A stretch of 64,000 nucleotides of DNA, taken from NCBI GenBank assembly GCA_900169235.1, contig FWCC01000121.1, forward strand, positions 62,001 through 126,000, read 5' to 3'. This DNA comes from Zarea fungicola (taxonomy: Eukaryota; Ascomycota; Sordariomycetes; Hypocreales; Cordycipitaceae). This document shows, one piece after another, positions 1 through 64,000 of the stretch. The number at the start of each line of letters is the position of its first letter. The first letter of the stretch is position 1. Below the pieces are notes generated by a model, which was not told the DNA's origin, ran no database searches, and worked only from the letters and a program-made list of their open reading frames with translations. A program made the position numbers and the translations under genes.

Positions 1-430
1 TATATCAGCTGTCTTGCCAGCTTGCTGTTAGCTTGCTAGCTGTTCCACAGCTTATAAGATGACTTTATAACGGGGCTTTTTATTTATAAGAGGCACTTAC
101 ACCTAGATGTCAGCGTAGGGGGAAAACCCCATTTTGAATTTTGACAAAAGTAATTGGCGTGCATGGAAGGTTAATTTTTTGGGTACCCAAGCTGAAACGG
201 TGACGTGGTCAGGAAGCAGAAGCTGCATAGGATTAGCCTGTGGATTGATACTAACTAGAGCGCGCCACCCTTTCACAGCAGAAAAGCCGACTCTCATTTT
301 TTGGTGACACAGCAACTCATTTAAAAGTGCCCTTCTCAGCTCTCAACAAATTTGGAGACTCGTCATTATTCAGACCTGCTGCAATCACGGGCGTTTATCA
401 CTCTGTGATCTTATAAGAAATATTCAAACC
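1..430. other. AT-rich left edge, no supported gene
   Basis: No gene is supported here. The first 120 bases contain short direct repeats of an AGCTTGCT-like word and two TTATAAGA words. The stretch could be the end of a degenerate transposable element, but no terminal repeat or transposase motif is visible. A 70-codon minus-strand frame at 103-315 lacks any recognisable domain. The 3' part of the stretch must hold the promoter of the zinc-finger gene that starts at 431. Confidence 0.4.
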
Positions 431-2166
431 ATGGACCCTGCTTCCAGTCCCGAGTCGATGGAAGCGCTGCTCTCTGTGGACCAGTTTGAAAAGCACATCT
501 GGGAGTGGTCCCGGCAAAATGATGCTAGAGATGTCATTTATAAGGTCAGCGACATGGCCACTTGAGTGATGTCGAATGTCAGACTAACTGCCCGAAAATC
601 TGCAGAAACTGCTCCAAAGCCTGACAAATGCCAACGAGCAGATCAAGCATCTTAAGAGAAACCTTGCATCTGAGACCATGTCTAGAGTTCAGTTTCAAAT
701 CCAAAACGACGACCTTGAAGTTAAAAATAAAAACTATGAGAGAAGAGCGGTAAATCATTCTCCCATTCATTTCGTCAAATTCAGGCATGCTGACAAGTAC
801 ATCACGATAGGCTACAAACCCCTACGTGATTGTACTTGTTGATGGCGATGGAGCCAAATTCCAAGACAGTTTGGTGCAAGATACCGAGACCGGTGGATCA
901 CAGGCAGCAAGTAAACTTAAAAAGCAGGTGGACGAGAAGCTGCGAGGAACACCCCTTGACGGCGTTGAAGTATTTGCCCGCGTATACGCAAACTTCCGAG
1001 GGCTCGGAAAGACCCTCCGCCAGTCGGGATTGGTCCGCTTCCCTGACGACGTTGACAAGTTTGCCCGGGGATTCACAAACACTAGACCTGGATTTGACTT
1101 TGTTGACGTTGATTACGGCAAAGAAAATGCCGACTCGAAGATAAGACGTGAGTCGCTCAGAGCTGCATTCCATTTTGTCGATGAATTGAACCTGACAGCT
1201 GCACCAGATTTACTTAAATGGCACCACAGGGATGAGCGATGCAAGAAGATATTCTTGGTCGCCTGCCACGACGCCGGCTACATCCACGATTTGCGACCGC
1301 TGCTAGACGACGATGACGATCGAATTGTTCTGGTTGAGACAACGCCAGCACCGGCCGCCTTTAAAACCTTGGGCCTGTCTATAACAAACTTTGGCGACGT
1401 CTTTCGTGATGCACCGCTCGAACCACTGGAGGGATTTGATGCGCCGTCGTCGCCCGTCCAAAGCGTACCGAATCACGCCGCAGTGCAGAACCACACCGTG
1501 GTGCCAAATCATGGCCCTGTACCAAATCACGGTACTATACCAAATCACGGTACTATACCAAATCATACCAACATGCCGAGTCAGGCAAGCATGCCGGACC
1601 ACGCCGCGGTGCCGAATCGCGCCGCGGTGCCAAGTCCTCCGCAAACACCAGCCCCGACCGTCTCCTCGTCTGAGCGCCGAGACAGCTCTGAGCTGCGGCC
1701 GGGTAGCTACGCCAACATCGGCGGGGACAATAAGAGTAAAAATTTTGTGATTAGCAAGGGCAAGAGACGCAAGCCCGCGCAAATTAATCTAAACGAGGAC
1801 GGCAATCGCATCGACGCGCCCATCCAGGATACCGCCGGCGCCGAGGCCAAGGCGTCCTTCCGCGAGAAGCTGGGCAGAGCCAAGAAGACGGCCTTTTGCA
1901 ACAGGCATTACCTGGAGAATCGATGCGAGTGGGGGCTCAAATGCGTCATGGAGCATTCCATGGCGCTCACGCGAGAGGAACTGATTGTATTGCGCTTCAA
2001 GGCGCGCACGGGGCCCTGTCCGCAAGGGCCAAATTGCCTGGAGGTGACTTGCTCGCGTGGCCATCACTGCCCGCTCGACCCGGACTGCAAGCGCCGCGAT
2101 TGCCAGTTCAACCACTCTCGCTTTGGAGATATGCATTTGAGCAGAGACAAGATGAAAGCAGTGTAA
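431..2166 (+). CDS. CCCH-type tandem zinc-finger protein with hexapeptide repeat
   Basis: Exons 431-544, 606-749 and 811-2166 join in frame across consensus GT-AG introns, giving about 537 aa. The N-terminal exon and the Lys/Glu-rich second exon (residues about 39-86) look like a coiled coil. Next comes a globular block starting near YVIVLVDGDGAKF, typical of fungal proteins that pair this domain with C-terminal CCCH fingers. A Pro/Asn/His-rich linker follows, with about nine hexapeptides of the type NHGTIP. The last 90 residues hold Cys/His clusters (CNRHYLENRCEWGLKCVMEH, then Cys-rich pairs ending CQFNH) that fit CCCH fingers. The expected role is RNA or nucleic-acid binding. I cannot name a specific function, and the gene is not obviously part of either metabolic cluster. 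Confidence 0.85.
1470..1633 (+). repeat. 18-bp coding minisatellite (hexapeptide repeat)
   Basis: About nine consecutive 18-bp units inside the zinc-finger gene encode variants of N-H-x-x-[VIM]-P. Two central units (GTACCAAATCACGGTACTAT type, around 1528-1565) are nearly identical at DNA level. The outer units have drifted. Unit length is a multiple of three, so copy number can vary without breaking the frame. Confidence 0.85.
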
Positions 2167-4171
2167 GTTGTATTCCGGTGCAGTGATGGGGTTAAAAAAG
2201 AAGTGTGCTGATGGGCAACCGCAGAAAACGCCTGGTTGAGGGAGAATCCTTCCCAGAGTACATTTAAGTTTCAAACGGCGAGACGAATGATCCTCGATGC
2301 GATTTGGACTCTCTGCCGCGTTGTCGCGCGATTTAAGAGTAATTTCAGGATTTCTATTCGATCCTTTTGAAGTAATGTAGGTAATCTGGCCACGGCCAGC
2401 ATTAATTAGTCTCTGGTTCCCGTCGCCGACCAATTGCCTACCACCCTTTGTACTCACAGTGGGAAAGGCAATAAGTATGCACAAACGTCGGTGGTGGCGG
2501 GAGCTAAGGTGGGTGGAACATGATGCAGATGGAATAGTGGCCACAGAAGCCAGTTTGGAAACCATGCTCTGTGGATATAGTAACACTGGGTTTTAAATGG
2601 TCATACAGGTATAGGAAGGCCTACAGCTCTGCTGTGAGCCAAAACCCGCAAGAGGGGCTTAAGGAAAGGACATCTCCAACTGCTGGGATGGAGCCTTCAG
2701 AGCCCATGGCGTCTACTGTGTCGACCCTCTCTAGTTCAACGGTTCGTCACTAACGCAAAGTCGTGCCCATTGTTCAAACATTTAGTTGTTAATTTTCTTG
2801 TTAATTCCCCGTTCATCTTTTAAGCCTATATCTATTCTTTTCACTTGTCACCCGACTGCTCTGGGCGCCTCTGCGCTCCACCCGTGGATCAGGCGGTTGG
2901 TGCCACCCATGCCGGCATAGTTGATTATGTTATGAAGAGTTGATCGGGTATTTCTGGGCCATCTGAGAGTTCGCCATGTATGGGGAGTACGCTGCGGAGT
3001 ATGAAGCTTTTACTTCTTTTGAGCTGGGTGTGGCCGCGTTTCCACAACAGATCGGTTCAACCGACCGGCCAGAGCGCGCAGTGCTGTAAGTAAGGCGCTC
3101 GCTTTGTTCCAGTAAATGGCGTTCCGAAATCATTAATAGTAAGTCACTGTACTCGATTTGGCGTAGGATTACTGCCTCTTTTGGTCTTAGAGATTGGACA
3201 TGATTGCTTAATTCACGAGGCAGTCGCAGCGGTTTAGCCAGAACTCGCTCACTTCCGGCCGCAGTAAGACTATTACTGTCCTTCCAATTATTTCCACTTT
3301 GTTCGCTCACACTTATCCACCCCTTCGCTTTAGTCAAAACAAAGGAGCAAAAGAAACGTCTATTCCTGTACAAGAACTTGCTCAAAAGCTGTCTTGTGGC
3401 CATTTGTCACCGCCCAAGATCAAAGGAGGTTAGCCCCGCGTTAAAACGCCATGGACAGGTGGGCGTACGTCCGTACTGAACAAGAAACAAAATGCCAGCC
3501 CTGATTTGCATCAAATCAGCAATTTTTAGCGTGCTAGAATTGAGAGTGCAGATCCGGAGACTGCATCCGACATCGGTCTTCCACTTCCACTTCCGCAAAT
3601 ACGTTGCTTGAGCAAACCAGTCAACAGTCACAACAGCCAGCTTTGATCGCCGGACGATCCTGCTGCTGTTCCGACAAGCATGATGAGACGTGCGTGTTGT
3701 GACTATTCACTTGGTTTCTCAGCATTGTGCATATAGAAGAATTACTCCCCTCTCTGTAGCTAACTTTTCAATACCATGCCAACAAGTTACCAAAGCATAA
3801 CCGTTGAGAGCACCACCTCACAGCCAGCACAAACGTAACTCTCTCGTGGCCGTATCAACGTTACGGAGCGTCCGCGTTCTCACCAGGGCACTATTGCGGT
3901 CAACTGCACTTGCAGGGTAGGATTGTATGATATTGACCACTGTATGTACCTCTAGCTACGCTTCTAATAGAAAAGAAGCTATGACAGTGATAACATAGTG
4001 TCGTTTATGGTCTTATACGAGCCATTCAAATACCAACCGAGAGAAAAAAGCAATGGGCAATGTCTCGTCCGTGTGAGGAAATAAACAATCATGATTTGAT
4101 ATATATTCAACGACACGCAAGGACCGCTGCTTGGTGGGATGGTACCATGTGTAGGCGTACATGGAGGGCGT

Positions 4172-4228
4172 TGGCATGCATGAAGTGCGTTGGCATGCAT
4201 GAGCTGAGCTGGCATGCATGAGGTACGG
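4172..4228. repeat. 19-bp tandem repeat, three copies with palindromic core
   Basis: The word TGGCATGCATGA occurs at 4172, 4191 and 4210, exactly 19 bases apart, separated by diverging GTGCGT- or GCTGAGC-like spacers. The TGCATGCA core is itself palindromic. It sits about 650 bp upstream of the P450 start. Confidence 0.8.
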
Positions 4229-4798
4229 AGCGAATGCGTTCACCACAGATTGGAAGAGTTTGCTCTATATACAGTCAGGGATGGGATACAATAAACAGTT
4301 GCGTAATTTTGTGCGACGTTTCGCATCGCTTACAGATCAAGCAAATATACGACAGACAACCTATAGCGTCGGCTATTCTTATCACATGTCCTCACTGGGT
4401 CGGCGCTTTATCTAGAACGCTTTTTCTCTGCTTCAATTTATTTTTCCACACCCAAGTGTTTAGTACTGCTGCAAGATTTTATGATTAGAATGCTCTATCA
4501 GCCATCGACTACGCAGCAGCTCAGCTCTGCATCAAGTCTCGATGTAGTGGTGTGGTAGAGTGCCCAGAGCTGAACCAATCCAATTGAAATGCAACAACTG
4601 CCGGCTGGAATCGAACGATGCAGGAGTACCCGGACGATGCAGGAGTACTCGGCATGGAGCCACATACAGATAGCACTCAAGCATAACGTAGGTGAGAGGT
4701 GGCCCATGTAAATGATCACATGGATAAGCCAGCAGCCAGCAGCCAGCTATGGAGCCTACTTGATACTTAAATACTTGACAAAATTTCCAGTTCAAAGT

Positions 4799-4806
4799 TA
4801 TAAATA
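4799..4806 (+). promoter_or_regulatory. TATA-like element upstream of P450
   Basis: TATAAATA lies about 70 bp upstream of the ATG at 4874, in an AT-rich leader that also has pyrimidine-rich stretches. It is a reasonable core-promoter candidate; position and sequence are the only evidence. Confidence 0.4.
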
Positions 4807-4873
4807 TCTCTCCCTAACACAAACATCAAGCACTTACACAATATTGAGATCCCTATAGCTTTTATTCTATAAA

Positions 4874-6513
4874 ATGATTGATACAATTATCAACTTCTCA
4901 TTCATTCTTTTGATTGGTGCTGCCTTCCTTGCGCATCGCCTGCTAAGAGGCAGCAGGATGGCACTTCCACCAGGGCCGGCAGGGTTACCTATTATTGGCA
5001 ACGTGCTGGATCTACCACCCAAAGGAGAGCCTGAGTACAAGCACTGGCTTCCATTCAAGGACAAATATGGTTTGATAAGCTCTGTTACTGTTCTGGGCCA
5101 GACGATGATTATCCTCCACAGCAGGCGGGCGGTGATTGATATATTAGAAAACACATCTTTAAAGACGTCAGGCCGGCCTAGCTTTACCTTCGCTTCAATG
5201 TGTGATTTTGAACGAATCCTTTCTTTCAAGCAATATACGCCAACATGGCGCAAACATCGCAGAATGTTGCATCAAGAAATGGGAACAAAGACAATCGCAT
5301 CACAGTTTCAGGATATCCAAGACATAGAATCAAGGCGTCTTCTCTTTAAAATACTCAAAGATCCACAGGCCCTTAGCCCTCATATTAAAACGTAAGGGTT
5401 TGATTATGAGCCTATCTTAACCGTGCTGATTGAATTTTTCATAGGTTGGCTAGCAGTGTCATCTTGAAATTGACGTATGGCTATAATGTCGACCCGCAAC
5501 AACCAGACCCATTGGTAGGCTTAATTGAGAGAATGATGGATAATGTTTCAAAGGTCTTTGTACCTATGTCGTGGGTAGTTGATTTGTTGCCTCCTCTTAG
5601 GTACCTGCCAAGCTGGCTTCCTGGCATGCAGTTCAAGACGACCGCTGAGGAGTGGCGCAAAATAAACGACCAGGTAGGCGACGTGCCTTACCACTTTACC
5701 CAGGAGCAGATGAAAAAGGGCGAAAATCGGTCATCTTATGTTTCTAAGAAGATTTTGGAAGAAACTGGACATGGTACAAGGGAAATTGACCCTGATGTGG
5801 AGGAGGTGATCAAGTGGAGTGCAGCTATAATTTACGGCGGAGGTGCCGATACGACTTCTGCCATTATCAGGGCATTCTTTCTTGCCATGGTCATGTTTCC
5901 AGATGTACAGAGGAATGCGCAGAGAGAAATCGATACTGTGATCGGTTCCGACAGACTACCCGGGGAGCAGGATCAAAAGAATCTTCCGTACATTTCGGCT
6001 ATTATCAAAGAGACGCTTCGCTGGTTTCCACTCACGCCAATGGGTGTTGCCCATGTAAGCGAAGCCGAGGTTCACTACGAAGGATACGTCATCCCAAAGC
6101 ATTCGGTCATAGTACCAGCAACATGGTGGCTCCATCACGATCCGGAGGTCTACCGCAACCCCGACGTTTTTGAACCCGAACGTTTCTTATCGCCGCGAGA
6201 TGAACTGGATCCCATGCAGACCGCTTTTGGCCATGGCCGGAGGGCTTGTCCTGGAAAGTTCATTGCTGAGAGTAGTTTGTTCTTGGCACTGTCGAGAGTT
6301 TTGGCTGTTTTCACGACCTGTAACGCCACGGATGCGTTGGGGAAGCCGATTGAAGTTAGGCGGCAGTTTTTACCAGGAATGATTGCCCATCCAGCAGAAT
6401 TTCCGTTTGACGTTGTGCCAAGGAGTCGTGCTCACGCAAATCTGATTGAAGAAATCGAACGGCAGACACCATGGGAGTCTGGGGACGCCAAATTTCTTGA
6501 TTTTCAAACTTGA
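4874..6513 (+). CDS. Cytochrome P450 monooxygenase (microsomal class)
   Basis: Exons 4874-5391 and 5445-6513 give about 528 aa. An N-terminal hydrophobic anchor (residues about 5-22) is followed by the Pro-rich hinge LPPGPAGLPIIG. The I-helix GGGADTT, K-helix ETLR, a PERF region (FEPERFL) and the haem loop FGHGRRACPG are all intact, so this should be an active haem-thiolate monooxygenase at the ER. The sequence resembles the large fungal group often labelled O-methylsterigmatocystin oxidoreductase-like; the substrate cannot be read from it. Its position beside indoleamine dioxygenase and kynureninase makes aromatic-ring hydroxylation of a kynurenine-pathway product possible. I did not see the cluster's CGG-N8-CGG element in its promoter, so membership of the regulon is unproven. 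The 3' end converges on the IDO gene. Confidence 0.93.
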
Positions 6514-6851
6514 ATTATATTTTTGTACCTTTGCCAGCCTTCATTATCGCAGCTAGAACGTCAAGGATGGTAGTGTTGGCGGGTAGTCGGTGGCTATACA
6601 TGGACAACATAGGTACCTTTGCGGTAATTTTCAATGCCTCTTGGCAATAAAATAGGCTGTAAAAGTCCATTTATTGACTAGTGTCTAAAAGGCTCTATAT
6701 TTGAGACTCATTTAATCTACTTCCTAATTGGAATGATTCAGCTTCGACTAGGCCACTGCTATATCTTGCCCTGCAACCTGCAAGCCTTCTGGTTTTGGCC
6801 AGCATTGTATTCCTAACATTGCAAAGTTACTAACCTAAGAAGTAGAGTATG

Positions 6852-8188
6852 TTATACCTGGGAGACTAGCAACGTCTCGTCTCTGGCCTGTTTTAGAAAT
6901 GGCACCAGAGTTGTTCCGCCTGTGCCAGTCAATTCCTGGTCTCCCGACTTTTCACTCGAAACCGTGGCCAGATTTCTTTGTGTCATTTCCGATGACCCTG
7001 TCTGTCTCGAAGGAAGAATAATGTAGCGCGTGACAATTTGGATATGTTTGTCCCGGAAGCTACTCAGCGCCTCGACCGCTGCAACATATGCTGTTCGTAG
7101 CTCCGTCTCGGTTTGTGGGGAGTCTTGTACGGCCTTCCTTATGCTTTGTGCTTTGGATATGTATTCCAAGAATCGTTTGTGTGGGCCCGGCATATAATCA
7201 CGAACTTCGTCATGGAAGCTCTTTTGGCCAGCGCTACCATGCGAGTTGTGATCAACGCCGAGCACAATGTCAAAGAACTGAATTAGCGAGCTCTGGCCAT
7301 TGCTTCCCCCTCTCAGATGCTTCCACTCTCCCTTGCCATTGCCGCAGTCGAAGAAGATGCCACGAGGAAGGCCAGCATGCTCCATATTCTTGCTGCCTGC
7401 AAGAAACGGCCGGATCTGGTGATAGAAAACAGCCGGGGCACACGATTCGTACATCCTGACCATGATGGCACTGACGTTGTCAATACATATGCGTAGATCA
7501 TTCAATGCCTTTGTGATGACGATATAGTCACTACTTTCGGTGGCTTCCATGGCTTCCAACATGGTCTGAATGATACCAGCAGCCTGTGTTTCCATGACGA
7601 TACTCAGCATCAGAAACCATCTCTCATCTTCGGTTCCGGTAAATGAAACAAGTACATCCAGGTCGTCTATGTTGGAAAAGTCATACTTCTTTATGCTTTT
7701 AAAGTTCCACAAGTTAGTTACAGCGTACGATACGCCTGGTGGCATCTCGACATGCTCGGCAACCTCCAGAAACGGAATGGCAATCTGCGGTGGAAGAACC
7801 TAGTATACAAGTATCAGCATCTTTGGTTGTCGTGCATGCCACTTTTGTACGTGACTCTTACATCTTTCGGCTCATCTCCGCCCCAGGTATGAGCGCTTGT
7901 CAGATAGGCAAGGATCACGTGTGCCCGGCGCCATTCGGCCTCTGACCGAAGACGTGACGGGGACAGTGTTGGAAGCTTCGCAATGGCATCGCGAATAGTG
8001 CCATTTCGGATATGCTTTGGCAATACTGCCACTATCCGCTCCCATGGTAGGTAGTAACCATCTGACAGAAGTTCAGGCATGCTTTCTGCTGGTAGAAAGG
8101 CATTTTGAGTAATGGAAAATTGAGACAGGTCGATAGTCACTGCTGCAGTCGTCTGTTGTTTGTCCCGTGAAAGGTTGTTAACAGTCAT
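6852..8188 (-). CDS. Indoleamine 2,3-dioxygenase
   Basis: Exons 8188-7862 and 7799-6852 give 424 aa, the usual size for a fungal IDO. The haem enzyme opens the indole ring of tryptophan to N-formylkynurenine, the entry step of the kynurenine pathway. Family landmarks are clear: the LWNF region, the block FFDIVLGVDHNSH, YMPGPHKRFLEYIS, the proximal haem-ligand helix KHIQIVTRYI (His) and the C-terminal GTGGTTLVPFLK. It is transcribed divergently from kynureninase across a 586-bp shared promoter, and catalyses the reaction two steps upstream of that enzyme. Fungi often carry several IDO paralogues; this one looks dedicated to catabolism, since no 3-hydroxyanthranilate branch genes sit nearby. 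Confidence 0.93.
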
Positions 8189-8589
8189 GGCGGAACACGG
8201 ACTCCAGATATTCGGTACGCAGGGAATATATCAACGGAACAAGTTGCAGGTCTAGCTACCAGGTTCTAGATCAACAGTCATGGGTAAAAGAATCCAAAGT
8301 CAAGTTTTGCATTCTAGTATGTCAGAGATGGAATTTATTGTTTGTCGCGAATAAGCCCCAAGTGCTTCAAATGAATAACAAGCACACTCTGTAAGAGAGC
8401 CTTTTGTAAGGGAATTCTGGTCATTTTGGCCCACTTCGTCTGACCGATGAACGCCACGCGGACTTTGCCTAAAATCGTATTTTCAAGTCACAACTAACGA
8501 GTTAGTAAAGGCCCGCTTTCCGATTACAACTATCCACTTTCCGTTCCGGAGGTCCCTCATGTCATGTTGGCATGAAGAGTGGAGGGTAT

Positions 8590-8603
8590 CGGGGAAGAGC
8601 CGT
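8590..8603 (+). promoter_or_regulatory. Near-match to cluster motif CGG-GG(N6)-CGG
   Basis: CGGGGAAGAGCCGT: the first half-site and GGAA flank match the shared cluster element, and the second triplet is CGT rather than CGG. It lies in the shared promoter between IDO and kynureninase. Confidence 0.45.
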
Positions 8604-8774
8604 GGTCCGTCAAGTTCGAGGCTTACATTTTGTCCCAGAACGAAGCGTTTGCTTGCCATATTATGACCGAAGCAGTACATTATGCTGTACATTGATTTTC
8701 GCGAGTATCAACCCCCCTACTCACCAGCGGCAGTCAGCTAAGTACGCAATTAAACCCTTGTCAGGCTCGATATC

Positions 8775-10397
8775 ATGTTTTCAAACTTCGTCCACCGACT
8801 ACGAAGCGGCCAACCTGTGGAATTTCCATCAGACTCCAACACTATCGCTTTTGCCCGTCGGCTAGATCACCAAGACGATTTGGCTTATCTGCGGGACGAG
8901 TTTGTGCTTCCATCAAAAAAGTCACTCAAGAAGACAAGTCTAGATGGTTCTGTCCCAGGTATGTATAAATCCTCGGGCTATTACGCAAACCAAAAGAATA
9001 AGCCTCCGCAATCTTACATGACAACGCTAACATACATAACAGTCCAAACCACGCTCACTACTGGGACTGCCGAAAATGAGGAAAGAGAGCTATCGGAGGA
9101 CGAAACGTCCCTCTACTTTGTTGGAAACTCGCTTGGTGCACAGCCAAAGGCGGTAAGGCGCTGTATAGAAGCTCAGTTGGAGACCTGGGCTTCTCTTGGC
9201 GTCAAAGGTCATGTAACTCCGATGGAGAACTCGCCCCTTAATCCTTGGCAAGATCTGGCAGAGGATTGTGCCAGAAAGTCTGCCTCGATGATTGGCGCTT
9301 CACCAGATGAGATTGTCATAATGAACACTCTGTCCGTGAATCTGCATCTCCTCATGGCCAGTTTTTACAAGCCAACCCAAAAACGCAACAAAATTATCCT
9401 CGAATGGAAGCCATTTCCCAGTGATCACTACATTATCGAAAGCCAGATTGCGTGGCATGGATTTGATCCACTGCAGACCATGATCAAGATTGAGCCAGAT
9501 TGTGAGGAAAACGCAGTCATCAGCACCGACAAAATTCTTCGCGTTATCATTGATCACGCCGAAGATGCAGCGCTTATTCTGCTCCCCGGGGTCCAATACT
9601 ATTCCGGCCAGCTATTTGACATGGCCAAGATTACTGCTCATGCCAAGGCCAGAGGCATCATTGTCGGCTGGGATCTGGCTCATGCGGTAGGCAACGTCGA
9701 GCTTAAGCTTCACGACTGGAATGTCGATTTTGCGTCTTGGTGCACTTACAAGTACATCAATGCCGGGCCCGGTGCAATTGCTGGTGCATTCATTCATGAG
9801 AAGTATGGCCAGGTCGAATACCCAACTGGGCCGGACCATCCTCCCCGCTATTGGCCGCGTCTGGCAGGCTGGTACGGCGGTGATAAATCTGTACGGTTTA
9901 ATATGGATAATTTATTTGTTCCGACTGCTGGTGCTGCAGGCTATCAGGCATCTAATCCCTCGGCTATTGATTTGGCAAGTCTTTCGGGTGCACTATCCGT
10001 GTTTGAAAAGACTTCGATGCACCAGTTGCGTAGTAAGTCGCTGTTGATGACGGCTTACGCAGAGTATTTGCTCGATGCCATTGCTCTAAAGTTTGCTGAA
10101 AGCAGCACCAGCGGCGATGAAACAATCCCACCTTTTCTGATTATTACGCCTAGGGATCCGTTGCAGCGTGGAGCGCAGATAAGTGTTTTGCTGCGTAACG
10201 AAGGGCTAGTAGCCTCGGTCGCCAGTGTCTGGGACAAGTACGGAGTAGTGTGTGATACCCGTAAGCCCAATGTGGTTCGTGTCGCCCCGGTGCCTCTGTA
10301 TACAAGATTTGCAGATGTTTGGAGATTCATGCAGCTGCTTGAGGAAGCCCTGAGCCTGGGAGAGACGAAAGTAGATTTACCAACACGTATAGTATAA
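8775..10397 (+). CDS. Kynureninase
   Basis: Exons 8775-8958 and 9043-10397 give 512 aa. The intervening GTATGT...AACAG is an in-frame intron, so reading straight through would add 28 spurious residues. This PLP enzyme (fold-type I) cleaves kynurenine to anthranilate and alanine. The signature includes YFVGNSLG near the N-terminus, the PLP-aspartate segment GWDLAHAVGN and the Schiff-base lysine in WCTYKYINAGPG, followed by RLAGWYGG and the C-terminal domain with VRVAPVPLYTRF. It cleaves kynurenine, or 3-hydroxykynurenine if a KMO acts first; no KMO is visible in this window, so anthranilate is the likely product. Divergent from IDO. Confidence 0.95.
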   Translation: MFSNFVHRLRSGQPVEFPSDSNTIAFARRLDHQDDLAYLRDEFVLPSKKSLKKTSLDGSVPGMYKSSGYYANQKNKPPQSYMTTLTYITVQTTLTTGTAENEERELSEDETSLYFVGNSLGAQPKAVRRCIEAQLETWASLGVKGHVTPMENSPLNPWQDLAEDCARKSASMIGASPDEIVIMNTLSVNLHLLMASFYKPTQKRNKIILEWKPFPSDHYIIESQIAWHGFDPLQTMIKIEPDCEENAVISTDKILRVIIDHAEDAALILLPGVQYYSGQLFDMAKITAHAKARGIIVGWDLAHAVGNVELKLHDWNVDFASWCTYKYINAGPGAIAGAFIHEKYGQVEYPTGPDHPPRYWPRLAGWYGGDKSVRFNMDNLFVPTAGAAGYQASNPSAIDLASLSGALSVFEKTSMHQLRSKSLLMTAYAEYLLDAIALKFAESSTSGDETIPPFLIITPRDPLQRGAQISVLLRNEGLVASVASVWDKYGVVCDTRKPNVVRVAPVPLYTRFADVWRFMQLLEEALSLGETKVDLPTRIV

Positions 10398-10611
10398 AGT
10401 AGATAGAAATCAATGCAATCTGCAAGTTGAAGTGCTGTCTCTCCATCGCCTGGCACTTTCTTACAACATTGTCTAATCAGTCGTCAACCTCGATTTCAAT
10501 TTACTGTACAACACTTCGTCTGTCTAAGGCTTCAGCAGGATAATAATTTCTTCTTATTCACGTCAAATCTACAAAGCCATTCAATTCCGCAAACTTCGCA
10601 GCTTTGGTTGA

Positions 10612-12049
10612 TCACGCAGAGCATTGAAAAACCCCTCTTGTCGTACCCGTCTTGAACTGGTTCCTCTGGTAACAGAATGTTAGTATTCGCCCAGTTCAGC
10701 ATGATTTTAAATACACTCACAATGTCAACAATGGCTGCATATGTACCACACACAAGTATCACAATGCCAACAATGAAAGAAAATGCGGAAAGCAGCGCAT
10801 TGACTCTGTTGCCTCTCGAATACCAATGCCCCTCTTTGACCAGCTTGAGCCACATAACGGCAGGTAGGTAAAAGGAGAACCCAGAGACAAATAGAGCAGA
10901 GCAGAGACCCAAGAGATCATAGAATATTGGGATGGCCTCTGCAACGACAAAGGCTAGGATAGTGAAGACAAAAAGTATGCCAAGCCAGGTCACCCAGCCC
11001 AATGGCGTGTTGACATAGCGAATGATGGAATGCTTAAAAATACGCCCAAGTACATAGCGGCAGGCAACAGTCGAGTTAATGGAGCCTGATATAAAAATAA
11101 CTGGTAGTGCGAACCCAAAGGCAATTTTGGCAATGAGATTTCCTGCCGAGAGAATTGCCGGTGCTTTAACGTTCATGCCGACAAATGCAAAGATGACGGA
11201 ACCGGTTATAGTGTAAATGACAATTTGTGCGATGCCGAGCACCCAAATAGCCTTGATGTAGTCCTTTGGGGTGTGCATTTCATCGAGAAAAGAGAATTGC
11301 ACCATGGCAAAGCTATAAGCAAAGACAATGTTTGTCATGGCCAGAAAAGCATCAGTAAACGTTAGGCCGGGTCGGGGCCAGGCAGACCATTCAGCTAATA
11401 CGTGGCTTGATTGGATGCCTGTGGCAATCATTGTGATGAGAATGGCTATCAAAATGGATCCAAAGTCGATGTAACCAAGGATGGCCATCTCCGTGAAGGA
11501 TGGAGGAATAGCCAGTAGAAACAAGATGGCGGCTGACACCACTCCATACACCACCAGGCATGTGTTGTGAGAATCAGAAATGGTAGACAAGGCGATTGTC
11601 CCTGTAAGACAGTGCGCTCCCACTAACAGGACCAACTGCACCAGGAACATGGCGCTGCCGATTTCAAAGCCGGCTTTGCCAAAAAGCAGGCCCATTGCCT
11701 CGCCGTAGTGGCTGACTTCAGGAAATTTGAGCTTAACCTGGCCAATAATGTGGCTGGTGTATACAGTGATGAGCCCAATGCCGACGCAGCAAATGACGCC
11801 GGCAACCATGCCCAGCGCGGCAAAAGCAGCGGGAAGACTCAAACTGCCAAGGGCGATGGCTTCCACAATCAGTACCACAGTGAGCCGCTTCCAGCCTAGA
11901 CGATGGAAATGAGCTTCACCATCCGCAGTTTTGACCCTTTCGAGGTCGGCCTGCTTTCCCATGTTGCTGTCGGTTGAATTAGTAATGTGCTGAGTGTTTG
12001 TCGCCATACTGTCCTTAGTTGGCGATGATTCTAGTGAAATCGGGCTCAT
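10612..12049 (-). CDS. AAAP-family amino acid transporter
   Basis: Exons 12049-10721 and 10665-10612. A GTGAGT...TTACCAG intron near the end gives the family-typical tail (...VDIRNQFKTGTTRG...) instead of a longer read-through tail. About ten to eleven membrane segments begin at LTVVLIVEAIALGSLSLPAAF, the conserved first helix of the AAAP/PF01490 permeases. An upstream in-frame ATG exists at 12136; I chose the Met at 12049 (MSPISLESS), and 12007 is also possible. Expected role: plasma-membrane uptake of amino acids. Tryptophan, kynurenine or anthranilate are inferred from context only. A CGG-GG(N6)-CGG element lies at 12237-12250 upstream. Confidence 0.9.
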
Positions 12050-12236
12050 GTCAGCAAAGCTCTTATGCGCAATCATGAGAAAGAAAAGGAAATGAAGTTG
12101 AAAAGAGACAAGTAAATTCGTTTTGAGACGCGGCAAGTCTGCTTGAGCATCAAAATCAGAGCGATTCAGAATCCGGGGAACCGCATTCTAATAGTGTCAG
12201 AAACCAATCATGGCGTCTGGGGTCAACTCCATACTC

Positions 12237-12250
12237 CGGGGCTCTGACGG
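12237..12250 (+). promoter_or_regulatory. CGG-GG(N6)-CGG element, permease promoter
   Basis: CGGGGCTCTGACGG, an exact match to the shared direct repeat, about 190 bp upstream of the permease start. A further CGGGGAA half-site with no second CGG lies at about 12176. Candidate Zn2Cys6 binding site. Confidence 0.6.
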
Positions 12251-12531
12251 ATCGGGTGAGGGCCGTGCTAATCCAAGCCATCCGAACACGGCAACAAAAG
12301 ACAAAGGTGGAATTGCAATATCTCTTATCGTATTGGCCAATAAATGGCGGTATTAGCATGTGAGATAAGAGAAATACGGAGGCCAACCATCTTCGGCGCC
12401 CGTTTACAAGACCCCGTCTCACTGACTTGACAAATTTGGTAATTTTCATAATAGCACAATTTCAGCCTGCATTTATGCAAAAGTAGTTTAATATGAAACG
12501 GACAAGTATCTAGAAATTTGAAAAATGTATT

Positions 12532-13521
12532 CTAGCTCATGTGATCAAGAACTCGAATAGTATGCGCCACGAGATTTGCAACCTGACCGCCCTCTTGCCA
12601 TACAAAATCATGACTGCCCGACAAATTATTGTCAACATCTACCTTCAAGCCACTCTTACTCAGTTCTGCAGCCATTTCCATTGTTTCTATACTATCTACC
12701 AAGGTATCCTCCGGCGAGTGTGCCAGCAGAGAGTACCCAGACCATCCGCTGCCGGTGAACCTATATCTGGCTGGAGAGGCCTCTGCCCATCTCGACTTGT
12801 CCTCACCAAAGGCGCCGTGAATGAATTTTATACCCGGGCTGACTTTCTCAAGCCGTGCCGCGAAACCAACTAGGTCGTATATTCCAGACACTCCAACAAC
12901 CGCTGCCGGAAGTGGTGGCGGCGGCTGTAGCCTCCGCCGCAACAAATGCTGGTCGGGGCTTGACGAGGCAGAATCTTCCACCGACTCAGGGTTGTACATG
13001 AGAACTTGGTATGCCAGCGTGGCACCTGCAGAGTGCCCAATAAGTACGTAATCGTTGCTTAACTGGATTTGATCTGCAAGAAATGACAACGCTGCTTGCA
13101 CATCCCTGATGTGGTCAGGGTGTCGAGCGTTTTGTACTGCGTTGGCAGACAATTTGGAAGAGTTGTGGCTGCTGTCGGGACTTTCTGATAGTCTATAGTC
13201 AATGCTAATAAACCCAAGTATTCGCTGCTGGATTGACTCTGGTAAAACCAGGATTTGCTGGATGGAGGGTTCGAAGTCTGCGATGGTGTTTACTGGATCC
13301 CGCCAAGCACCTCCATGAATGAAGCTGCACCATTTCATGTGTTAGGATAGATTTTATTTACTCTTTCTCCTCTGAGCATAAGAAATGACTTACACGATCC
13401 AATGTCCTTGCCGCGCAATATCTTCTGCATACTGCCACACTCCAACACGCTGCCGGTCGTGGCTCCCATACTTATGCACGGAATACACTAGACCTGGGTT
13501 GAGCTGCTTAATAGGCCGCAT
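12532..13521 (-). CDS. Kynurenine formamidase (alpha/beta hydrolase)
   Basis: Exons 13521-13394 and 13324-12532 join in phase to a 306-aa protein. The splice creates HWIVFIHGGAWRDP, which contains the oxyanion motif HGGxW of the formamidase family. The nucleophile elbow is GHSAGAT (Ser), and the C-terminal SGSHDFVW supplies the candidate His with an upstream acidic residue near SPEDTLVD. It should hydrolyse N-formylkynurenine to kynurenine plus formate, the step between the IDO and kynureninase encoded next to it. The best alternative is a generic alpha/beta-hydrolase or esterase, but the motif and the context agree. Two copies of the shared CGG element lie upstream. Confidence 0.9.
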
Positions 13522-13768
13522 AATAATACGGGCTTTTTTTTGAATTCAAAGCTGGTAAACAATGAACCAATCCTCGAATGAAGGTCACTGCGACTTGTGC
13601 TGAATCCTGTTCTTCCAGCTGACTTGCAGGATGCCGGTGTGATGACATGGGCATGTAGCAGGATATTACTTCGACGATTAAAATTTGATTTCTAATCAAG
13701 TAATTGAGCGTCATATCTTGTTTAGCGTTTCAAAATATACCAGCTGGCCTATATTTCCCCCCAGTCTT

Positions 13769-13782
13769 CCGTCGGCGCCCCG
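13769..13782 (-). promoter_or_regulatory. CGG-GG(N6)-CGG element 1, formamidase promoter
   Basis: On the minus strand CGGGGCGCCGACGG, an exact match, about 250 bp upstream of the formamidase ATG. Confidence 0.6.
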
Positions 13783-13817
13783 ACTTGTAATCAGAGACCG
13801 GCTACGGATCGACATTT

Positions 13818-13831
13818 CCGACTTGCCCCCG
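13818..13831 (-). promoter_or_regulatory. CGG-GG(N6)-CGG element 2, formamidase promoter
   Basis: On the minus strand CGGGGGCAAGTCGG, an exact match 49 bp from element 1 (between five and six helical turns if both are measured from their starts). Two exact sites in one promoter strengthen the case for regulation. Confidence 0.6.
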
Positions 13832-14036
13832 ACTTTCATTCCGCAACTCCGCAAATAGAAATGGAGTGAGAACAAGCATACCAGGTCATGGACAGCTGTG
13901 GCAAGCTACACGTGTATCCAGATGCCGGCACATCATCAAATAGCTTGCAGCATAATCATCATCTATAGAATGCTTCATTTATTGTTTTAAGTCATCAACT
14001 ATCTCCTATGGCCTTGTCTTCAATCTAGTATTCAAT

Positions 14037-15146
14037 CTAGTCTTCAATACGGTAGAATCCGAGAGCCTTTAGCATAACCTTGTCATCAAAGCGATAGAGA
14101 TATACGCGCTGATCTGTGGCAAAATGTTGGTATTGATGCCAAGAAGGGATGCAGAATGTGTCTCCCTGCTTCCATGGAGTAGATTTTCCATTGATTTCTG
14201 TTAAGCCGCTACCCTCAATTACGTGGTATATGCAGGATGATGTTTCTCGGATGGATGGAGACTTTGCCCATGCTTCCAGACGCTCCGCGGACGCGCCAAT
14301 GGTACGGCTCACTACGATGAAGTAAATTAGTGCCACAAAGTACAATGTACAAACGTATAATAAAGGAAAGGGAAACAGAAAAGGTGCAACGTACACTCTT
14401 CACCGCTCGCTGTGAGATACGCCGCCGTCGCCCAGTCGCCAGGCTGTTCATCAAGACGAGGCTGCATCTCCGCCCATGGAAATACGATGCCAGACTTCTC
14501 GACAGAGACATCATTTGCGGGATACCGGCTGCTGCAGTAGTGCTCGTTGAAATGGACAGGGTAATGGACAAACTCGGGCAGGTCCAGGCCGTCAAGCCAG
14601 ATGACGGGATTCTCATCCCCGCCTTCTTCATCGGCCCCTTTCTTACCGTGGTCGTGCCAGCTCCACGTGGGAGTAATGATAACATCGCGAGGACGCATGC
14701 TAACACGCTGACCTTGCACCGCAGTGAAGCCCCCTTGGCCCTCGATGATGAAACGGACAGCAAATGCGGCATGGCGATGTGCAGGGGCCGTCTCACGAGG
14801 CATGACAAGCTGCAGGCCAGCATACAAAGTATCGGTGGTGTAGGGAGCAGCTGTTTTACCTTGTGTTAGCCCTTTGCGTTACCTGGAAACTTGTCTTATT
14901 TGTCGACGTACTTCTTTCAGGGTTTACTAGCATTAGCACTCGTCTTTCGGCTTGTTCCTCTTTGATCAGCTGCCCTGCACTCATCAAGAACGGCCGCACA
15001 CGTTCATATTCCCAGACATGCGGTTTAGCTATAGGATTGGGCAGCGCCGGGTTCAACCTAGCCATCTGGGCCCAAAGCGGCAAGATACTAACGTCTGTCA
15101 ATGCCCTGACAAGCGAGTCGCTATCCTTGAAAGATTGGGAGCCCAT
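14037..15146 (-). CDS. Gentisate 1,2-dioxygenase (bicupin)
   Basis: Exons 15146-14912, 14850-14395 and 14311-14037 give 321 aa; both introns start GTACGT and the phases agree. This non-haem Fe(II) cupin opens gentisate between C1 and C2 to maleylpyruvate. The segment [15 protein letters not shown] leads into the metal-binding motif [17 protein letters not shown] (His pair and following Glu/Gly), with [10 protein letters not shown] supplying the third His. The second cupin has YHVIEGSG and [12 protein letters not shown] used the Met at 15146 (MGSQSF); in-frame codons further upstream lie in the promoter. It is divergent from the fumarylpyruvate-hydrolase gene that acts two steps later. Confidence 0.93.
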
Positions 15147-15312
15147 TTCGGTCTTGCTTGATTTAATTTGTAAAACTTGTATGCTCACTGTCGAAGAAAT
15201 GAATTGACTGTGAATTTTTAGTTTGCTTGTTAAGTGTAGGACCAGCGGCTCATCGACGATTTGATACTGTCCCTTAATATTACCCGCCAAGACACATGGG
15301 AATGGATGCCTT

Positions 15313-15326
15313 CGGGGAACGAACGG
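15313..15326 (+). promoter_or_regulatory. CGG-GG(N6)-CGG element between gentisate dioxygenase and hydrolase
   Basis: CGGGGAACGAACGG, an exact match near the centre of the 375-bp divergent promoter, so one site could serve both genes. Confidence 0.6.
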
Positions 15327-15521
15327 GAAGGCTGCCCCACGGTGGTGAGTGCAAGCCGAAAATTCAACATTTTACGTTATGGAGAACGGTATCTATTCCA
15401 AGAATCATCAAGTATTTATGATCAGCACTGGCTTTTGTGCTCTTTCCCCTCTTGGTTCCCTTCTATTCTTATTTCTCCATTCTCTCTGTTTTTTCGTATC
15501 TTTTCCTCGCCTTTGTTTGCA

Positions 15522-16710
15522 ATGCCGGTCGTCTGGAAACGCCTGATTCGTTTCGTTAGCACAGATGGCCGCGTCTTACGTGGTGAGCCCATCATGCCAG
15601 CGGTAGATTTCGACCTGGGCAATACCAACGAAGCGACTGGGCTACAGGCCAAGGTTCTTCAAGGAGACGATATCTATGACGAAACCGGCAACACAAAAAT
15701 CACAGAAGAGGTTGTGACAGTCAAGAAACTGCTTGGGCCTCTCTCTCAGACCGATGTACCAGTCCTGCGCTGCGTTGGCCTCAACTATGCGACGCATGGT
15801 ATCCTATCCCCCTACGCTGCATAGAGCTGTGCGAAAATATGGATCAGTAAAACTAATACGTTCTGATTAGTCCGTGAAGCGGGAAGACAGCCGCCACCAT
15901 TCCCTTTCATATTCCTCAAAACACCATTCACTGTGCTCAACCATGGCGCTGACGTGGTGATTCCCAAGATTGCTCAGGATGATCAGGCCGATTACGAGGG
16001 TGAGCTTGTAAGTTTGTTTCCGGCTAACCGCGTGAGGAGATACAATGCTTTTTTGTTTTCCTTTCTCCTGCTCTATCCGACAGTCTTTATTTTCTGTACT
16101 TTTTCTAACACGCATTACATCCAGTGCGTCGTGATTGGGAAGGATGCCAAAGACGTGTCTGAGTGGGAAGCAATGGAGTATGTAGCTGGATATACCGCTG
16201 GAAACGATATTTCCTCCCGTAAACTGCAACGGGATCCGGCATTAGCTGGGACTGTGCCACAATGGGGGTTCTCCAAGGGGTTCGACACATGGGCGCCGCT
16301 TGGTCCAGCGATTATCAGTCGTGATCTCATCACGGATCCGAGCGCGCTCAAACTGACCACCACGATTGATGGACAGGTAAGACAGTCTTCTGGTCTTGAT
16401 GATTTGCTCTTTAGCGTTCCGTATCTCATCTCTTACCTTTCGACCGGCACCACATTGGAAAAGGGAAGCATCATCATGACCGGTACTCCAGGTGGTAAGT
16501 TACGTCGCATTACATTGTCTTGACGAGCAAGAAACAGAGTGAAAGAATAATGTATTCTCACATTGCATACCATGGAAGTACTGGCTAAGCAACTCATACC
16601 TAGGGGTCGGTTCTGGTCTGAGGCCGCCGAAATATCTTGTACCGGGAACAGTCATGGAGGTCCACGTGAGTCAGATTGGCACGTTGCGAAATGGTGTCCA
16701 GTTTGCATAA
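15522..16710 (+). CDS. FAH-family hydrolase, probable fumarylpyruvate hydrolase
   Basis: Exons 15522-15798, 15871-16007, 16125-16494 and 16604-16710 give 296 aa. The fumarylacetoacetase fold is recognised from CVGLNYATH, FLKTPFTVLNHGADVVIP, the metal-binding glutamates in DYEGEL, YTAGNDISSRKLQ and IIMTGTPGGVGSG. In the gentisate pathway this family cleaves fumarylpyruvate to fumarate and pyruvate. Its head-to-head arrangement with gentisate dioxygenase supports that role over acylpyruvase or the tyrosine-pathway enzyme, which is usually longer. The start at 15522 (MPVVWKRLIRFV) is the first Met giving the family N-terminus. Confidence 0.9.
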
Positions 16711-17023
16711 ACACCTGCCGCCCAGGAGCTAGCAAATAACAGCTACTATCAAACCAAAGAAATGGCGACAAGGCTGATGCCAAGTACCGGAATATCAGTA
16801 CACAGACCTTCGGAAGGTGGAGCAATCTTGTAACATAACTAGTTGGTGGCGCTTCGGAAGCTTGGTCAATGGCGTAACTATTGGTTGCCAACCAGAGTAA
16901 AACAAAACAAGGGGACGGGGAGCCGGTGTAAGAAATGATGCGTTTTCCTAAGAATATCTTTCAACCATATTCAATTTTATCCCGCTCTGTCTATTCAGCC
17001 CATTTGAGACTTGCTGCGTTGAA

Positions 17024-19754
17024 ATGTTTGCTTCCAATGATCAGCAAAACCAAGAACGTGTGTCGCTTACCAGTTTAAGCCGGCGCCGTACGGCACTCGC
17101 CTGCACGACGTGCCGTACCCGTAAATCTAGGGTACGTTTGAATCCATTCCCTTTTTGCTACAAGGAGTAAGGTAGAGCACCTATTCTAACAAGAGGTGCT
17201 GTTTGCGTCACAGTGCAATGGGGTGCGGCCACGATGTTCTTCCTGCCAGAGGATGGGCTTTGAGTGTGTCTACGAAGAGTCGCACTCGGCATCCAATGTC
17301 ATTATTAACAAAGAGCATGTCAAGTTCAGATCTTGCATTTCTGTGTGCATGCGAGTGCTAACAGATTGCAGCCATTTTGTCAATATGAAATCGCGGCTTC
17401 AAGCTCTGGAACAGCTGGTGATGCGCCATGACGAGCGCCTTGGCAATGGCGCGAGCAACAGTACCGACAGTAGCGTGCCTGATCAAGACCTTGGAATTGA
17501 TAAGTCGAAAGTGTCGGATGATGGGGCAGTTTTTGTTATTGTACAAGATCATAGGTCCGAAGACAAAGAAGATACTGGCGATGAGCTGGACGGCATGGCT
17601 ATATCATTAGTCGATGAGCGCGATCCTGGCTATTTCGGTAAGACTACTGCCAGGGCACCAAGCATAATCACTCGGGAAATGCTTAGCAAAAGAACAACAA
17701 ATATTAACTGGGATACTCTTTATCCTGCTCAGGACCTTCGTCAAACGTTTCGTTGATGCGCACTATCTTCCAGGCTCTGGCGCGACGCAACTGTATTCTT
17801 GGTCCCCTGGTGTTCCCACCTTTGAGTGCGAGCAGAAGTCTGGTGACGGAGGAACAGGAAGCTGCACTTCCTGAGACTTTGCCAATCAATATCGGCTATC
17901 TTCCAGCACACGACGAGACGGAGCGCCTGCTGCAGCACTTTTTTTCCACGACGGGCGTGCTTTTCCCTTATATCCATGAAGTTTCATTCATGGAAACGTA
18001 TCATAGTATCAAGCAACAAAACTTTAACGGTAAAGTTCGGCGGATATGGCTTGCACTTCTCAATGTCATGCTGGCCATGGCTATGTGCGAGAGCAGTCCG
18101 GAAAACTCGGCAGACGTGTCCAAAGCAGCGAAGTCACATGTATTTTATCAACGATCTCAAGCATTGTGTGGTGAACAGATGCTTCAGGGCACCACTCTGG
18201 AGACTGGTAAGACGGCCAACCTGTATTGGTGCTTAAAATTCTACGAATATATTCATTATTGTAATTTCGGCGCTGATACCTATCCCTTAGTGCAGTATCT
18301 TCTGCTGGCTAGCCAGTACCTACAAGGTGTACAAAAGGCAATGCAGACATGGATAACCCATGGACTCGCTGTCAAAGCCGCTCTTTCCATTGGCCTTCAT
18401 TCACCTGTAAGGTCCAATGCTTGGTCGGCCATTGAACTGGAAATGCGAAAGCGCACCTGGCATGGGTGCATCGTTCTCGATCGGTGTGTCTTCAATAGTT
18501 CTAAATGATGAAATGGCTCTTAGCTAACTCCGTGTTATACTAAGCACGCTCAGTATGACATATGGTCGTCCAAGTACTATCCCCGAAGAATACAATCAGC
18601 TAGAGCTTCCTGTTGCAATCAATAATGATGGGGACGGCAACCGAAGCGTCGCCTTTTTCACCGCCACGATGTAAGTTTTACAGCCACTATGCCTGGTTTT
18701 GTAAACTTCCAGCAAAGTGGTTTATCATAAAATTATTCAATTCTAACTGTTTTCAGAACGCTGTACAGACTACTTTGGCAAATCATGGCCACCTTGTATG
18801 GCCATAATCTAGGGTTTGAAACTTTGTCTGCGGTTGAGACAATCACTCGCATACTCCAGCTACAGGATAAGATGAACGAATGGAAGCGTGCTCTTCCAGC
18901 AGAGCTATCATTAATATCGTCCACAGCCACTTCAAACGTCAACATACAAGCCGCTCCCATGGAGAAATATCGTTTCATTCTTACACTGCGCTATATGAAT
19001 GCCAAGATACTCCTTTATCGGCCATTGATAGTCAACATGCTACAAGAATTAGCGCCAGTGACCTCTTCACTCAGAAACTCAGGATTCCAAGGGCAACTGA
19101 CAGATCACCTGCAAACAAATCTAATGGAATGTTGCCTTCAATCCGCACAAAATATTATATTATTAATCAGCGATGTTCTTTGTCGTGAAGATCTTGGAAC
19201 AAAAGTCCTTGGGGCATGGTGGTTTACCGTCTACTACAGTATGCTAAGAAAAGCTTGAACCTACTGCCATCCAATGACTGATATCAACAGCTTTTAATGC
19301 ATCCTTGGTTATTTTTGGAGGGGCTGCAGCCAGCCAAATCAGCGGTCTTCGTGATGTGGAGCGACTCAGCAGAGCAAAACTAACGCTTGAAAAAGCTATA
19401 GACGCACTGAATCGCCTAGGCCGGGGCCACTCATTACTTGACCGATGCATCATTTACATTGCACGACTGGTCAAAGTTATCGACGAATGGAGTAAGAGAT
19501 GCCGTAACCCAGTTACATTAATTCACTACCTGTACTAACATGCCAAAACCCATACAGTGATCCAGGAGAGAAAGATTATTGAACACATAAACGTAGAAAG
19601 CAGAGCAAACCAGGGTTTGTCTAGAGGGGGAGGTCACGGCATAGCGGGCGGGGCTACCTTTCCCATATGCGAAACCACGGAACCTGACGAGGAACTTGAA
19701 CTAAATCCATTGCTTAATGACGAGTTTGAACACTGGTTCGGCGAGTTACACTAA
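17024..19754 (+). CDS. Zn2Cys6 transcription factor (cluster regulator candidate)
   Basis: The gene starts at MFASNDQQ. Exon 1 ends at 17131 and exon 2 starts at 17214, completing the binuclear cluster CTTCRTRKSRCNGVRPRCSS with a final Cys in GFECVYE. A coiled-coil linker (MKSRLQALEQLV) follows, then YFGPSSNVSLMRTIF, which appears only after removing the 17638-17732 intron; without that step the gene looks frameshifted. The fungal-specific regulatory domain (LLQHFFSTTGVLFPYIHEVSF ... MRKRTWHGCIVLDR ... TYGRPSTIPEEY) runs to 19754 with further introns around 18485-18550, 18672-18755, 19235-19290 and 19490-19558. Zn2Cys6 proteins bind CGG triplets, so this gene and the one at 22.15 kb are the candidate readers of the CGG-N8-CGG elements. 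Confidence 0.9.
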
Positions 19755-20015
19755 GACTGAGGAAGCAACCCTTCCTATTTGACCTGTCATTCCAAAGTAG
19801 CAAATATGAGAAGCGCTTCTTGAGACGGGGATAGACTTTCTGCAATAAGCACGCGTACATAGTGATTTATCACCCGGCATTACCAGTATACTATCAAACA
19901 TACAGTGAAATGACATTACTATTCTTGTCTTCATTTCTGGTTCTGGCTTGCTTCTCGTTTCTTGAACCAGCACTCCCCTGCCCACTCCTTGCCTCATCCT
20001 CCACGCCTGCGATAA
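19755..20015. other. Convergent intergenic
   Basis: A 261-bp gap between the 3' ends of the Zn2Cys6 gene and the flavoprotein gene. AT-rich, presumably terminators or poly(A) signals for both; no gene seen. Confidence 0.5.
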
Positions 20016-21677
20016 TTACTCAGTTGCCTGACGGTACCGAGATTGCATTATACTCTTCACGTGCTCTTTCATATCATATCTAAGCAGAAATTAACCCTAC
20101 TTTCCTCTCTCTTCAATATGCCTCTGAAATGGTGTTGGCCTACTCACTGGTTCATCTCTTCAATGGTCAATTTACCAGACTCGTCTGCGACCGAGTATGC
20201 TTTGTTACTTTGGTTGCTCGAAAACCCTATAAAAGATGTCAGCTCTGTTCATGGATAGTCAATCAATGGCTGCATTGCAGCCAGACGGGTGGTCATTACC
20301 AATACGCTCATTGATGTTTTGCCGAGCTCGTGCCGAAGCAGCCTGGACTTTGGTAGCACGAGGCTTCCGAACCTCTTCGAATATCTCCAAGGCGGCCTTT
20401 ACATCACCTTTAAAGTGCTCCTTGCTAAACACCAGCCCAATGGTGGCGGCATCTTCAATCGTCTGGCAGGCACCCTGGCTTTGATCGGGCATCATCTATA
20501 CACAAACTGTTAATACGATATGGACCGGCATCTTGTGCCACATTATATGCAAGCTGTGATCCTTTGAGGAAAAAGCTAGGGCTAGTCAACTTACCGGATG
20601 AGCTGCATCTCCCATAATGCAGGCGACACCTTTGTGCCAGTATGGATACGGCTCATGTAACCATAACCTCCATGGCCGAACCTCGTACCCTTGTTCGAGA
20701 TGTTTAAACACCTGACGGTCCAAGTCCGGGTAAGGTGCAAGCAACTCCTCCACCGTGGCCTCTTGATCCCATGTCTGCGCCGTCAGGTCCCCGGCTTCCC
20801 GGGGGAAGAAGCAGTAATACGAGAGCAGACGGCCGCCGTTACAAGGAGAGAGCACAATCTTGTAATGTGTATGATAGCCGCCCCAGTACTCTAGGGCGCT
20901 ATTCTTTGAATAGTCGACTAAGCCAAGCTCAACAGCTTTGTCCGTGTCGACATTGGTATGCAGACATGTACATGTTGCCGGAGTCCGCACCGACTCGATA
21001 CCAATAGCCTGACGGATGGTCGAACCAATGCCGTCTGCACCAATGATGACATCGTGCTTCACTTTGTTTCCATTGCTGAATTCAATTGCTCCAGTTTCTG
21101 CATTGATGGATTGAGCCTATATATATGAATGTGATGTTAGTTGTGTCAAAGATGGTGCCAGACGTAATGAAAGCAAAGAACGAGAATGTTGCTTTCCTTG
21201 TGGTTGAGAACTAGCTGGGCAGGACTTCCATCGCCGTTTTCACCTATGGCGCTGGCTTTTAGCATGCTATGCATGTATTGGCGGTGGAACATGTAGTAGT
21301 TCTGTCATTGGTAGGTTAGCTGACAGAATGGGTGTGGTGGGGGAATAAACGATCGGGCAACCTACATATCCCCATTCTTGTTTATAATTGGACAGGTCGT
21401 AGACACTGACCGGCTCTCCCGTCTTCCAGTCACGGCTGATGAGTTTTTCCAGCACTACAGGATCCCCCAAGGAAATATCCACCGCCCATTCTTCAAGCCA
21501 ACGGGTACCATTGGCGGCACACGATATCGATGCTCCGACTTCACCGGCAAAGTCAGCACGCTCATAAATGGTTACCTTGTGGCCCTGCCTGCGAAGAGAG
21601 GTTGCTACAGCCAGGCCACCAATACCACCACCAATAACGGCGATGTCCAGCTGTTTCCACTCTAGCTGAGAAGCCAT
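20016..21677 (-). CDS. FAD-dependent aromatic monooxygenase, salicylate-hydroxylase-like
   Basis: Starts at MASQLEWKQLDIAVIGGG; the Rossmann FAD motif IGGGIGGLAVAT, the DG motif HDVIIGADGIGS and the GD motif MGDAAHP are intact. Several introns interrupt it. One follows WGY (near 21367) and leads to the NYYMFHRQYMHSM segment. Two near the end (20299-20227 and 20147-20080) restore the tail (NINERIGFSSN..., LTIEEMNQYDMKEH) to a stop at 20016, so the gene is complete. The family hydroxylates ortho- or meta-substituted benzoates using NAD(P)H and O2: salicylate hydroxylase, 3-hydroxybenzoate 6-hydroxylase and anthranilate-acting relatives. Here it is the obvious candidate for converting anthranilate or a derivative towards gentisate. 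Regiochemistry and deamination cannot be read from sequence. Divergent from the second Zn2Cys6 gene. Confidence 0.9.
20780..20793 (-). promoter_or_regulatory. CGG-GG(N6)-CGG match inside flavoprotein coding sequence
   Basis: The minus strand reads CGGGGACCTGACGG, an exact motif match inside an exon. It is most likely a chance or coding-constrained occurrence and is listed so the background of the motif can be judged. Confidence 0.25.
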
Positions 21678-21841
21678 TGTTGTTCTTGTTCGTGTTGGTT
21701 TCCTTGGATTGGTAAATAGATTTGTGATTCTTCCTGAGTTTTGATAGAAAGTAAATTAAAAAAAAATCAGAGAAGGCTGACATAAGGGAAATATGTTATT
21801 TGAGGAATTGTATTCCTATTTTAGCTTTATTGCATTGAAAT

Positions 21842-21855
21842 CCGATCAATCCCCG
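21842..21855 (-). promoter_or_regulatory. CGG-GG(N6)-CGG element, flavoprotein / second regulator promoter
   Basis: The minus strand reads CGGGGATTGATCGG, an exact match about 165 bp upstream of the flavoprotein ATG, within the divergent promoter shared with the second Zn2Cys6 gene. Confidence 0.6.
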
Positions 21856-22149
21856 AAAGAAGCATGAAACCGGCGGATGAATTAGCTACCCTATATTGGA
21901 TTCGGTGTCGTCCCGCAACAGGCTTAAAAGGCTCCAAGAGTGGCGCAGAACGTGATTATTAGTGTATTCATCAATGTATCTAATCAACAAAAAGAATTGC
22001 CTATCATCTATCCTGCATTGGCTTTCTTCAAAAGCAGTTTCAACCAAACCTGCCAAATAGCTGAAGACGCTGTCCAAGGTTCCATAACCGGGTAGGAATA
22101 CGAAATTGGCCTGGCTCATTCGCTCTTTGGAACAGATTCGGAACGGAAA

Positions 22150-25060
22150 GTGGATCACAATTCCTACTCCACCTTCCGGGATTCTCGTCGGATGCCTATC
22201 CTCCATCACTGGACTCTTGCAGGAGGTGAGACTGTAAAGCCAAGAATACCCAAGTACCAGGGCAGTATGGCAAGGCACCCACAGCAACAGGCAGACTCTG
22301 GCACAGGCGCCAACGGCACTAAGACCGGTATTGCTTCCAACGATCTAAACAAAAATAAGCTCCTGCGTCTGCGGCCTCGTCCCGAACGCAGTGCGCGACG
22401 AGGGCCCTACGTGCAGCAGGCATGCTATGCGTGCCGGAAGCGCAAAGGTCGCTGTGATGGTAGTCAGCCGTGCTCTTATTGCGAGAACCGCAACTGCGAA
22501 TGCGTCTATTCCGATCCTGGCGCGCAACTTCCCATTACGAGAAGACATTTCCCAGAAGCACAGGATGTTTTCAACACAAGTGTCTTTGGCTCAAGCTCTA
22601 GGTAAGCATGTTGGTAACGGGTAGACGGCTAGCCATGTTTCTTGCTCGGTTGTATGTCATGATGTAGAACTTTACCTATGTAGATGCCTCATTACTTTAA
22701 TTGCCTGTTAATTTATTTTGGCCCCTAAAGACTAAATGGTTACTTACTTAACGGTACTAGATCCATCCTATCAAATATCCCGACGACCCAGGGCCAAGAA
22801 CCCATGCTTACTGGTGCTGTCCCTGGGGACGAGGGAAGAATCTCGGAATGCATAACGGGAAAGGACCACCTGCAAAGTTCTTCGAGCCGTGGGTCGATTG
22901 TAGCAGGAGGCCTTGCGACATCCGCAATACAGGCCAATTGCCCCAGAGCGAGAAGCCAGTCGCAACATTCAAGGACAGACAGATCCTCTACCACAACGTC
23001 CTCGCTAGTCTCCAATTTATCCCGACGGCCTCGAAGGCGACATTACCATGGACCAACGAGCCCCAATTATAGCTTCCATGCCATACGGAGACAATTTACA
23101 GAGCAGACCCGAGACGCCTTGGCACCAGCTTCGAATCGTACACCTACTGCGCAAGCCGCAGCTCTCGAATTGGCTGAAAGTGACAGCGACCAGGATTCGG
23201 TCCTGTCTGTCGCCCTTTGTCATCCTAATGGTACACCAGGAATGGTCACACCGCACTCGCACCCAATCCTGTATCAGACACTAGATGTGTTGGGCAAGCA
23301 CGAGTGTACTCGTCTGCTGCGCGTATACGATCAAGCGCTTGGCGAGTTGCATCCCATCTGCAGTACTGATGAATTAAAGGACGAGGCATGTCGCTTGCAG
23401 GGTAGTAATCTCAGCACCAACGTCTCCCAGGACGTTGGCAATCATGATCCGTTCGAGGCGGAAGAGAACGAGCTTTTGATCCTTAACCTTGCCCTTGCTA
23501 TTGCCATGACTGCCGAGGCGGCCTCTGACTCCGGTCCTGCTACCATAATTTATGAAAACTGCCGAGATTTGGTCATGTCCAAAGTTGCAAGGACTGCATC
23601 TTGCGTAAAGGACGTGGTCGTGGTAATGATGATGGTACGTACTGGTAAATCTCGCTGTTTATATCGCAATGTATGCCGAGCGCGTATGAAGTAGTAAACA
23701 CAAGTGCTTACACTTTCCTACCTCTTGTTTAGGGCTTCTATTACTTTTTCAGAGGGAAGCGACGGCTAGCATGGCGCATGTGCGGTCTTGCGGGTCGGAT
23801 GGCTATGGAGCTCGGTATACATAGCCACAATCACTCGCGGCATCATCACGAGACGGAGGAGCAGGAACACCAGTTGGCTGTCCTATCCTGTACCATACTG
23901 ATCGTGGACCGTCAGTGGAGCGCCGGCACAGGTCTGCCGTCCAACTTTAAGGAGACGGACTTTGACTTGGCCAAGATTGACCGGGTACGTTGTCGCATAG
24001 TACCCAAATCTTTGTGGTTATTGGTCATGCATATGAAGATAACCTTGTGCATGCTAACTGACAGCCGTAGGCATCGACCAACTACCTGACAGAAATGATG
24101 AAGTTTACGCTTATTAGTCACAAATTTAATGAGCCAATCTCCCAGGTGGCTCGCGGCGAGGTTCTGGATCAAGCCAACATTGAAATAGTCGAGTTTCAAG
24201 TTGAACAGTGGAGGAAGCGAGCCCTGGAGTCCCGCAACTATGTCCACCCGGAGAAATGGGACGGCCTGCCTCGGGAACTGCTGCCGCCGCCATGGATGAC
24301 CATTCTCTATTTGCGTGCCAATGCGGTCCGAATCATACTTATTCGTCCCTTTTTTTTGTCCGATTCCGACAGCCATGTCGCAGCCGAGAAGGTTGGACCT
24401 GGTTTAGACCTAGTATCAGATTCTCTCAACGTTTTGTCTATACTAGACCAGACAACAGACGCTTATAGGATGCTGCATCCTAATTTTCAGCATTTTGTCG
24501 CATCCTCATGCGCACTGTTGCTGCTGCTCATCATCTTCATGAAGCAGAACGGAGAAGCGCTGCCCACCGAGTCCGCTGCAACCTATTCACACCTGGTGCA
24601 GCGAAATTTTGAGATTGCCCTCAAGCTGTCGGCCGCATATCAACATTTGTCCCTGGAGTCTCGCAAGCTGTGGCAATACCTGCAAACTATTGGTGAGCCG
24701 TTATTTTCGTGGGGCATTTTACAGGAACCTACATTACGGGAATACAATACGAGGCCGCACTCATCTGGCCAAGCAACCCATAAAGATCAATCCCGCCCGG
24801 AAAAAAGGGATGCTGCTGCTCATCCACAGATGCAACCAGAAGAAGGCGAGACATCTACCGACGATTGGGCACTGCAACGGCAAATACAGAAGACACACCG
24901 CCTTGAGTATGATGGAACCAGCCAGCATGGGCTTGATGGCCCGCAACACCCAACCAGTGGCGATTGGGACCTCGACGAGTTTGCTCCGTTGATTGCAGGG
25001 TGGCCGATGGGCGGCGAAGGGGCTTTCTTCTCGGACGGCATCCATATATTAACGCAGTAG
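22150..25060 (+). CDS. Zn2Cys6 transcription factor (second)
   Basis: Exons 22150-22601, 22761-23634, 23733-23984 and 24071-25060 give about 855 aa; an internal Met at 22270 (MARHPQQQ) is an alternative start. The Zn cluster CYACRKRKGRCDGSQPCSYC ends with ENRNCECVY. The middle section is a long Ser/Arg-rich linker. The fungal regulatory domain then runs through HECTRLLRVYDQALGELHPI, MAMELGIHSHNHSRHH, DRQWSAGTGLPSNF and the C-terminal helices. The tail is acidic and Gln-rich. It lies at the edge of the catabolic cluster, divergent from the flavoprotein, the usual position for a pathway-specific activator. Confidence 0.9.
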
Positions 25061-25682
25061 CGACGTAGTGCATGATACAAATAATCGGCTTATGGTTAGA
25101 TTATTGTACTTTGATCTTTGTATCGAGAGTGTTATATAATAGCCTTTGGGCATTTGTACATCAAGGAAGTCTTGGCGCTCTGGAATGCTCCTAGCCGTGC
25201 TGACCTCGACAAAGCCAAGCGCGGCCAAATGTCGAATTTATCACTGTAACGATGCAAAGATTGCTGATGCTATGGCCTTTGTTGCGTAGAATCTTCATTA
25301 GCCCATTCTTTGTCTGCCCAGACGTTCACGGAACGCGATTGTCAAAAGTATACGAAAAGGTAGTTGAAGACAAAGAAGGCAAGCATTGTCAGAAGAATTT
25401 GTCGCCTTCACCACTGCATTTTTGTCCGTTTTCCCCGCAGCCATAGGACTCCAAAGGGAATTAGATTCAATGTTGGAAAAAGTTATAAATACATGGAACA
25501 GTCCGTCGACAAGTATTTCTTGCCTCAAGACATTGACCTTTAACGAGACAGGAGACCTTCTCTACGTTTCTCTACACCACTTTCTTGCAACAAAGCACCC
25601 CTGCCGCCTAAAGATCCCGCATCTTTTCGAAGCGTAAAAATCTTTTATTTAAAACTTTTTATCTGGCTTGATTTCAAACAAA
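25061..25682. other. Intergenic
   Basis: About 620 bp. Short frames only (for example 25386-25637), none convincing. It presumably holds the terminator of the regulator gene and the promoter of the orphan gene that follows. Confidence 0.5.
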
Positions 25683-26615
25683 ATGTCAAACACGTTTAAT
25701 GAATTGAGTTTTGGCAAAAGGGTGGCCGAGTTGAAGAAGGAGATGCAAAGAGGGTCGACTACACGAGATGGTGCGCGTTCCAGGGCAGGTTTCGTCTCTG
25801 CTGCCAGGGTGGGAGAGCTCGACGGGTTCTTTCAGGTCTGCAAGCTGGATGAAACGATTGAGGAGACGTACAAGGGCAGGAGTGTGCGCCGCAGGGCCGC
25901 CAGCAGCCAGACTGCTCGATCCAGCGAGGCGGCCATGAGGAGCCGCGAGGATGAGGCGGCCGTGGCGAGTCTAGCCGAGGCAGCCAGGTTTGCCGAGCTT
26001 GAAGCCGAGTATCACAGCTTCCAGTCCGACGAGGCGGCCGTGGGGGAACCGGTCAGCCGCAGCGCATCGCACTGTAGCCGGGCTGCCTCGTTGACGCGTC
26101 GTCCCCGGCGTGATGTGGGCCAGCTGCAGAGAGACCGCGCTCTCCACGACGAGGCCGAAAAGGTGAGAGAGGCGGCTGGTCGTCAAGAGTACGAGTGGGC
26201 ACAGGAAACCTATCGTCGCGCAACCCGCGTTACGAGAGAGAGGGAGGACGACCGCATCGCTGAGGCGGCCCGGTTCGCTGAGCTCGAGGCCGAGTTTCAC
26301 AACTTTCGCCCCCATGACCCAATCATTGGGGAGTCGTCGACTCACATGAATTTCAGCAGCGCAGATCGTACATCCGGACATCGTGCCCATCGCGGGGTGA
26401 CTGAGCGGTGGAGAGATCGTGCTCGTCGTGAGGAGAATGAGGAAGCCAGAGATCGAGCTCGTCTTGTCGAGGCTGAGCGGGATAATGAGCGCAATAGGGA
26501 GACAGAACGGTCCCGTCAGACGCGTCCCGCTATAACGGCATCTGCCGGAAACGTGGCGATGTTGGTGTCGTCGGGGAGATCGGCTCAGGCCAGGCGCAGT
26601 GGCGGGAGCCGCTAG
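25683..26615 (+). CDS. Hypothetical charged protein with internal duplication
   Basis: Single-exon frame of 310 aa from MSNTFNELSFGKRV. I do not recognise a family. The composition is Arg/Glu/Ala-rich and predicted mostly helical. A segment of roughly 25 residues is duplicated: AEAARFAELEAEYHSFQSDE near residue 105 and AEAARFAELEAEFHNFRPHD near residue 200. The C-terminal third is a run of alternating Arg and Glu, like a long single helix. No signal peptide or membrane segment. The intact long frame and the G+C-rich codons argue that it is real, but it could be an orphan or a lineage-specific gene. Confidence 0.55.
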   Translation: MSNTFNELSFGKRVAELKKEMQRGSTTRDGARSRAGFVSAARVGELDGFFQVCKLDETIEETYKGRSVRRRAASSQTARSSEAAMRSREDEAAVASLAEAARFAELEAEYHSFQSDEAAVGEPVSRSASHCSRAASLTRRPRRDVGQLQRDRALHDEAEKVREAAGRQEYEWAQETYRRATRVTREREDDRIAEAARFAELEAEFHNFRPHDPIIGESSTHMNFSSADRTSGHRAHRGVTERWRDRARREENEEARDRARLVEAERDNERNRETERSRQTRPAITASAGNVAMLVSSGRSAQARRSGGSR

Positions 26616-27067
26616 GAGCGGCGCGCGCACGCGCCTGAACAGGTAGGTGACGTAGATTTCGACGCCATGGATTTTGACGAACAGCCGACGGTGCATACGG
26701 CGGTTGCCATTCCGTTGAGAAAGGTAAGTGCTGCCCTTGGGGAGGTGAGGCCTCGGACAGGGCCCCAGATCCGCGGTCCGCGGTTCAAATACGTTTAGGT
26801 AAGTCAAATGAACGGCTGAAGGAAGTATGAGACGAGCAATGCGCTTTTCCAAGATTTCTACAGGTAAGGCGTACTTTAACTTCAGCCGTGACTCTCCAAC
26901 TTCACTCACTTTGTACCTTGTCGGCCGTCAAAACATATATTCAAAGTCGTCTTCTTTTATTATACAATAAAGCTCAATTTAAACTCATTAATAATTAATT
27001 CATAAATTCGCTGATCCATTTCCCATCTCGTTTGTTCTGTTGCCCTGTAAATTATTGCTCAAAATCT
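26616..27067. other. Intergenic, convergent, AT-rich centre
   Basis: Convergent 3' flanks of the orphan gene and the phosphotransferase. A strongly AT-rich stretch at about 26935-27010, with TTAATAATTAATTCATAA-like sequence, is compatible with 3'-end signals. No gene seen. Confidence 0.5.
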
Positions 27068-28736
27068 TCACTTGGCCTCGCGTGTAAATAGATCCTGCAA
27101 GTCCTTCTCGTATGCCTTGTATTCATCCACTTTCCTGGCCACAGCCACTGCTGAATCCTCGCACCAAAATCGGGAGAGCAGCTCCTTTTGCGCAAAAGTA
27201 AGATGGCCGAGGAAGAATTTGGGCAGCAGATGATGGTCAAAGACGAGGTCCAGCGCATTGGTGGAGCTGAGGCCCTGCCAAAACCACGCTGCACCCGAGT
27301 TCCAGCCCTCGTGCATAACATCTGTCAAGTGCCAGCCATGCTGGGCATCTGCCAATTTTTCTTCCTTTTCAAAAATTTCCATGTACTCTCGGCGGATGTG
27401 GTCGTACTCTGCGAGATGCGCATCGACGACCTCGTCAAAGTCCTGTCCTGCTAGCCAAAACGGGACGGCCATTTTCTCGACGGGCAGCGCATTGATCCAC
27501 TCCAAGTCGACGAGCCACTTGATATTCCAGTCCTTATCGACGAATATATTGCTGCGGTGCAAGTCGCCAAATTGCATCAGAAACGGGCCGTTGCGCGATT
27601 CCTGCCTGATGTAGTGATGGGCACATGCGCGCGCGAGAACCTTGAATGCCATGTCCCTCTGGCAGTCGCGGTCACTAAATGTCGCATTTGGATTGCTGAC
27701 AAGACGCGCATCATGAATGCTCATTATATCAGAGACGAATTGGTCAGTCGAAGTATACGTGACATGTTGCGGTATAATTCTAGGAGTACCGTCGTTTTCA
27801 AGTATCGTCATGTTACAGAGAAGCGGTCGGTTCGACAGAGTCACTGTTCCATTCGCGTCAAATCGAAAGGATCCGATACGAGGGTGAGGGATGCGTGCAA
27901 GAGACAGAGTGATTCGAGACATGTCGCGAAACAGATGCTGTCTATACTTTGGATCTCTGTAATGCTGATCCCAAGTCTGCGACAGCATCTGGCTGTCGTC
28001 GGAGCCAATATGCTCAAGCAGCATGTAGGCTGCGGGAATTCGGTGTGACGTGCAGTGAGTTGTGTATTTTGAGAGTATTGACTGTGGGTAGAATATTCGG
28101 TAGTACATGCGTCTGCAATTGTGTAGTAGTCTGGCGAAAAAGGACCGTTGCGACATGTGTGTATACTATTGAAGAGTTAGAGTCATGGCCAGATTTACAG
28201 TTGCTCGCGGTACGTACCTGTCGACCATTTAGAAAGCCAAAACCATACAAGTGAGGAATTGGAATAGTAGGACAACGCTCCTGCATCCAAGCATATGTCG
28301 CCGCCTCACACCCGAGTTTTTCCTCGACGGTTCCAGGGTAGTATTCCTCGGCCATTTTAAACGGCATAGCGCACCGCAGCATTAGCTTTTTACATGGCCG
28401 TGTATTTTTTGCCGCGTGTATATTGATTGGAATACACAAGTTGAAGCCTCCCCGTATCCAATCTTGTGAGCTGGCGATGACGCATGTTTCGTCCTTGCCC
28501 AGGTTGAGATGATGCCGCGTAACGGCCTCTATGGACGCTTTGGATTTCCACAGCTGCTTGTAAAAACACCTCGATTTTGGTAGATGTGACTGCTCGTGAA
28601 TAATATTTTGATCCGTCTTGATGGCATGGGAGTAGGTCATTGTCTCGTTGATGAGGGCAATGGTTGGCTTATCCGGCATGCTGAGACGCCTCTGCTTGTC
28701 TTCCTGAGCACCCACGGTGTCCGGATTTGGCTCCAT
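27068..28736 (-). CDS. APH-family phosphotransferase (protein-kinase-like fold)
   Basis: Exons 28736-28218 and about 28165-27068 give roughly 538 aa. It belongs to the large fungal group with the aminoglycoside-phosphotransferase/choline-kinase fold. The N-lobe contains KLMLRCAMPFK and an EEKLGCEAATYAWM helix, followed by IPIPHLYGFGF. The catalytic loop is FGDLHRSNIFVD (Asp and Asn present, the usual first His replaced by Phe), and the metal-binding segment is WLVDLEW. These fungal proteins are rarely assigned substrates, and nothing here links it to antibiotic resistance. Divergent from the S9 peptidase gene. Confidence 0.82.
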
Positions 28737-28993
28737 GGCTCCGACGCAATGGCCTGCGATGTTTCAATTCGATGATTACGCGAAGAAGAAATTATTCCAG
28801 GGATACCGCGTGTTGCATGGACGATATTGGGTGCTTATGGGATGGCAATGCACTGTTTGCTTGCACACAGGTGGACGTATGCGGGAGAGAGAGGAAGGCA
28901 GACAGCCAGCCGGCGACGGCTTGCACATGACAGCTGCCACCTCTGTCCTACATTGCACTACAGACATGTCTCGAAAACACAGTCCATCAAGGA

Positions 28994-29044
28994 TGCGAGA
29001 AAAATCATCAACTTTGCTATTATTCTTTCATGATTTTTCTCGCA
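28994..29044. repeat. Perfect 15-bp inverted repeat with 21-nt loop
   Basis: TGCGAGAAAAATCAT at 28994-29008 is exactly complementary to ATGATTTTTCTCGCA at 29030-29044. It lies in the divergent promoter between the phosphotransferase (start 28736) and the peptidase (start 29351). Confidence 0.85.
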
Positions 29045-29350
29045 CGAGTCGTCTCCATACAATAATCCTGCGACCCATGCATCGGATTCCACCAGCGTCG
29101 CCCTATAGGGCCGCGTGTATAGCGTACGCGTCCGCCCCTTCAGCTTCTAGCTGCAGCGCTATGCTTTGTTTGGCCAATTACGAATGTGTCTGATCGCCAC
29201 GTAAGGCTGGCGTATGCAGCTGCATGAACGTTATTTTTTCCATTAAATCGCTGGCCGCCGCCATTTGACTGGATTTACCCCATGTCTGGATTCGGATAGC
29301 AGAATCTCTGTTGAACCGTTGCATAGTTGCACAGCCGCACAGCCGCCGCC

Positions 29351-31736
29351 ATGGTCGTCAATCATAAACTCACGGCCGAGTCTCTCGTTGAAATCCCCAA
29401 GCGAAGCCCCGTGGTTCCAAATTTTGATGGCCAATATGGTCTTTACAGCCTGTCTACGCATAAGATTGGCCAGGGAACCACCAAAGAAGTCCGCGTTGTG
29501 CATCTATCCTCCAACCGATCCCACAAACTGACGGACAACCCTGGTGTACATGATGCCTGCTGGATACCAAAGACAAACGACATCATCTACTTGACGGCGG
29601 GAGAACAGGGACGCACGGAAGTTCACTATTGGAGGGGATTCGGTAAGGCCGGCTTCAAACTGGCTGAGTTTGATGCGGCGCTGTCAAACTTGAAACTCAA
29701 GGCCCTGGATGACGGCACCGTCGTCTTCATGGTCACTGCCCTGGCTGACGATGCTGGCATATTGCACAATGACAAGACTGAAGAAAAACTGGATTCCGGC
29801 CGCTTATTTAAAAATTTCAATGTTCGAATCGTAAGCATCTTTGATTGGCGAATGTAAAGTGCAGCAATATGCTGACGTCTACAAGTGGGACGAGCTCTAC
29901 CATGAGCATCGATATTCGCTTTGGTACAACCTCCTACGACGAAACAGCGATCGAACATGGCAGCTGCCAAACCTGTTACACAATCTGGTTATTGAAGGAA
30001 ATATAGAGGCTCCATACGGCATGTATAAGTCAAGTTTTACACCAGCGACTGATAATTTCGACATCTCACATCGCGGAGTTGCCTTCATCGGCCGAGATCT
30101 AGATAAGACGTCGCCCAGACAGAGCGAAAACTCATATCCCTACTTTGTCACCATTGACTCCTATATGCTTCCACCAGCGCGAGCACCAGAGCCAATCTCG
30201 ATCCCCCCAAAGCTGCAAGGCAACACCACCTGCATCAGGCAGTCTCCAGATGCGTCCACGGTCGGGTTTCTCTTTGCCAGAGAGGGGGGCGACGTGGAAG
30301 ACCGGCACCTGTACATTGCAAGTACGAATTCTCTCAAGTCCTTTAATTTCTTCCAGATTGTTAGTCGCTCGGTACCGAATGACGACTATAACCCCCCCAC
30401 CAGTTTTATCTTTGCAGGCGACTCGTTCTCCTGCGTCATGTCGAGCGATCAATGCGGTCGCGTTGTCCTCTCTCACATGAAGCTCTGCGAAGGCACCAGC
30501 CCCGTCACGATTTTCAACGAGGGCTCCGCCGCCGCGTTTTATCCCCTGGTGGATGGCGACTGGACTAGACTTTTGGTCTCCAGTAGTAGCTTTATCGACA
30601 ATAGTATCTGGCAGATTGTCGATGTAGAAGAGGCCAAGGTCGCACGAACCATTTCCTCCGCAACAAGAGCCGGCCGAAAGTTGGGGTTGCATGCTGACAT
30701 GGTTAGCGAGTTCTGGTTTGAGGGATCGGAACAGACATGCATGCATTCATTTATGCTCCGACCATCCGACTTTGACGAGAATAAGACATATCCTTGGATC
30801 TTGGCGCCCCACGGCGGCCCTGAAGGCGCCTGGTCCGATGGCTGGAAGCAGCAGGTCAGTCACACATATTCAATATGTATGTGTAAAGGAAATTTCTTTC
30901 TAACTTGCAGTTAGTTTCATGCGGCTGCATGGGCCGAGCAGGGATTTATTGTAATATTGCCAAACATAACTGGCAGCACTGGATTTGGCACCAAGTTTAG
31001 GGACAGTAGGTCGGCGATGTGCTCCTTCACTGCATGACCGCTAATATATCCCAGATGTTCGCGGATCATGGGCTGGTCGCCCCGTGCAAGATCTACTTGA
31101 GCTTATGAAATACTTGGAGACGATTCCATATCTCGACCAAGACAAGGCCATTATATTTGGAGCAAGCTTTGGGGCTTATATGATTAGCTGTCTATGCAGC
31201 CAAGAGATTATTACCAAGGTATGAAATATTTTATTCCTATTTTATTCCACTTCCTTTTCTTTTTTTTCCGTTTTCCGTCTCCTTTCCCTCGTACAGGCTT
31301 GGCCACCGCAACTGACACATTGTAGTTTTGTGGCGCCATTTGGCATGATGGTATTTTCAGCTTACCGACCTGGCTCATTCAGACCGACCAAATAGTCAAC
31401 GATGGCAGCTTTGGTGAAAGTGTATTTCCATGGATCGAGCCTGCCAATCTAGATCAGTTTAACCCGGCCCGACCGGACCGGCTCGCCCATTTTCGGAATG
31501 CGCCGCCTACGCTTGTCACAAACGGCGACAAAGACTACCGATCGCCAACGACGGAAGCGCTGGGCTTCTTCAGGACGTTGCAGGGCCATGGCGTGCCCAG
31601 CGCGCTCCTCACGTTTGCTGACGAGGGACACTGGATCATGCGTGATGAGAACTCGCTGCGATGGTATCGCACGGCGTTTGAGTGGGCTAATAACTGCGTC
31701 ACTGGCAAGATTAAACGCGGGGACACTGATTATTAA
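29351..31736 (+). CDS. S9 prolyl-oligopeptidase-family peptidase (DPP V / acylaminoacyl-peptidase-like)
   Basis: Multi-exon gene of about 700 aa. Supported boundaries include introns 30855-30914, 31006-31054 and 31219-31325; the first intron near 29830-29865 is short and its exact ends are uncertain. The N-terminal part is a beta-propeller-like region. The C-terminal hydrolase domain starts at PWILAPHGGPEGAW, followed by LPNITGSTGFG, the nucleophile GASFGAYM (Ser), the acidic segment NGDKDYRSP (Asp) and DEGHWI (His), a complete triad. Classical secreted DPP V has a signal peptide; this protein starts MVVNHKLTAESLVEIP and shows none, so a cytosolic role is likely. No link to the neighbouring clusters is evident. 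Confidence 0.88.
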
Positions 31737-32793
31737 AATTGCAATATGCTGCCTTGTATTTTTTTTTTGATAGCTTGAATACTTTTTGATTCTGGTTGCA
31801 AAAGCTGCTGCACTTCTTCAGCCAACTGAAATGCATGGAACGTTTGAACGCCACAGCTCAGAATGACGACTGCCAAAAGGCAGACCGCAGCCATGCCACC
31901 AACCAGATCGTCTTCTATAAGAGGTCCATATGATAGTATTACTATCCTATCCCGGAATACCGTGTTAAAAAGATACTCTGATCCTCTACCATACATCCTA
32001 CGCCTTGGCTCATGACTGAAAGCCACCGAAATGCAGTTGGATCCTTCGGCTCCACCGACGGGCTCCTTTTGCTTGCGCCACTGTCAAACGCGACATTTCG
32101 ATGGTGGTGAGAAGTGTTCTTATCATTGAAGAGGTCGCTAGTGGGCACTGATACTAACCTTGAGACTTCTAGAGAAAATATACTCAGGTATGCCTATAAA
32201 TAGCCGCCCTGGTCAGCTATCTGTTCGCCAATCTCGAGAAACCAAATCCGCAAGGCAGGTGGTCTTTGCAGCAAATGGAGGTACTTGCAGCCGCGGATTG
32301 TGGTGTGCGACGGCTGCATCGGAGTAGCCGAGCTGATTAAACGAGCTGTATGAGTATAAAGGCGGGACATGCCAATATTATTCTTTACCCTTTGTTTTGG
32401 AAAGGGAGATACAGTACAGATTGGTTCTCGCTCGGAAGCACAAACACGTGCTTTACGGTAGTTAATTTGCATCTATTTCATCGGAACATGGCGAGGAACA
32501 TACAGTTCAAAGGTCACAACGAGTTTACCCCTGGAATATGAGCAGATGAATGCCCCCGCATCCTCCCAGGGGGGAAGGGGGGGAGAGGGGCGGGGAACAA
32601 CTTGCGTTGAATATGCAGTATAATCCTTTTGCGTCGAGGTGCATTAGCTCAACCGGGATGCAGGTGCTCATTATATCTAGACCCTCGTCCCCCAGCTTAT
32701 CGCGCGAGTTAGCTGTGACAAAGCTGCCTCGAATATAATCTTTTTACTGTTACTTCTCTTAGACCCCATCCCAGTTATATGTTATGATTTGTC
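31737..32793. other. Intergenic, about 1 kb
   Basis: No convincing gene. A minus-strand frame at 31733-32026 contains one hydrophobic stretch but overlaps the peptidase 3' end. A G-rich tract (GGGGAAGGGGGGGAGAGG type) lies at about 32570-32590, upstream of the dynamin-like gene. Confidence 0.5.
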
Positions 32794-35469
32794 ATGGCTG
32801 GCAACTGGCCCTCTTCGCTCTTCTTTTCCGATGGCACTTCCTCGTCCATCTCGAAAACTGCCATGGAAAAATCTCTGGACCCAAAAGTGCTTGAGCAACT
32901 GCGCACCCCCGAGGCCAAGGAGCTTCACAATCTCATGAAGGAGCTGGGCCGTATCGGTGTCGGTCAAATTATTGACTTGCCTCAGATTGTTGTCTTTGGT
33001 GGCCAAAACGCGGGAAAATCATCTACTCTAGAAGCAATTTCTGGCATTAATTTTCCCGTCAAGCAAGGGCTCTGTACACGGTTCGCCACGGAGTTGGAAC
33101 TTGACAGTGATACGACGGTGCGAATCCACGCTAGCATCAAGTATTCAGTGCAAGGGGAAATCAAAATCCAACCACTGGACAATAATATTGTCAGTGAAAA
33201 CGAGCTCCCTGATATAGTTCAACGAGCAGCAGACGAAATGGATAGGCGGACACCTAAGAAGCGGTTCCACAACGACGTACTGGTATTGAATGCCAAAGTA
33301 CCGGGCCTGTTCCCGTTGCAACTGGTGGATCTCCCCGGACTATTCGAGATTAAATCCACAATTCAGACCAAGGAGGATATTGAAATTGTGAATAAGCTAG
33401 TTGACAGCTATTTGAAGCGACCGAATACTATAATCATGTTGGTAGTTGGAGCAGAAGTCGACTTTCATCACCAGAAAATTCTGGAAAAGATACAGGAGTA
33501 CAAGGATTATCAAAATCGGACAATCGGAATCATAACTAAACCGGATATCGCAGAGACTCGAGGCTACAAGGAGTACATTGAATTGGCTCAGAACAAGGAA
33601 GTGGACTACCACTTAAAGTTAGGCTGGCACGTTCTCCGCAACCGAGATACGACGAATAATGAAACGAGTTTTGCAGAGAGGGATGCAGCAGAAAACAGAC
33701 TGTTTACAAAGAATTCGAAGGAATTAAGCTGGTCAGACATCAAACAGAGCGATTGGGGTGTCAAATCTCTCCGAGAGAAGCTAAGCAATATCCAGTTCGA
33801 GCACCAGCGCAACTGCCTCCCTGCAGTCACACAAGAGATTCGAGTGAAGCTCGCTGAAACGCAAGAACAGTTAGACAGGACGGGGCCTGCGCGACCAGAG
33901 ACTGAGGATGTGAGAGAATTCCTTCGAGGCAGAGCCGTCGAATTCCACATGTTGGCCAAGAGTGCCGTAGAAGGTCGGTATAATGCGTCATTCTTCCGCC
34001 GACTTCCAGACCCGTACAAGCTTCGCGCACAAATCCGCAGTTTCAATGCAGCTTTTGACTACACAATGAGGGTCAATGGCGCAAAGGAGACTATTGTTGG
34101 ACAGCGCGGTGTCACGGCCAACGCACCTAAACTGCCGGAGTATCTTGAGGATTTTCTCAAAATAAATCCTTACCCCTTTGCCAGTCCAAAGGAACGCGAG
34201 TTTGACAGCGTTTGCGAGGAACTGTACAGACATGCAGCGTCTCATCGCGGCCGAGAGCTTCCCGGCTTCATTAATGGCGCTCTCGCTTTTGAATTATTCC
34301 AAGAACAGTCTTCGAAGTGGGAGCAAATTGCCCGGCACCATATTGACCTTGTCATAACATACTCAAAAGACTTTGTCAAGAAGGCGTTGGAATTTCTTAT
34401 TGGGCCAGCAGACAGCAATCAAACCACCGCTTCCTTGCTACGAAGCATTGTGTTTGACTTTTTCAAAGAGCGCGAGCAGGATCTCCAAGAAAAACTACAA
34501 GAGCTGATCCAGCCATACAAGAACGGCTTTGCCCTTCCTGCGGATGAAGAATTTGAAGAATACATGGATAAGAGGACCACAGAGACCAAAACGCGTCTCC
34601 ATCAGCAAACTCAAGCTCAGCAGAGTGTCGCAGGTGATGGAAGCAAGACAATTAGTACATCACAGGTGGGAAGCATAGTATCCCGGGACTTTGATCTTGC
34701 TGAAGGCGCACACCCCCTAGGTATTATTGTTGATAGGATGCAAGTGTACTACGAGGTATGCCGCGAGCTGTATCAATAATTTGGGCATGAGGATACTTGG
34801 GCTAATATTTCACTAGTTGTCACGGAGAACTTTCACCGATAACATTATCAACTTAGCGGTCGAAGCCTGTCTTATTGGCCACATCGACTCCATCCTTACT
34901 CCAGAGACAGTGCGAGGAATGAGCAACGAAAAGGTTATGGAAATTGCCGCAGAGTCTAAAAGTGTGAAAGCTGATAGGGAGTCTCTAACAACACAAAAAG
35001 AAATCTTACAAAGGGCACTTGACTTTTGTACTAGGCGCGGGCCTTTCAACGCTGCCGGTAAGTATACCTCGTCTCTTTTTGAGATGCTTGGGCTCGCAAA
35101 CTCCCAACCACATCAGTGTCAAACATAGATCAAAGCTCTATGCTGATTCTTGAATTTGAATTCGTAGCCCAAGAAAAAGATTTCGGTTCGATCAAGCCAG
35201 AGAAAATAGTGCCCAAGTCTGGGCCGTCCGCAACCGAGAACACCTCAGTCTCGGCCCTGGCTGATGACAAAAAGACTGACGTTTCCAAACCTTCTTTAGA
35301 TTCAACCGCTTCAACGCCAGAGGTTGCGTCGGACAAGACGGAATTAAGCAAGCAGACAAACCCAACTCCGCCAGAGTCCATTCCCAGCCAGGAAGCTCGC
35401 CCTTTTTCCCCAGGCTCCAAGCCGATCTCGCCCGATACATCCACAGGCTCGTCTGTTACTGCCGAATAG
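32794..35469 (+). CDS. Dynamin-like GTPase
   Basis: Exons 32794-34755, 34817-35057 and 35168-35469 give 834 aa. The GTPase domain has the P-loop GGQNAGKSS, the switch region LCTRFATE, DLPG (G3) and TKPD (G4), followed by the dynamin middle/stalk region. The GTPase-effector-like helix ARRTF-type segment (LSRRTFTDNIINLAVEACLI) spans the first splice. The C-terminal 100 residues are a Ser/Pro/Thr-rich disordered tail. There is no PH domain or membrane helix, so it resembles the Mx/Vps1-like dynamins that are expanded in filamentous fungi rather than mitochondrial Mgm1. Expected role: GTP-dependent membrane remodelling; the exact organelle is unknown. Confidence 0.92.
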
Positions 35470-38074
35470 ACGCCAGCGAAATGATGTTACCCAGGTTGTG
35501 TGGTGCGCAAGCGGCTCAGGGCGCAAACAATGTCAAGGATGTCAATGGTTCATAGAGTACGCTTTGGGCCAATGGGCAGACGTGTACGGCATCCAAGCTT
35601 TGAGTTCAGTGCTGCCTCTGGCATTTATTGTTTCTGAAGCTGCATTAGAAGCATTGCCTATATAGCCTAGTTCATGTGATTGCAATCTGATACTTGCGAA
35701 CTCAGTGACGTACAATCTAACATTTCCTACAAACTAGCCCTTGGTCAGAGGATGAGATGAGCCTTTTTTTTACGGCGCCAAGTCCAATTTTACAGGCGCT
35801 CTACTAGCGGAGTAAGACTCGACGAGAAGTCCGCCATTTGGTGAGATTTCAGCGCACATAATTAGTAACATATTATTGCGCATTGTTCACACATCGTCTA
35901 TCTTATACATAATTAAGGTTATTACTCATTTTACTATAATATGGATGATTTGTTTTTATAAAAAAAACATTGACTCGTTCCAGTATGGAAAGGGGCATGC
36001 ATCTGTGAGGCGCCGCACCAGAAAGGCAATTTTCCTAGCGGCGATTCAACTGAACGAGGGTTGAGCGAACCAGCCAGTCACAGAGCCGGACGAAAGCCAC
36101 TCCTAGAAGTGCCCTTCCCGCTGCGACTTCCTTGCTCCTCAGGTGGGACCGGACGGATGGGCGAAGAAAGAAACAGAGAGAAAGTTTTTGCAAACAGAAT
36201 CAAAATGAATAATGGCAGAAAATACAAAGCGCTCGAAAATGTGTAAGACAGGGAAGATAATGTCAGAGTGCCGACGTTGGCCCGCCCGAGTCTAGAAAGG
36301 GTCAGAATTACAAGGGCTAACTGCTCGATGTTAGTGCAATATTAGAGGGCAATTTATATAAAAGGGCGAACAATTATCTTAATTGGGTTTCTTAATGGCT
36401 AGACAGACTTTATATGTAGCATATTATGACTCATTAGGCAGTTACAAAGAGGAAATTGGCTGCTTGGAGGCTAGTATTCCACGACTGATTGAGCACGGAC
36501 GCTGGTTGCGACCCAAGATTTCTCTGAATAATAATAAATAATGCCACACTTGACATGTGTGTCAGTGCTGCATCGTTTGCTTTGTTGGGGAGCATTCTCG
36601 CCATACCATGTGGAGCAATGGCGATCATCTAGCGAAGAACGGCAATTCTCAGCAGCTGACGGGGCAATTTTTTCTGTGTGGCGCGATTCAACAATACTCG
36701 GCATACCGTTGACCTATTAAACGAGCCTTCTCGTTCACCCTGACTAGCCAGTACTGTCAACGCTGTCAACTAGCCGATCGCAGTTAGCTGCCATGCATCT
36801 GAAGAGATATAAATGGCGGGGCCATGCAATTATAGAGTACCCTGATGTAGAGCATTTTGATTCGCTAAATCACAGGTGGTAGATGAAAAGACATGTTGTG
36901 CAACGAAGCAACACCTCCATCGGATGAATGAATTGCACATGAAAGGCAACCCACGGTATGCATCGGCATATGGGAAGGAAACTCATACATGGCCGTTTTA
37001 CTTACCACGGCAAATGGATCGTTCCATTTTTGACCCTCTTCTTCTCGGCCCATCACCTTCGGACCGTCGTCGTCCAAGCTTCAATCTATTGACCGTTTCG
37101 CCCAATGTTTTTTTTCACCCTTTTTTTCAGCGGAAAGCAGCCCTACAAAAGGAACGAAAGGCCGAGACAGTGAAATAAACGATCAACTTTATTATTAGTG
37201 CGTCGATAGACACCCCTGGTGCTTCCCGTTATTAGTGTCCCGCGACTGCGATGTAACGTCATCTCCAAGGGTGCAGCCAATGACGGTCAAGATGTCGTTC
37301 AAGAAAACATTCGACCTGCGGGGGCATGAGCTTGTTTACTAATTAGGTTGTATACCAGTATACACAGCCTCCGGATGGGGATGGTGAGCCGGACACGTAC
37401 CCGCAAATGCGTTTAATCGAATTTGACCCGGCTGGTTAGCTACACTCAACTACCAAGCTGGACTAGGTACGCCGTGTCCTATTTTAAAGGGCTTATACAG
37501 TGAAACCAGCAATGCGACGTGGCAAGATTCTAGACAATGCAACGCCATATGCAGTTGCCCAGCTCACCATGAACGAGGGTGGTGTCGAGCGACTGCCGAG
37601 GAGTCCTGGTTAGCCGGTGGCTGGTTTTCAAATGGAAGGCTTTCTCATCTTCAGTTTAAATGAACTTGGTATTACCCCGCTTGTTCCCGCTGTAGGCTGG
37701 TTTTAAACCGACCAATGTTAAACTTTGGACGATGGAAGCCAGCCTGTATTGCAGCGCTCCTCGCTCGAGTGCATTTGCTTACCCAAAATGGAAAAGGGCC
37801 GGGATGAGGGTGAGAGCAGCAGGGGTCCAAGTTACATGGAGCTCGTTCCGGAACCCTGGACCGAGCCTCACTAGTCTCCATCTCCAGCCAGTCCCCGTCC
37901 AGCGCTCGTTTAACATGTCGTTGGCCTCGGTCTTGGCAGCAGACTACCTCGTTGGGACTTCATTAATACGCCTACTGCTGTCACCTTTGATTAGGTTGAT
38001 AACTATGGGCGGTTCCATAAAGAATTTTGAATCTAATTCTGAATCTTGAAACAATACGGACGAAAAAAAACACA
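35470..38074. other. Gene-poor stretch of 2.6 kb
   Basis: Only short unsupported frames (for example 36876-37178 and 37732-38049). AT-rich blocks at about 35860-35970 and 36340-36440 alternate with ordinary sequence. The 3' part presumably contains the promoter of the zeta-GST gene. I saw no shared CGG-N8-CGG element here. Confidence 0.55.
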
Positions 38075-38806
38075 ATGCGTAAACCAGATTGTCTTGACCG
38101 CCGAACAACGCAGGCGACTGACAAGCTCTGCTTATACGCCTTTTTCTCGTCGTCATGCTGCCAGCGCATCACGATAGCCGCCCATCTCAAATCAATCCCT
38201 CTTGCATTTTCCTATCTCGATCTCTGCAACGGCGCTCTAGCGGGAAAATCCAGTGGCGAGCTGAAGTTGAGCACCAGCGTACCGACACTAGTCATTACAC
38301 ATCGCGACGGCACAACGTCCCTTGTACGCGGCACCATTGACATTCTCGAATACTTTGAGGAGCGCTTCCCCAACTCGTACCCGCTGTTGCCCCCCCGCGC
38401 CGAGGCCAAGCGCCGCCAGCTCGTTCGGGATTTTATCGACGTCATCACCATTGACATTGAGCCGCCGACGAGTTCGCGCATGGCCAGGCGGACCTGGGCC
38501 AGCGGCGGCGGGCTCGAGGAGCAAGAGGCGTCCGCGACGGCTGCCTTTTGCCGCAGCTTTGCAGCGTACCAGGCGCTTCTCCGGTCAACGAGGCGCGCCG
38601 AGGCGGAGACGTGCCTGTACACTGTGGGGGATGAAGTGACGCTCGCCGATATTTGTCTCGTCCCCACGGTCGAGCAGGCCATCAACTACAAGATGGACAT
38701 GAGCGCCGCGCCGCATGTGATGCGCATATACAATCACTTGCGAACGCTGCCTGCATTTACCGGCGTGGATTGGCGCAAGCATGGAAGGTCAGAAAGGAGG
38801 CTGTAG
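38075..38806 (+). CDS. Zeta-class GST-like protein, probable maleylpyruvate/maleylacetoacetate isomerase
   Basis: Single-exon gene of 243 aa starting MRKPDCLDRR. The thioredoxin-fold domain carries the zeta-class active-site motif SSSCCQRITIAAHLK (compare the SSCxxR consensus), VPTLVI with the cis-Pro, and the glutathione-binding DILEYFEERFP. The helical domain ends with GDEVTLADICLVPTVEQAIN and LPAFTGVDW, typical of maleylacetoacetate isomerases. Zeta GSTs use glutathione to isomerise maleylacetoacetate or maleylpyruvate to the fumaryl form. The gentisate dioxygenase and fumarylpyruvate hydrolase 22 kb away would need exactly this activity between them. A role in tyrosine catabolism is the alternative. 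Confidence 0.85.
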   Translation: MRKPDCLDRRTTQATDKLCLYAFFSSSCCQRITIAAHLKSIPLAFSYLDLCNGALAGKSSGELKLSTSVPTLVITHRDGTTSLVRGTIDILEYFEERFPNSYPLLPPRAEAKRRQLVRDFIDVITIDIEPPTSSRMARRTWASGGGLEEQEASATAAFCRSFAAYQALLRSTRRAEAETCLYTVGDEVTLADICLVPTVEQAINYKMDMSAAPHVMRIYNHLRTLPAFTGVDWRKHGRSERRL

Positions 38807-39192
38807 CAAGGTATACAGAGCAACGGCTTTTTTTCTTGAAATGTAGCGACAGACGGCTTTTACTTCATCCTGACATTGTTTTCAGTCCTTTACTGCGGCA
38901 TGGCGAGCACAAGGCGCATTGTTTTCTTTTTTCCTTTGTTCACTTGGACAAATGCACGAGATACACCTTTATGCAGTTATTCATTTTTATTTTCAGCTCA
39001 ATTTTCCTTATTGCATTTTAATCAGTGCCCCGTGTCACATTCGAATAGACTACACAAGCCCAGCTGAGCCTGGCTGTTGCAAGGTGGCGCTGCCATTGCC
39101 TAAAACCACGGCAACCTGCGACTGGTCTCAGGCCAGCTTTCCCCTCCTCTCACCCTCAAACATTCTAGAAAAAAAATTGACAAGTACAAATC

Positions 39193-39531
39193 ATGATTTA
39201 TGTACTGAATTTGGTCGTTTCTCTTGCCTCCGCTGGCTTTGGCGGCATTGCCCTTTTCAACCCAGCGGCACTCTCTCGCTCGCCAGAGGTTACCGACGGC
39301 GAACGCTTCTACGAGCGCCTGTACTCTGCCCGCGCGCTAACGTGGGAGCTTCTTGCGGGGGTTCTGCCCTACTATGCACAAGGCCCGGTGGTCGCTGCTG
39401 TGCTTGCGGCATCGGCCGCGGTGCAGCTCGCTGATGCGGCCATTGGGATTGGGCGGCGGGATGCGAGCTTGGTGGCCGGCGCCACGTTTGCTGCAGGAGT
39501 GCACGCTCTTTGCAGCTGGCGGGCTCTGTAA
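39193..39531 (+). CDS. Small membrane protein, DUF4267-like
   Basis: A 112-aa single-exon protein, MIYVLNLVVSLASAGFGG..., with about four hydrophobic segments and a conserved-looking RxxYARAL-type stretch (LYSARALTWELLAG). This matches the size and layout of the small fungal/bacterial DUF4267 proteins. Function unknown. The low-complexity G+C-rich 3' half encodes Ala-rich helices. An A-rich leader ending AAAAAATTGACAAG precedes the ATG. Confidence 0.65.
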   Translation: MIYVLNLVVSLASAGFGGIALFNPAALSRSPEVTDGERFYERLYSARALTWELLAGVLPYYAQGPVVAAVLAASAAVQLADAAIGIGRRDASLVAGATFAAGVHALCSWRAL

Positions 39532-40063
39532 TAATAGCGGAAATTTGATGTTGTGGGAAGTCATGGGCAATGGTGACGATGCTGTGAGGATGGTAAACAT
39601 GGGGTGGTGGCGCTGATCATCCTCTTCAGCCGTGTGTCACAGATCGGCGGCAGTACAGACCTGTTGTTATTTGAAATATTTCTCTGCCAGAGCAGCGACA
39701 GATGGTAAAACTTGTTCATGAAAGTGTTTATTATTAAACTTCTGAATCGCTTATCCAGTGAAGGACTCCAGCAGCGCAATCAGTACAGCCCCAACAATCG
39801 CATGTAAAAACGCAAAAGTAGCCCATTAGGCGGAAAATCCAGTCTTCAATACAGAAACGATATTATGACTACTTGCGAAAATATTATTTACGAGTTCACG
39901 GATTACGAACACCTGCTCCCACCCCCAGCAACCATCATTCAGCACTCGGCGCAAGTCTGCGACAAGGGACATTACAATAAGCGTAAAATTGGATGCAGTG
40001 ATCATTTGCCCCGAAGTCGCGTTGCTAGAATAACTAGTATCCTATGGAACAGGTACATTCTCA
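39532..40063. other. Intergenic between convergent genes
   Basis: About 530 bp, no gene seen. It presumably contains the 3' UTRs of the DUF4267-like gene and the Ser/Thr-rich gene. Confidence 0.5.
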
Positions 40064-41872
40064 TCACAGCTGGCATTTAGTATCCGCGCTCTTGACTTCA
40101 GCGCACAATCCCGCTTGCGACCCGATCTGATTATCACAAAGAGTATTGCAAGTCGTCCGTTCCGGCACAAACACGAGGAATCCGTACGCTGGATAGGTGA
40201 TGCGGTATTCTTGGCTTGGGTCTCCGTTTTTGAATCCGGCTCGGCAGGCACAGCGGTAGACACCACTCAGCACAATACAAGAGGTCGAGGGATCGCATTT
40301 GTTATTTCCTGCGTTGCCATCGCACGTGGGGCAATCTGGTAGCGCTGTGCTTGTAGTCGTGGTCGAAGATGTTGTAGAGCTGGTCTTTGAGGTGGTTGAG
40401 GTGGTTGAGGTGGATGATGAGGTGATGGCCTTGGAATTGGTTGCTGAAGAGCTTGTAGTCGAGGTTGTGGAGGATGCTGTGGAGGATACTGTCGACGAGG
40501 AGGTGGCCGATGAGGTAGAACTAGTTGTGGAGGAAGTGGTAGAGGATGAATTTGTAGACGAGGTGGTGGACGACGTATTAGATGATGTCGTAGAGGTCGA
40601 TGTGGAGGATGCTGTTGATGAGGTAGAACTGGTTGTGGAGGAAGTGGTAGACGAAGTGGTGGATGAAGTGGTGGATGAAGTGGTGGACGACGTGGCAGAC
40701 GATGAGGTGGATGATGTTGTTGAGGTCGCTGCGGAGGATGCTGTCGACGAGGTGGTGGTCGATGAGGTCGAACTGGTGGTGGAAGACGTGCTGGACGACA
40801 TAGTGGAGGAAGTGGTGGACGACGTAGTGGAGGAAGTGTTGGAGGAAGTGTTAGATGAAGTGTTAGACGACGTGCTGGACGACGTGCTGGACGATGTCGT
40901 TGAGGTCGCTGTGGATGAAGTTTGGGACGATGTGCTGGATGAGTTTATAGAAGATGTCCCTGTCGAAGTTGTGGATGATAGCGTCGAGCTCGACGAACCT
41001 GTCGAGGTCACTGTCGTGGATGGGCTCGAGGTCGAGCTAGAAGTCGAGCTGGGGTTGGTTGTAGAGCTAGTGGGCGGTTTGCTGGTAGTAGATGTAGAAG
41101 ATACTGTTGAAGATTTAGTAGAGGAGTTTGAGTTCGCTGAAGTTGTAGCAGATGTATTTGGTGTAATTGGCGCCGTCGATGATGTGGACGATGTAGACGG
41201 TGTAGATGATGTGGATGACAACGACGATGTGGATGACAACGACGATGTAGAAATTATCGAATTCGAAGATGTCCTCGAGCTTGTAGTATCTGAAGTAGCT
41301 ATAGAACCTGACGTAGATAAGGTTGAAATAGATGTACTGCTTGATGGCCGGATACTGGATGATGAACCTGTCGAAAATGAGGTCGAGCCACTGGCAGAGG
41401 TGGACACTGAGCTCCTGGAACTGGAATCAGACGAGACAATGGTGCTAGAAGAAGACGCTGAGTCCGTTGGAATGGAACTGGGAGATTGGCTTGTACTTTG
41501 TGAGGTTGAGTACAAAGGCTCGGAACTCGAAATGGTGGTAACAGATCTGGTCGATCCAGTCGTAAGAGATCTTGTAGAAAGAACCGTGTGAGAAGTGTCC
41601 GTCGGTGGCCGTTTCTCTGTCGAAAAATACGGAGTCCTGTGCTCAGTTATCGTTCTATACTCAGTTAGATTCTTGTCCGCTTTAGCGTCAGGAGAAAGTT
41701 GATCTCACTTTGTGATGGTGCTGTACTGTGTTGATCCAGAACATACGAGCTCTACCGGCTGGTTTTGGACGATGATAAGTTTCTCACAACAAATGTCTTC
41801 TGCTGCCACTGGATCGAGAGTAGAGGCCAGTCCGACAAGGGCAGTTAGACTGACAGAAATTCCTTTCATCAT
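40064..41872 (-). CDS. Secreted Ser/Thr-rich mucin-like protein with EGF-like C-terminus
   Basis: Exons 41872-41709 and 41636-40064 join in phase 2 to a 578-aa protein. The first exon encodes a signal peptide (MMKGISVSLTALVGLASTL...) and a short Cys-containing segment (ICCEKLIIV). The splice then leads into about 400 residues made almost only of Ser and Thr (SSTTSSTTSS-like runs), which should be heavily O-glycosylated. The last 90 residues hold eight or more Cys, including an EGF-like pattern CDPSTSCIVLSGVYRCACRAGF. No GPI-signal-like hydrophobic tail is seen, so it is probably wall-associated or secreted. An adhesin or mucin role is inferred from composition only. Confidence 0.8.
40360..41420. 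repeat. Degenerate trinucleotide/6-9-bp coding repeat
   Basis: Tandem GAGGTGGTGGACGACGTG-like units on the plus strand correspond to the Ser/Thr tract on the minus strand. The most regular part is about 40640-40700 and 40800-40900. The frame is open on the opposite strand as well (40299-41591), a by-product of the repeat. Confidence 0.75.
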
Positions 41873-43147
41873 GATTTATTCGCGTTCCCGCAAGTGAACC
41901 CTATGTGCTGCACAGGTCAATAATGCCGATATTTTTGAACTTGCGACGAACCCCTCAAATATTTTCTGTACGGTACATGCAATTTTCTTTATTTTATTTC
42001 GTCGTTTATACCCTTCCACGGACTATGCTATTGAAAACAATAGTTCCTGAACTCTCTGTTTGTTTGTTAGTCTGTCTGCTTGGCGTTAGCCCACGCCGGT
42101 TGAAAGTTAGAATCTGGCGCGATTTGCTCCTAGTATTTGATCGTAGCCGAAAGCAGCGATGCCTCAACCCGTCCTATGCCGATCACAAACTCAAAGGGAA
42201 ACAAATCGGCTTATCAGTGGATTCATTATGTGGGATTAATTCTTGTGTAAAGACTCTTTGGAAGAGAACTGCAGATAAGGTTTTCCTGCGCCACGCTATA
42301 CAGTCTCGTTTACGGGGTTATGAAATGCCTCTCGTTGCTAGCCTGACCAAGGAGACCTGGTCCATCTTATGACCAACTGCCGGTGGCTAGCCTATTCTTC
42401 CAATAATGGTTCAAATATTGAACAGTTTATTCGGCTAAAAAATTAATTCATATAAAACTGGACTTTGTAGAGCTGGTTAGATCCCACTTCTATTCCCTCA
42501 CCAGTCAAATGCAGCAACTCTCTTCTCGCCAGGCTCACATGCCAGTGGTAAACTCTCGTTTATTGGTGGGGACGTAATACCGGCACGCAATGAGTATATT
42601 TCATCATAATTTAAGTCAAATCGCTGCTATATGCGCCAGGAGTACGCACAGTTCAGGGCGTTCAGCTTCTCAAATCTAAAACTGCTTCCTCGATGACGCA
42701 GTTACACATTGCTACGGCTTTGTTATATATTCCCAACCGGTCCGAATCAACGCCACCAACAGCCATGAAATTAAATTTCCACCATCTAATTTGCGGATGC
42801 GGGAGTATTTATTGACCGTCGGTGGTATGCACCGTGGACTGCTGCAGCATACTTCGCTTGGGCTTAATGTAGCTCCATGTTACCTTCAAGCCAGGTTTCT
42901 AGAGTGGACAACTGTCATGAGCAGCACTAAAGAGTATTCAAAATGACGCATGTACCATTGAAATACACTAGAGAGGTTCATATAACCAGATATTGAATTG
43001 ACTTTGTATTTAATTGGAACCCTAAATGGTCCAATGTAAACTTACTATCCCGCTAATGTTTTCCGACCGGAAGCTGAAACTAACTTAAGACGACAAAAGA
43101 AAAAGACTAGAAGACCAACGGAAATAAAATAAAAAATCCCGCAAATA
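41873..43147. other. Intergenic, about 1.3 kb
   Basis: A 155-codon plus-strand frame at 41905-42372 has no recognisable domain and lies directly upstream of the divergent secreted-protein gene, so I do not call it. The 3' part is AT-rich and flanks the PKS terminator. Confidence 0.5.
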
Positions 43148-46100
43148 TTAATCTAAGCCGACTTTGGTAACTGATAAAGCAGGGTCTCGCGCAAAAGTCT
43201 CGACAAGCCGCTTGTAGGTGGTTGCCAATGTGTCGGCAGCCTGCTGATCAAACATGTCCTTTCTCAAAAAGAAATGATGCAATCCATCAAGATCAATAAT
43301 GTCCAGATACAAATCATAGGGCACGTTCAGCTCAAAACCCATCACTTGCAGCTCAACTTCATTGCTAAAGGCCATTGTATACTTTTGGCTGACGCGGTAG
43401 TCGATAAATACCTGGAAAAACGGTGAATCCTTGGCTGTGGCTTGGAGCTGGAGCTCTTGAACCAGCGCCGGGTACGGCAATTTAGAGTTGGCCAGGCCCG
43501 AATAAGTCTTGTCGCGCACTGTTTGCAAGAGGTCCTGGAATTTATCCGATTCTTGGCACACCAGTCGGAGAAGGATGAGATTGTATAGAGGACCAAGGAC
43601 TTCCATGTGCTCCGCTTGCTCGCTTCGTCCACTTTCAGCCACGGCAATCGTGACGTCTTCACCGCCGACGGTGTAATACATGAGCAGCGCGCGCAGGACA
43701 GTGAGATAGAAGTGGAACGGCGTCACTCTTAGCTCGCGGCATGTCTTGGCAACTTGCTCTCGGTCCTGCTCACTGATGGTACAGTGCGAGCGAGTGTTTT
43801 CGTATGCGGTCAGACGAGGTCGCTCCTCGACACTCGCGAGCGACATGACTGGCAGAGGTGGAGGGGGGGTAACGAATTCATTTTTCCAGTATGAAAGCTC
43901 CTTTTCAAACTTTCCAGCCTTGTAGTTTGCGTGCTGCAACTGCGATACCTCGTTGAGCTGCCTGACGCGACGGCCAGAGTTGGGATTGTCGTAGTAATGA
44001 CCTAGAAGGCTGAAGAACATGATGAAGGATGTCGCATCCAGAACCAGGGGGTGGAGTGCCAGAATGAAGAAGGTTTCTCCAGATGGAGAAGTCAGTAGCA
44101 GCATGCGTAATGTCTCGCCAACGTTGCTCTGATGAACCCAGCCCCGTTGAAGAGCGGCTGCAAGCTCAGCTACCTCACCAGCACCGTCCACTTGACGTTG
44201 CTCCAAGGCGATGCGGGTATCAGCCAGAACATGCTGCATCTGCTTGCCGTCCACATCAAAAAAGGCCGTCCGCAAAATTTCATGCTTTCTGCAAATTACC
44301 CGAATGGCATTGGCAAGCTTTCTCGAATCAATGGAGCCGTGGAATTTGCCATGAATCGTGTGATTCAAACCAACCGCGTCTTGAGCCTGTACACCGGTCA
44401 AAGGATAGAATCTGCTCTGAGTAAAGGAAACTGGGAGCGATTTGACAATGTTGAGAGAGCTATCCGACTCGTCCGATGTACTGTCGGCGTTGGTGTAGTC
44501 ATCTTCGCTGTCTCCAATGCTGCTGGCAGATGCCGATGGTGTTTCAGCGCCGCCATCGCTGGCGCCGCTCGACCCTAGAGATTCTCCGACGGCAAACGAC
44601 ACAAGGCCATCAATAGATGCTCCATTTAGAATTTTGAGAGTTGGAATATTAACGCCAAGATTTGACATGAACCAACCGCGAATTTCGACAGCTGCAAGTG
44701 AGTCAATGCCCAATTGGTCAAAGCGCATCTCACCAAGCTCTGCCTTGCTGACCCTGCTGATCTTGATGCGGAACTCAGAGGCAAGAATCGATGTGAATGC
44801 TTCCCAGACTAACTCATGTATCTGCTTCTGGTTCTCAGCCTCTGCAAGTCGCTCTTTCAGCGATTTCTTGCTTGTAGCCGCTCCTGCACCCGCGCTTGCT
44901 TCTTGCTGCGGCGTGATGAGATGGCACATGCGCGGCCAGCTCTCCCAAGGTGGTCGTTTACTATCGCGCGCACCGAAAGCCTGCAGTCCGGAAATGACCT
45001 CGGTATTTGTGCTCTCACCACGCGCATAGCTTGCCAGCACAGCTTCGCCAAAGAGCTGTTGAAACTCTCGTTCTGACGTGCGACAGCAGCCCATTCTTTC
45101 GAGATCCTTGTCGCTCATGATGGAGTCCTCTGTGACGCTCGTAATGTAGCCCACGCCAAAGATTGGGCCGATGTGCATGACTGACCCAGCAAGGCCCTTG
45201 CGCCTGCGCTGCTCCACAAGACTGGTCATGAAGGTGTTGGCGGCGGCGTAGTTGGCCTGGCCAAAATTTCCAATAATCGACGTAACGGACGAGAGACAAA
45301 TGAACAAGTCTAGAGTGTCCTCTTGGAAAAGTGAGTCGAGATGCATGGTGCCCTCAACCTTGCATCGCGTTACATCGTGAAATGTAGCAAGTGACATATT
45401 CTGAATGGAAGTATCACGAAGAACCATGGCTCCTTGAATAACTCCGCCGATGGGGGTCGAGGCTGCCTGTATCTGGTTGTATGCGTCTCGCGCGCTGCTC
45501 ATATCCGAGACGTCACTAGTGGCGGACTATGTTAGCAAACAGTCGCTGTTGAAAACTCAAGTCAATTTCATAATACATACCATGAGACAACAAGCACTTT
45601 GACTCCTCTGTGTTTCATTGCTTGCAGCCACAAAGGATCGACCTTTGGATTCCGGCTGCTGATTGCAAAAGATCGTGCACCGCGGTCTGCCATCCACTCG
45701 CAAAGGGACAAGCCCAGCCCGCCGGCCAAGCCAACCATCCAGTAGGTCTTGTTGCTGGGGAATGTCACAAGTGTTTCTACCGGGCGAACATTGACGACAT
45801 TGCCAGGCTTTTGCACCCAGTCAATAACCTGGAAGGGATTGTCGAATTTGAACTCTGGGTTAGTAATGTCACTCAGATCCACCGTGGCATTGTCAGTGTC
45901 GGCGATCGAATCATTAGCTTGAGACAATGCCATGCCGAGGCAGCTTTCTAGTTCTGCCAATGACGCAACTGAAGCCAAACTTGCCCAGCCTTCCCGACCA
46001 GAAAGATTAGACAACTGGTACTGGTTAGTGGACATTGGAAGAATGGCAGATAGGCAGTCTGCGACGGAATCTGCTGGGCGGGTTGACATGTTGGCAAACA

Positions 46101-49100
46101 CCGAGAAGCCACGCTTGACAAGTCTGGTAAGTGTGTGTGTTGTGGCATTAGGATGAATGTAGTTCCACTCAGAGTTGTTGACAGCGGCGGAGGATGCCGA
46201 AGTCGGCAGCGATTCGTCCGAAGTTGTAAAAACGACCTCGATTCTGAAGACCTTGGCCGCATGGGTGAGTACTGATGCGAGCGCAGTGTCGGGCTCATGC
46301 ACAAGAATCGAGGCACCGGCCGACAGTCCACGCAGTAAGTTGAAGGCAAACATGTAGTGCGCTACTCGTTTCAGGAGACCTGGGTACGATGAGGAGGCCA
46401 ACTTTGTCGGAATTGGCTTCGCCAAATGAATTGATGTGGATACTCTTGAACCGCTGTTTGAGCAAAGCGCAAGCATCATCTGATTGGTATTGCTGGGTGT
46501 GCCAATGGCGAGAAACATGCGGCTGGAGAGCGTTACTTGAATTGCCAGGGCAAGCGAATATTGGGTTTCAAGCTGCATGAACCCTTCCTGGACACCCGAG
46601 CCCGGGCGCATTGCCTCCAACTCTAGACGCCAGCCTGCATCTGTAGATACAAGAGTGGTGCCGTGTGCCGGGGACGGAGTGGACGTGAGAATTGGGCGAA
46701 CGTTGGAGTTGAATCGGTCATTTAGGGACTTGCCCATCGTAACACGAGGAATGATGAGATGACCCTTACTGTCGAGGACAACCTCGCGTTCGCAGTCAAT
46801 GCCTGATAATAGGTGGTATCGCAGGAATGCCGATGTAATATTCTCTCCTGTCACCTGCGATGGATTCTCCATATCGAACAACATGTAATGAAGCGCTGGA
46901 TTATCACGCGCAGCGGAGCGGAGTAGACCAAGAATCATGTTTGCGTGAGGATTCTGATAGCACCGACCTTGAGTGGCCCAGAAAATTGCCTTGGAATTTT
47001 CAATCATCCGCTTCATGGCACTCCAGCCCTCTTGGTCAAGTGCGCTGAAAATTGATTCGGACTGGGCGTCAATGATGCTCATAAATACTGTCGACTGAGG
47101 CAGAATCTCGGTTTCCAAAACACGCGCGAGCGCTGGGAGGATTGTAATATCTTCGCAAAACGGGAGTAGAGTAGATGAAATTTTTTCTGCAAGCTGAGTT
47201 TGCGCAGCGCTATCACCATGCAGGATGATGAGACTTGCAATGCGAGCTTCAGAGGCAAGTTTCGCTGGCACAACACTTGCATCAGGCAGCGATTCAAGAA
47301 AGCTAAACTTGTCATCCAAAGCCTTGAGAAGCAATGTTGACGGACCAGACTCCAATAAATCGACGGGAGCTTTCCAGAATCCGGCAAAATGAAGCTGACT
47401 GTTGATATCTGCATCTGTATTTGCAAGGCTGGCGTCCAGGTCCATGGCGACAAGGTAGCCACCGGGGCGAATCACGTACCGCATGTTTGAGAGCTGATCA
47501 GTTGAAACGAAAGAGGAAAGAATAACCAAATCAAACGAAGATTCTTCAAATCCCTGTTCACGCAGCGTTTTTGAGTCATCATATGACCGTGACAAAAATT
47601 CACATTTCGCTGACATGTTCCTGGCAACTTCCTCGTCTGCCTGAATGTCAGATGCCGGTGTTGCTCTGGTGTACGACGATATCTTGAACTCTGGTTGTGC
47701 AAAAGCCGAAATAGCAGCGCAAGCAGAGTTGCTAGATTCAATTTCCAAAACTCTCATGTGGGCATTCTTGTGCACTAGCACACTTGCAACCTCACGCAAG
47801 TACTCCTCAACACTCTGTTCTGAATGGCGGGCAACAGGTGGTTCGACCTTGTTCCATGCGACAGTAGAAAACACCTGAACGTCATCCTTCTCAGTCGGCT
47901 TGGACATTGGTACAAGCTCTAACCCTTGCGTCTGAATCAGGGCATGGTTTTGACCTTCATGATAGAGATCCAAGTCGCACATCATGTTGTCGTGGGGAAA
48001 CGGCTGGGTCTGCATTGAATCGACCTCGAAGCTGGCGCTTCCTGCAATTTCCGCTTGCAAGGGTGGAATGTTGGCCACCAATTTCCTGATGCGTCGGGGC
48101 ATATACATTGACCGGAATGAGCCATCGTTTGGGTGGCAGTATGCCAAGAAAGCAGACTGATAGCAAGCATCTAGGACTCCAGGATGGAGAAGTAATGGCG
48201 ACTCCTCGATCTTTTCAATGTGTGCGCGGCTAACACCAAGCTTGCGCTCGAGGCGATTGAGGCTTCTAAACTGTCCCGTATATGAGTACTCCAGCTCAGA
48301 GAGTGACTCGTAAAATTTTTCCTCGCGAACAGCAACGAGATTGGTTTGGCGAGGTTCTCGGGGCGGGAAGCTGGCGCTGGAGGATTCTGCCAACGCGACA
48401 CATACACGTCCACTGGCCTTGAGTTCAAGGGATGCATCAGAGCTTTGGCCAGAGCCAGCATGATAATAGAAGCATGCAGTAATCTCATCGCCTTTTCTGT
48501 CGATATTGCTCAAAGAAAGAAGAACCTCGACACTGGAGTCCTCGCGGTCGAAAACTGTGGCCGCGCTAAACTCAATGTCGAGCATGCTGACGGTGGCGAC
48601 GGCTCGAGATTCAGCGAGAGCTAGGCATGCCTCAAGAACCGTAACGATATACCCGGTTGCCGGAAAGACGGCAATTTCTTGCAGACGATGATCTCGTAGC
48701 CACGGTAGTTCCGACACACTCAAATTCTGCCGCCATTGCATGTTTGCTTTGGTACTGCTCGGCACCAAGTGACCTAGAAGCGGATGAGCCGGGGCAGGTC
48801 TCCGACGAATGGCGCTGGCGTATCTTGACTCGTGCCAGTAGCCATCTTGGTGATCCCAGCTGTACCCGGGAAGACCCTTGACAAGGCTGGCGGGCCGATT
48901 GCCAGAGGTGAAAGCATCGAAGCGACTCATTCTGAGAGCCCCTTCCTCCAGATGGCACCAAGTATATCCTAGACCCTTTGCAAATGAATCAATGGCAGAT
49001 TGACCGCGGCTAGATAGCCCAGTGTAAGGAATCGTGACATTTAACTCTTCTTGAATAACGTCCGACGCAGGTCCCTTCAATGCCGGATGAGGGCCAAGTT

Positions 49101-51678
49101 CGAGGACCAGGTCCACGACACCTGTGCTGCCCAACGCACACTCCAGAGCTTGTTTGAAGAGAACCGGCTCCACCATGTTGTCGACCCAATACTGGCCTCC
49201 AAGTGAGCTAGCCAATGAGCCCCCTACCGCGCTGCTGCTAGGTTTGACGCTGGAGAACCAAGCTGTTCCATTATCTGGACTAATGTTGATGCTCATGTCT
49301 TGCAGAGCCTGCAAGTAATGTCTAGAGAGACTGCGCATGTGATGGGAGTGATACGCCTTGTCGACCTTTAGCTTCCGAACAAATTTAAGCTCGTCTTGAA
49401 AGATGACCATCAGCTCGTCCATGGCATCGTCGTCACCGGAGATGGTGACGCTGCCCGAAGAGTTGACCGCTGCTACACAAGCGCGACCGTGGAACTCTGG
49501 AAAGGAGAGCAGGTGCTGGGCATCTTCTTGCGACGTCCCAACCGCAATCATCGAACCCTTTTTTCCACGATTCGCATCAGGAAGGGACGTAGCCAGTCCA
49601 CGATAATATGCGATGCAGATGGCATCCTGCGCTGAAATGAACCCCGAGGCATACGCTGCGCCAATCTCGCCGGAGGAATGGCCGACCGCAGCCACGAAGT
49701 CGACGCCAGCAGCACGAAGCAAGTCAACCTGAATAATTTGCAGAGCAGTACACAGTGGCTGCGAGAAAGCGGCGTCCATGACATGAGACGTGGATACATC
49801 TCGCCGGAGCTCCCCAAGTAGTGACCAGCTCGGGTGCACGGCTTCAGGAAGATTTTGCAGCGCATCTTGAAGGGTCTCGAGTATGGAGAGGGCGACTGGT
49901 GATGACTGAACTAGGTCGAGGCCCATTTGTGGCCACTGTGCACCTTGGCCAGTAAAGACTCCTAAAATTCGAGGCTTCCCGGGCTGTGTAGGACGAGGCA
50001 TTCTTATTCCCAGATTTGAGGCAGAGTTTGAAGAAGACTGCGATTTTTGTAGCATATCTTCGAGCTCCTCGCAAAGCTGTTCAGTAGACTGCGCGGTGAT
50101 GGATGTGGCGACGGGCAGTGATGACCGCCGTGAGTGAAGAGTGTGACAGATATCATGGATGTTGAGAGTAGAGGCATTTTTGCGGACGTATTTGAGGAAC
50201 GATGCGAGATTAGCTTGGAGAGATTCTTCTGTTGAGGCGGAAAAGACAAAGGGCGAAAAGACAGGGGTATTTATTAACGATGATGATGAGATTGTTGATG
50301 GTGGGGATGTATACTGCTCCAGAATAGCATGCGCATTTGAGCCACCGAGTCCAAAACTAGACAGGCGTTAATAATTAACAGGCACTTGTGGCAATCAAGA
50401 ATATTGGGGTTGGGATGCGAACCTATTGACACTAACACGCCTTGTGGCTCCATCGATCAAGCTCGGCCAGGAAGTTAACCGAGTGGGAATTTGTAACTTG
50501 TTGTTGTAAAACTTGGCTAATTTGGGATTTAGTGAATTGAATTGCATATTAGATGGCACACTGCCATGTTTCAACATCAGCGAAGCCTTAAGAATGGCAG
50601 CAATGCCGGCTGTAGCTTCAGTATGGCCGACAACAGTCTTGATGCTTCCGACGAGGAGCTCATGGTGACCGTCCGTGTTGTCCTGAGGAAATAATGCAGT
50701 CGAAATAGCCTCCGCTTCAATGGGGTCGCCCGCAGGCGTACCAGTGCCATGCGCCTCAAAGAACTGAGGTCTGTCGCTCGCCTTGGATAAATCTAGCCCA
50801 GCGCGGGCGTAGCAATCTCGAATAAGTTGCGCTTGCGCTGATGCGCTGGGCGTTGTTGGACCTATAGACCGACCGTCTTGGTTCAGTGCCGTCTCTCGAA
50901 TAACGCAATCAATTTTATCACCGTCTGCCTCAGCTGCTGCTCTCGTCTTGAGAACAATGGCAGCGACGCCTTCGCCACGGCCATAACCGTTGGCTTCGGC
51001 GTCCCACATGCGACATGTGCCCTGCGGCGAGAGCATGGTAAAGTTGGACATGGAAATGAAGGGAATGGGGTCCAAAAGCAAGTTTGCGGCAGCGACAACG
51101 GCGACAGTAGAGTGACCAGACCGCAATTGCTGCACAGCATGATGTAGTGCGGTTAAGCTGGAGCTGCACGCTGTGTCAATTGTCATGGAAGGCCCATGCC
51201 AGTCGTAAAAGTACGAGACACGGGATGAAAGCATTGTTCTCGTTGTACCAGTAACTTGGTACTGTGGCATAACGTCATGGTCTCTATTCATGACCATCTC
51301 GTAGTCACCCACCATGTTACCCGCGTACACGGCGGTGTCTGATCCACGAAGCTTCTGCATGCTGATGCCGGAGTCTTCGAGCGCTTCGTAAACGACTTCC
51401 AGTGTCTGCCGCAGCTGCGGATCCATGGCGCTTGCTTCTGCATGGCTAACGTTGAAGAAGGGCGCGTCAAACTTTTGGCTGTCCTGTTCGTCGCCCAGAA
51501 GATAGGCGGATTGGACATTTGTGTGGCCATGATGCTTTGCTTTCTCATTGTGGTAACCCTGCAGAAAAGGCACGGGTCGGGATACTGGTTTGGGGTCGCG
51601 CAGCAACTCCCAAAGTTTTGACGGGGAATCTACATCACCCGCAAAACGGCAACCAGAGCCGATGATTGCAATTTCCAT
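43148..51678 (-). CDS. Highly reducing polyketide synthase with terminal condensation domain
   Basis: Exons 51678-50423, 50356-45581 and 45515-43148 give 2,799 aa. KS (residues 1 to about 430): DTACSSS, EAHGTGT and VGHTEATAG carry the Cys-His-His triad. AT: GVFTGQGAQWP and GHSSGE. DH: LRDHRLQEIAVFP (His) and HPGVLDACYQ (Asp). The MT region has lost its SAM glycine loop (VLEIESSNSAC instead of LExGxGxG). The ER region lacks the nucleotide-binding glycines (GASILVHEPDTALAS). KR: GLAGGLGLS and FGQANYAAAN (Tyr, Asn). ACP: LGIDSLAAVE. A full-length NRPS-type C domain ends the protein, but its HHxxxDG reads HPLVLDA. The iterative chain should therefore be built by KS/AT/DH/KR, with enoyl reduction supplied in trans by the gene at 57.46 kb. 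The intron in the KR runs 45580-45516. Confidence 0.95.
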
Positions 51679-53038
51679 TGTGTACGTTATATGTGGATGA
51701 TGAATAAATAGGGCGGGTAGTATATTTCCTTGCTGTTAGTTCCTCAATGCCTATTGCAGAGGCAGTGGAATGTGTATGTAAATAGTGGCATACACTATGA
51801 AGTACTGGTAAACAATTGCATTTACCAAGAAGTAGGTAAAACGAGAGATCAATTAAGCAGCACGAGTAGCATTATTTAATGCTTACGGAATTTCGTGCAA
51901 GCAGTCCATACCGCTACCTTTTAACCAAATTACAAGGTGTGGATCGTCCATTACCCAACTCTCAATATCAGGTGTAAAACATGACTACATGCAGACGCCT
52001 CAATATGAAATACGCCCAATTTTACAGATTGAGGGGCACGGGGCCGCGCCGGTCAGCTTCATGCGGGCATCCCAAGAGTCGGCATCGGCACAAGGTGAGG
52101 AGCGTTGGTTAGCGAGGTGCGCAGTGTTTCGCAGAGGCACCGAGACGAGCCCGTAACCAGAGACTCCTAAAATTAGAAAGCCAGGACTAGACACACGTCA
52201 ATAAACAGGGCAAATACGCGGAGAAGAGAATCGGCAACTAACTCCTTCGCTTAACCATGACTGGAGACCGTGGAGGGACAACCAACCAGGTAGGCGGAGA
52301 TTGTCGTCTCCGACGTCAGAGGTCCAATCAAAGGACACCCCCGCGCACTGTTTGCCATTGAATGGCTGGCTCGCGACTGCATATCATCAACGGTGCGCCG
52401 CCGGCCAAGTAAGCAGCCTCGGCCGACCCTGCAACAACGACCGGAATGGCAGATGCCAAATGCAGACATTCGTGGTGTAGTTGTTCCGAGGGCGAATGTA
52501 CAGGTACTTGATGCCCCGATTGACTAGCCTCTTTGAAAACGAGGGGGGTGGGTTACATCGCTTCTCGGTGTCCGCAATCAACGTCACTAATAAGCTGACA
52601 TCAGGTCTAGAAGTCGAGAAGGACCCCGACGCCCGGCAAGGCTGTAGATCTTGCATCGCAGGTGAATGGAAAGTCGCCGCTCGTGGTTGCAATGTGCTTT
52701 CCCTGCAGTGCGACGCACACACTGCGACGCACACTATAACACGCACAAAGGTTTCCCGCTTCAGTATCAACCAGCCATCCATCTTCCGTACTAGAAACCA
52801 CTTGCGCACGCAGGTACAGGGGTCCGGTGAGACGGCAGCTGCTAGCTTCTAGAAATAGCGTCGCTGAAACATTTTAGTTGGTTCTATATGCCCTCCAACT
52901 ACCGTATTATGTTCCCCTCAACTGTTGTGAGATTTTTATAAACCAACCGCTTGCACAAAGCCAAGTGCTTCGCGTTTCTTCTCATTTTGTCTGTCTATTG
53001 GTTTTTGTTCTTGTTGATTCAGTATAACCGACAGCACA
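51679..53038. other. PKS / membrane-protein divergent promoter region
   Basis: About 1.36 kb between the PKS start and the rhodopsin-domain gene. Short frames such as 52481-52852 show no domain. Contains the CGG element at 52039 and an ACAC/GACGCACAC-rich stretch at about 52710-52745. Confidence 0.5.
52039..52052 (+). promoter_or_regulatory. CGG-GG(N6)-CGG match upstream of PKS
   Basis: CGGGGCCGCGCCGG lies about 360 bp upstream of the PKS ATG. It is an exact match to the element found through the catabolic cluster, but the sequence is G+C-only and a single site could be chance. Confidence 0.3.
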
Positions 53039-54247
53039 ATGGCATTTGCAATTTACAAGAACTCGACGCAGCTTGCACAGCTGATTGTGCTGCTTATTTT
53101 CTCGCCACTAACAATCCTCTGCCTGGTACTCCGCTTCGTCGCGACACGCAGGACAAAGCGGAAGCTTGGCTTTGAGGATTGGATGGCCGTGCTAGCCACC
53201 ATCTTTGCAATTCTAAATAACCTGTTTGCTTTACTAGGTTTGTTCCACTTAAAACGTGTTTTTTTGTGTTTATTTCCGCTGACTCGATGTCCAGCGATTG
53301 GAGTACTAAATGGAAGACAAATTATCGACGAGGTCAAGCAGTCCCCGCAGGATTATACTGCCATGCGCAAGGTAAATAATTGCATCCCTGTGTTCATTCT
53401 TTGTCGAAAAAATGCCAACAATATCTAGTATGACATTGTCAGCATTTACATGTTCTTTGGCCACATTGTCACTGTCAAGCTCTCCATCCTCGCCTTTTAC
53501 CGCCGCATCTTTGGCATCCGGGTTGCTTACCTGAGGGCCATTTACACTCTCGGCGCTCTACAAATCATCGTAACGACCATTTTCGTCATCTTGCAAGGAT
53601 TCCAGTGCAGGCCGCTGGCACGGTACTGGGACCTGTCTGTGCCGGGCACCTGCTGGCCTGAAATCACCATTATTTTCGGCGGCAGTCTACCAGACTCCCT
53701 CATCGACTTTGGCGTCGTCATTCTCTGCATGGTCATGATCAAGTCGCTGCAGATTTCCCCGCAGCTGAAGCGCCGCCTTCGCATCCTGTTTGGCATCGGC
53801 TTCCTGGTCGGCATCATCGGCCTCATCAAGATGGGCGTCACCTACTCGACCAACCCCGTCTTTGCTCTGAGCATGGTGTCCATCTGGACGGCCATCCAGA
53901 TGTTCTTCTCCATCCTCTGCGCCTGTGCGCCCGTCTATCGCCCCATCATGCCCAGTGGCACCGGCTGGGGACAAATCTGGTCCAGGGTGACGGGCAGCCA
54001 TGGCAGGTCAACTCGCCGACATTCAGGCCAGCGGGGCAGCCTGGACAAGAGTCCCTTGTCAAAGACAAAGTCCACTTTTGACGATGGTAGCTCGCGCAAC
54101 TCCACCGCGAACCTCAACTGGAGTGCCGAGGCCGCGCATGAGCCAGAGACGCACTCCATGTCAGACCTCCAGGCTACTGAGGGAGTAACGAAACCCGAGG
54201 GCATTCATGTTCGCCGGGAATATATTGTGGAAGGCAGTCCTGTCTAA
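53039..54247 (+). CDS. Rhodopsin-domain (PTH11-like) seven-TM membrane protein
   Basis: Exons 53039 to about 53238, about 53295-53372 and about 53430-54247 give roughly 365 aa with seven predicted membrane helices. The fungal rhodopsin-like domain is recognised from LRFVATRRTKRKLGFEDWMA at the N-terminus, then YDIVSIYMFFGHIVTVKLSILAFYRRIF after the second splice, and the TYSTNPVFALSMVSIWTAIQ segment. A 100-residue hydrophilic Ser-rich cytosolic tail follows. Such proteins are found in many fungal biosynthetic and effector neighbourhoods; their function is mostly unknown. No CFEM Cys pattern is present at the N-terminus. Confidence 0.85.
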
Positions 54248-55296
54248 TTTACGTAGTCATGTCTATTTTCTTTTTTGTCGGTTCTTTGTTTCATGTTACA
54301 TGATAGATACACCTGAGCGAGCTTTACTGCATACCATAGCAATGATTTTTTTTAAAAAGCTGTCGCTGGCAATTTACATTAATTGTGCACTATGAGCTGA
54401 AACCATCTTCAACAAGTCAACTACATTGTGGGCGGCATTTAGGCAATTAAATTCACTGCAGGCGTTCTTGCCACGTCTTGTGGCGGCGCCGCCACTAACA
54501 CGGTGAAAAGCATATCGGGCTTGCAGCTGGGTCCAGGTGAGGAGACAAGCGATGAGAGCGTCATGCAGTGAGATAATCAGGCCCATCAAAACGGACCTTG
54601 GTTGGGTCCGGTTTTGGCCAATATTGTCTTACATACCCCCGATGCGTTACAAACGAAGTCTGCTTGTCTGCCCGACTGGTTGACTGGATTTGACGAGGTT
54701 GGTTTCACATGCGACTGATCTACTCATTCAGCAGCGTTCTCGAAGGGGTCTTTTTTTCGGCCATGACTGAAAAAAGATATACTGGCAGATCTTAAATGCA
54801 TTCCTAACAAACGAACAAGATGTGGATCGTTACAAGTGGGAGTGATTATTCACCAGTTGCCACCCGAACCCCTCGTCACTATAGTGCTTACTGATGTCTT
54901 GCTGCAGCTATAGCAGCAAATCAAGTATTCACCTGAAGACACTTGGGGGCAAGCTCAACGCCACCATCACACCCTGGGGGCCTGGTTAGCCTGTGCATCG
55001 GGCTCCATTCCCCCTCAGCACGCAAGGGTTGAGGCCTTGGTGCGGCCATCGCTCAGTCTAAAATAGTGGCAAGTGAAAATGCGGGGCTCCGATTCATTCC
55101 ACCGCATCTAGGCTTGGCGGAGGGTGTGGCTGTTGACGTAGCTGCAACTAATCCAACTATTCGCAAAGCGTCAGCGTCTCAATCCCAGCGCATCCGGTCG
55201 AACATCAATATCACATCAAGAAGAATTACACATAAGAGCTACAGCCACGGCAATGGCACAACAGGAATTGTCGATGATAAACTCTTCATAGCAGCC
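54248..55296. other. Intergenic, about 1 kb
   Basis: No gene supported. A non-ATG frame extends upstream of the P450 ATG from 55066, but it lacks similarity to the family N-terminus. Direct GCTATAGCAGC-like words occur near 54908. Confidence 0.5.
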
Positions 55297-57010
55297 ATGA
55301 CAGCCGTGTCGACGTCTTTTGCCGAGGTCAGCACTGCTGGTTTCATCTTGGCTAGTGTGAGTATAGCTCTCCTCGTTACAACATTTGTAATTAATAATAT
55401 TATCAAGGTCGCATTCTTCTTTGCACTTCGAAGCCTGTATAGGTTATATTTCCATCCATTGGCCAGATTTCCAGGACCTCCTGTCGCGGCGGTTTCCGAC
55501 GCCTGGTACGCCTACCACACTCTGCAAGGGCGATGGCCATGGGCAGTAGAAGAAGCCATTCAAAAATACGGTTAGTAATTTTAGAGCAAAGAATTGTACC
55601 ATTTACTCAAATTAGCTGATAATGACTAATTGTTTCAGGGGACGTTGTTCGCATTGCGCCCAATGAGCTGGTCTTCTCCACCCCGAAAGCTATCGCAGGT
55701 ATGACAAAATTCGCGCTTTACGATTAATCATTTATATAATACTGACTGTTTGGGGATCAGACATATACGGCTCGCATACGAAGAATATAGAAAGCTTTCC
55801 AAAGACCCAGATAAATAATCACGGCAATGACAAGCACGGCGGTATCATCTGGGAATGGGACCCTGTGCGCCACCGGCAAGTCGCCAAGCAGCTAGCACCG
55901 GGATTCAGCGGCCGTGCTCTGCGCGCAAAAGAAGCCACCATTCACAAGTATGTGGATCTCTTCATTGAGCGAATGAAGCAAGAGTCGGGCAACAAGCAGC
56001 CCGACGACGGCGTGCGGCTCGACACGTGGGTGAATTGGCTCGCCGTGGACATGGCGGCGGATATGGCATACAATCGCAAGATGGGGGCGCTCGAGAATAA
56101 GGAGGAGCCACCGTACCTAGCGATTATCCGAGAGATGAATTTTGGCCTGACCATTATTCAAACGTGCTGGAGATTTCCGCTGCTCACACCGCTCAAGTAT
56201 GCGTACTTTATCCTCAAGGCCAAGCGCTCCCATGCCAACATCCGTGTCCACAGCCAGCAGCTGCTGGAGAAGCGCATCCGGATGAAGGGGACCGAAGTTG
56301 AGCATGCCGATTTTTTCGAGTACATTATTCCCTCGTCCCGGGAGCCACCCACCGACAAGCTGGAAATGCGGCACCTGGAGCAGGTTGCGGGACAACTCCT
56401 GGCGGCAGGCTACGAGCCGCCCTCCATGTGGCTGTACTTTACACTCTACTACCTTTTACAGAACAGGGAAGCACTCGCTGCCGTAACCAGCGAAATTCGG
56501 CAGTCATTCACCAGTTACGACGACATTACCGCCAGCTCAGCGGCGGAGCTGCCGTACCTCGAAGCTTGCCTGCATGAAAGTCTGCGCATGATGCCCGTCA
56601 TTCCCAACGGCATGCCCGTGGTGAGTCCCGGCGCCATGGTGGACGGCACTTTTATTCTCAAAGGGACGGTCTGCCAGAGTAGTTTTGTGGCCTGCGCGCG
56701 CGACCGACGCAACTTTCATCGAGCCAGAGAATACCTCCCTGAGCGTTGGCTGGAAGACCAGCACGATCTCTACGCGCCAGAGTTTGCCAATGATGCTCGC
56801 AGCGGCATCAAGCCATTCAGCCAAGGACCGCGCGTGTGTCCCGGCAAGGAAATTGCGTGGTGGGAGAGTCGTGTCTTTGTAGCCAAGACGCTGTGGAGCT
56901 TCGACTTGGTGCAAGTCAGTGGCCAGGATTACAGTATTGATACCGATATGAAGGCATGGATGACGTGGGTGAAGCCGGATATCAGAGCACGATTTATTCC
57001 CCGGAACTGA
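55297..57010 (+). CDS. Cytochrome P450 with atypical I-helix
   Basis: Exons 55297-55570, 55639-55698 and 55761-57010 give 527 aa. The Met at 55297 (MTAVSTSFAEVST) begins a proper membrane anchor, followed by YFHPLARFPGPP. The K-helix is ESLR and the haem loop FSQGPRVCPGKE has its Cys. The I-helix reads AAGYEPPSMWL where the family has AGxxTT/S, so the O2-activating Thr is replaced by Pro. The order and spacing otherwise fit the fungal multicopy P450s of secondary-metabolite clusters. It lies between the membrane protein and the trans-ER gene and probably oxidises the polyketide; the altered helix could alter that chemistry. Confidence 0.9.
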
Positions 57011-57462
57011 CAAAGGTCTCTTGTTGAGATGAAGAGCGAGGCTTTTGATAGACGGTCGGTCATAGTTGAACAGAAATATACCCATTTATTCATCATGCAA
57101 CTATGAGCCAAGCACTCGGAAATGCCATGATTTATCAGAGGAATACCCAGTAGACTAATAATAGCCTCATTCACCTCGTCTATTCGATCCCTCGCAGTGG
57201 CACAGCCGCCATTGCGACGCCCGCCCGTGGCTTACACCACCAACTAGACCAATGCGCCACCAACCCTCAGCTTGCAGCCATGTCGATGCTGGACGTTATT
57301 AGGTCCGCGTATACTCGTTCAAACTCGGGCTAATTATGCGCCTTGCTGGTCTAGCCTTACTTTCTTTTAACTCTATCTTACTCTCACCATTTACCATTTT
57401 GAATCTGTTCATCGTGGCAGAGACCTTGCGAAATACTTTCAACTACTCGGCACAAGACAACG

Positions 57463-58647
57463 ATGCTGGACTCTCCCAGGCACCAGCGAGCTGTTCAACA
57501 GGGCAAAGATGGGCAAATCACAGTGGCCAATGGCGTTCCAGTTCCCTCGTTACCACCAGGTTATGTGCTTGTCAAGACGAGTGCTGTCGCTCTGAACCCT
57601 GCAGACAACAATATCCTTACCAATTTTCCCTTGGCCGGCGCATTTTCTGGCATTGATTTTTCTGGCACGATCGTGCAGATTGGCAGTGGAGTTGATTCAG
57701 ACGCCGTCAAGCTGGGGGACCAGGTTGGCGCTGGCGCATTCACCTTTTCCAACGAGCACCGTCTCATCAGCGGTGCATTTTCAGAATATGTCCGCGTCAA
57801 GGCACATTTACTCTTGAGGCAACCAGCAGCATCACGACTCCCCTCTGCGCTGCCATTATCCCAACCACCGCCGCCATGCACGGCCAATGGAGGAACGGCC
57901 AACGGAGGAGGGGACATGAGTTTTGCGGAGCTGGCCACGCTAAGCACTGCCATTTCTACCTGCATTCTATCATTTTGGAAGCCGGGGTCTCTCGAGCTCC
58001 AGGGCACGCCCGCGCGCCCTCTGGTGTTGTCTGAGGGGGAGGAGCCAATACCTGTGCTCGTCTACGGCGGGGCCACCGCCGTCGGGACAATTGCCATCCA
58101 GCTCCTCAAACTCTCCGGTTATGCGCCTATTGCAACGTGCTCGCCGGTCAACTTTGCGCTGGTCAAGAGCCGGGGTGCCGTCGCAGCCTTTGACTACGCC
58201 GAAGGTGACGTCGCGGCGCAGATCGCGGCCCACGCCCACGACCGCCTCAAGCATGTCATTGACTGCATCAGCACCGAGCCCAGCGTCGCCATCTGCCTGG
58301 CGGCGATACAGCGCCCCGGCGGGCGCTACGTCTCGCTGCAGCACATTTCCGACAGCCTGCTTGCCAAGCGGCGCGCCGTGGTGCCAATGTTTGCCCTGGC
58401 CGCCGAGGCGTTTGGCGAGGAGATTAGCCTGGGCAGCGCCGTCTACGATCGCCCGATGAGCACGGAAACGACGGCACTGGTGACGGAACACATTCAGATG
58501 CTGCAGCGCGAGGTGCTGGATCAGCGGAAGCTGCAGGCCCACCCCGTCGAACTACTCGAGGGTGGCCTGGAGGGTGTGATTGGGGGCCTGCAGCGTCTGG
58601 CGAATCAGGGTGTATCTGCCAGGAAACTTGTCGCCGTTCTAGACTAA
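57463..58647 (+). CDS. LovC-like trans-acting enoyl reductase
   Basis: Single-exon, 394 aa, zinc-independent medium-chain dehydrogenase/reductase. The substrate domain contains VALNPADNNILTNFP and GIDFSGTIVQIGSG, and the nucleotide site is LVYGGATAVGTIAIQLLKLSG followed by IATCSPVNFALVKSRGA. These are the landmarks of the LovC family, which reduce the enoyl chain on HR-PKSs whose own ER is dead, as in this PKS. A 45-residue low-complexity insertion (PPPPCTANGGTANGG-like) sits between the domains. Cytosolic partner of the PKS. Confidence 0.93.
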   Translation: MLDSPRHQRAVQQGKDGQITVANGVPVPSLPPGYVLVKTSAVALNPADNNILTNFPLAGAFSGIDFSGTIVQIGSGVDSDAVKLGDQVGAGAFTFSNEHRLISGAFSEYVRVKAHLLLRQPAASRLPSALPLSQPPPPCTANGGTANGGGDMSFAELATLSTAISTCILSFWKPGSLELQGTPARPLVLSEGEEPIPVLVYGGATAVGTIAIQLLKLSGYAPIATCSPVNFALVKSRGAVAAFDYAEGDVAAQIAAHAHDRLKHVIDCISTEPSVAICLAAIQRPGGRYVSLQHISDSLLAKRRAVVPMFALAAEAFGEEISLGSAVYDRPMSTETTALVTEHIQMLQREVLDQRKLQAHPVELLEGGLEGVIGGLQRLANQGVSARKLVAVLD

Positions 58648-59559
58648 CCGAGTACGGCTCCGAGAATAGCATGAAGGTAATAATGGGAGTGTATTTGTAA
58701 TAAACGTAAATACATAAATACATAAATACATAACTAAATACATGCGGTGTAATTCTGGGCGAGCGCCACAGACATTAAACACCAAGACAACGTAGCGTCG
58801 TCTCTTCATTCATCCCTCTTTCATGGGCAAAATTAGGAGATACGAGAGATAGACCATGTGATGGTGGCTGAGATTGCCTATTGGTTTACATAGCGTCATA
58901 TATCACATTAGGCATGCGCAGCTAGCCGCTTTTGTAGGTGAGTAATTATCTTATTACCATTGTCGGACATAATTGCCGGTTCGCTCAAGTTTTTGCTTAC
59001 TGCAACTTGTCTGACAATCTGACAACAAGGTCCCTCTCCCAACCCCCCAGCCCACAAGATGGTGCTTACATCCCACATTCCTACCCCCCTGCTGCAGCGG
59101 GATGGTGTGGAGTCTGACGATCTGGACAAAGTACTGGTACATCTACAAAGTACTCAGTATCATCACAACCTTTACGGCCAGGAGCGATTTCAAGGTCTGG
59201 AAAACGCCTGCCTGCCAAGTTGAACCCTTCCTGCGGCCAAGGTCAGCGTCGTAATCTAAGCGCCGATGCAGTCAGCAAAAGCAAGGTGGACGGACTTATT
59301 TCTGGATATAGAAAATGGGCTCCTCTTTCCGTCGTTTGGGCCAAGCAAGATCTCGGTGGGCTCACAGGGCTGATTCTGAGAGTCAGCATTTGATGCTATC
59401 AAGGGCCTCCCCCATCCGTTCCCCCATGGGTCAGTGTATGACTGCATCATTTCCGCATCTTGGCTCCTCTTCTTTCAACGGTTTTTGTCGAAATTAAACT
59501 TTGAGAAGACCAAAAAAAAAATATTAAAAAAACTATCTATTAGCAAGACCCATTAAATC
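58648..59559. other. Intergenic with AAATACAT repeat
   Basis: About 0.9 kb with no gene. A short ATAAATAC tandem (about 58706-58742) lies just after the trans-ER stop. The 3' part is the MFS promoter, with an A-rich leader (AAAAAAAAATATTAAAAA) before the ATG at 59560. Confidence 0.5.
58706..58742. repeat. 8-bp tandem repeat (AAATACAT)
   Basis: Four to five copies of AAATACAT, one interrupted, in the 3' flank of the trans-ER gene. Confidence 0.75.
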
Positions 59560-61355
59560 ATGGAAGAAAAAGACAACGTTGTGGGCCGTCATCACGAACA
59601 GGACAGCGATACGCCAAGTACGAGTGAGCTTGTACTGTGTCCTGAAGAGGCTCCTGTTTGGAAGCCAACCCCAAGACTTTATGCTATTGTGGTGGGCTTG
59701 GGCATCGCCAATCTGCTGGCGGCGTTGGAAAACAATGTCGTTGCGATTGCTGCGCCTGTAATCTTGACTGATCTCAAAGTCGGTGTTGACTTTGTCTGGA
59801 TCACCAATGCCTTTTTCCTGAGCAGGTAAGCTTCACCCCGCGCTGCCGTATTTCGTATTTTTTTTTTTCCGCTTGAATAGTAAGGGCTATAGTAAGGGCT
59901 AATGTAAACACTACGTACAGCACGGTAATGCAACCATTGTTTGGCCAATTCTGCAACGTCTTTGGTCGTCGCATCGTCACACTCTCCGCGATTGCGACAT
60001 TCGTTCTGGGCAGCGGCCTCTGCGGCGGAGCCTCCTCCGCGCGCATGCTCATCGCCGGCCGCGCCGTACAAGGTGCGGGCTCGGGTGGCATAGTTCTCGT
60101 CACAAGCATCGTCATTAGTGATCTTGTGCCCCTCCGCCAGCGCGGTGCCTTTTCCGCCATTGTCATGGCCCTTTTAGGTCTCGGGACAGCCCTGGGCCCC
60201 TTCATCGGCGGCGCCATTGTGTCCACCACGAGCTGGCGATGGTGCTTCTATCTCAACCTGCCGATTGGCGCCGTCTCGTTTGTCTGGCTCTTCTTTTTGC
60301 TGCAGCACACAGACCAGGGCAGCGATGACGCTGAGAGACCATCGTTTCTCTCAAGACTGCGGCGGATCGACTGGGTGGGCAACGCCCTCATCATCCCCAG
60401 CACAGTGTCCCTCCTGTACGCGCTCAGCTACGCGGGCACACGCTATGCCTGGGACGCATGGCAGACGTTCGTGCCTCTCCTGGTGGGCGCGGGCGGCCTT
60501 GCCTTGTTCGCGGTGCTTCAGGTCTGGGCCATTGCGGACGAGCCTCTCATGCCGGCGCGCTTCTTCAACACGCCCACGCCCGCCATCATCTGCGTCAACA
60601 CCTTTATCGCCTCGGCGCTCCTGTATTGGACCATGTTCTTCCTCCCCATCTATTTCCAGGGGGTGAAGCTCTTCTCGCCGCGCCTCTCCGGCGTCGCCAT
60701 GCTACCCTTTGCACTGCTGGGTATCCCGGGGGCCATGTTTGGCGGCATCGCGCTCGTCCGCTGGGGTCGGTACAAGCCCATCCACATTGTCGCCTTTGCG
60801 CTCCAGACACTCGGCCTCGGGTTGTTTAGCATGCAGAGCGAGAAGACGTCGAATGCGGCGTGGGCCATCTTCCAGTGCCTCTTCTCGCCGGGCGGGGGCC
60901 TCATCTTCACCACCATGCTGCCTGCGTTCCAGGCCTTCTTCCACCAGCAGGACCTGGCCGGCTGCACGGCGAGCTGGTACTTTATCCGCATGTTTGGTCA
61001 GATTTGGGGCGTCGCGATCCCATCTGCCATTTTTAACAATCGGGTCGATCAGCTGCTCAGCCAGGGCTACGTGAGCAGCTCAGACGCTGTTGAGCTGCTG
61101 CAGCATGGTGGCGCGTTTCAGTCTGCTTCGCAGGTGTTTGTGCAGCAGTGGCCGGAGCCTGTGCAGGACGAGATCCGGGCACTGTATAGATTGGCCTTTC
61201 AGCGCATTTTTCAGGTGGCGATTGCGTTTGCGGGGGTTGGGTTCCTCCTGTCCTTGTTTGAGAAGGAGGTTGCGCTGCGAAAGACGCTGGATACCAAGTA
61301 CGGGTTGAAGGAGAAGCAAGAGATTGCCCGGTCCAATAGCGGGAATGAGGCCTAA
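59560..61355 (+). CDS. MFS drug-efflux-type transporter (DHA2-like, 14 TM)
   Basis: Exons 59560-59825 and 59921-61355 give 566 aa. After an acidic N-terminus, the first helix is LYAIVVGLGIANLLAALENN. Motif A-like GRRIVTLSA and the antiporter motif C region LGLGTALGPFIGG are clear. The length and the two extra central helices suggest the 14-TM DHA2 group. In a polyketide cluster it is expected to export the product or protect the cell from it. Plasma-membrane localisation is inferred. Confidence 0.92.
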
Positions 61356-61394
61356 AGTCTGAACTTTTTAGCGTTTTATGTTATGAATCTTGTA

Positions 61395-61610
61395 ATGATG
61401 CAATGTTTAATTGTGAATCTCGTAATGATGAGATGATTAATTGGTGAATCTTGTCATTATAAGATGATTAATTGATGACACAGTATTTAATTGATGATGT
61501 ACTATTTAATTGATGACAGGATATTTAATTGATGACATGATATTTAATTAATGATATGATATTTAATTAATGATATGATATTTAATTAATGATATGATAT
61601 TTAATTAATG
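61395..61610. repeat. AT-rich tandem repeat array, 18-bp and about 30-bp units
   Basis: The right part is a clean array of TTAATTAATGATATGATA units (about 18 bp, four near-perfect copies, preceded by TTAATTGATGACA variants). The left part is made of longer GAATCTTGTAATGATG-like units that share the TAATGATG core and look like the diverged ancestor. It lies between the convergent 3' ends of the transporter and thioesterase genes. Confidence 0.85.
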
Positions 61611-61745
61611 TCTTCATGTTTCGTTTCTGCCACTCGTCAATACTGGTGGTTTCGCAGCCTCATGTGTGACAGTGAGCTACTGAGTCTCCAAAAAAGACGG
61701 AAAAGTGACATTTATTTGAGAATGTACTAGTCGTAAGGCCTCGAC

Positions 61746-62884
61746 CTACAGAGAAGCCTGTGGCTTCTTGCCCTTCTTGCTTCCCACATTCCTCTCCATG
61801 CTGACAATCAAGGCAACGTGATGGCTCAAAGTCACCGTCTCCCCGTCCTCGTTGCGCACCATAATATCCATGTCAAACCTTCCATTATCCATGAGCTTCG
61901 TTGTGATGCGCACATTGATCCACGGCACACCAGCCTCGGGTAGGGCGATTTTGTTCTCGACATTCATCACCACGGTCGGAAACCAGAGGTTCCCGCGTTC
62001 CTGGCTCTTCTTTGCCAGAGCCTTGCGCTCTGCCTCCTTTTCCTTGGACTCGCCTGCCTTGGGGGGCGGCTGGAGAAGCATGGCGCGAATCTCGGGCGAC
62101 ACGAGGTAGTGGTACATGTCAAAGGGGAACGAGTCGACGGCGTAGGGCAGCATCGCTTGGGTAATGGGCTCGCCGTTGCGGGTGGCCAGCCACATGTCCA
62201 GGACGCCCGGTGTAAAGGGCCCCGCGCGCGGCACAAACATGCGCCATGTGAGGTTGGACTTGAGAAGGCCGCGCGCCGCCGCCGGGGGGATGCTCTCCAC
62301 CCAGGCCGCATCGGAGCCTTGAGCGAGCAAGGCAGCCAGATCGGGCTTTGCCGGCCGCGTATTGGCATCCAAGACTTGGAAGCCCATGGGCATGGAGAGG
62401 CCGGTAAAGGTGGTCAGGTTGGCCTGCGTGGCATATGCTAGAATGGCTGGTTTTGTGACGGAGCGGGTGACCCAAGGAGCCTGGTCCAGCATGCCCTTGC
62501 CCTGCCAGAGGGTGAGGTGTAGTGTGGAAAGCTGCTTGCCGAGTTTGACCTCTTCAATGGTGATGATGGCGTCACCGACCTTGGTCGTACTGATGAATTC
62601 GAAATGTGCCGTCATGGTATCCGGTTGGCCCCGCGACTTGAGGTGAGCATTCGCGGCGGCGAGAATACATGCGGATGAATAACCTCCATTAGGAACTGCC
62701 AGCAGTATTTAGCTGTGATCAAAAGAGGATAACCGAGTTTTCAGAGGGCAAAAGAAAATAGACAGGGGATGCGCGTACCGATGCCCACAGCAAATGTAGT
62801 GTCAAGGGTGGCTTTGTAGGTGTGTGAGTCGAGCTTGTGCAATTTGATTGCATCGGCAAACGCGGTGCTTGTGGAAGATGCCAT
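61746..62884 (-). CDS. Hotdog-fold acyl thioesterase (TesB/4HBT_3-like)
   Basis: Exons 62884-62779 and 62695-61746 give 351 aa. The double hotdog fold is recognised from VPNGGYSSACIL, AHFEFISTTKVGDAII, the second-half block WRMFVPRAGPFTPGVLD, and ISxE-type terminal strands. A Lys/Glu-rich loop (AGESKEKEAERKAL) interrupts the second domain. It would hydrolyse an acyl thioester. In this cluster it may release the polyketide or trim stalled chains, which could matter if the PKS C domain is inactive. A housekeeping acyl-CoA thioesterase role is the alternative. Confidence 0.85.
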
Positions 62885-64000
62885 GGCGCGTGGCAGGGCG
62901 AGAACAACAAAGAATAGTGACAATAATAACAATAATAATAACAACAAGCAGTCGGTATCGAGCGGGATGAAGCTGTTTTCAGAGAACGGCCAACTACTTC
63001 TAACCTTGGAGGCGTTGTTCATGTAGAGATGGAGATTTGGCACACCCACCCACGTTCTGCCAGTGTAACCGAGGCTGGCTACGTGAGGGTTACGGTCATT
63101 ACCTAGTTGGTAAGTTAGTAAGCATGTGCTCCCAGCCAACCAGCCAGCCAGTCAATCAATCAACAAGCTCGCAGATGACTACAGCGATAGAGTCTATATC
63201 AATTTCAACGGCATGTAGCAGACGTTGGCGACATTGGTTCAGGCTTGGCGGCCAAGACTCAATAGTACGATCTGAACAATGCCGATGGCGATGTGGCGGC
63301 TGGATTGCTCTGGGCAGCAGCACAATAGCGCATCTTCCGCCTGGAGCGAGCGCCACATCTAGTCATTCCAGCCCACTTGGCAGAGTTGGCTGAAGCCACT
63401 ATAGCGGCAAAGCGGGCAAGCGGGCACTGGTTGGACGCTTTTAAGTACAGCCGTCACAAACTAAAGACCAATGTTGACGCGTTAGCCTCACGAATCCAAG
63501 GTGGTAGCAATCCAGGCTGACTTTGACTTTATTGGCAATGTTTTAAAAGTTGATCAGTACCATTCTCTCAACGGCATCCATAGGTAGACCTGTGTCGACC
63601 TCCAGTATGAGTGTGGAGGCTGGTGATGCACTAATAGAATCATGTTGGTTACCCTACAGCCATCAGCAAAATCCACATGGGCTCTGTCAAGCTTCTGGCA
63701 TCGGTGACATTATTTTTTAAAAGAATTTAATCAAATCAGACAACAGGCCATTTCCTATATACCGTTTAGTCTTGGTTTTGTCAACATTCGAACCTCCCAT
63801 TTTGTTTTACCAACACACGACACCGTCCGTTCAAGCTACCTTGGCTAACAAGTGGCTATTTTAAAGAGTGACTTATGTATATAAATATAGGCCAACCATC
63901 TTTAAAACATTTTTTTTTTAAAATTAAAGAGGACCACATATGCCTAATTTTATATGTCTAATACTAATACTATATGCTATATTACGTTTATTATTAAAAT
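62885..64000. other. Right flank, no supported gene, AT-rich end
   Basis: No gene seen. An AAT/AAC microsatellite lies at about 62920-62950 just upstream of the thioesterase ATG. The last 150 bases are extremely AT-rich with TAATACTAATACTATATGC-like repeats and may begin a RIP-degraded or heterochromatic block. Confidence 0.5.

What the first reader, a model, noticed from the sequence alone, without database searches (positions are those of the whole stretch)
4874..25060. A cluster joining the kynurenine upper pathway to the gentisate lower pathway
Indoleamine dioxygenase, formamidase and kynureninase (tryptophan to anthranilate) sit interleaved with gentisate 1,2-dioxygenase, a fumarylpyruvate-hydrolase-type FAH enzyme, a salicylate-hydroxylase-like flavoprotein, a permease and two Zn2Cys6 regulators. 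Each arm is known on its own. Fungal anthranilate is usually described as going through 2,3-dihydroxybenzoate or catechol. A single locus that could take tryptophan to fumarate and pyruvate through gentisate would be a new catabolic route. No kynurenine 3-monooxygenase or 3-hydroxyanthranilate dioxygenase is here, so this set is not the NAD branch.
Basis: partly seen in the sequence, partly recalled or inferred. Interest (0 to 1): 0.9.

Follow-up and report, generated by a model that had tools for sequence, protein, structure and literature searches.

The report
Fungal tryptophan-to-gentisate breakdown gene cluster
A fungus carries, side by side and apparently under shared control, the genes that turn tryptophan into anthranilate and the genes that break open the ring of gentisate, which suggests an undescribed route for burning tryptophan and a candidate for the missing enzyme that links the two compounds.

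Summary
Spliced models give, left to right: P450, IDO, kynureninase, amino-acid permease, formamidase candidate, gentisate 1,2-dioxygenase (GDO), FAH hydrolase, Zn2Cys6, FAD monooxygenase (FMO), Zn2Cys6. GDO keeps the iron ligands and the contacts of gentisate's carboxylate and 5-hydroxyl.

Three results tie the arms together. (1) CGGAARGTGGAK occurs 18 times in the 43-Mb genome; 4 lie in this cluster's promoters, in both arms (0 of 300 random sets do as well). (2) In Dactylonectria macrodidyma and Pochonia chlamydosporia, GDO and kynureninase of the same clades sit on contigs of identical length. (3) Both gene trees pair these two fungi. The other three GDO loci have FAH and related regulators, but no IDO or kynureninase.

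Weak points: the step from anthranilate to gentisate is inferred. The FMO's closest paralogue sits with a 2,3-dihydroxybenzoate decarboxylase and an intradiol dioxygenase, so it may be a 3-hydroxylase. No isomerase lies inside the cluster, so fumarate is unproven. The P450 is probably accessory. My searches found no fungal report of this combination; bacteria have a precedent without genes. New variant of a known cluster kind.

The parts
4874..6513 (+). cytochrome P450 (CYP620-like), 528 aa, 1 intron; probably accessory or a neighbour
   Evidence: PF00067 238.9 bits. Best named hits are other Cordycipitaceae at 56-59%; none of the 120 listed hits is on a contig of 947,865 or 580,226 bases, the ones that carry the linked GDO and kynureninase.
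6852..8188 (-). indoleamine 2,3-dioxygenase, 424 aa, 1 intron (tryptophan to N-formylkynurenine)
   Evidence: PF01231 489.5 bits
8532..8543 (-). shared promoter element CGGAAAGTGGAT, in the divergent IDO/kynureninase promoter
   Evidence: 1-mismatch copy of the 10-mer at 8513-8522
8775..10397 (+). kynureninase, 512 aa, 1 in-frame intron (8959-9042)
   Evidence: TIGR01814 402.7 bits, over cut-off; tree
10532..12076 (-). amino-acid permease (Aa_trans), 514 aa, no intron
   Evidence: PF01490 192.6 bits
12532..13521 (-). kynurenine formamidase candidate, alpha/beta hydrolase, 306 aa, 1 intron; HGGAW and GHSAG motifs
   Evidence: PF20434 42.4 bits; 34% identical to the gene between IDO and kynureninase on C341
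14037..15146 (-). gentisate 1,2-dioxygenase (bicupin), 321 aa, 2 introns
   Evidence: PF07883, two stretches; PDB 2d40 3.1e-58 and 2phd 3.6e-46; TIGR02272 251.4 bits, below its cut-off of 442.1
15522..16710 (+). FAH-superfamily hydrolase (fumaryl- or maleylpyruvate hydrolase type), 296 aa, 3 introns
   Evidence: PF01557 215.5 bits; PDB matches
16811..16822 (+). shared promoter element CGGAAGGTGGAG, upstream of Zn2Cys6-1
17024..19754 (+). Zn2Cys6 regulator 1, 759 aa, 6 introns; related to the regulators near the other GDO loci
   Evidence: PF00172 and PF04082; tblastn to C115, C240, C124 loci
20259..21677 (-). class A FAD monooxygenase, 402 aa, 3 introns; proposed anthranilate hydroxylase
   Evidence: PF01494; best NCBIfam 3-hydroxybenzoate 6-monooxygenase 155 bits, cut-off 459; paralogue comparison
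22144..22155 (+). shared promoter element CGGAAAGTGGAT, FMO / Zn2Cys6-2 divergent promoter
22167..22178 (-). shared promoter element CGGAAGGTGGAG, inverted partner of the site at 22144
22192..25060 (+). Zn2Cys6 regulator 2, 853 aa, 3 introns
   Evidence: PF00172 and PF04082; no tblastn match in the stretches fetched around the other GDO loci
38075..38806 (+). zeta-class GST, maleylacetoacetate/maleylpyruvate isomerase type; possible pathway isomerase outside the cluster
   Evidence: TIGR01262 111.9 bits, cut-off 171.05; PDB 3lg6, 1fw1, 2v6k; start codon read

Best explanation
The locus is a dedicated tryptophan-catabolic cluster with a gentisate lower arm. The permease brings in tryptophan or kynurenine. 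IDO, formamidase and kynureninase make anthranilate and alanine. The FMO hydroxylates anthranilate para to the amino group (C5), with loss of ammonia directly or through 5-hydroxyanthranilate, giving gentisate. GDO opens the ring to maleylpyruvate, and the FAH enzyme releases pyruvate plus maleate, or fumarate if an isomerase from elsewhere acts first. The two Zn2Cys6 proteins would switch on both arms through the CGGAARGTGGAK sites. Shown here: gene content, intact reading frames, GDO active-site residues, shared promoter element, and linkage with congruent trees in two other fungi. Inferred: every reaction, the regulator-site pairing, and above all the FMO step.
For: Families. GDO keeps the iron ligands and the residues that contact the carboxylate and 5-hydroxyl of gentisate (alignment; roles from PMC10306065). 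CGGAARGTGGAK has 18 genomic copies, 4 of them in this cluster and in both arms; no random segment set does as well (0 of 200; 0 of 300 with a cleaner pool); another of the 18 lies before the YjgF gene of the 3-hydroxyanthranilate cluster on C271. GDO and kynureninase of the same clades lie on contigs of identical length in D. macrodidyma (947,865) and P. chlamydosporia (580,226). Of six species that I read by eye as named in both lists, these 2 share a contig and 4 do not. Trees: kynureninase clade 99/92, GDO clade 97/92, with the D. macrodidyma and P. chlamydosporia copies as sisters in both. The FMO subgroup elsewhere in this genome sits with 2,3-dihydroxybenzoate decarboxylase, the setting in which U. 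maydis Srg1 is assumed to act on anthranilate (PMC5082525), and differs from the FMO 7 kb from the C115 GDO (30% over 154 residues).
Against: No enzyme that makes gentisate from anthranilate is known by gene in what I read, so the FMO role has no characterised relative. Its C255 paralogue points to 3-hydroxylation. The window FMO and the C115 FMO piece have the same best PDB match (decarboxylative vanillate 1-hydroxylase), so the difference between them says little about chemistry. Presence of FMO, IDO, formamidase and permease in the two other fungi was not tested (3 of 3 protein searches used). The element was found post hoc: its Gibbs score did not exceed shuffles, and mere presence of a one-degenerate 10-mer in 3 of 7 segments was reached in 26 of 60 and 29 of 150 random sets. 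The GDO/FAH, permease, formamidase and P450 promoters lack an exact site. Same contig is not proof of same cluster.
Confidence: 0.5

Rival explanations
1. Two catabolic modules share a locus and regulators but not a pathway: one burns tryptophan to anthranilate, the other takes salicylate, 3-hydroxybenzoate or a similar benzoate through gentisate. The FMO acts on that benzoate.
For: Gentisate clusters with a salicylate-hydroxylase-like FMO, GDO, FAH and Zn2Cys6 are known without tryptophan genes (PMC3914699). The best NCBIfam model for the FMO is 3-hydroxybenzoate 6-monooxygenase. U. maydis Rss1 governs both salicylate and tryptophan breakdown (PMC5082525).
Against: Three other gentisate loci of this genome, without IDO or kynureninase, could already serve that purpose. 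Linkage of these GDO and kynureninase clades recurs in two other fungi.
Confidence: 0.2
2. The FMO is the classical fungal anthranilate 3-hydroxylase (deaminating). 2,3-dihydroxybenzoate then goes to catechol with enzymes coded on C255, and GDO/FAH serve another substrate.
For: The closest paralogue of the FMO (62%) sits beside a 2,3-dihydroxybenzoate decarboxylase (PDB 6m53, 5e-188) and an intradiol dioxygenase on C255. This is the route given for A. niger and F. graminearum in PMC7842363 and assumed for U. maydis in PMC5082525.
Against: No 2,3-dihydroxybenzoate decarboxylase or intradiol dioxygenase among the ten cluster genes; the FMO sits with GDO and shares the promoter element with IDO/kynureninase.
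Confidence: 0.17
3. The true substrate is already 5-hydroxylated (5-hydroxytryptophan or a relative). IDO, formamidase and kynureninase then give 5-hydroxyanthranilate, which GDO opens directly or after deamination.
For: GDO keeps the residues that contact the 5-hydroxyl. The second-best NCBIfam model for the GDO is 5-aminosalicylate 1,2-dioxygenase. IDO enzymes accept 5-hydroxytryptophan (recalled).
Against: Leaves the FMO without a role. 5-Nitrosalicylate dioxygenase, a relative, does not take 5-hydroxyanthranilate (PMC10306065), though it does not take gentisate either.
Confidence: 0.08
4. Chance neighbours, or leftovers of a recombined region, with no joint function.
For: Fungal aromatic clusters have spotty distributions and rearrange (PMC3914699). 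The P450 looks like a plain neighbour.
Against: Shared rare element in both arms, intact genes, recurring linkage and congruent trees.
Confidence: 0.05

Closest known systems
Gentisate catabolism (GC) / 'gentisate-like' clusters of Ascomycota (Greene et al. 2014, PMC3914699; A. terreus ATEG_06711-06714, PMC7842363; Scedosporium, PMC8283699)
   Same: GDO, FAH-type hydrolase, Zn2Cys6 regulator and an FAD monooxygenase together; no isomerase in the gentisate-like type; patchy distribution. The Scedosporium cluster also has a P450.
   Different: Here IDO, a formamidase candidate, kynureninase, an amino-acid permease and a second Zn2Cys6 stand with them; the FMO is only 30% identical (154 residues) to the one near the C115 GDO of the same genome
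3-hydroxyanthranilate catabolic cluster (Martins et al. 2021, PMC7842363)
   Same: A clustered lower route for tryptophan carbon; one promoter element is shared with this genome's copy on C271
   Different: That cluster has 3HAO, ACMSD, AMSDH and often a YjgF deaminase and cleaves 3-hydroxyanthranilate; none of those is among the ten genes here
Fungal anthranilate - 2,3-dihydroxybenzoate - catechol route (U. maydis Rss1/Srg1, PMC5082525; A. niger and F. graminearum as cited in PMC7842363)
   Same: Tryptophan to anthranilate, then an FAD hydroxylase; Zn2Cys6 control in U. maydis
   Different: The ring-cleaving module here is GDO/FAH, not decarboxylase plus intradiol dioxygenase; those two lie on C255 with the FMO paralogue
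Bacterial anthranilate - 5-hydroxyanthranilate - gentisate route (Nocardia opaca, Cain 1968; indole via anthranilate to gentisate in Alcaligenes In3, Claus and Kutzner 1983; seen only as cited in PMC4539516 and PMC6221969)
   Same: The chemistry proposed here
   Different: Bacterial; the 2018 review says that the functional gene had not been revealed

Membership tests
Gentisate catabolism (GC) cluster | gdoG-type gentisate dioxygenase | tested here: met
   PDB 2d40 3.1e-58; iron ligands and main gentisate contacts kept
Gentisate catabolism (GC) cluster | fphG-type FAH hydrolase | tested here: met
   PF01557 215.5 bits; paralogues lie on the GDO contigs C115, C240 and C124
Gentisate catabolism (GC) cluster | C6 regulator ctfG | tested here: met
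   Zn2Cys6-1 matches regulators near GDO on C115, C240, C124 by tblastn; orthology to ctfG itself not tested
Gentisate catabolism (GC) cluster | sahG-type salicylate-hydroxylase-like FMO | tested here: inconclusive
   An FMO is present but is 30% identical (154 residues) to the FMO near the C115 GDO and 62% to the one on C255
Gentisate catabolism (GC) cluster | no maleylpyruvate isomerase gene inside ('gentisate-like' type) | tested here: met
   None among the ten cluster genes; a zeta GST lies 13 kb away
Gentisate 1,2-dioxygenase | 3-His iron site plus Arg83, Gln108, Arg127, His162, Asp174 (SDO numbering) | tested here: met
   Read off the alignment to 2phd; roles from PMC10306065. Other pocket positions differ: Ala85 is Val, Met46 and Gln168 are Asn
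Gentisate 1,2-dioxygenase | bacterial equivalog cut-off TIGR02272 | tested here: not met
   251.4 against 442.1 bits; a model made for bacterial and archaeal annotation
Kynurenine upper arm | IDO and kynureninase over curated cut-offs | tested here: met
   PF01231 489.5 against 26 bits; TIGR01814 402.7 against 246.4 bits
Kynurenine upper arm | kynurenine formamidase | tested here: inconclusive
   Only general alpha/beta-hydrolase models match; a 34% homologue sits between IDO and kynureninase on C341; HGGxW motif recalled as formamidase-like
Anthranilate-2,3-dihydroxybenzoate-catechol cluster | 2,3-dihydroxybenzoate decarboxylase and intradiol dioxygenase in the locus | tested here: not met
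   None among the ten cluster genes; PF00775 hits lie on other contigs
3-hydroxyanthranilate catabolic cluster | 3HAO in the locus | tested here: not met
   PF06052 only on C117 and C271
Anthranilate 5-hydroxylase (deaminating) | enzyme activity | not testable with these tools
   needs purified FMO and product analysis

The most novel reading that the evidence does not exclude
Some Hypocreales run a complete tryptophan-to-gentisate pathway from one regulon, and the cluster FMO is the first gene for an anthranilate 5-hydroxylase that makes gentisate, the enzyme missing since the bacterial route was proposed in 1968. This would also give one lineage of the gentisate-like clusters its so far unknown role.
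Probability: 0.4. Interest if true: 0.85.

Novelty: new variant of a known kind. Interest (0 to 1): 0.68.

Why it matters
The role of gentisate-like clusters in fungi is called unknown or unclear in 2021 and 2026 papers (PMC7842363, PMC13094099), and the step from anthranilate to gentisate had no gene in a 2018 review (PMC6221969). This locus turns both into a test of one enzyme with a simple product assay. The genome also holds lower arms of three kinds for tryptophan carbon (gentisate here, an intradiol dioxygenase near a second IDO/kynureninase set on C341, 3-hydroxyanthranilate on C271), a natural setting in which to ask why fungi keep parallel routes.

Tried and rejected
P450 as core member: not accepted. 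Its best named relatives are other Cordycipitaceae (56-59%; one unnamed sequence at 81%), none of 120 listed hits shares the 947,865 or 580,226 contigs, and no exact promoter element precedes it. One D. macrodidyma hit (50%) is on a contig of 2,130,175 bases, the length of the contig with that fungus's second GDO (P0002); too large to mean much.

Promoter statistics: a first k-mer and CGG-pair scan gave no clear candidate (CGG-N7-CCG had 3 hits against 0.2 expected and was not pursued). Gibbs sampling found the element, but with a score within 8 shuffles (63.9 against 59.1-64.3). A one-degenerate 10-mer with at least five G/C in at least 3 of 7 segments was matched by 26 of 60 random sets. The stricter test (11-mer, at least 3 segments and at least 4 occurrences) gave 0 of 200. 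The pools held some overlapping loci and short stretches of the cluster itself, so I repeated it on a clean pool of 211 kb: 11-mer in at least 3 segments 5 of 300, with at least 4 occurrences 0 of 300; 10-mer 29 of 150 and 0 of 150. The random segments are not chosen to be promoters.

Kynureninase substrate residues could not separate kynurenine from 3-hydroxykynurenine: the copies printed and the window copy carry the same Gly-His and Ser-Asn-Pro motifs (roles recalled).

Not done: structure prediction and fold search (not run); a homologue search for FMO, IDO, formamidase or permease (3 of 3 protein searches used); presence of kynurenine 3-monooxygenase; species name of the genome (only Cordycipitaceae-like, from the placement of the C301 kynureninase).

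Literature: ten searches with answers (one search listed 12 of 28 papers) showed no paper that describes kynurenine and gentisate genes in one fungal locus. This rests on the listings and on passages of 13 papers; the library holds open-licence papers only.

Full report
WHAT IS THERE. The window is G000:C192:62001-126000 of a 43.1-Mb fungal assembly in 456 contigs. I modelled the genes from splice signals and reading frames (checked): P450 4874-6513 (+), IDO 8188-6852 (-), kynureninase 8775-10397 (+), amino-acid permease 12076-10532 (-), formamidase candidate 13521-12532 (-), GDO 15146-14037 (-), FAH hydrolase 15522-16710 (+), Zn2Cys6-1 17024-19754 (+), FMO 21677-20259 (-), Zn2Cys6-2 22192-25060 (+). 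All ten models begin with ATG and end at a stop, and all have Pfam matches of the expected kind, the formamidase only to general alpha/beta-hydrolase models. IDO/kynureninase, GDO/FAH and FMO/Zn2Cys6-2 are divergent pairs. The kynurenine genes are on the left, the gentisate genes on the right; the permease and the formamidase candidate lie between kynureninase and GDO.

ENZYMES. Kynureninase passes the curated cut-off (402.7 against 246.4 bits), while GDO falls below the bacterial one (251.4 against 442.1). Aligned to salicylate 1,2-dioxygenase (PDB 2phd), GDO keeps the equivalents of Arg83, Gly106, Gln108, His119, His121, Ala125, Arg127, His160, His162 and Asp174, and has Tyr at 104; Ala85 is Val, and Met46 and Gln168 are Asn. 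PMC10306065 (passages) gives Arg83, Gln108, Arg127 and His162 as carboxylate contacts, Asp174 and residue 104 as contacts of the 5-hydroxyl, and Tyr104 as usual in GDOs. So a 5-hydroxylated benzoate is the likely substrate. The best PDB matches of the FMO are decarboxylative vanillate 1-hydroxylase, an FAD-binding protein, tropone 2-monooxygenase, 4-hydroxybenzoate decarboxylase, 6-hydroxynicotinate 3-monooxygenase and a 'probable salicylate monooxygenase'; in NCBIfam it is closest to 3-hydroxybenzoate 6-monooxygenase (155 bits, cut-off 459). That set does not fix the site of hydroxylation.

THE GENOME AROUND IT. IDO matches lie on C175, C301, C192, C341, C55, C100 and C386; kynureninase on C192, C301 and C341, plus one weak hit on C305; GDO on C192, C240, C115 and C124. 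FAH paralogues lie on C115, C240 and C124 too, as do regulators like Zn2Cys6-1. No IDO or kynureninase hit falls on C115, C240 or C124. So 1 of 4 GDO loci carries these tryptophan genes; formamidase was not searched genome-wide. C341 has its own IDO, formamidase-like gene and kynureninase within about 9 kb of a phenol-hydroxylase-like gene (by eye) and an intradiol dioxygenase. C271 has 3HAO with a regulator, an ACMSD-type amidohydrolase, an aldehyde dehydrogenase and a YjgF protein (by eye): the 3-hydroxyanthranilate catabolic cluster of PMC7842363 (passages and all of its section 8). C255 has a 2,3-dihydroxybenzoate decarboxylase, a Zn2Cys6 protein (by eye), an FMO 62% identical to the window's and an intradiol dioxygenase. 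The FMO 7 kb from the C115 GDO is 30% identical to the window's over 154 residues, though both have the same best PDB match.

SHARED PROMOTER ELEMENT. CGGAARGTGG occurs 4 times exactly in the window, all in promoters of this cluster (8534-8543, 16811-16820, 22144-22153, 22169-22178; shuffles 0.17 on average) and 139 times in the genome. Extended to CGGAARGTGGAK it occurs 18 times in the genome (pattern-reversed control 20), 4 of them here. The motif was found after looking. Random sets of 7 segments of the same lengths never gave an 11-mer with one R/Y position in at least 3 segments with at least 4 occurrences (0 of 200; 0 of 300 on a clean pool). Presence in at least 3 segments alone is commoner: 5 of 300 for 11-mers and 29 of 150 for 10-mers, 26 of 60 in a first version. 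Of the 14 copies elsewhere I could look at one, on C271, picked because a 3HAO gene was known near it: it lies between the aldehyde dehydrogenase and the YjgF gene, about 170-180 bases before the YjgF start. The sites cover IDO/kynureninase, Zn2Cys6-1 and FMO/Zn2Cys6-2; the GDO/FAH, permease, formamidase and P450 promoters have no exact copy.

OTHER FUNGI. The GDO search (best 120 of 5394 listed) shows a step: 70-78% for D. macrodidyma (two), Fusarium decemcellulare, P. chlamydosporia, Clonostachys rosea and Cephalotrichum gorgonifer, with two unnamed sequences at 69 and 73%, then 68% and less. The kynureninase search (best 120 of 7865) lists two kynureninases each for D. macrodidyma and P. 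chlamydosporia. The longest-contig column gives 947,865 for GDO P0001 and kynureninase P0128 of D. macrodidyma and 580,226 for GDO P0004 and kynureninase P0202 of P. chlamydosporia; each protein is listed with one contig, so I take these as the same contigs. By eye, six species are named in both lists; the other four (F. lateritium, Neonectria punicea, Microdochium bolleyi, Neoarthrinium moseri) show different longest contigs. In the kynureninase tree (60 rows: 57 of the 120 hits, chosen by me, plus the window and two paralogues) the window, P0122 (unnamed), P0128 and P0202 form one clade (99/92) and P0128 and P0202 are sisters (98/81), whereas the C301 paralogue groups with Cordyceps, Beauveria and Akanthomyces (100/100). 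In the GDO tree (61 rows: 57 of the 120 hits, plus the window and three paralogues) the window groups with C. rosea, D. macrodidyma, F. decemcellulare and P. chlamydosporia (97/92), with P0001 and P0004 as sisters (99/94). The two genes thus share a history that differs from that of the host families (family placement recalled): either transfer of the cluster or an old duplicate lost in most lines. I did not separate these.

MECHANISM. Tryptophan is taken to anthranilate by IDO, formamidase and kynureninase (established family functions). The FMO most likely acts on anthranilate: its nearest paralogue stands with the decarboxylase of the anthranilate/salicylate route, as proposed in U. maydis, where Srg1 is needed for growth on tryptophan and is assumed to hydroxylate anthranilate (PMC5082525, passages). 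Coupled with GDO, the product should be gentisate or 5-hydroxyanthranilate, so I infer C5 hydroxylation. The C. heterostrophus salicylate 5-hydroxylase is a Rieske protein (PMC12130555, passages), so it gives no model for this FMO. Maleylpyruvate could be hydrolysed directly to maleate and pyruvate, isomerise by itself (the model in PMC3914699, passages), or use a zeta GST such as the one at 38075-38806. Fumarate is therefore not shown.

NOVELTY. Greene et al. 2014 find fphG, ctfG, gdoG and sahG fully conserved in gentisate clusters and note that variants prepend one or two steps; tryptophan and kynuren* do not begin a word in that text. FAMeDB 2026 lists eight fungal ring-opening intermediates and calls the gentisate-like role unclear; anthranil*, tryptophan and kynuren* do not begin a word in it (passages and the first part of its results). 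Ten literature searches showed no fungal locus of this kind (listings, and passages of 13 papers). Bacterial precedents exist without genes (PMC4539516 and PMC6221969, passages). Other papers seen as passages: PMC9879434 (F. graminearum, an IDO and a kynureninase with neighbouring tags), PMC8283699 (Scedosporium gentisate cluster), PMC13280823, PMC3534580 and PMC12625712. I call the locus a new variant of a known kind: a gentisate cluster with the kynurenine upper arm prepended.

VERDICT. Observation confirmed; interpretation partly supported; route likely but unproven at the FMO step.

Noticed in passing
window 38075-38806 (+): Intact single-exon zeta-class GST (maleylacetoacetate/maleylpyruvate isomerase type) 13 kb from the cluster; could supply the missing isomerase.
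   Followed up: partly
window 43148-51735 (-): Large polyketide-synthase-like gene: the last stretch has KR, ACP and condensation domains (the rest read by eye only), with a rhodopsin-domain protein and, by eye, another P450, a dehydrogenase-like and a transporter-like ORF to the right. Looks like a separate secondary-metabolite cluster.
   Followed up: no
L030, L031, L045 (C341:1-30499): Second IDO, formamidase-like, kynureninase set, with a phenol-hydroxylase-like gene (by eye) and an intradiol dioxygenase within about 9 kb: perhaps tryptophan to an intradiol route in one locus.
   Followed up: partly
L053 (C271:25500-33499): 3-hydroxyanthranilate-type cluster; the element CGGAAGGTGGAG lies before its YjgF gene, which hints at one regulon for several tryptophan routes.
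   Followed up: partly
L046 (C255:188000-197999): 2,3-dihydroxybenzoate decarboxylase, Zn2Cys6 (by eye), FMO and intradiol dioxygenase together: candidate salicylate or anthranilate to catechol cluster.
   Followed up: partly
L032, L033, L036 with L049, L050 (C240, C115, C124): Three further gentisate loci with GDO, FAH and a related regulator; on C240 and C115 the GDO and FAH are about 12 and 17 kb apart.
   Followed up: partly
L049 (C115) and L051 (C283): Other genes nearby, by eye: aldehyde-dehydrogenase-like and SDR-like genes on C115; a polyketide-synthase-like stretch beside the C283 FMO paralogue.
   Followed up: no
window 4615-4629 and 4634-4648: 15-base direct repeat (acgatgcaggagtac) in the P450 promoter, seen by eye.
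   Followed up: no
window 40064-41704 (-): Very Ser/Thr-rich ORF with a Cys-rich end and no Pfam match; looks like a cell-wall or secreted mucin-like protein.
   Followed up: no
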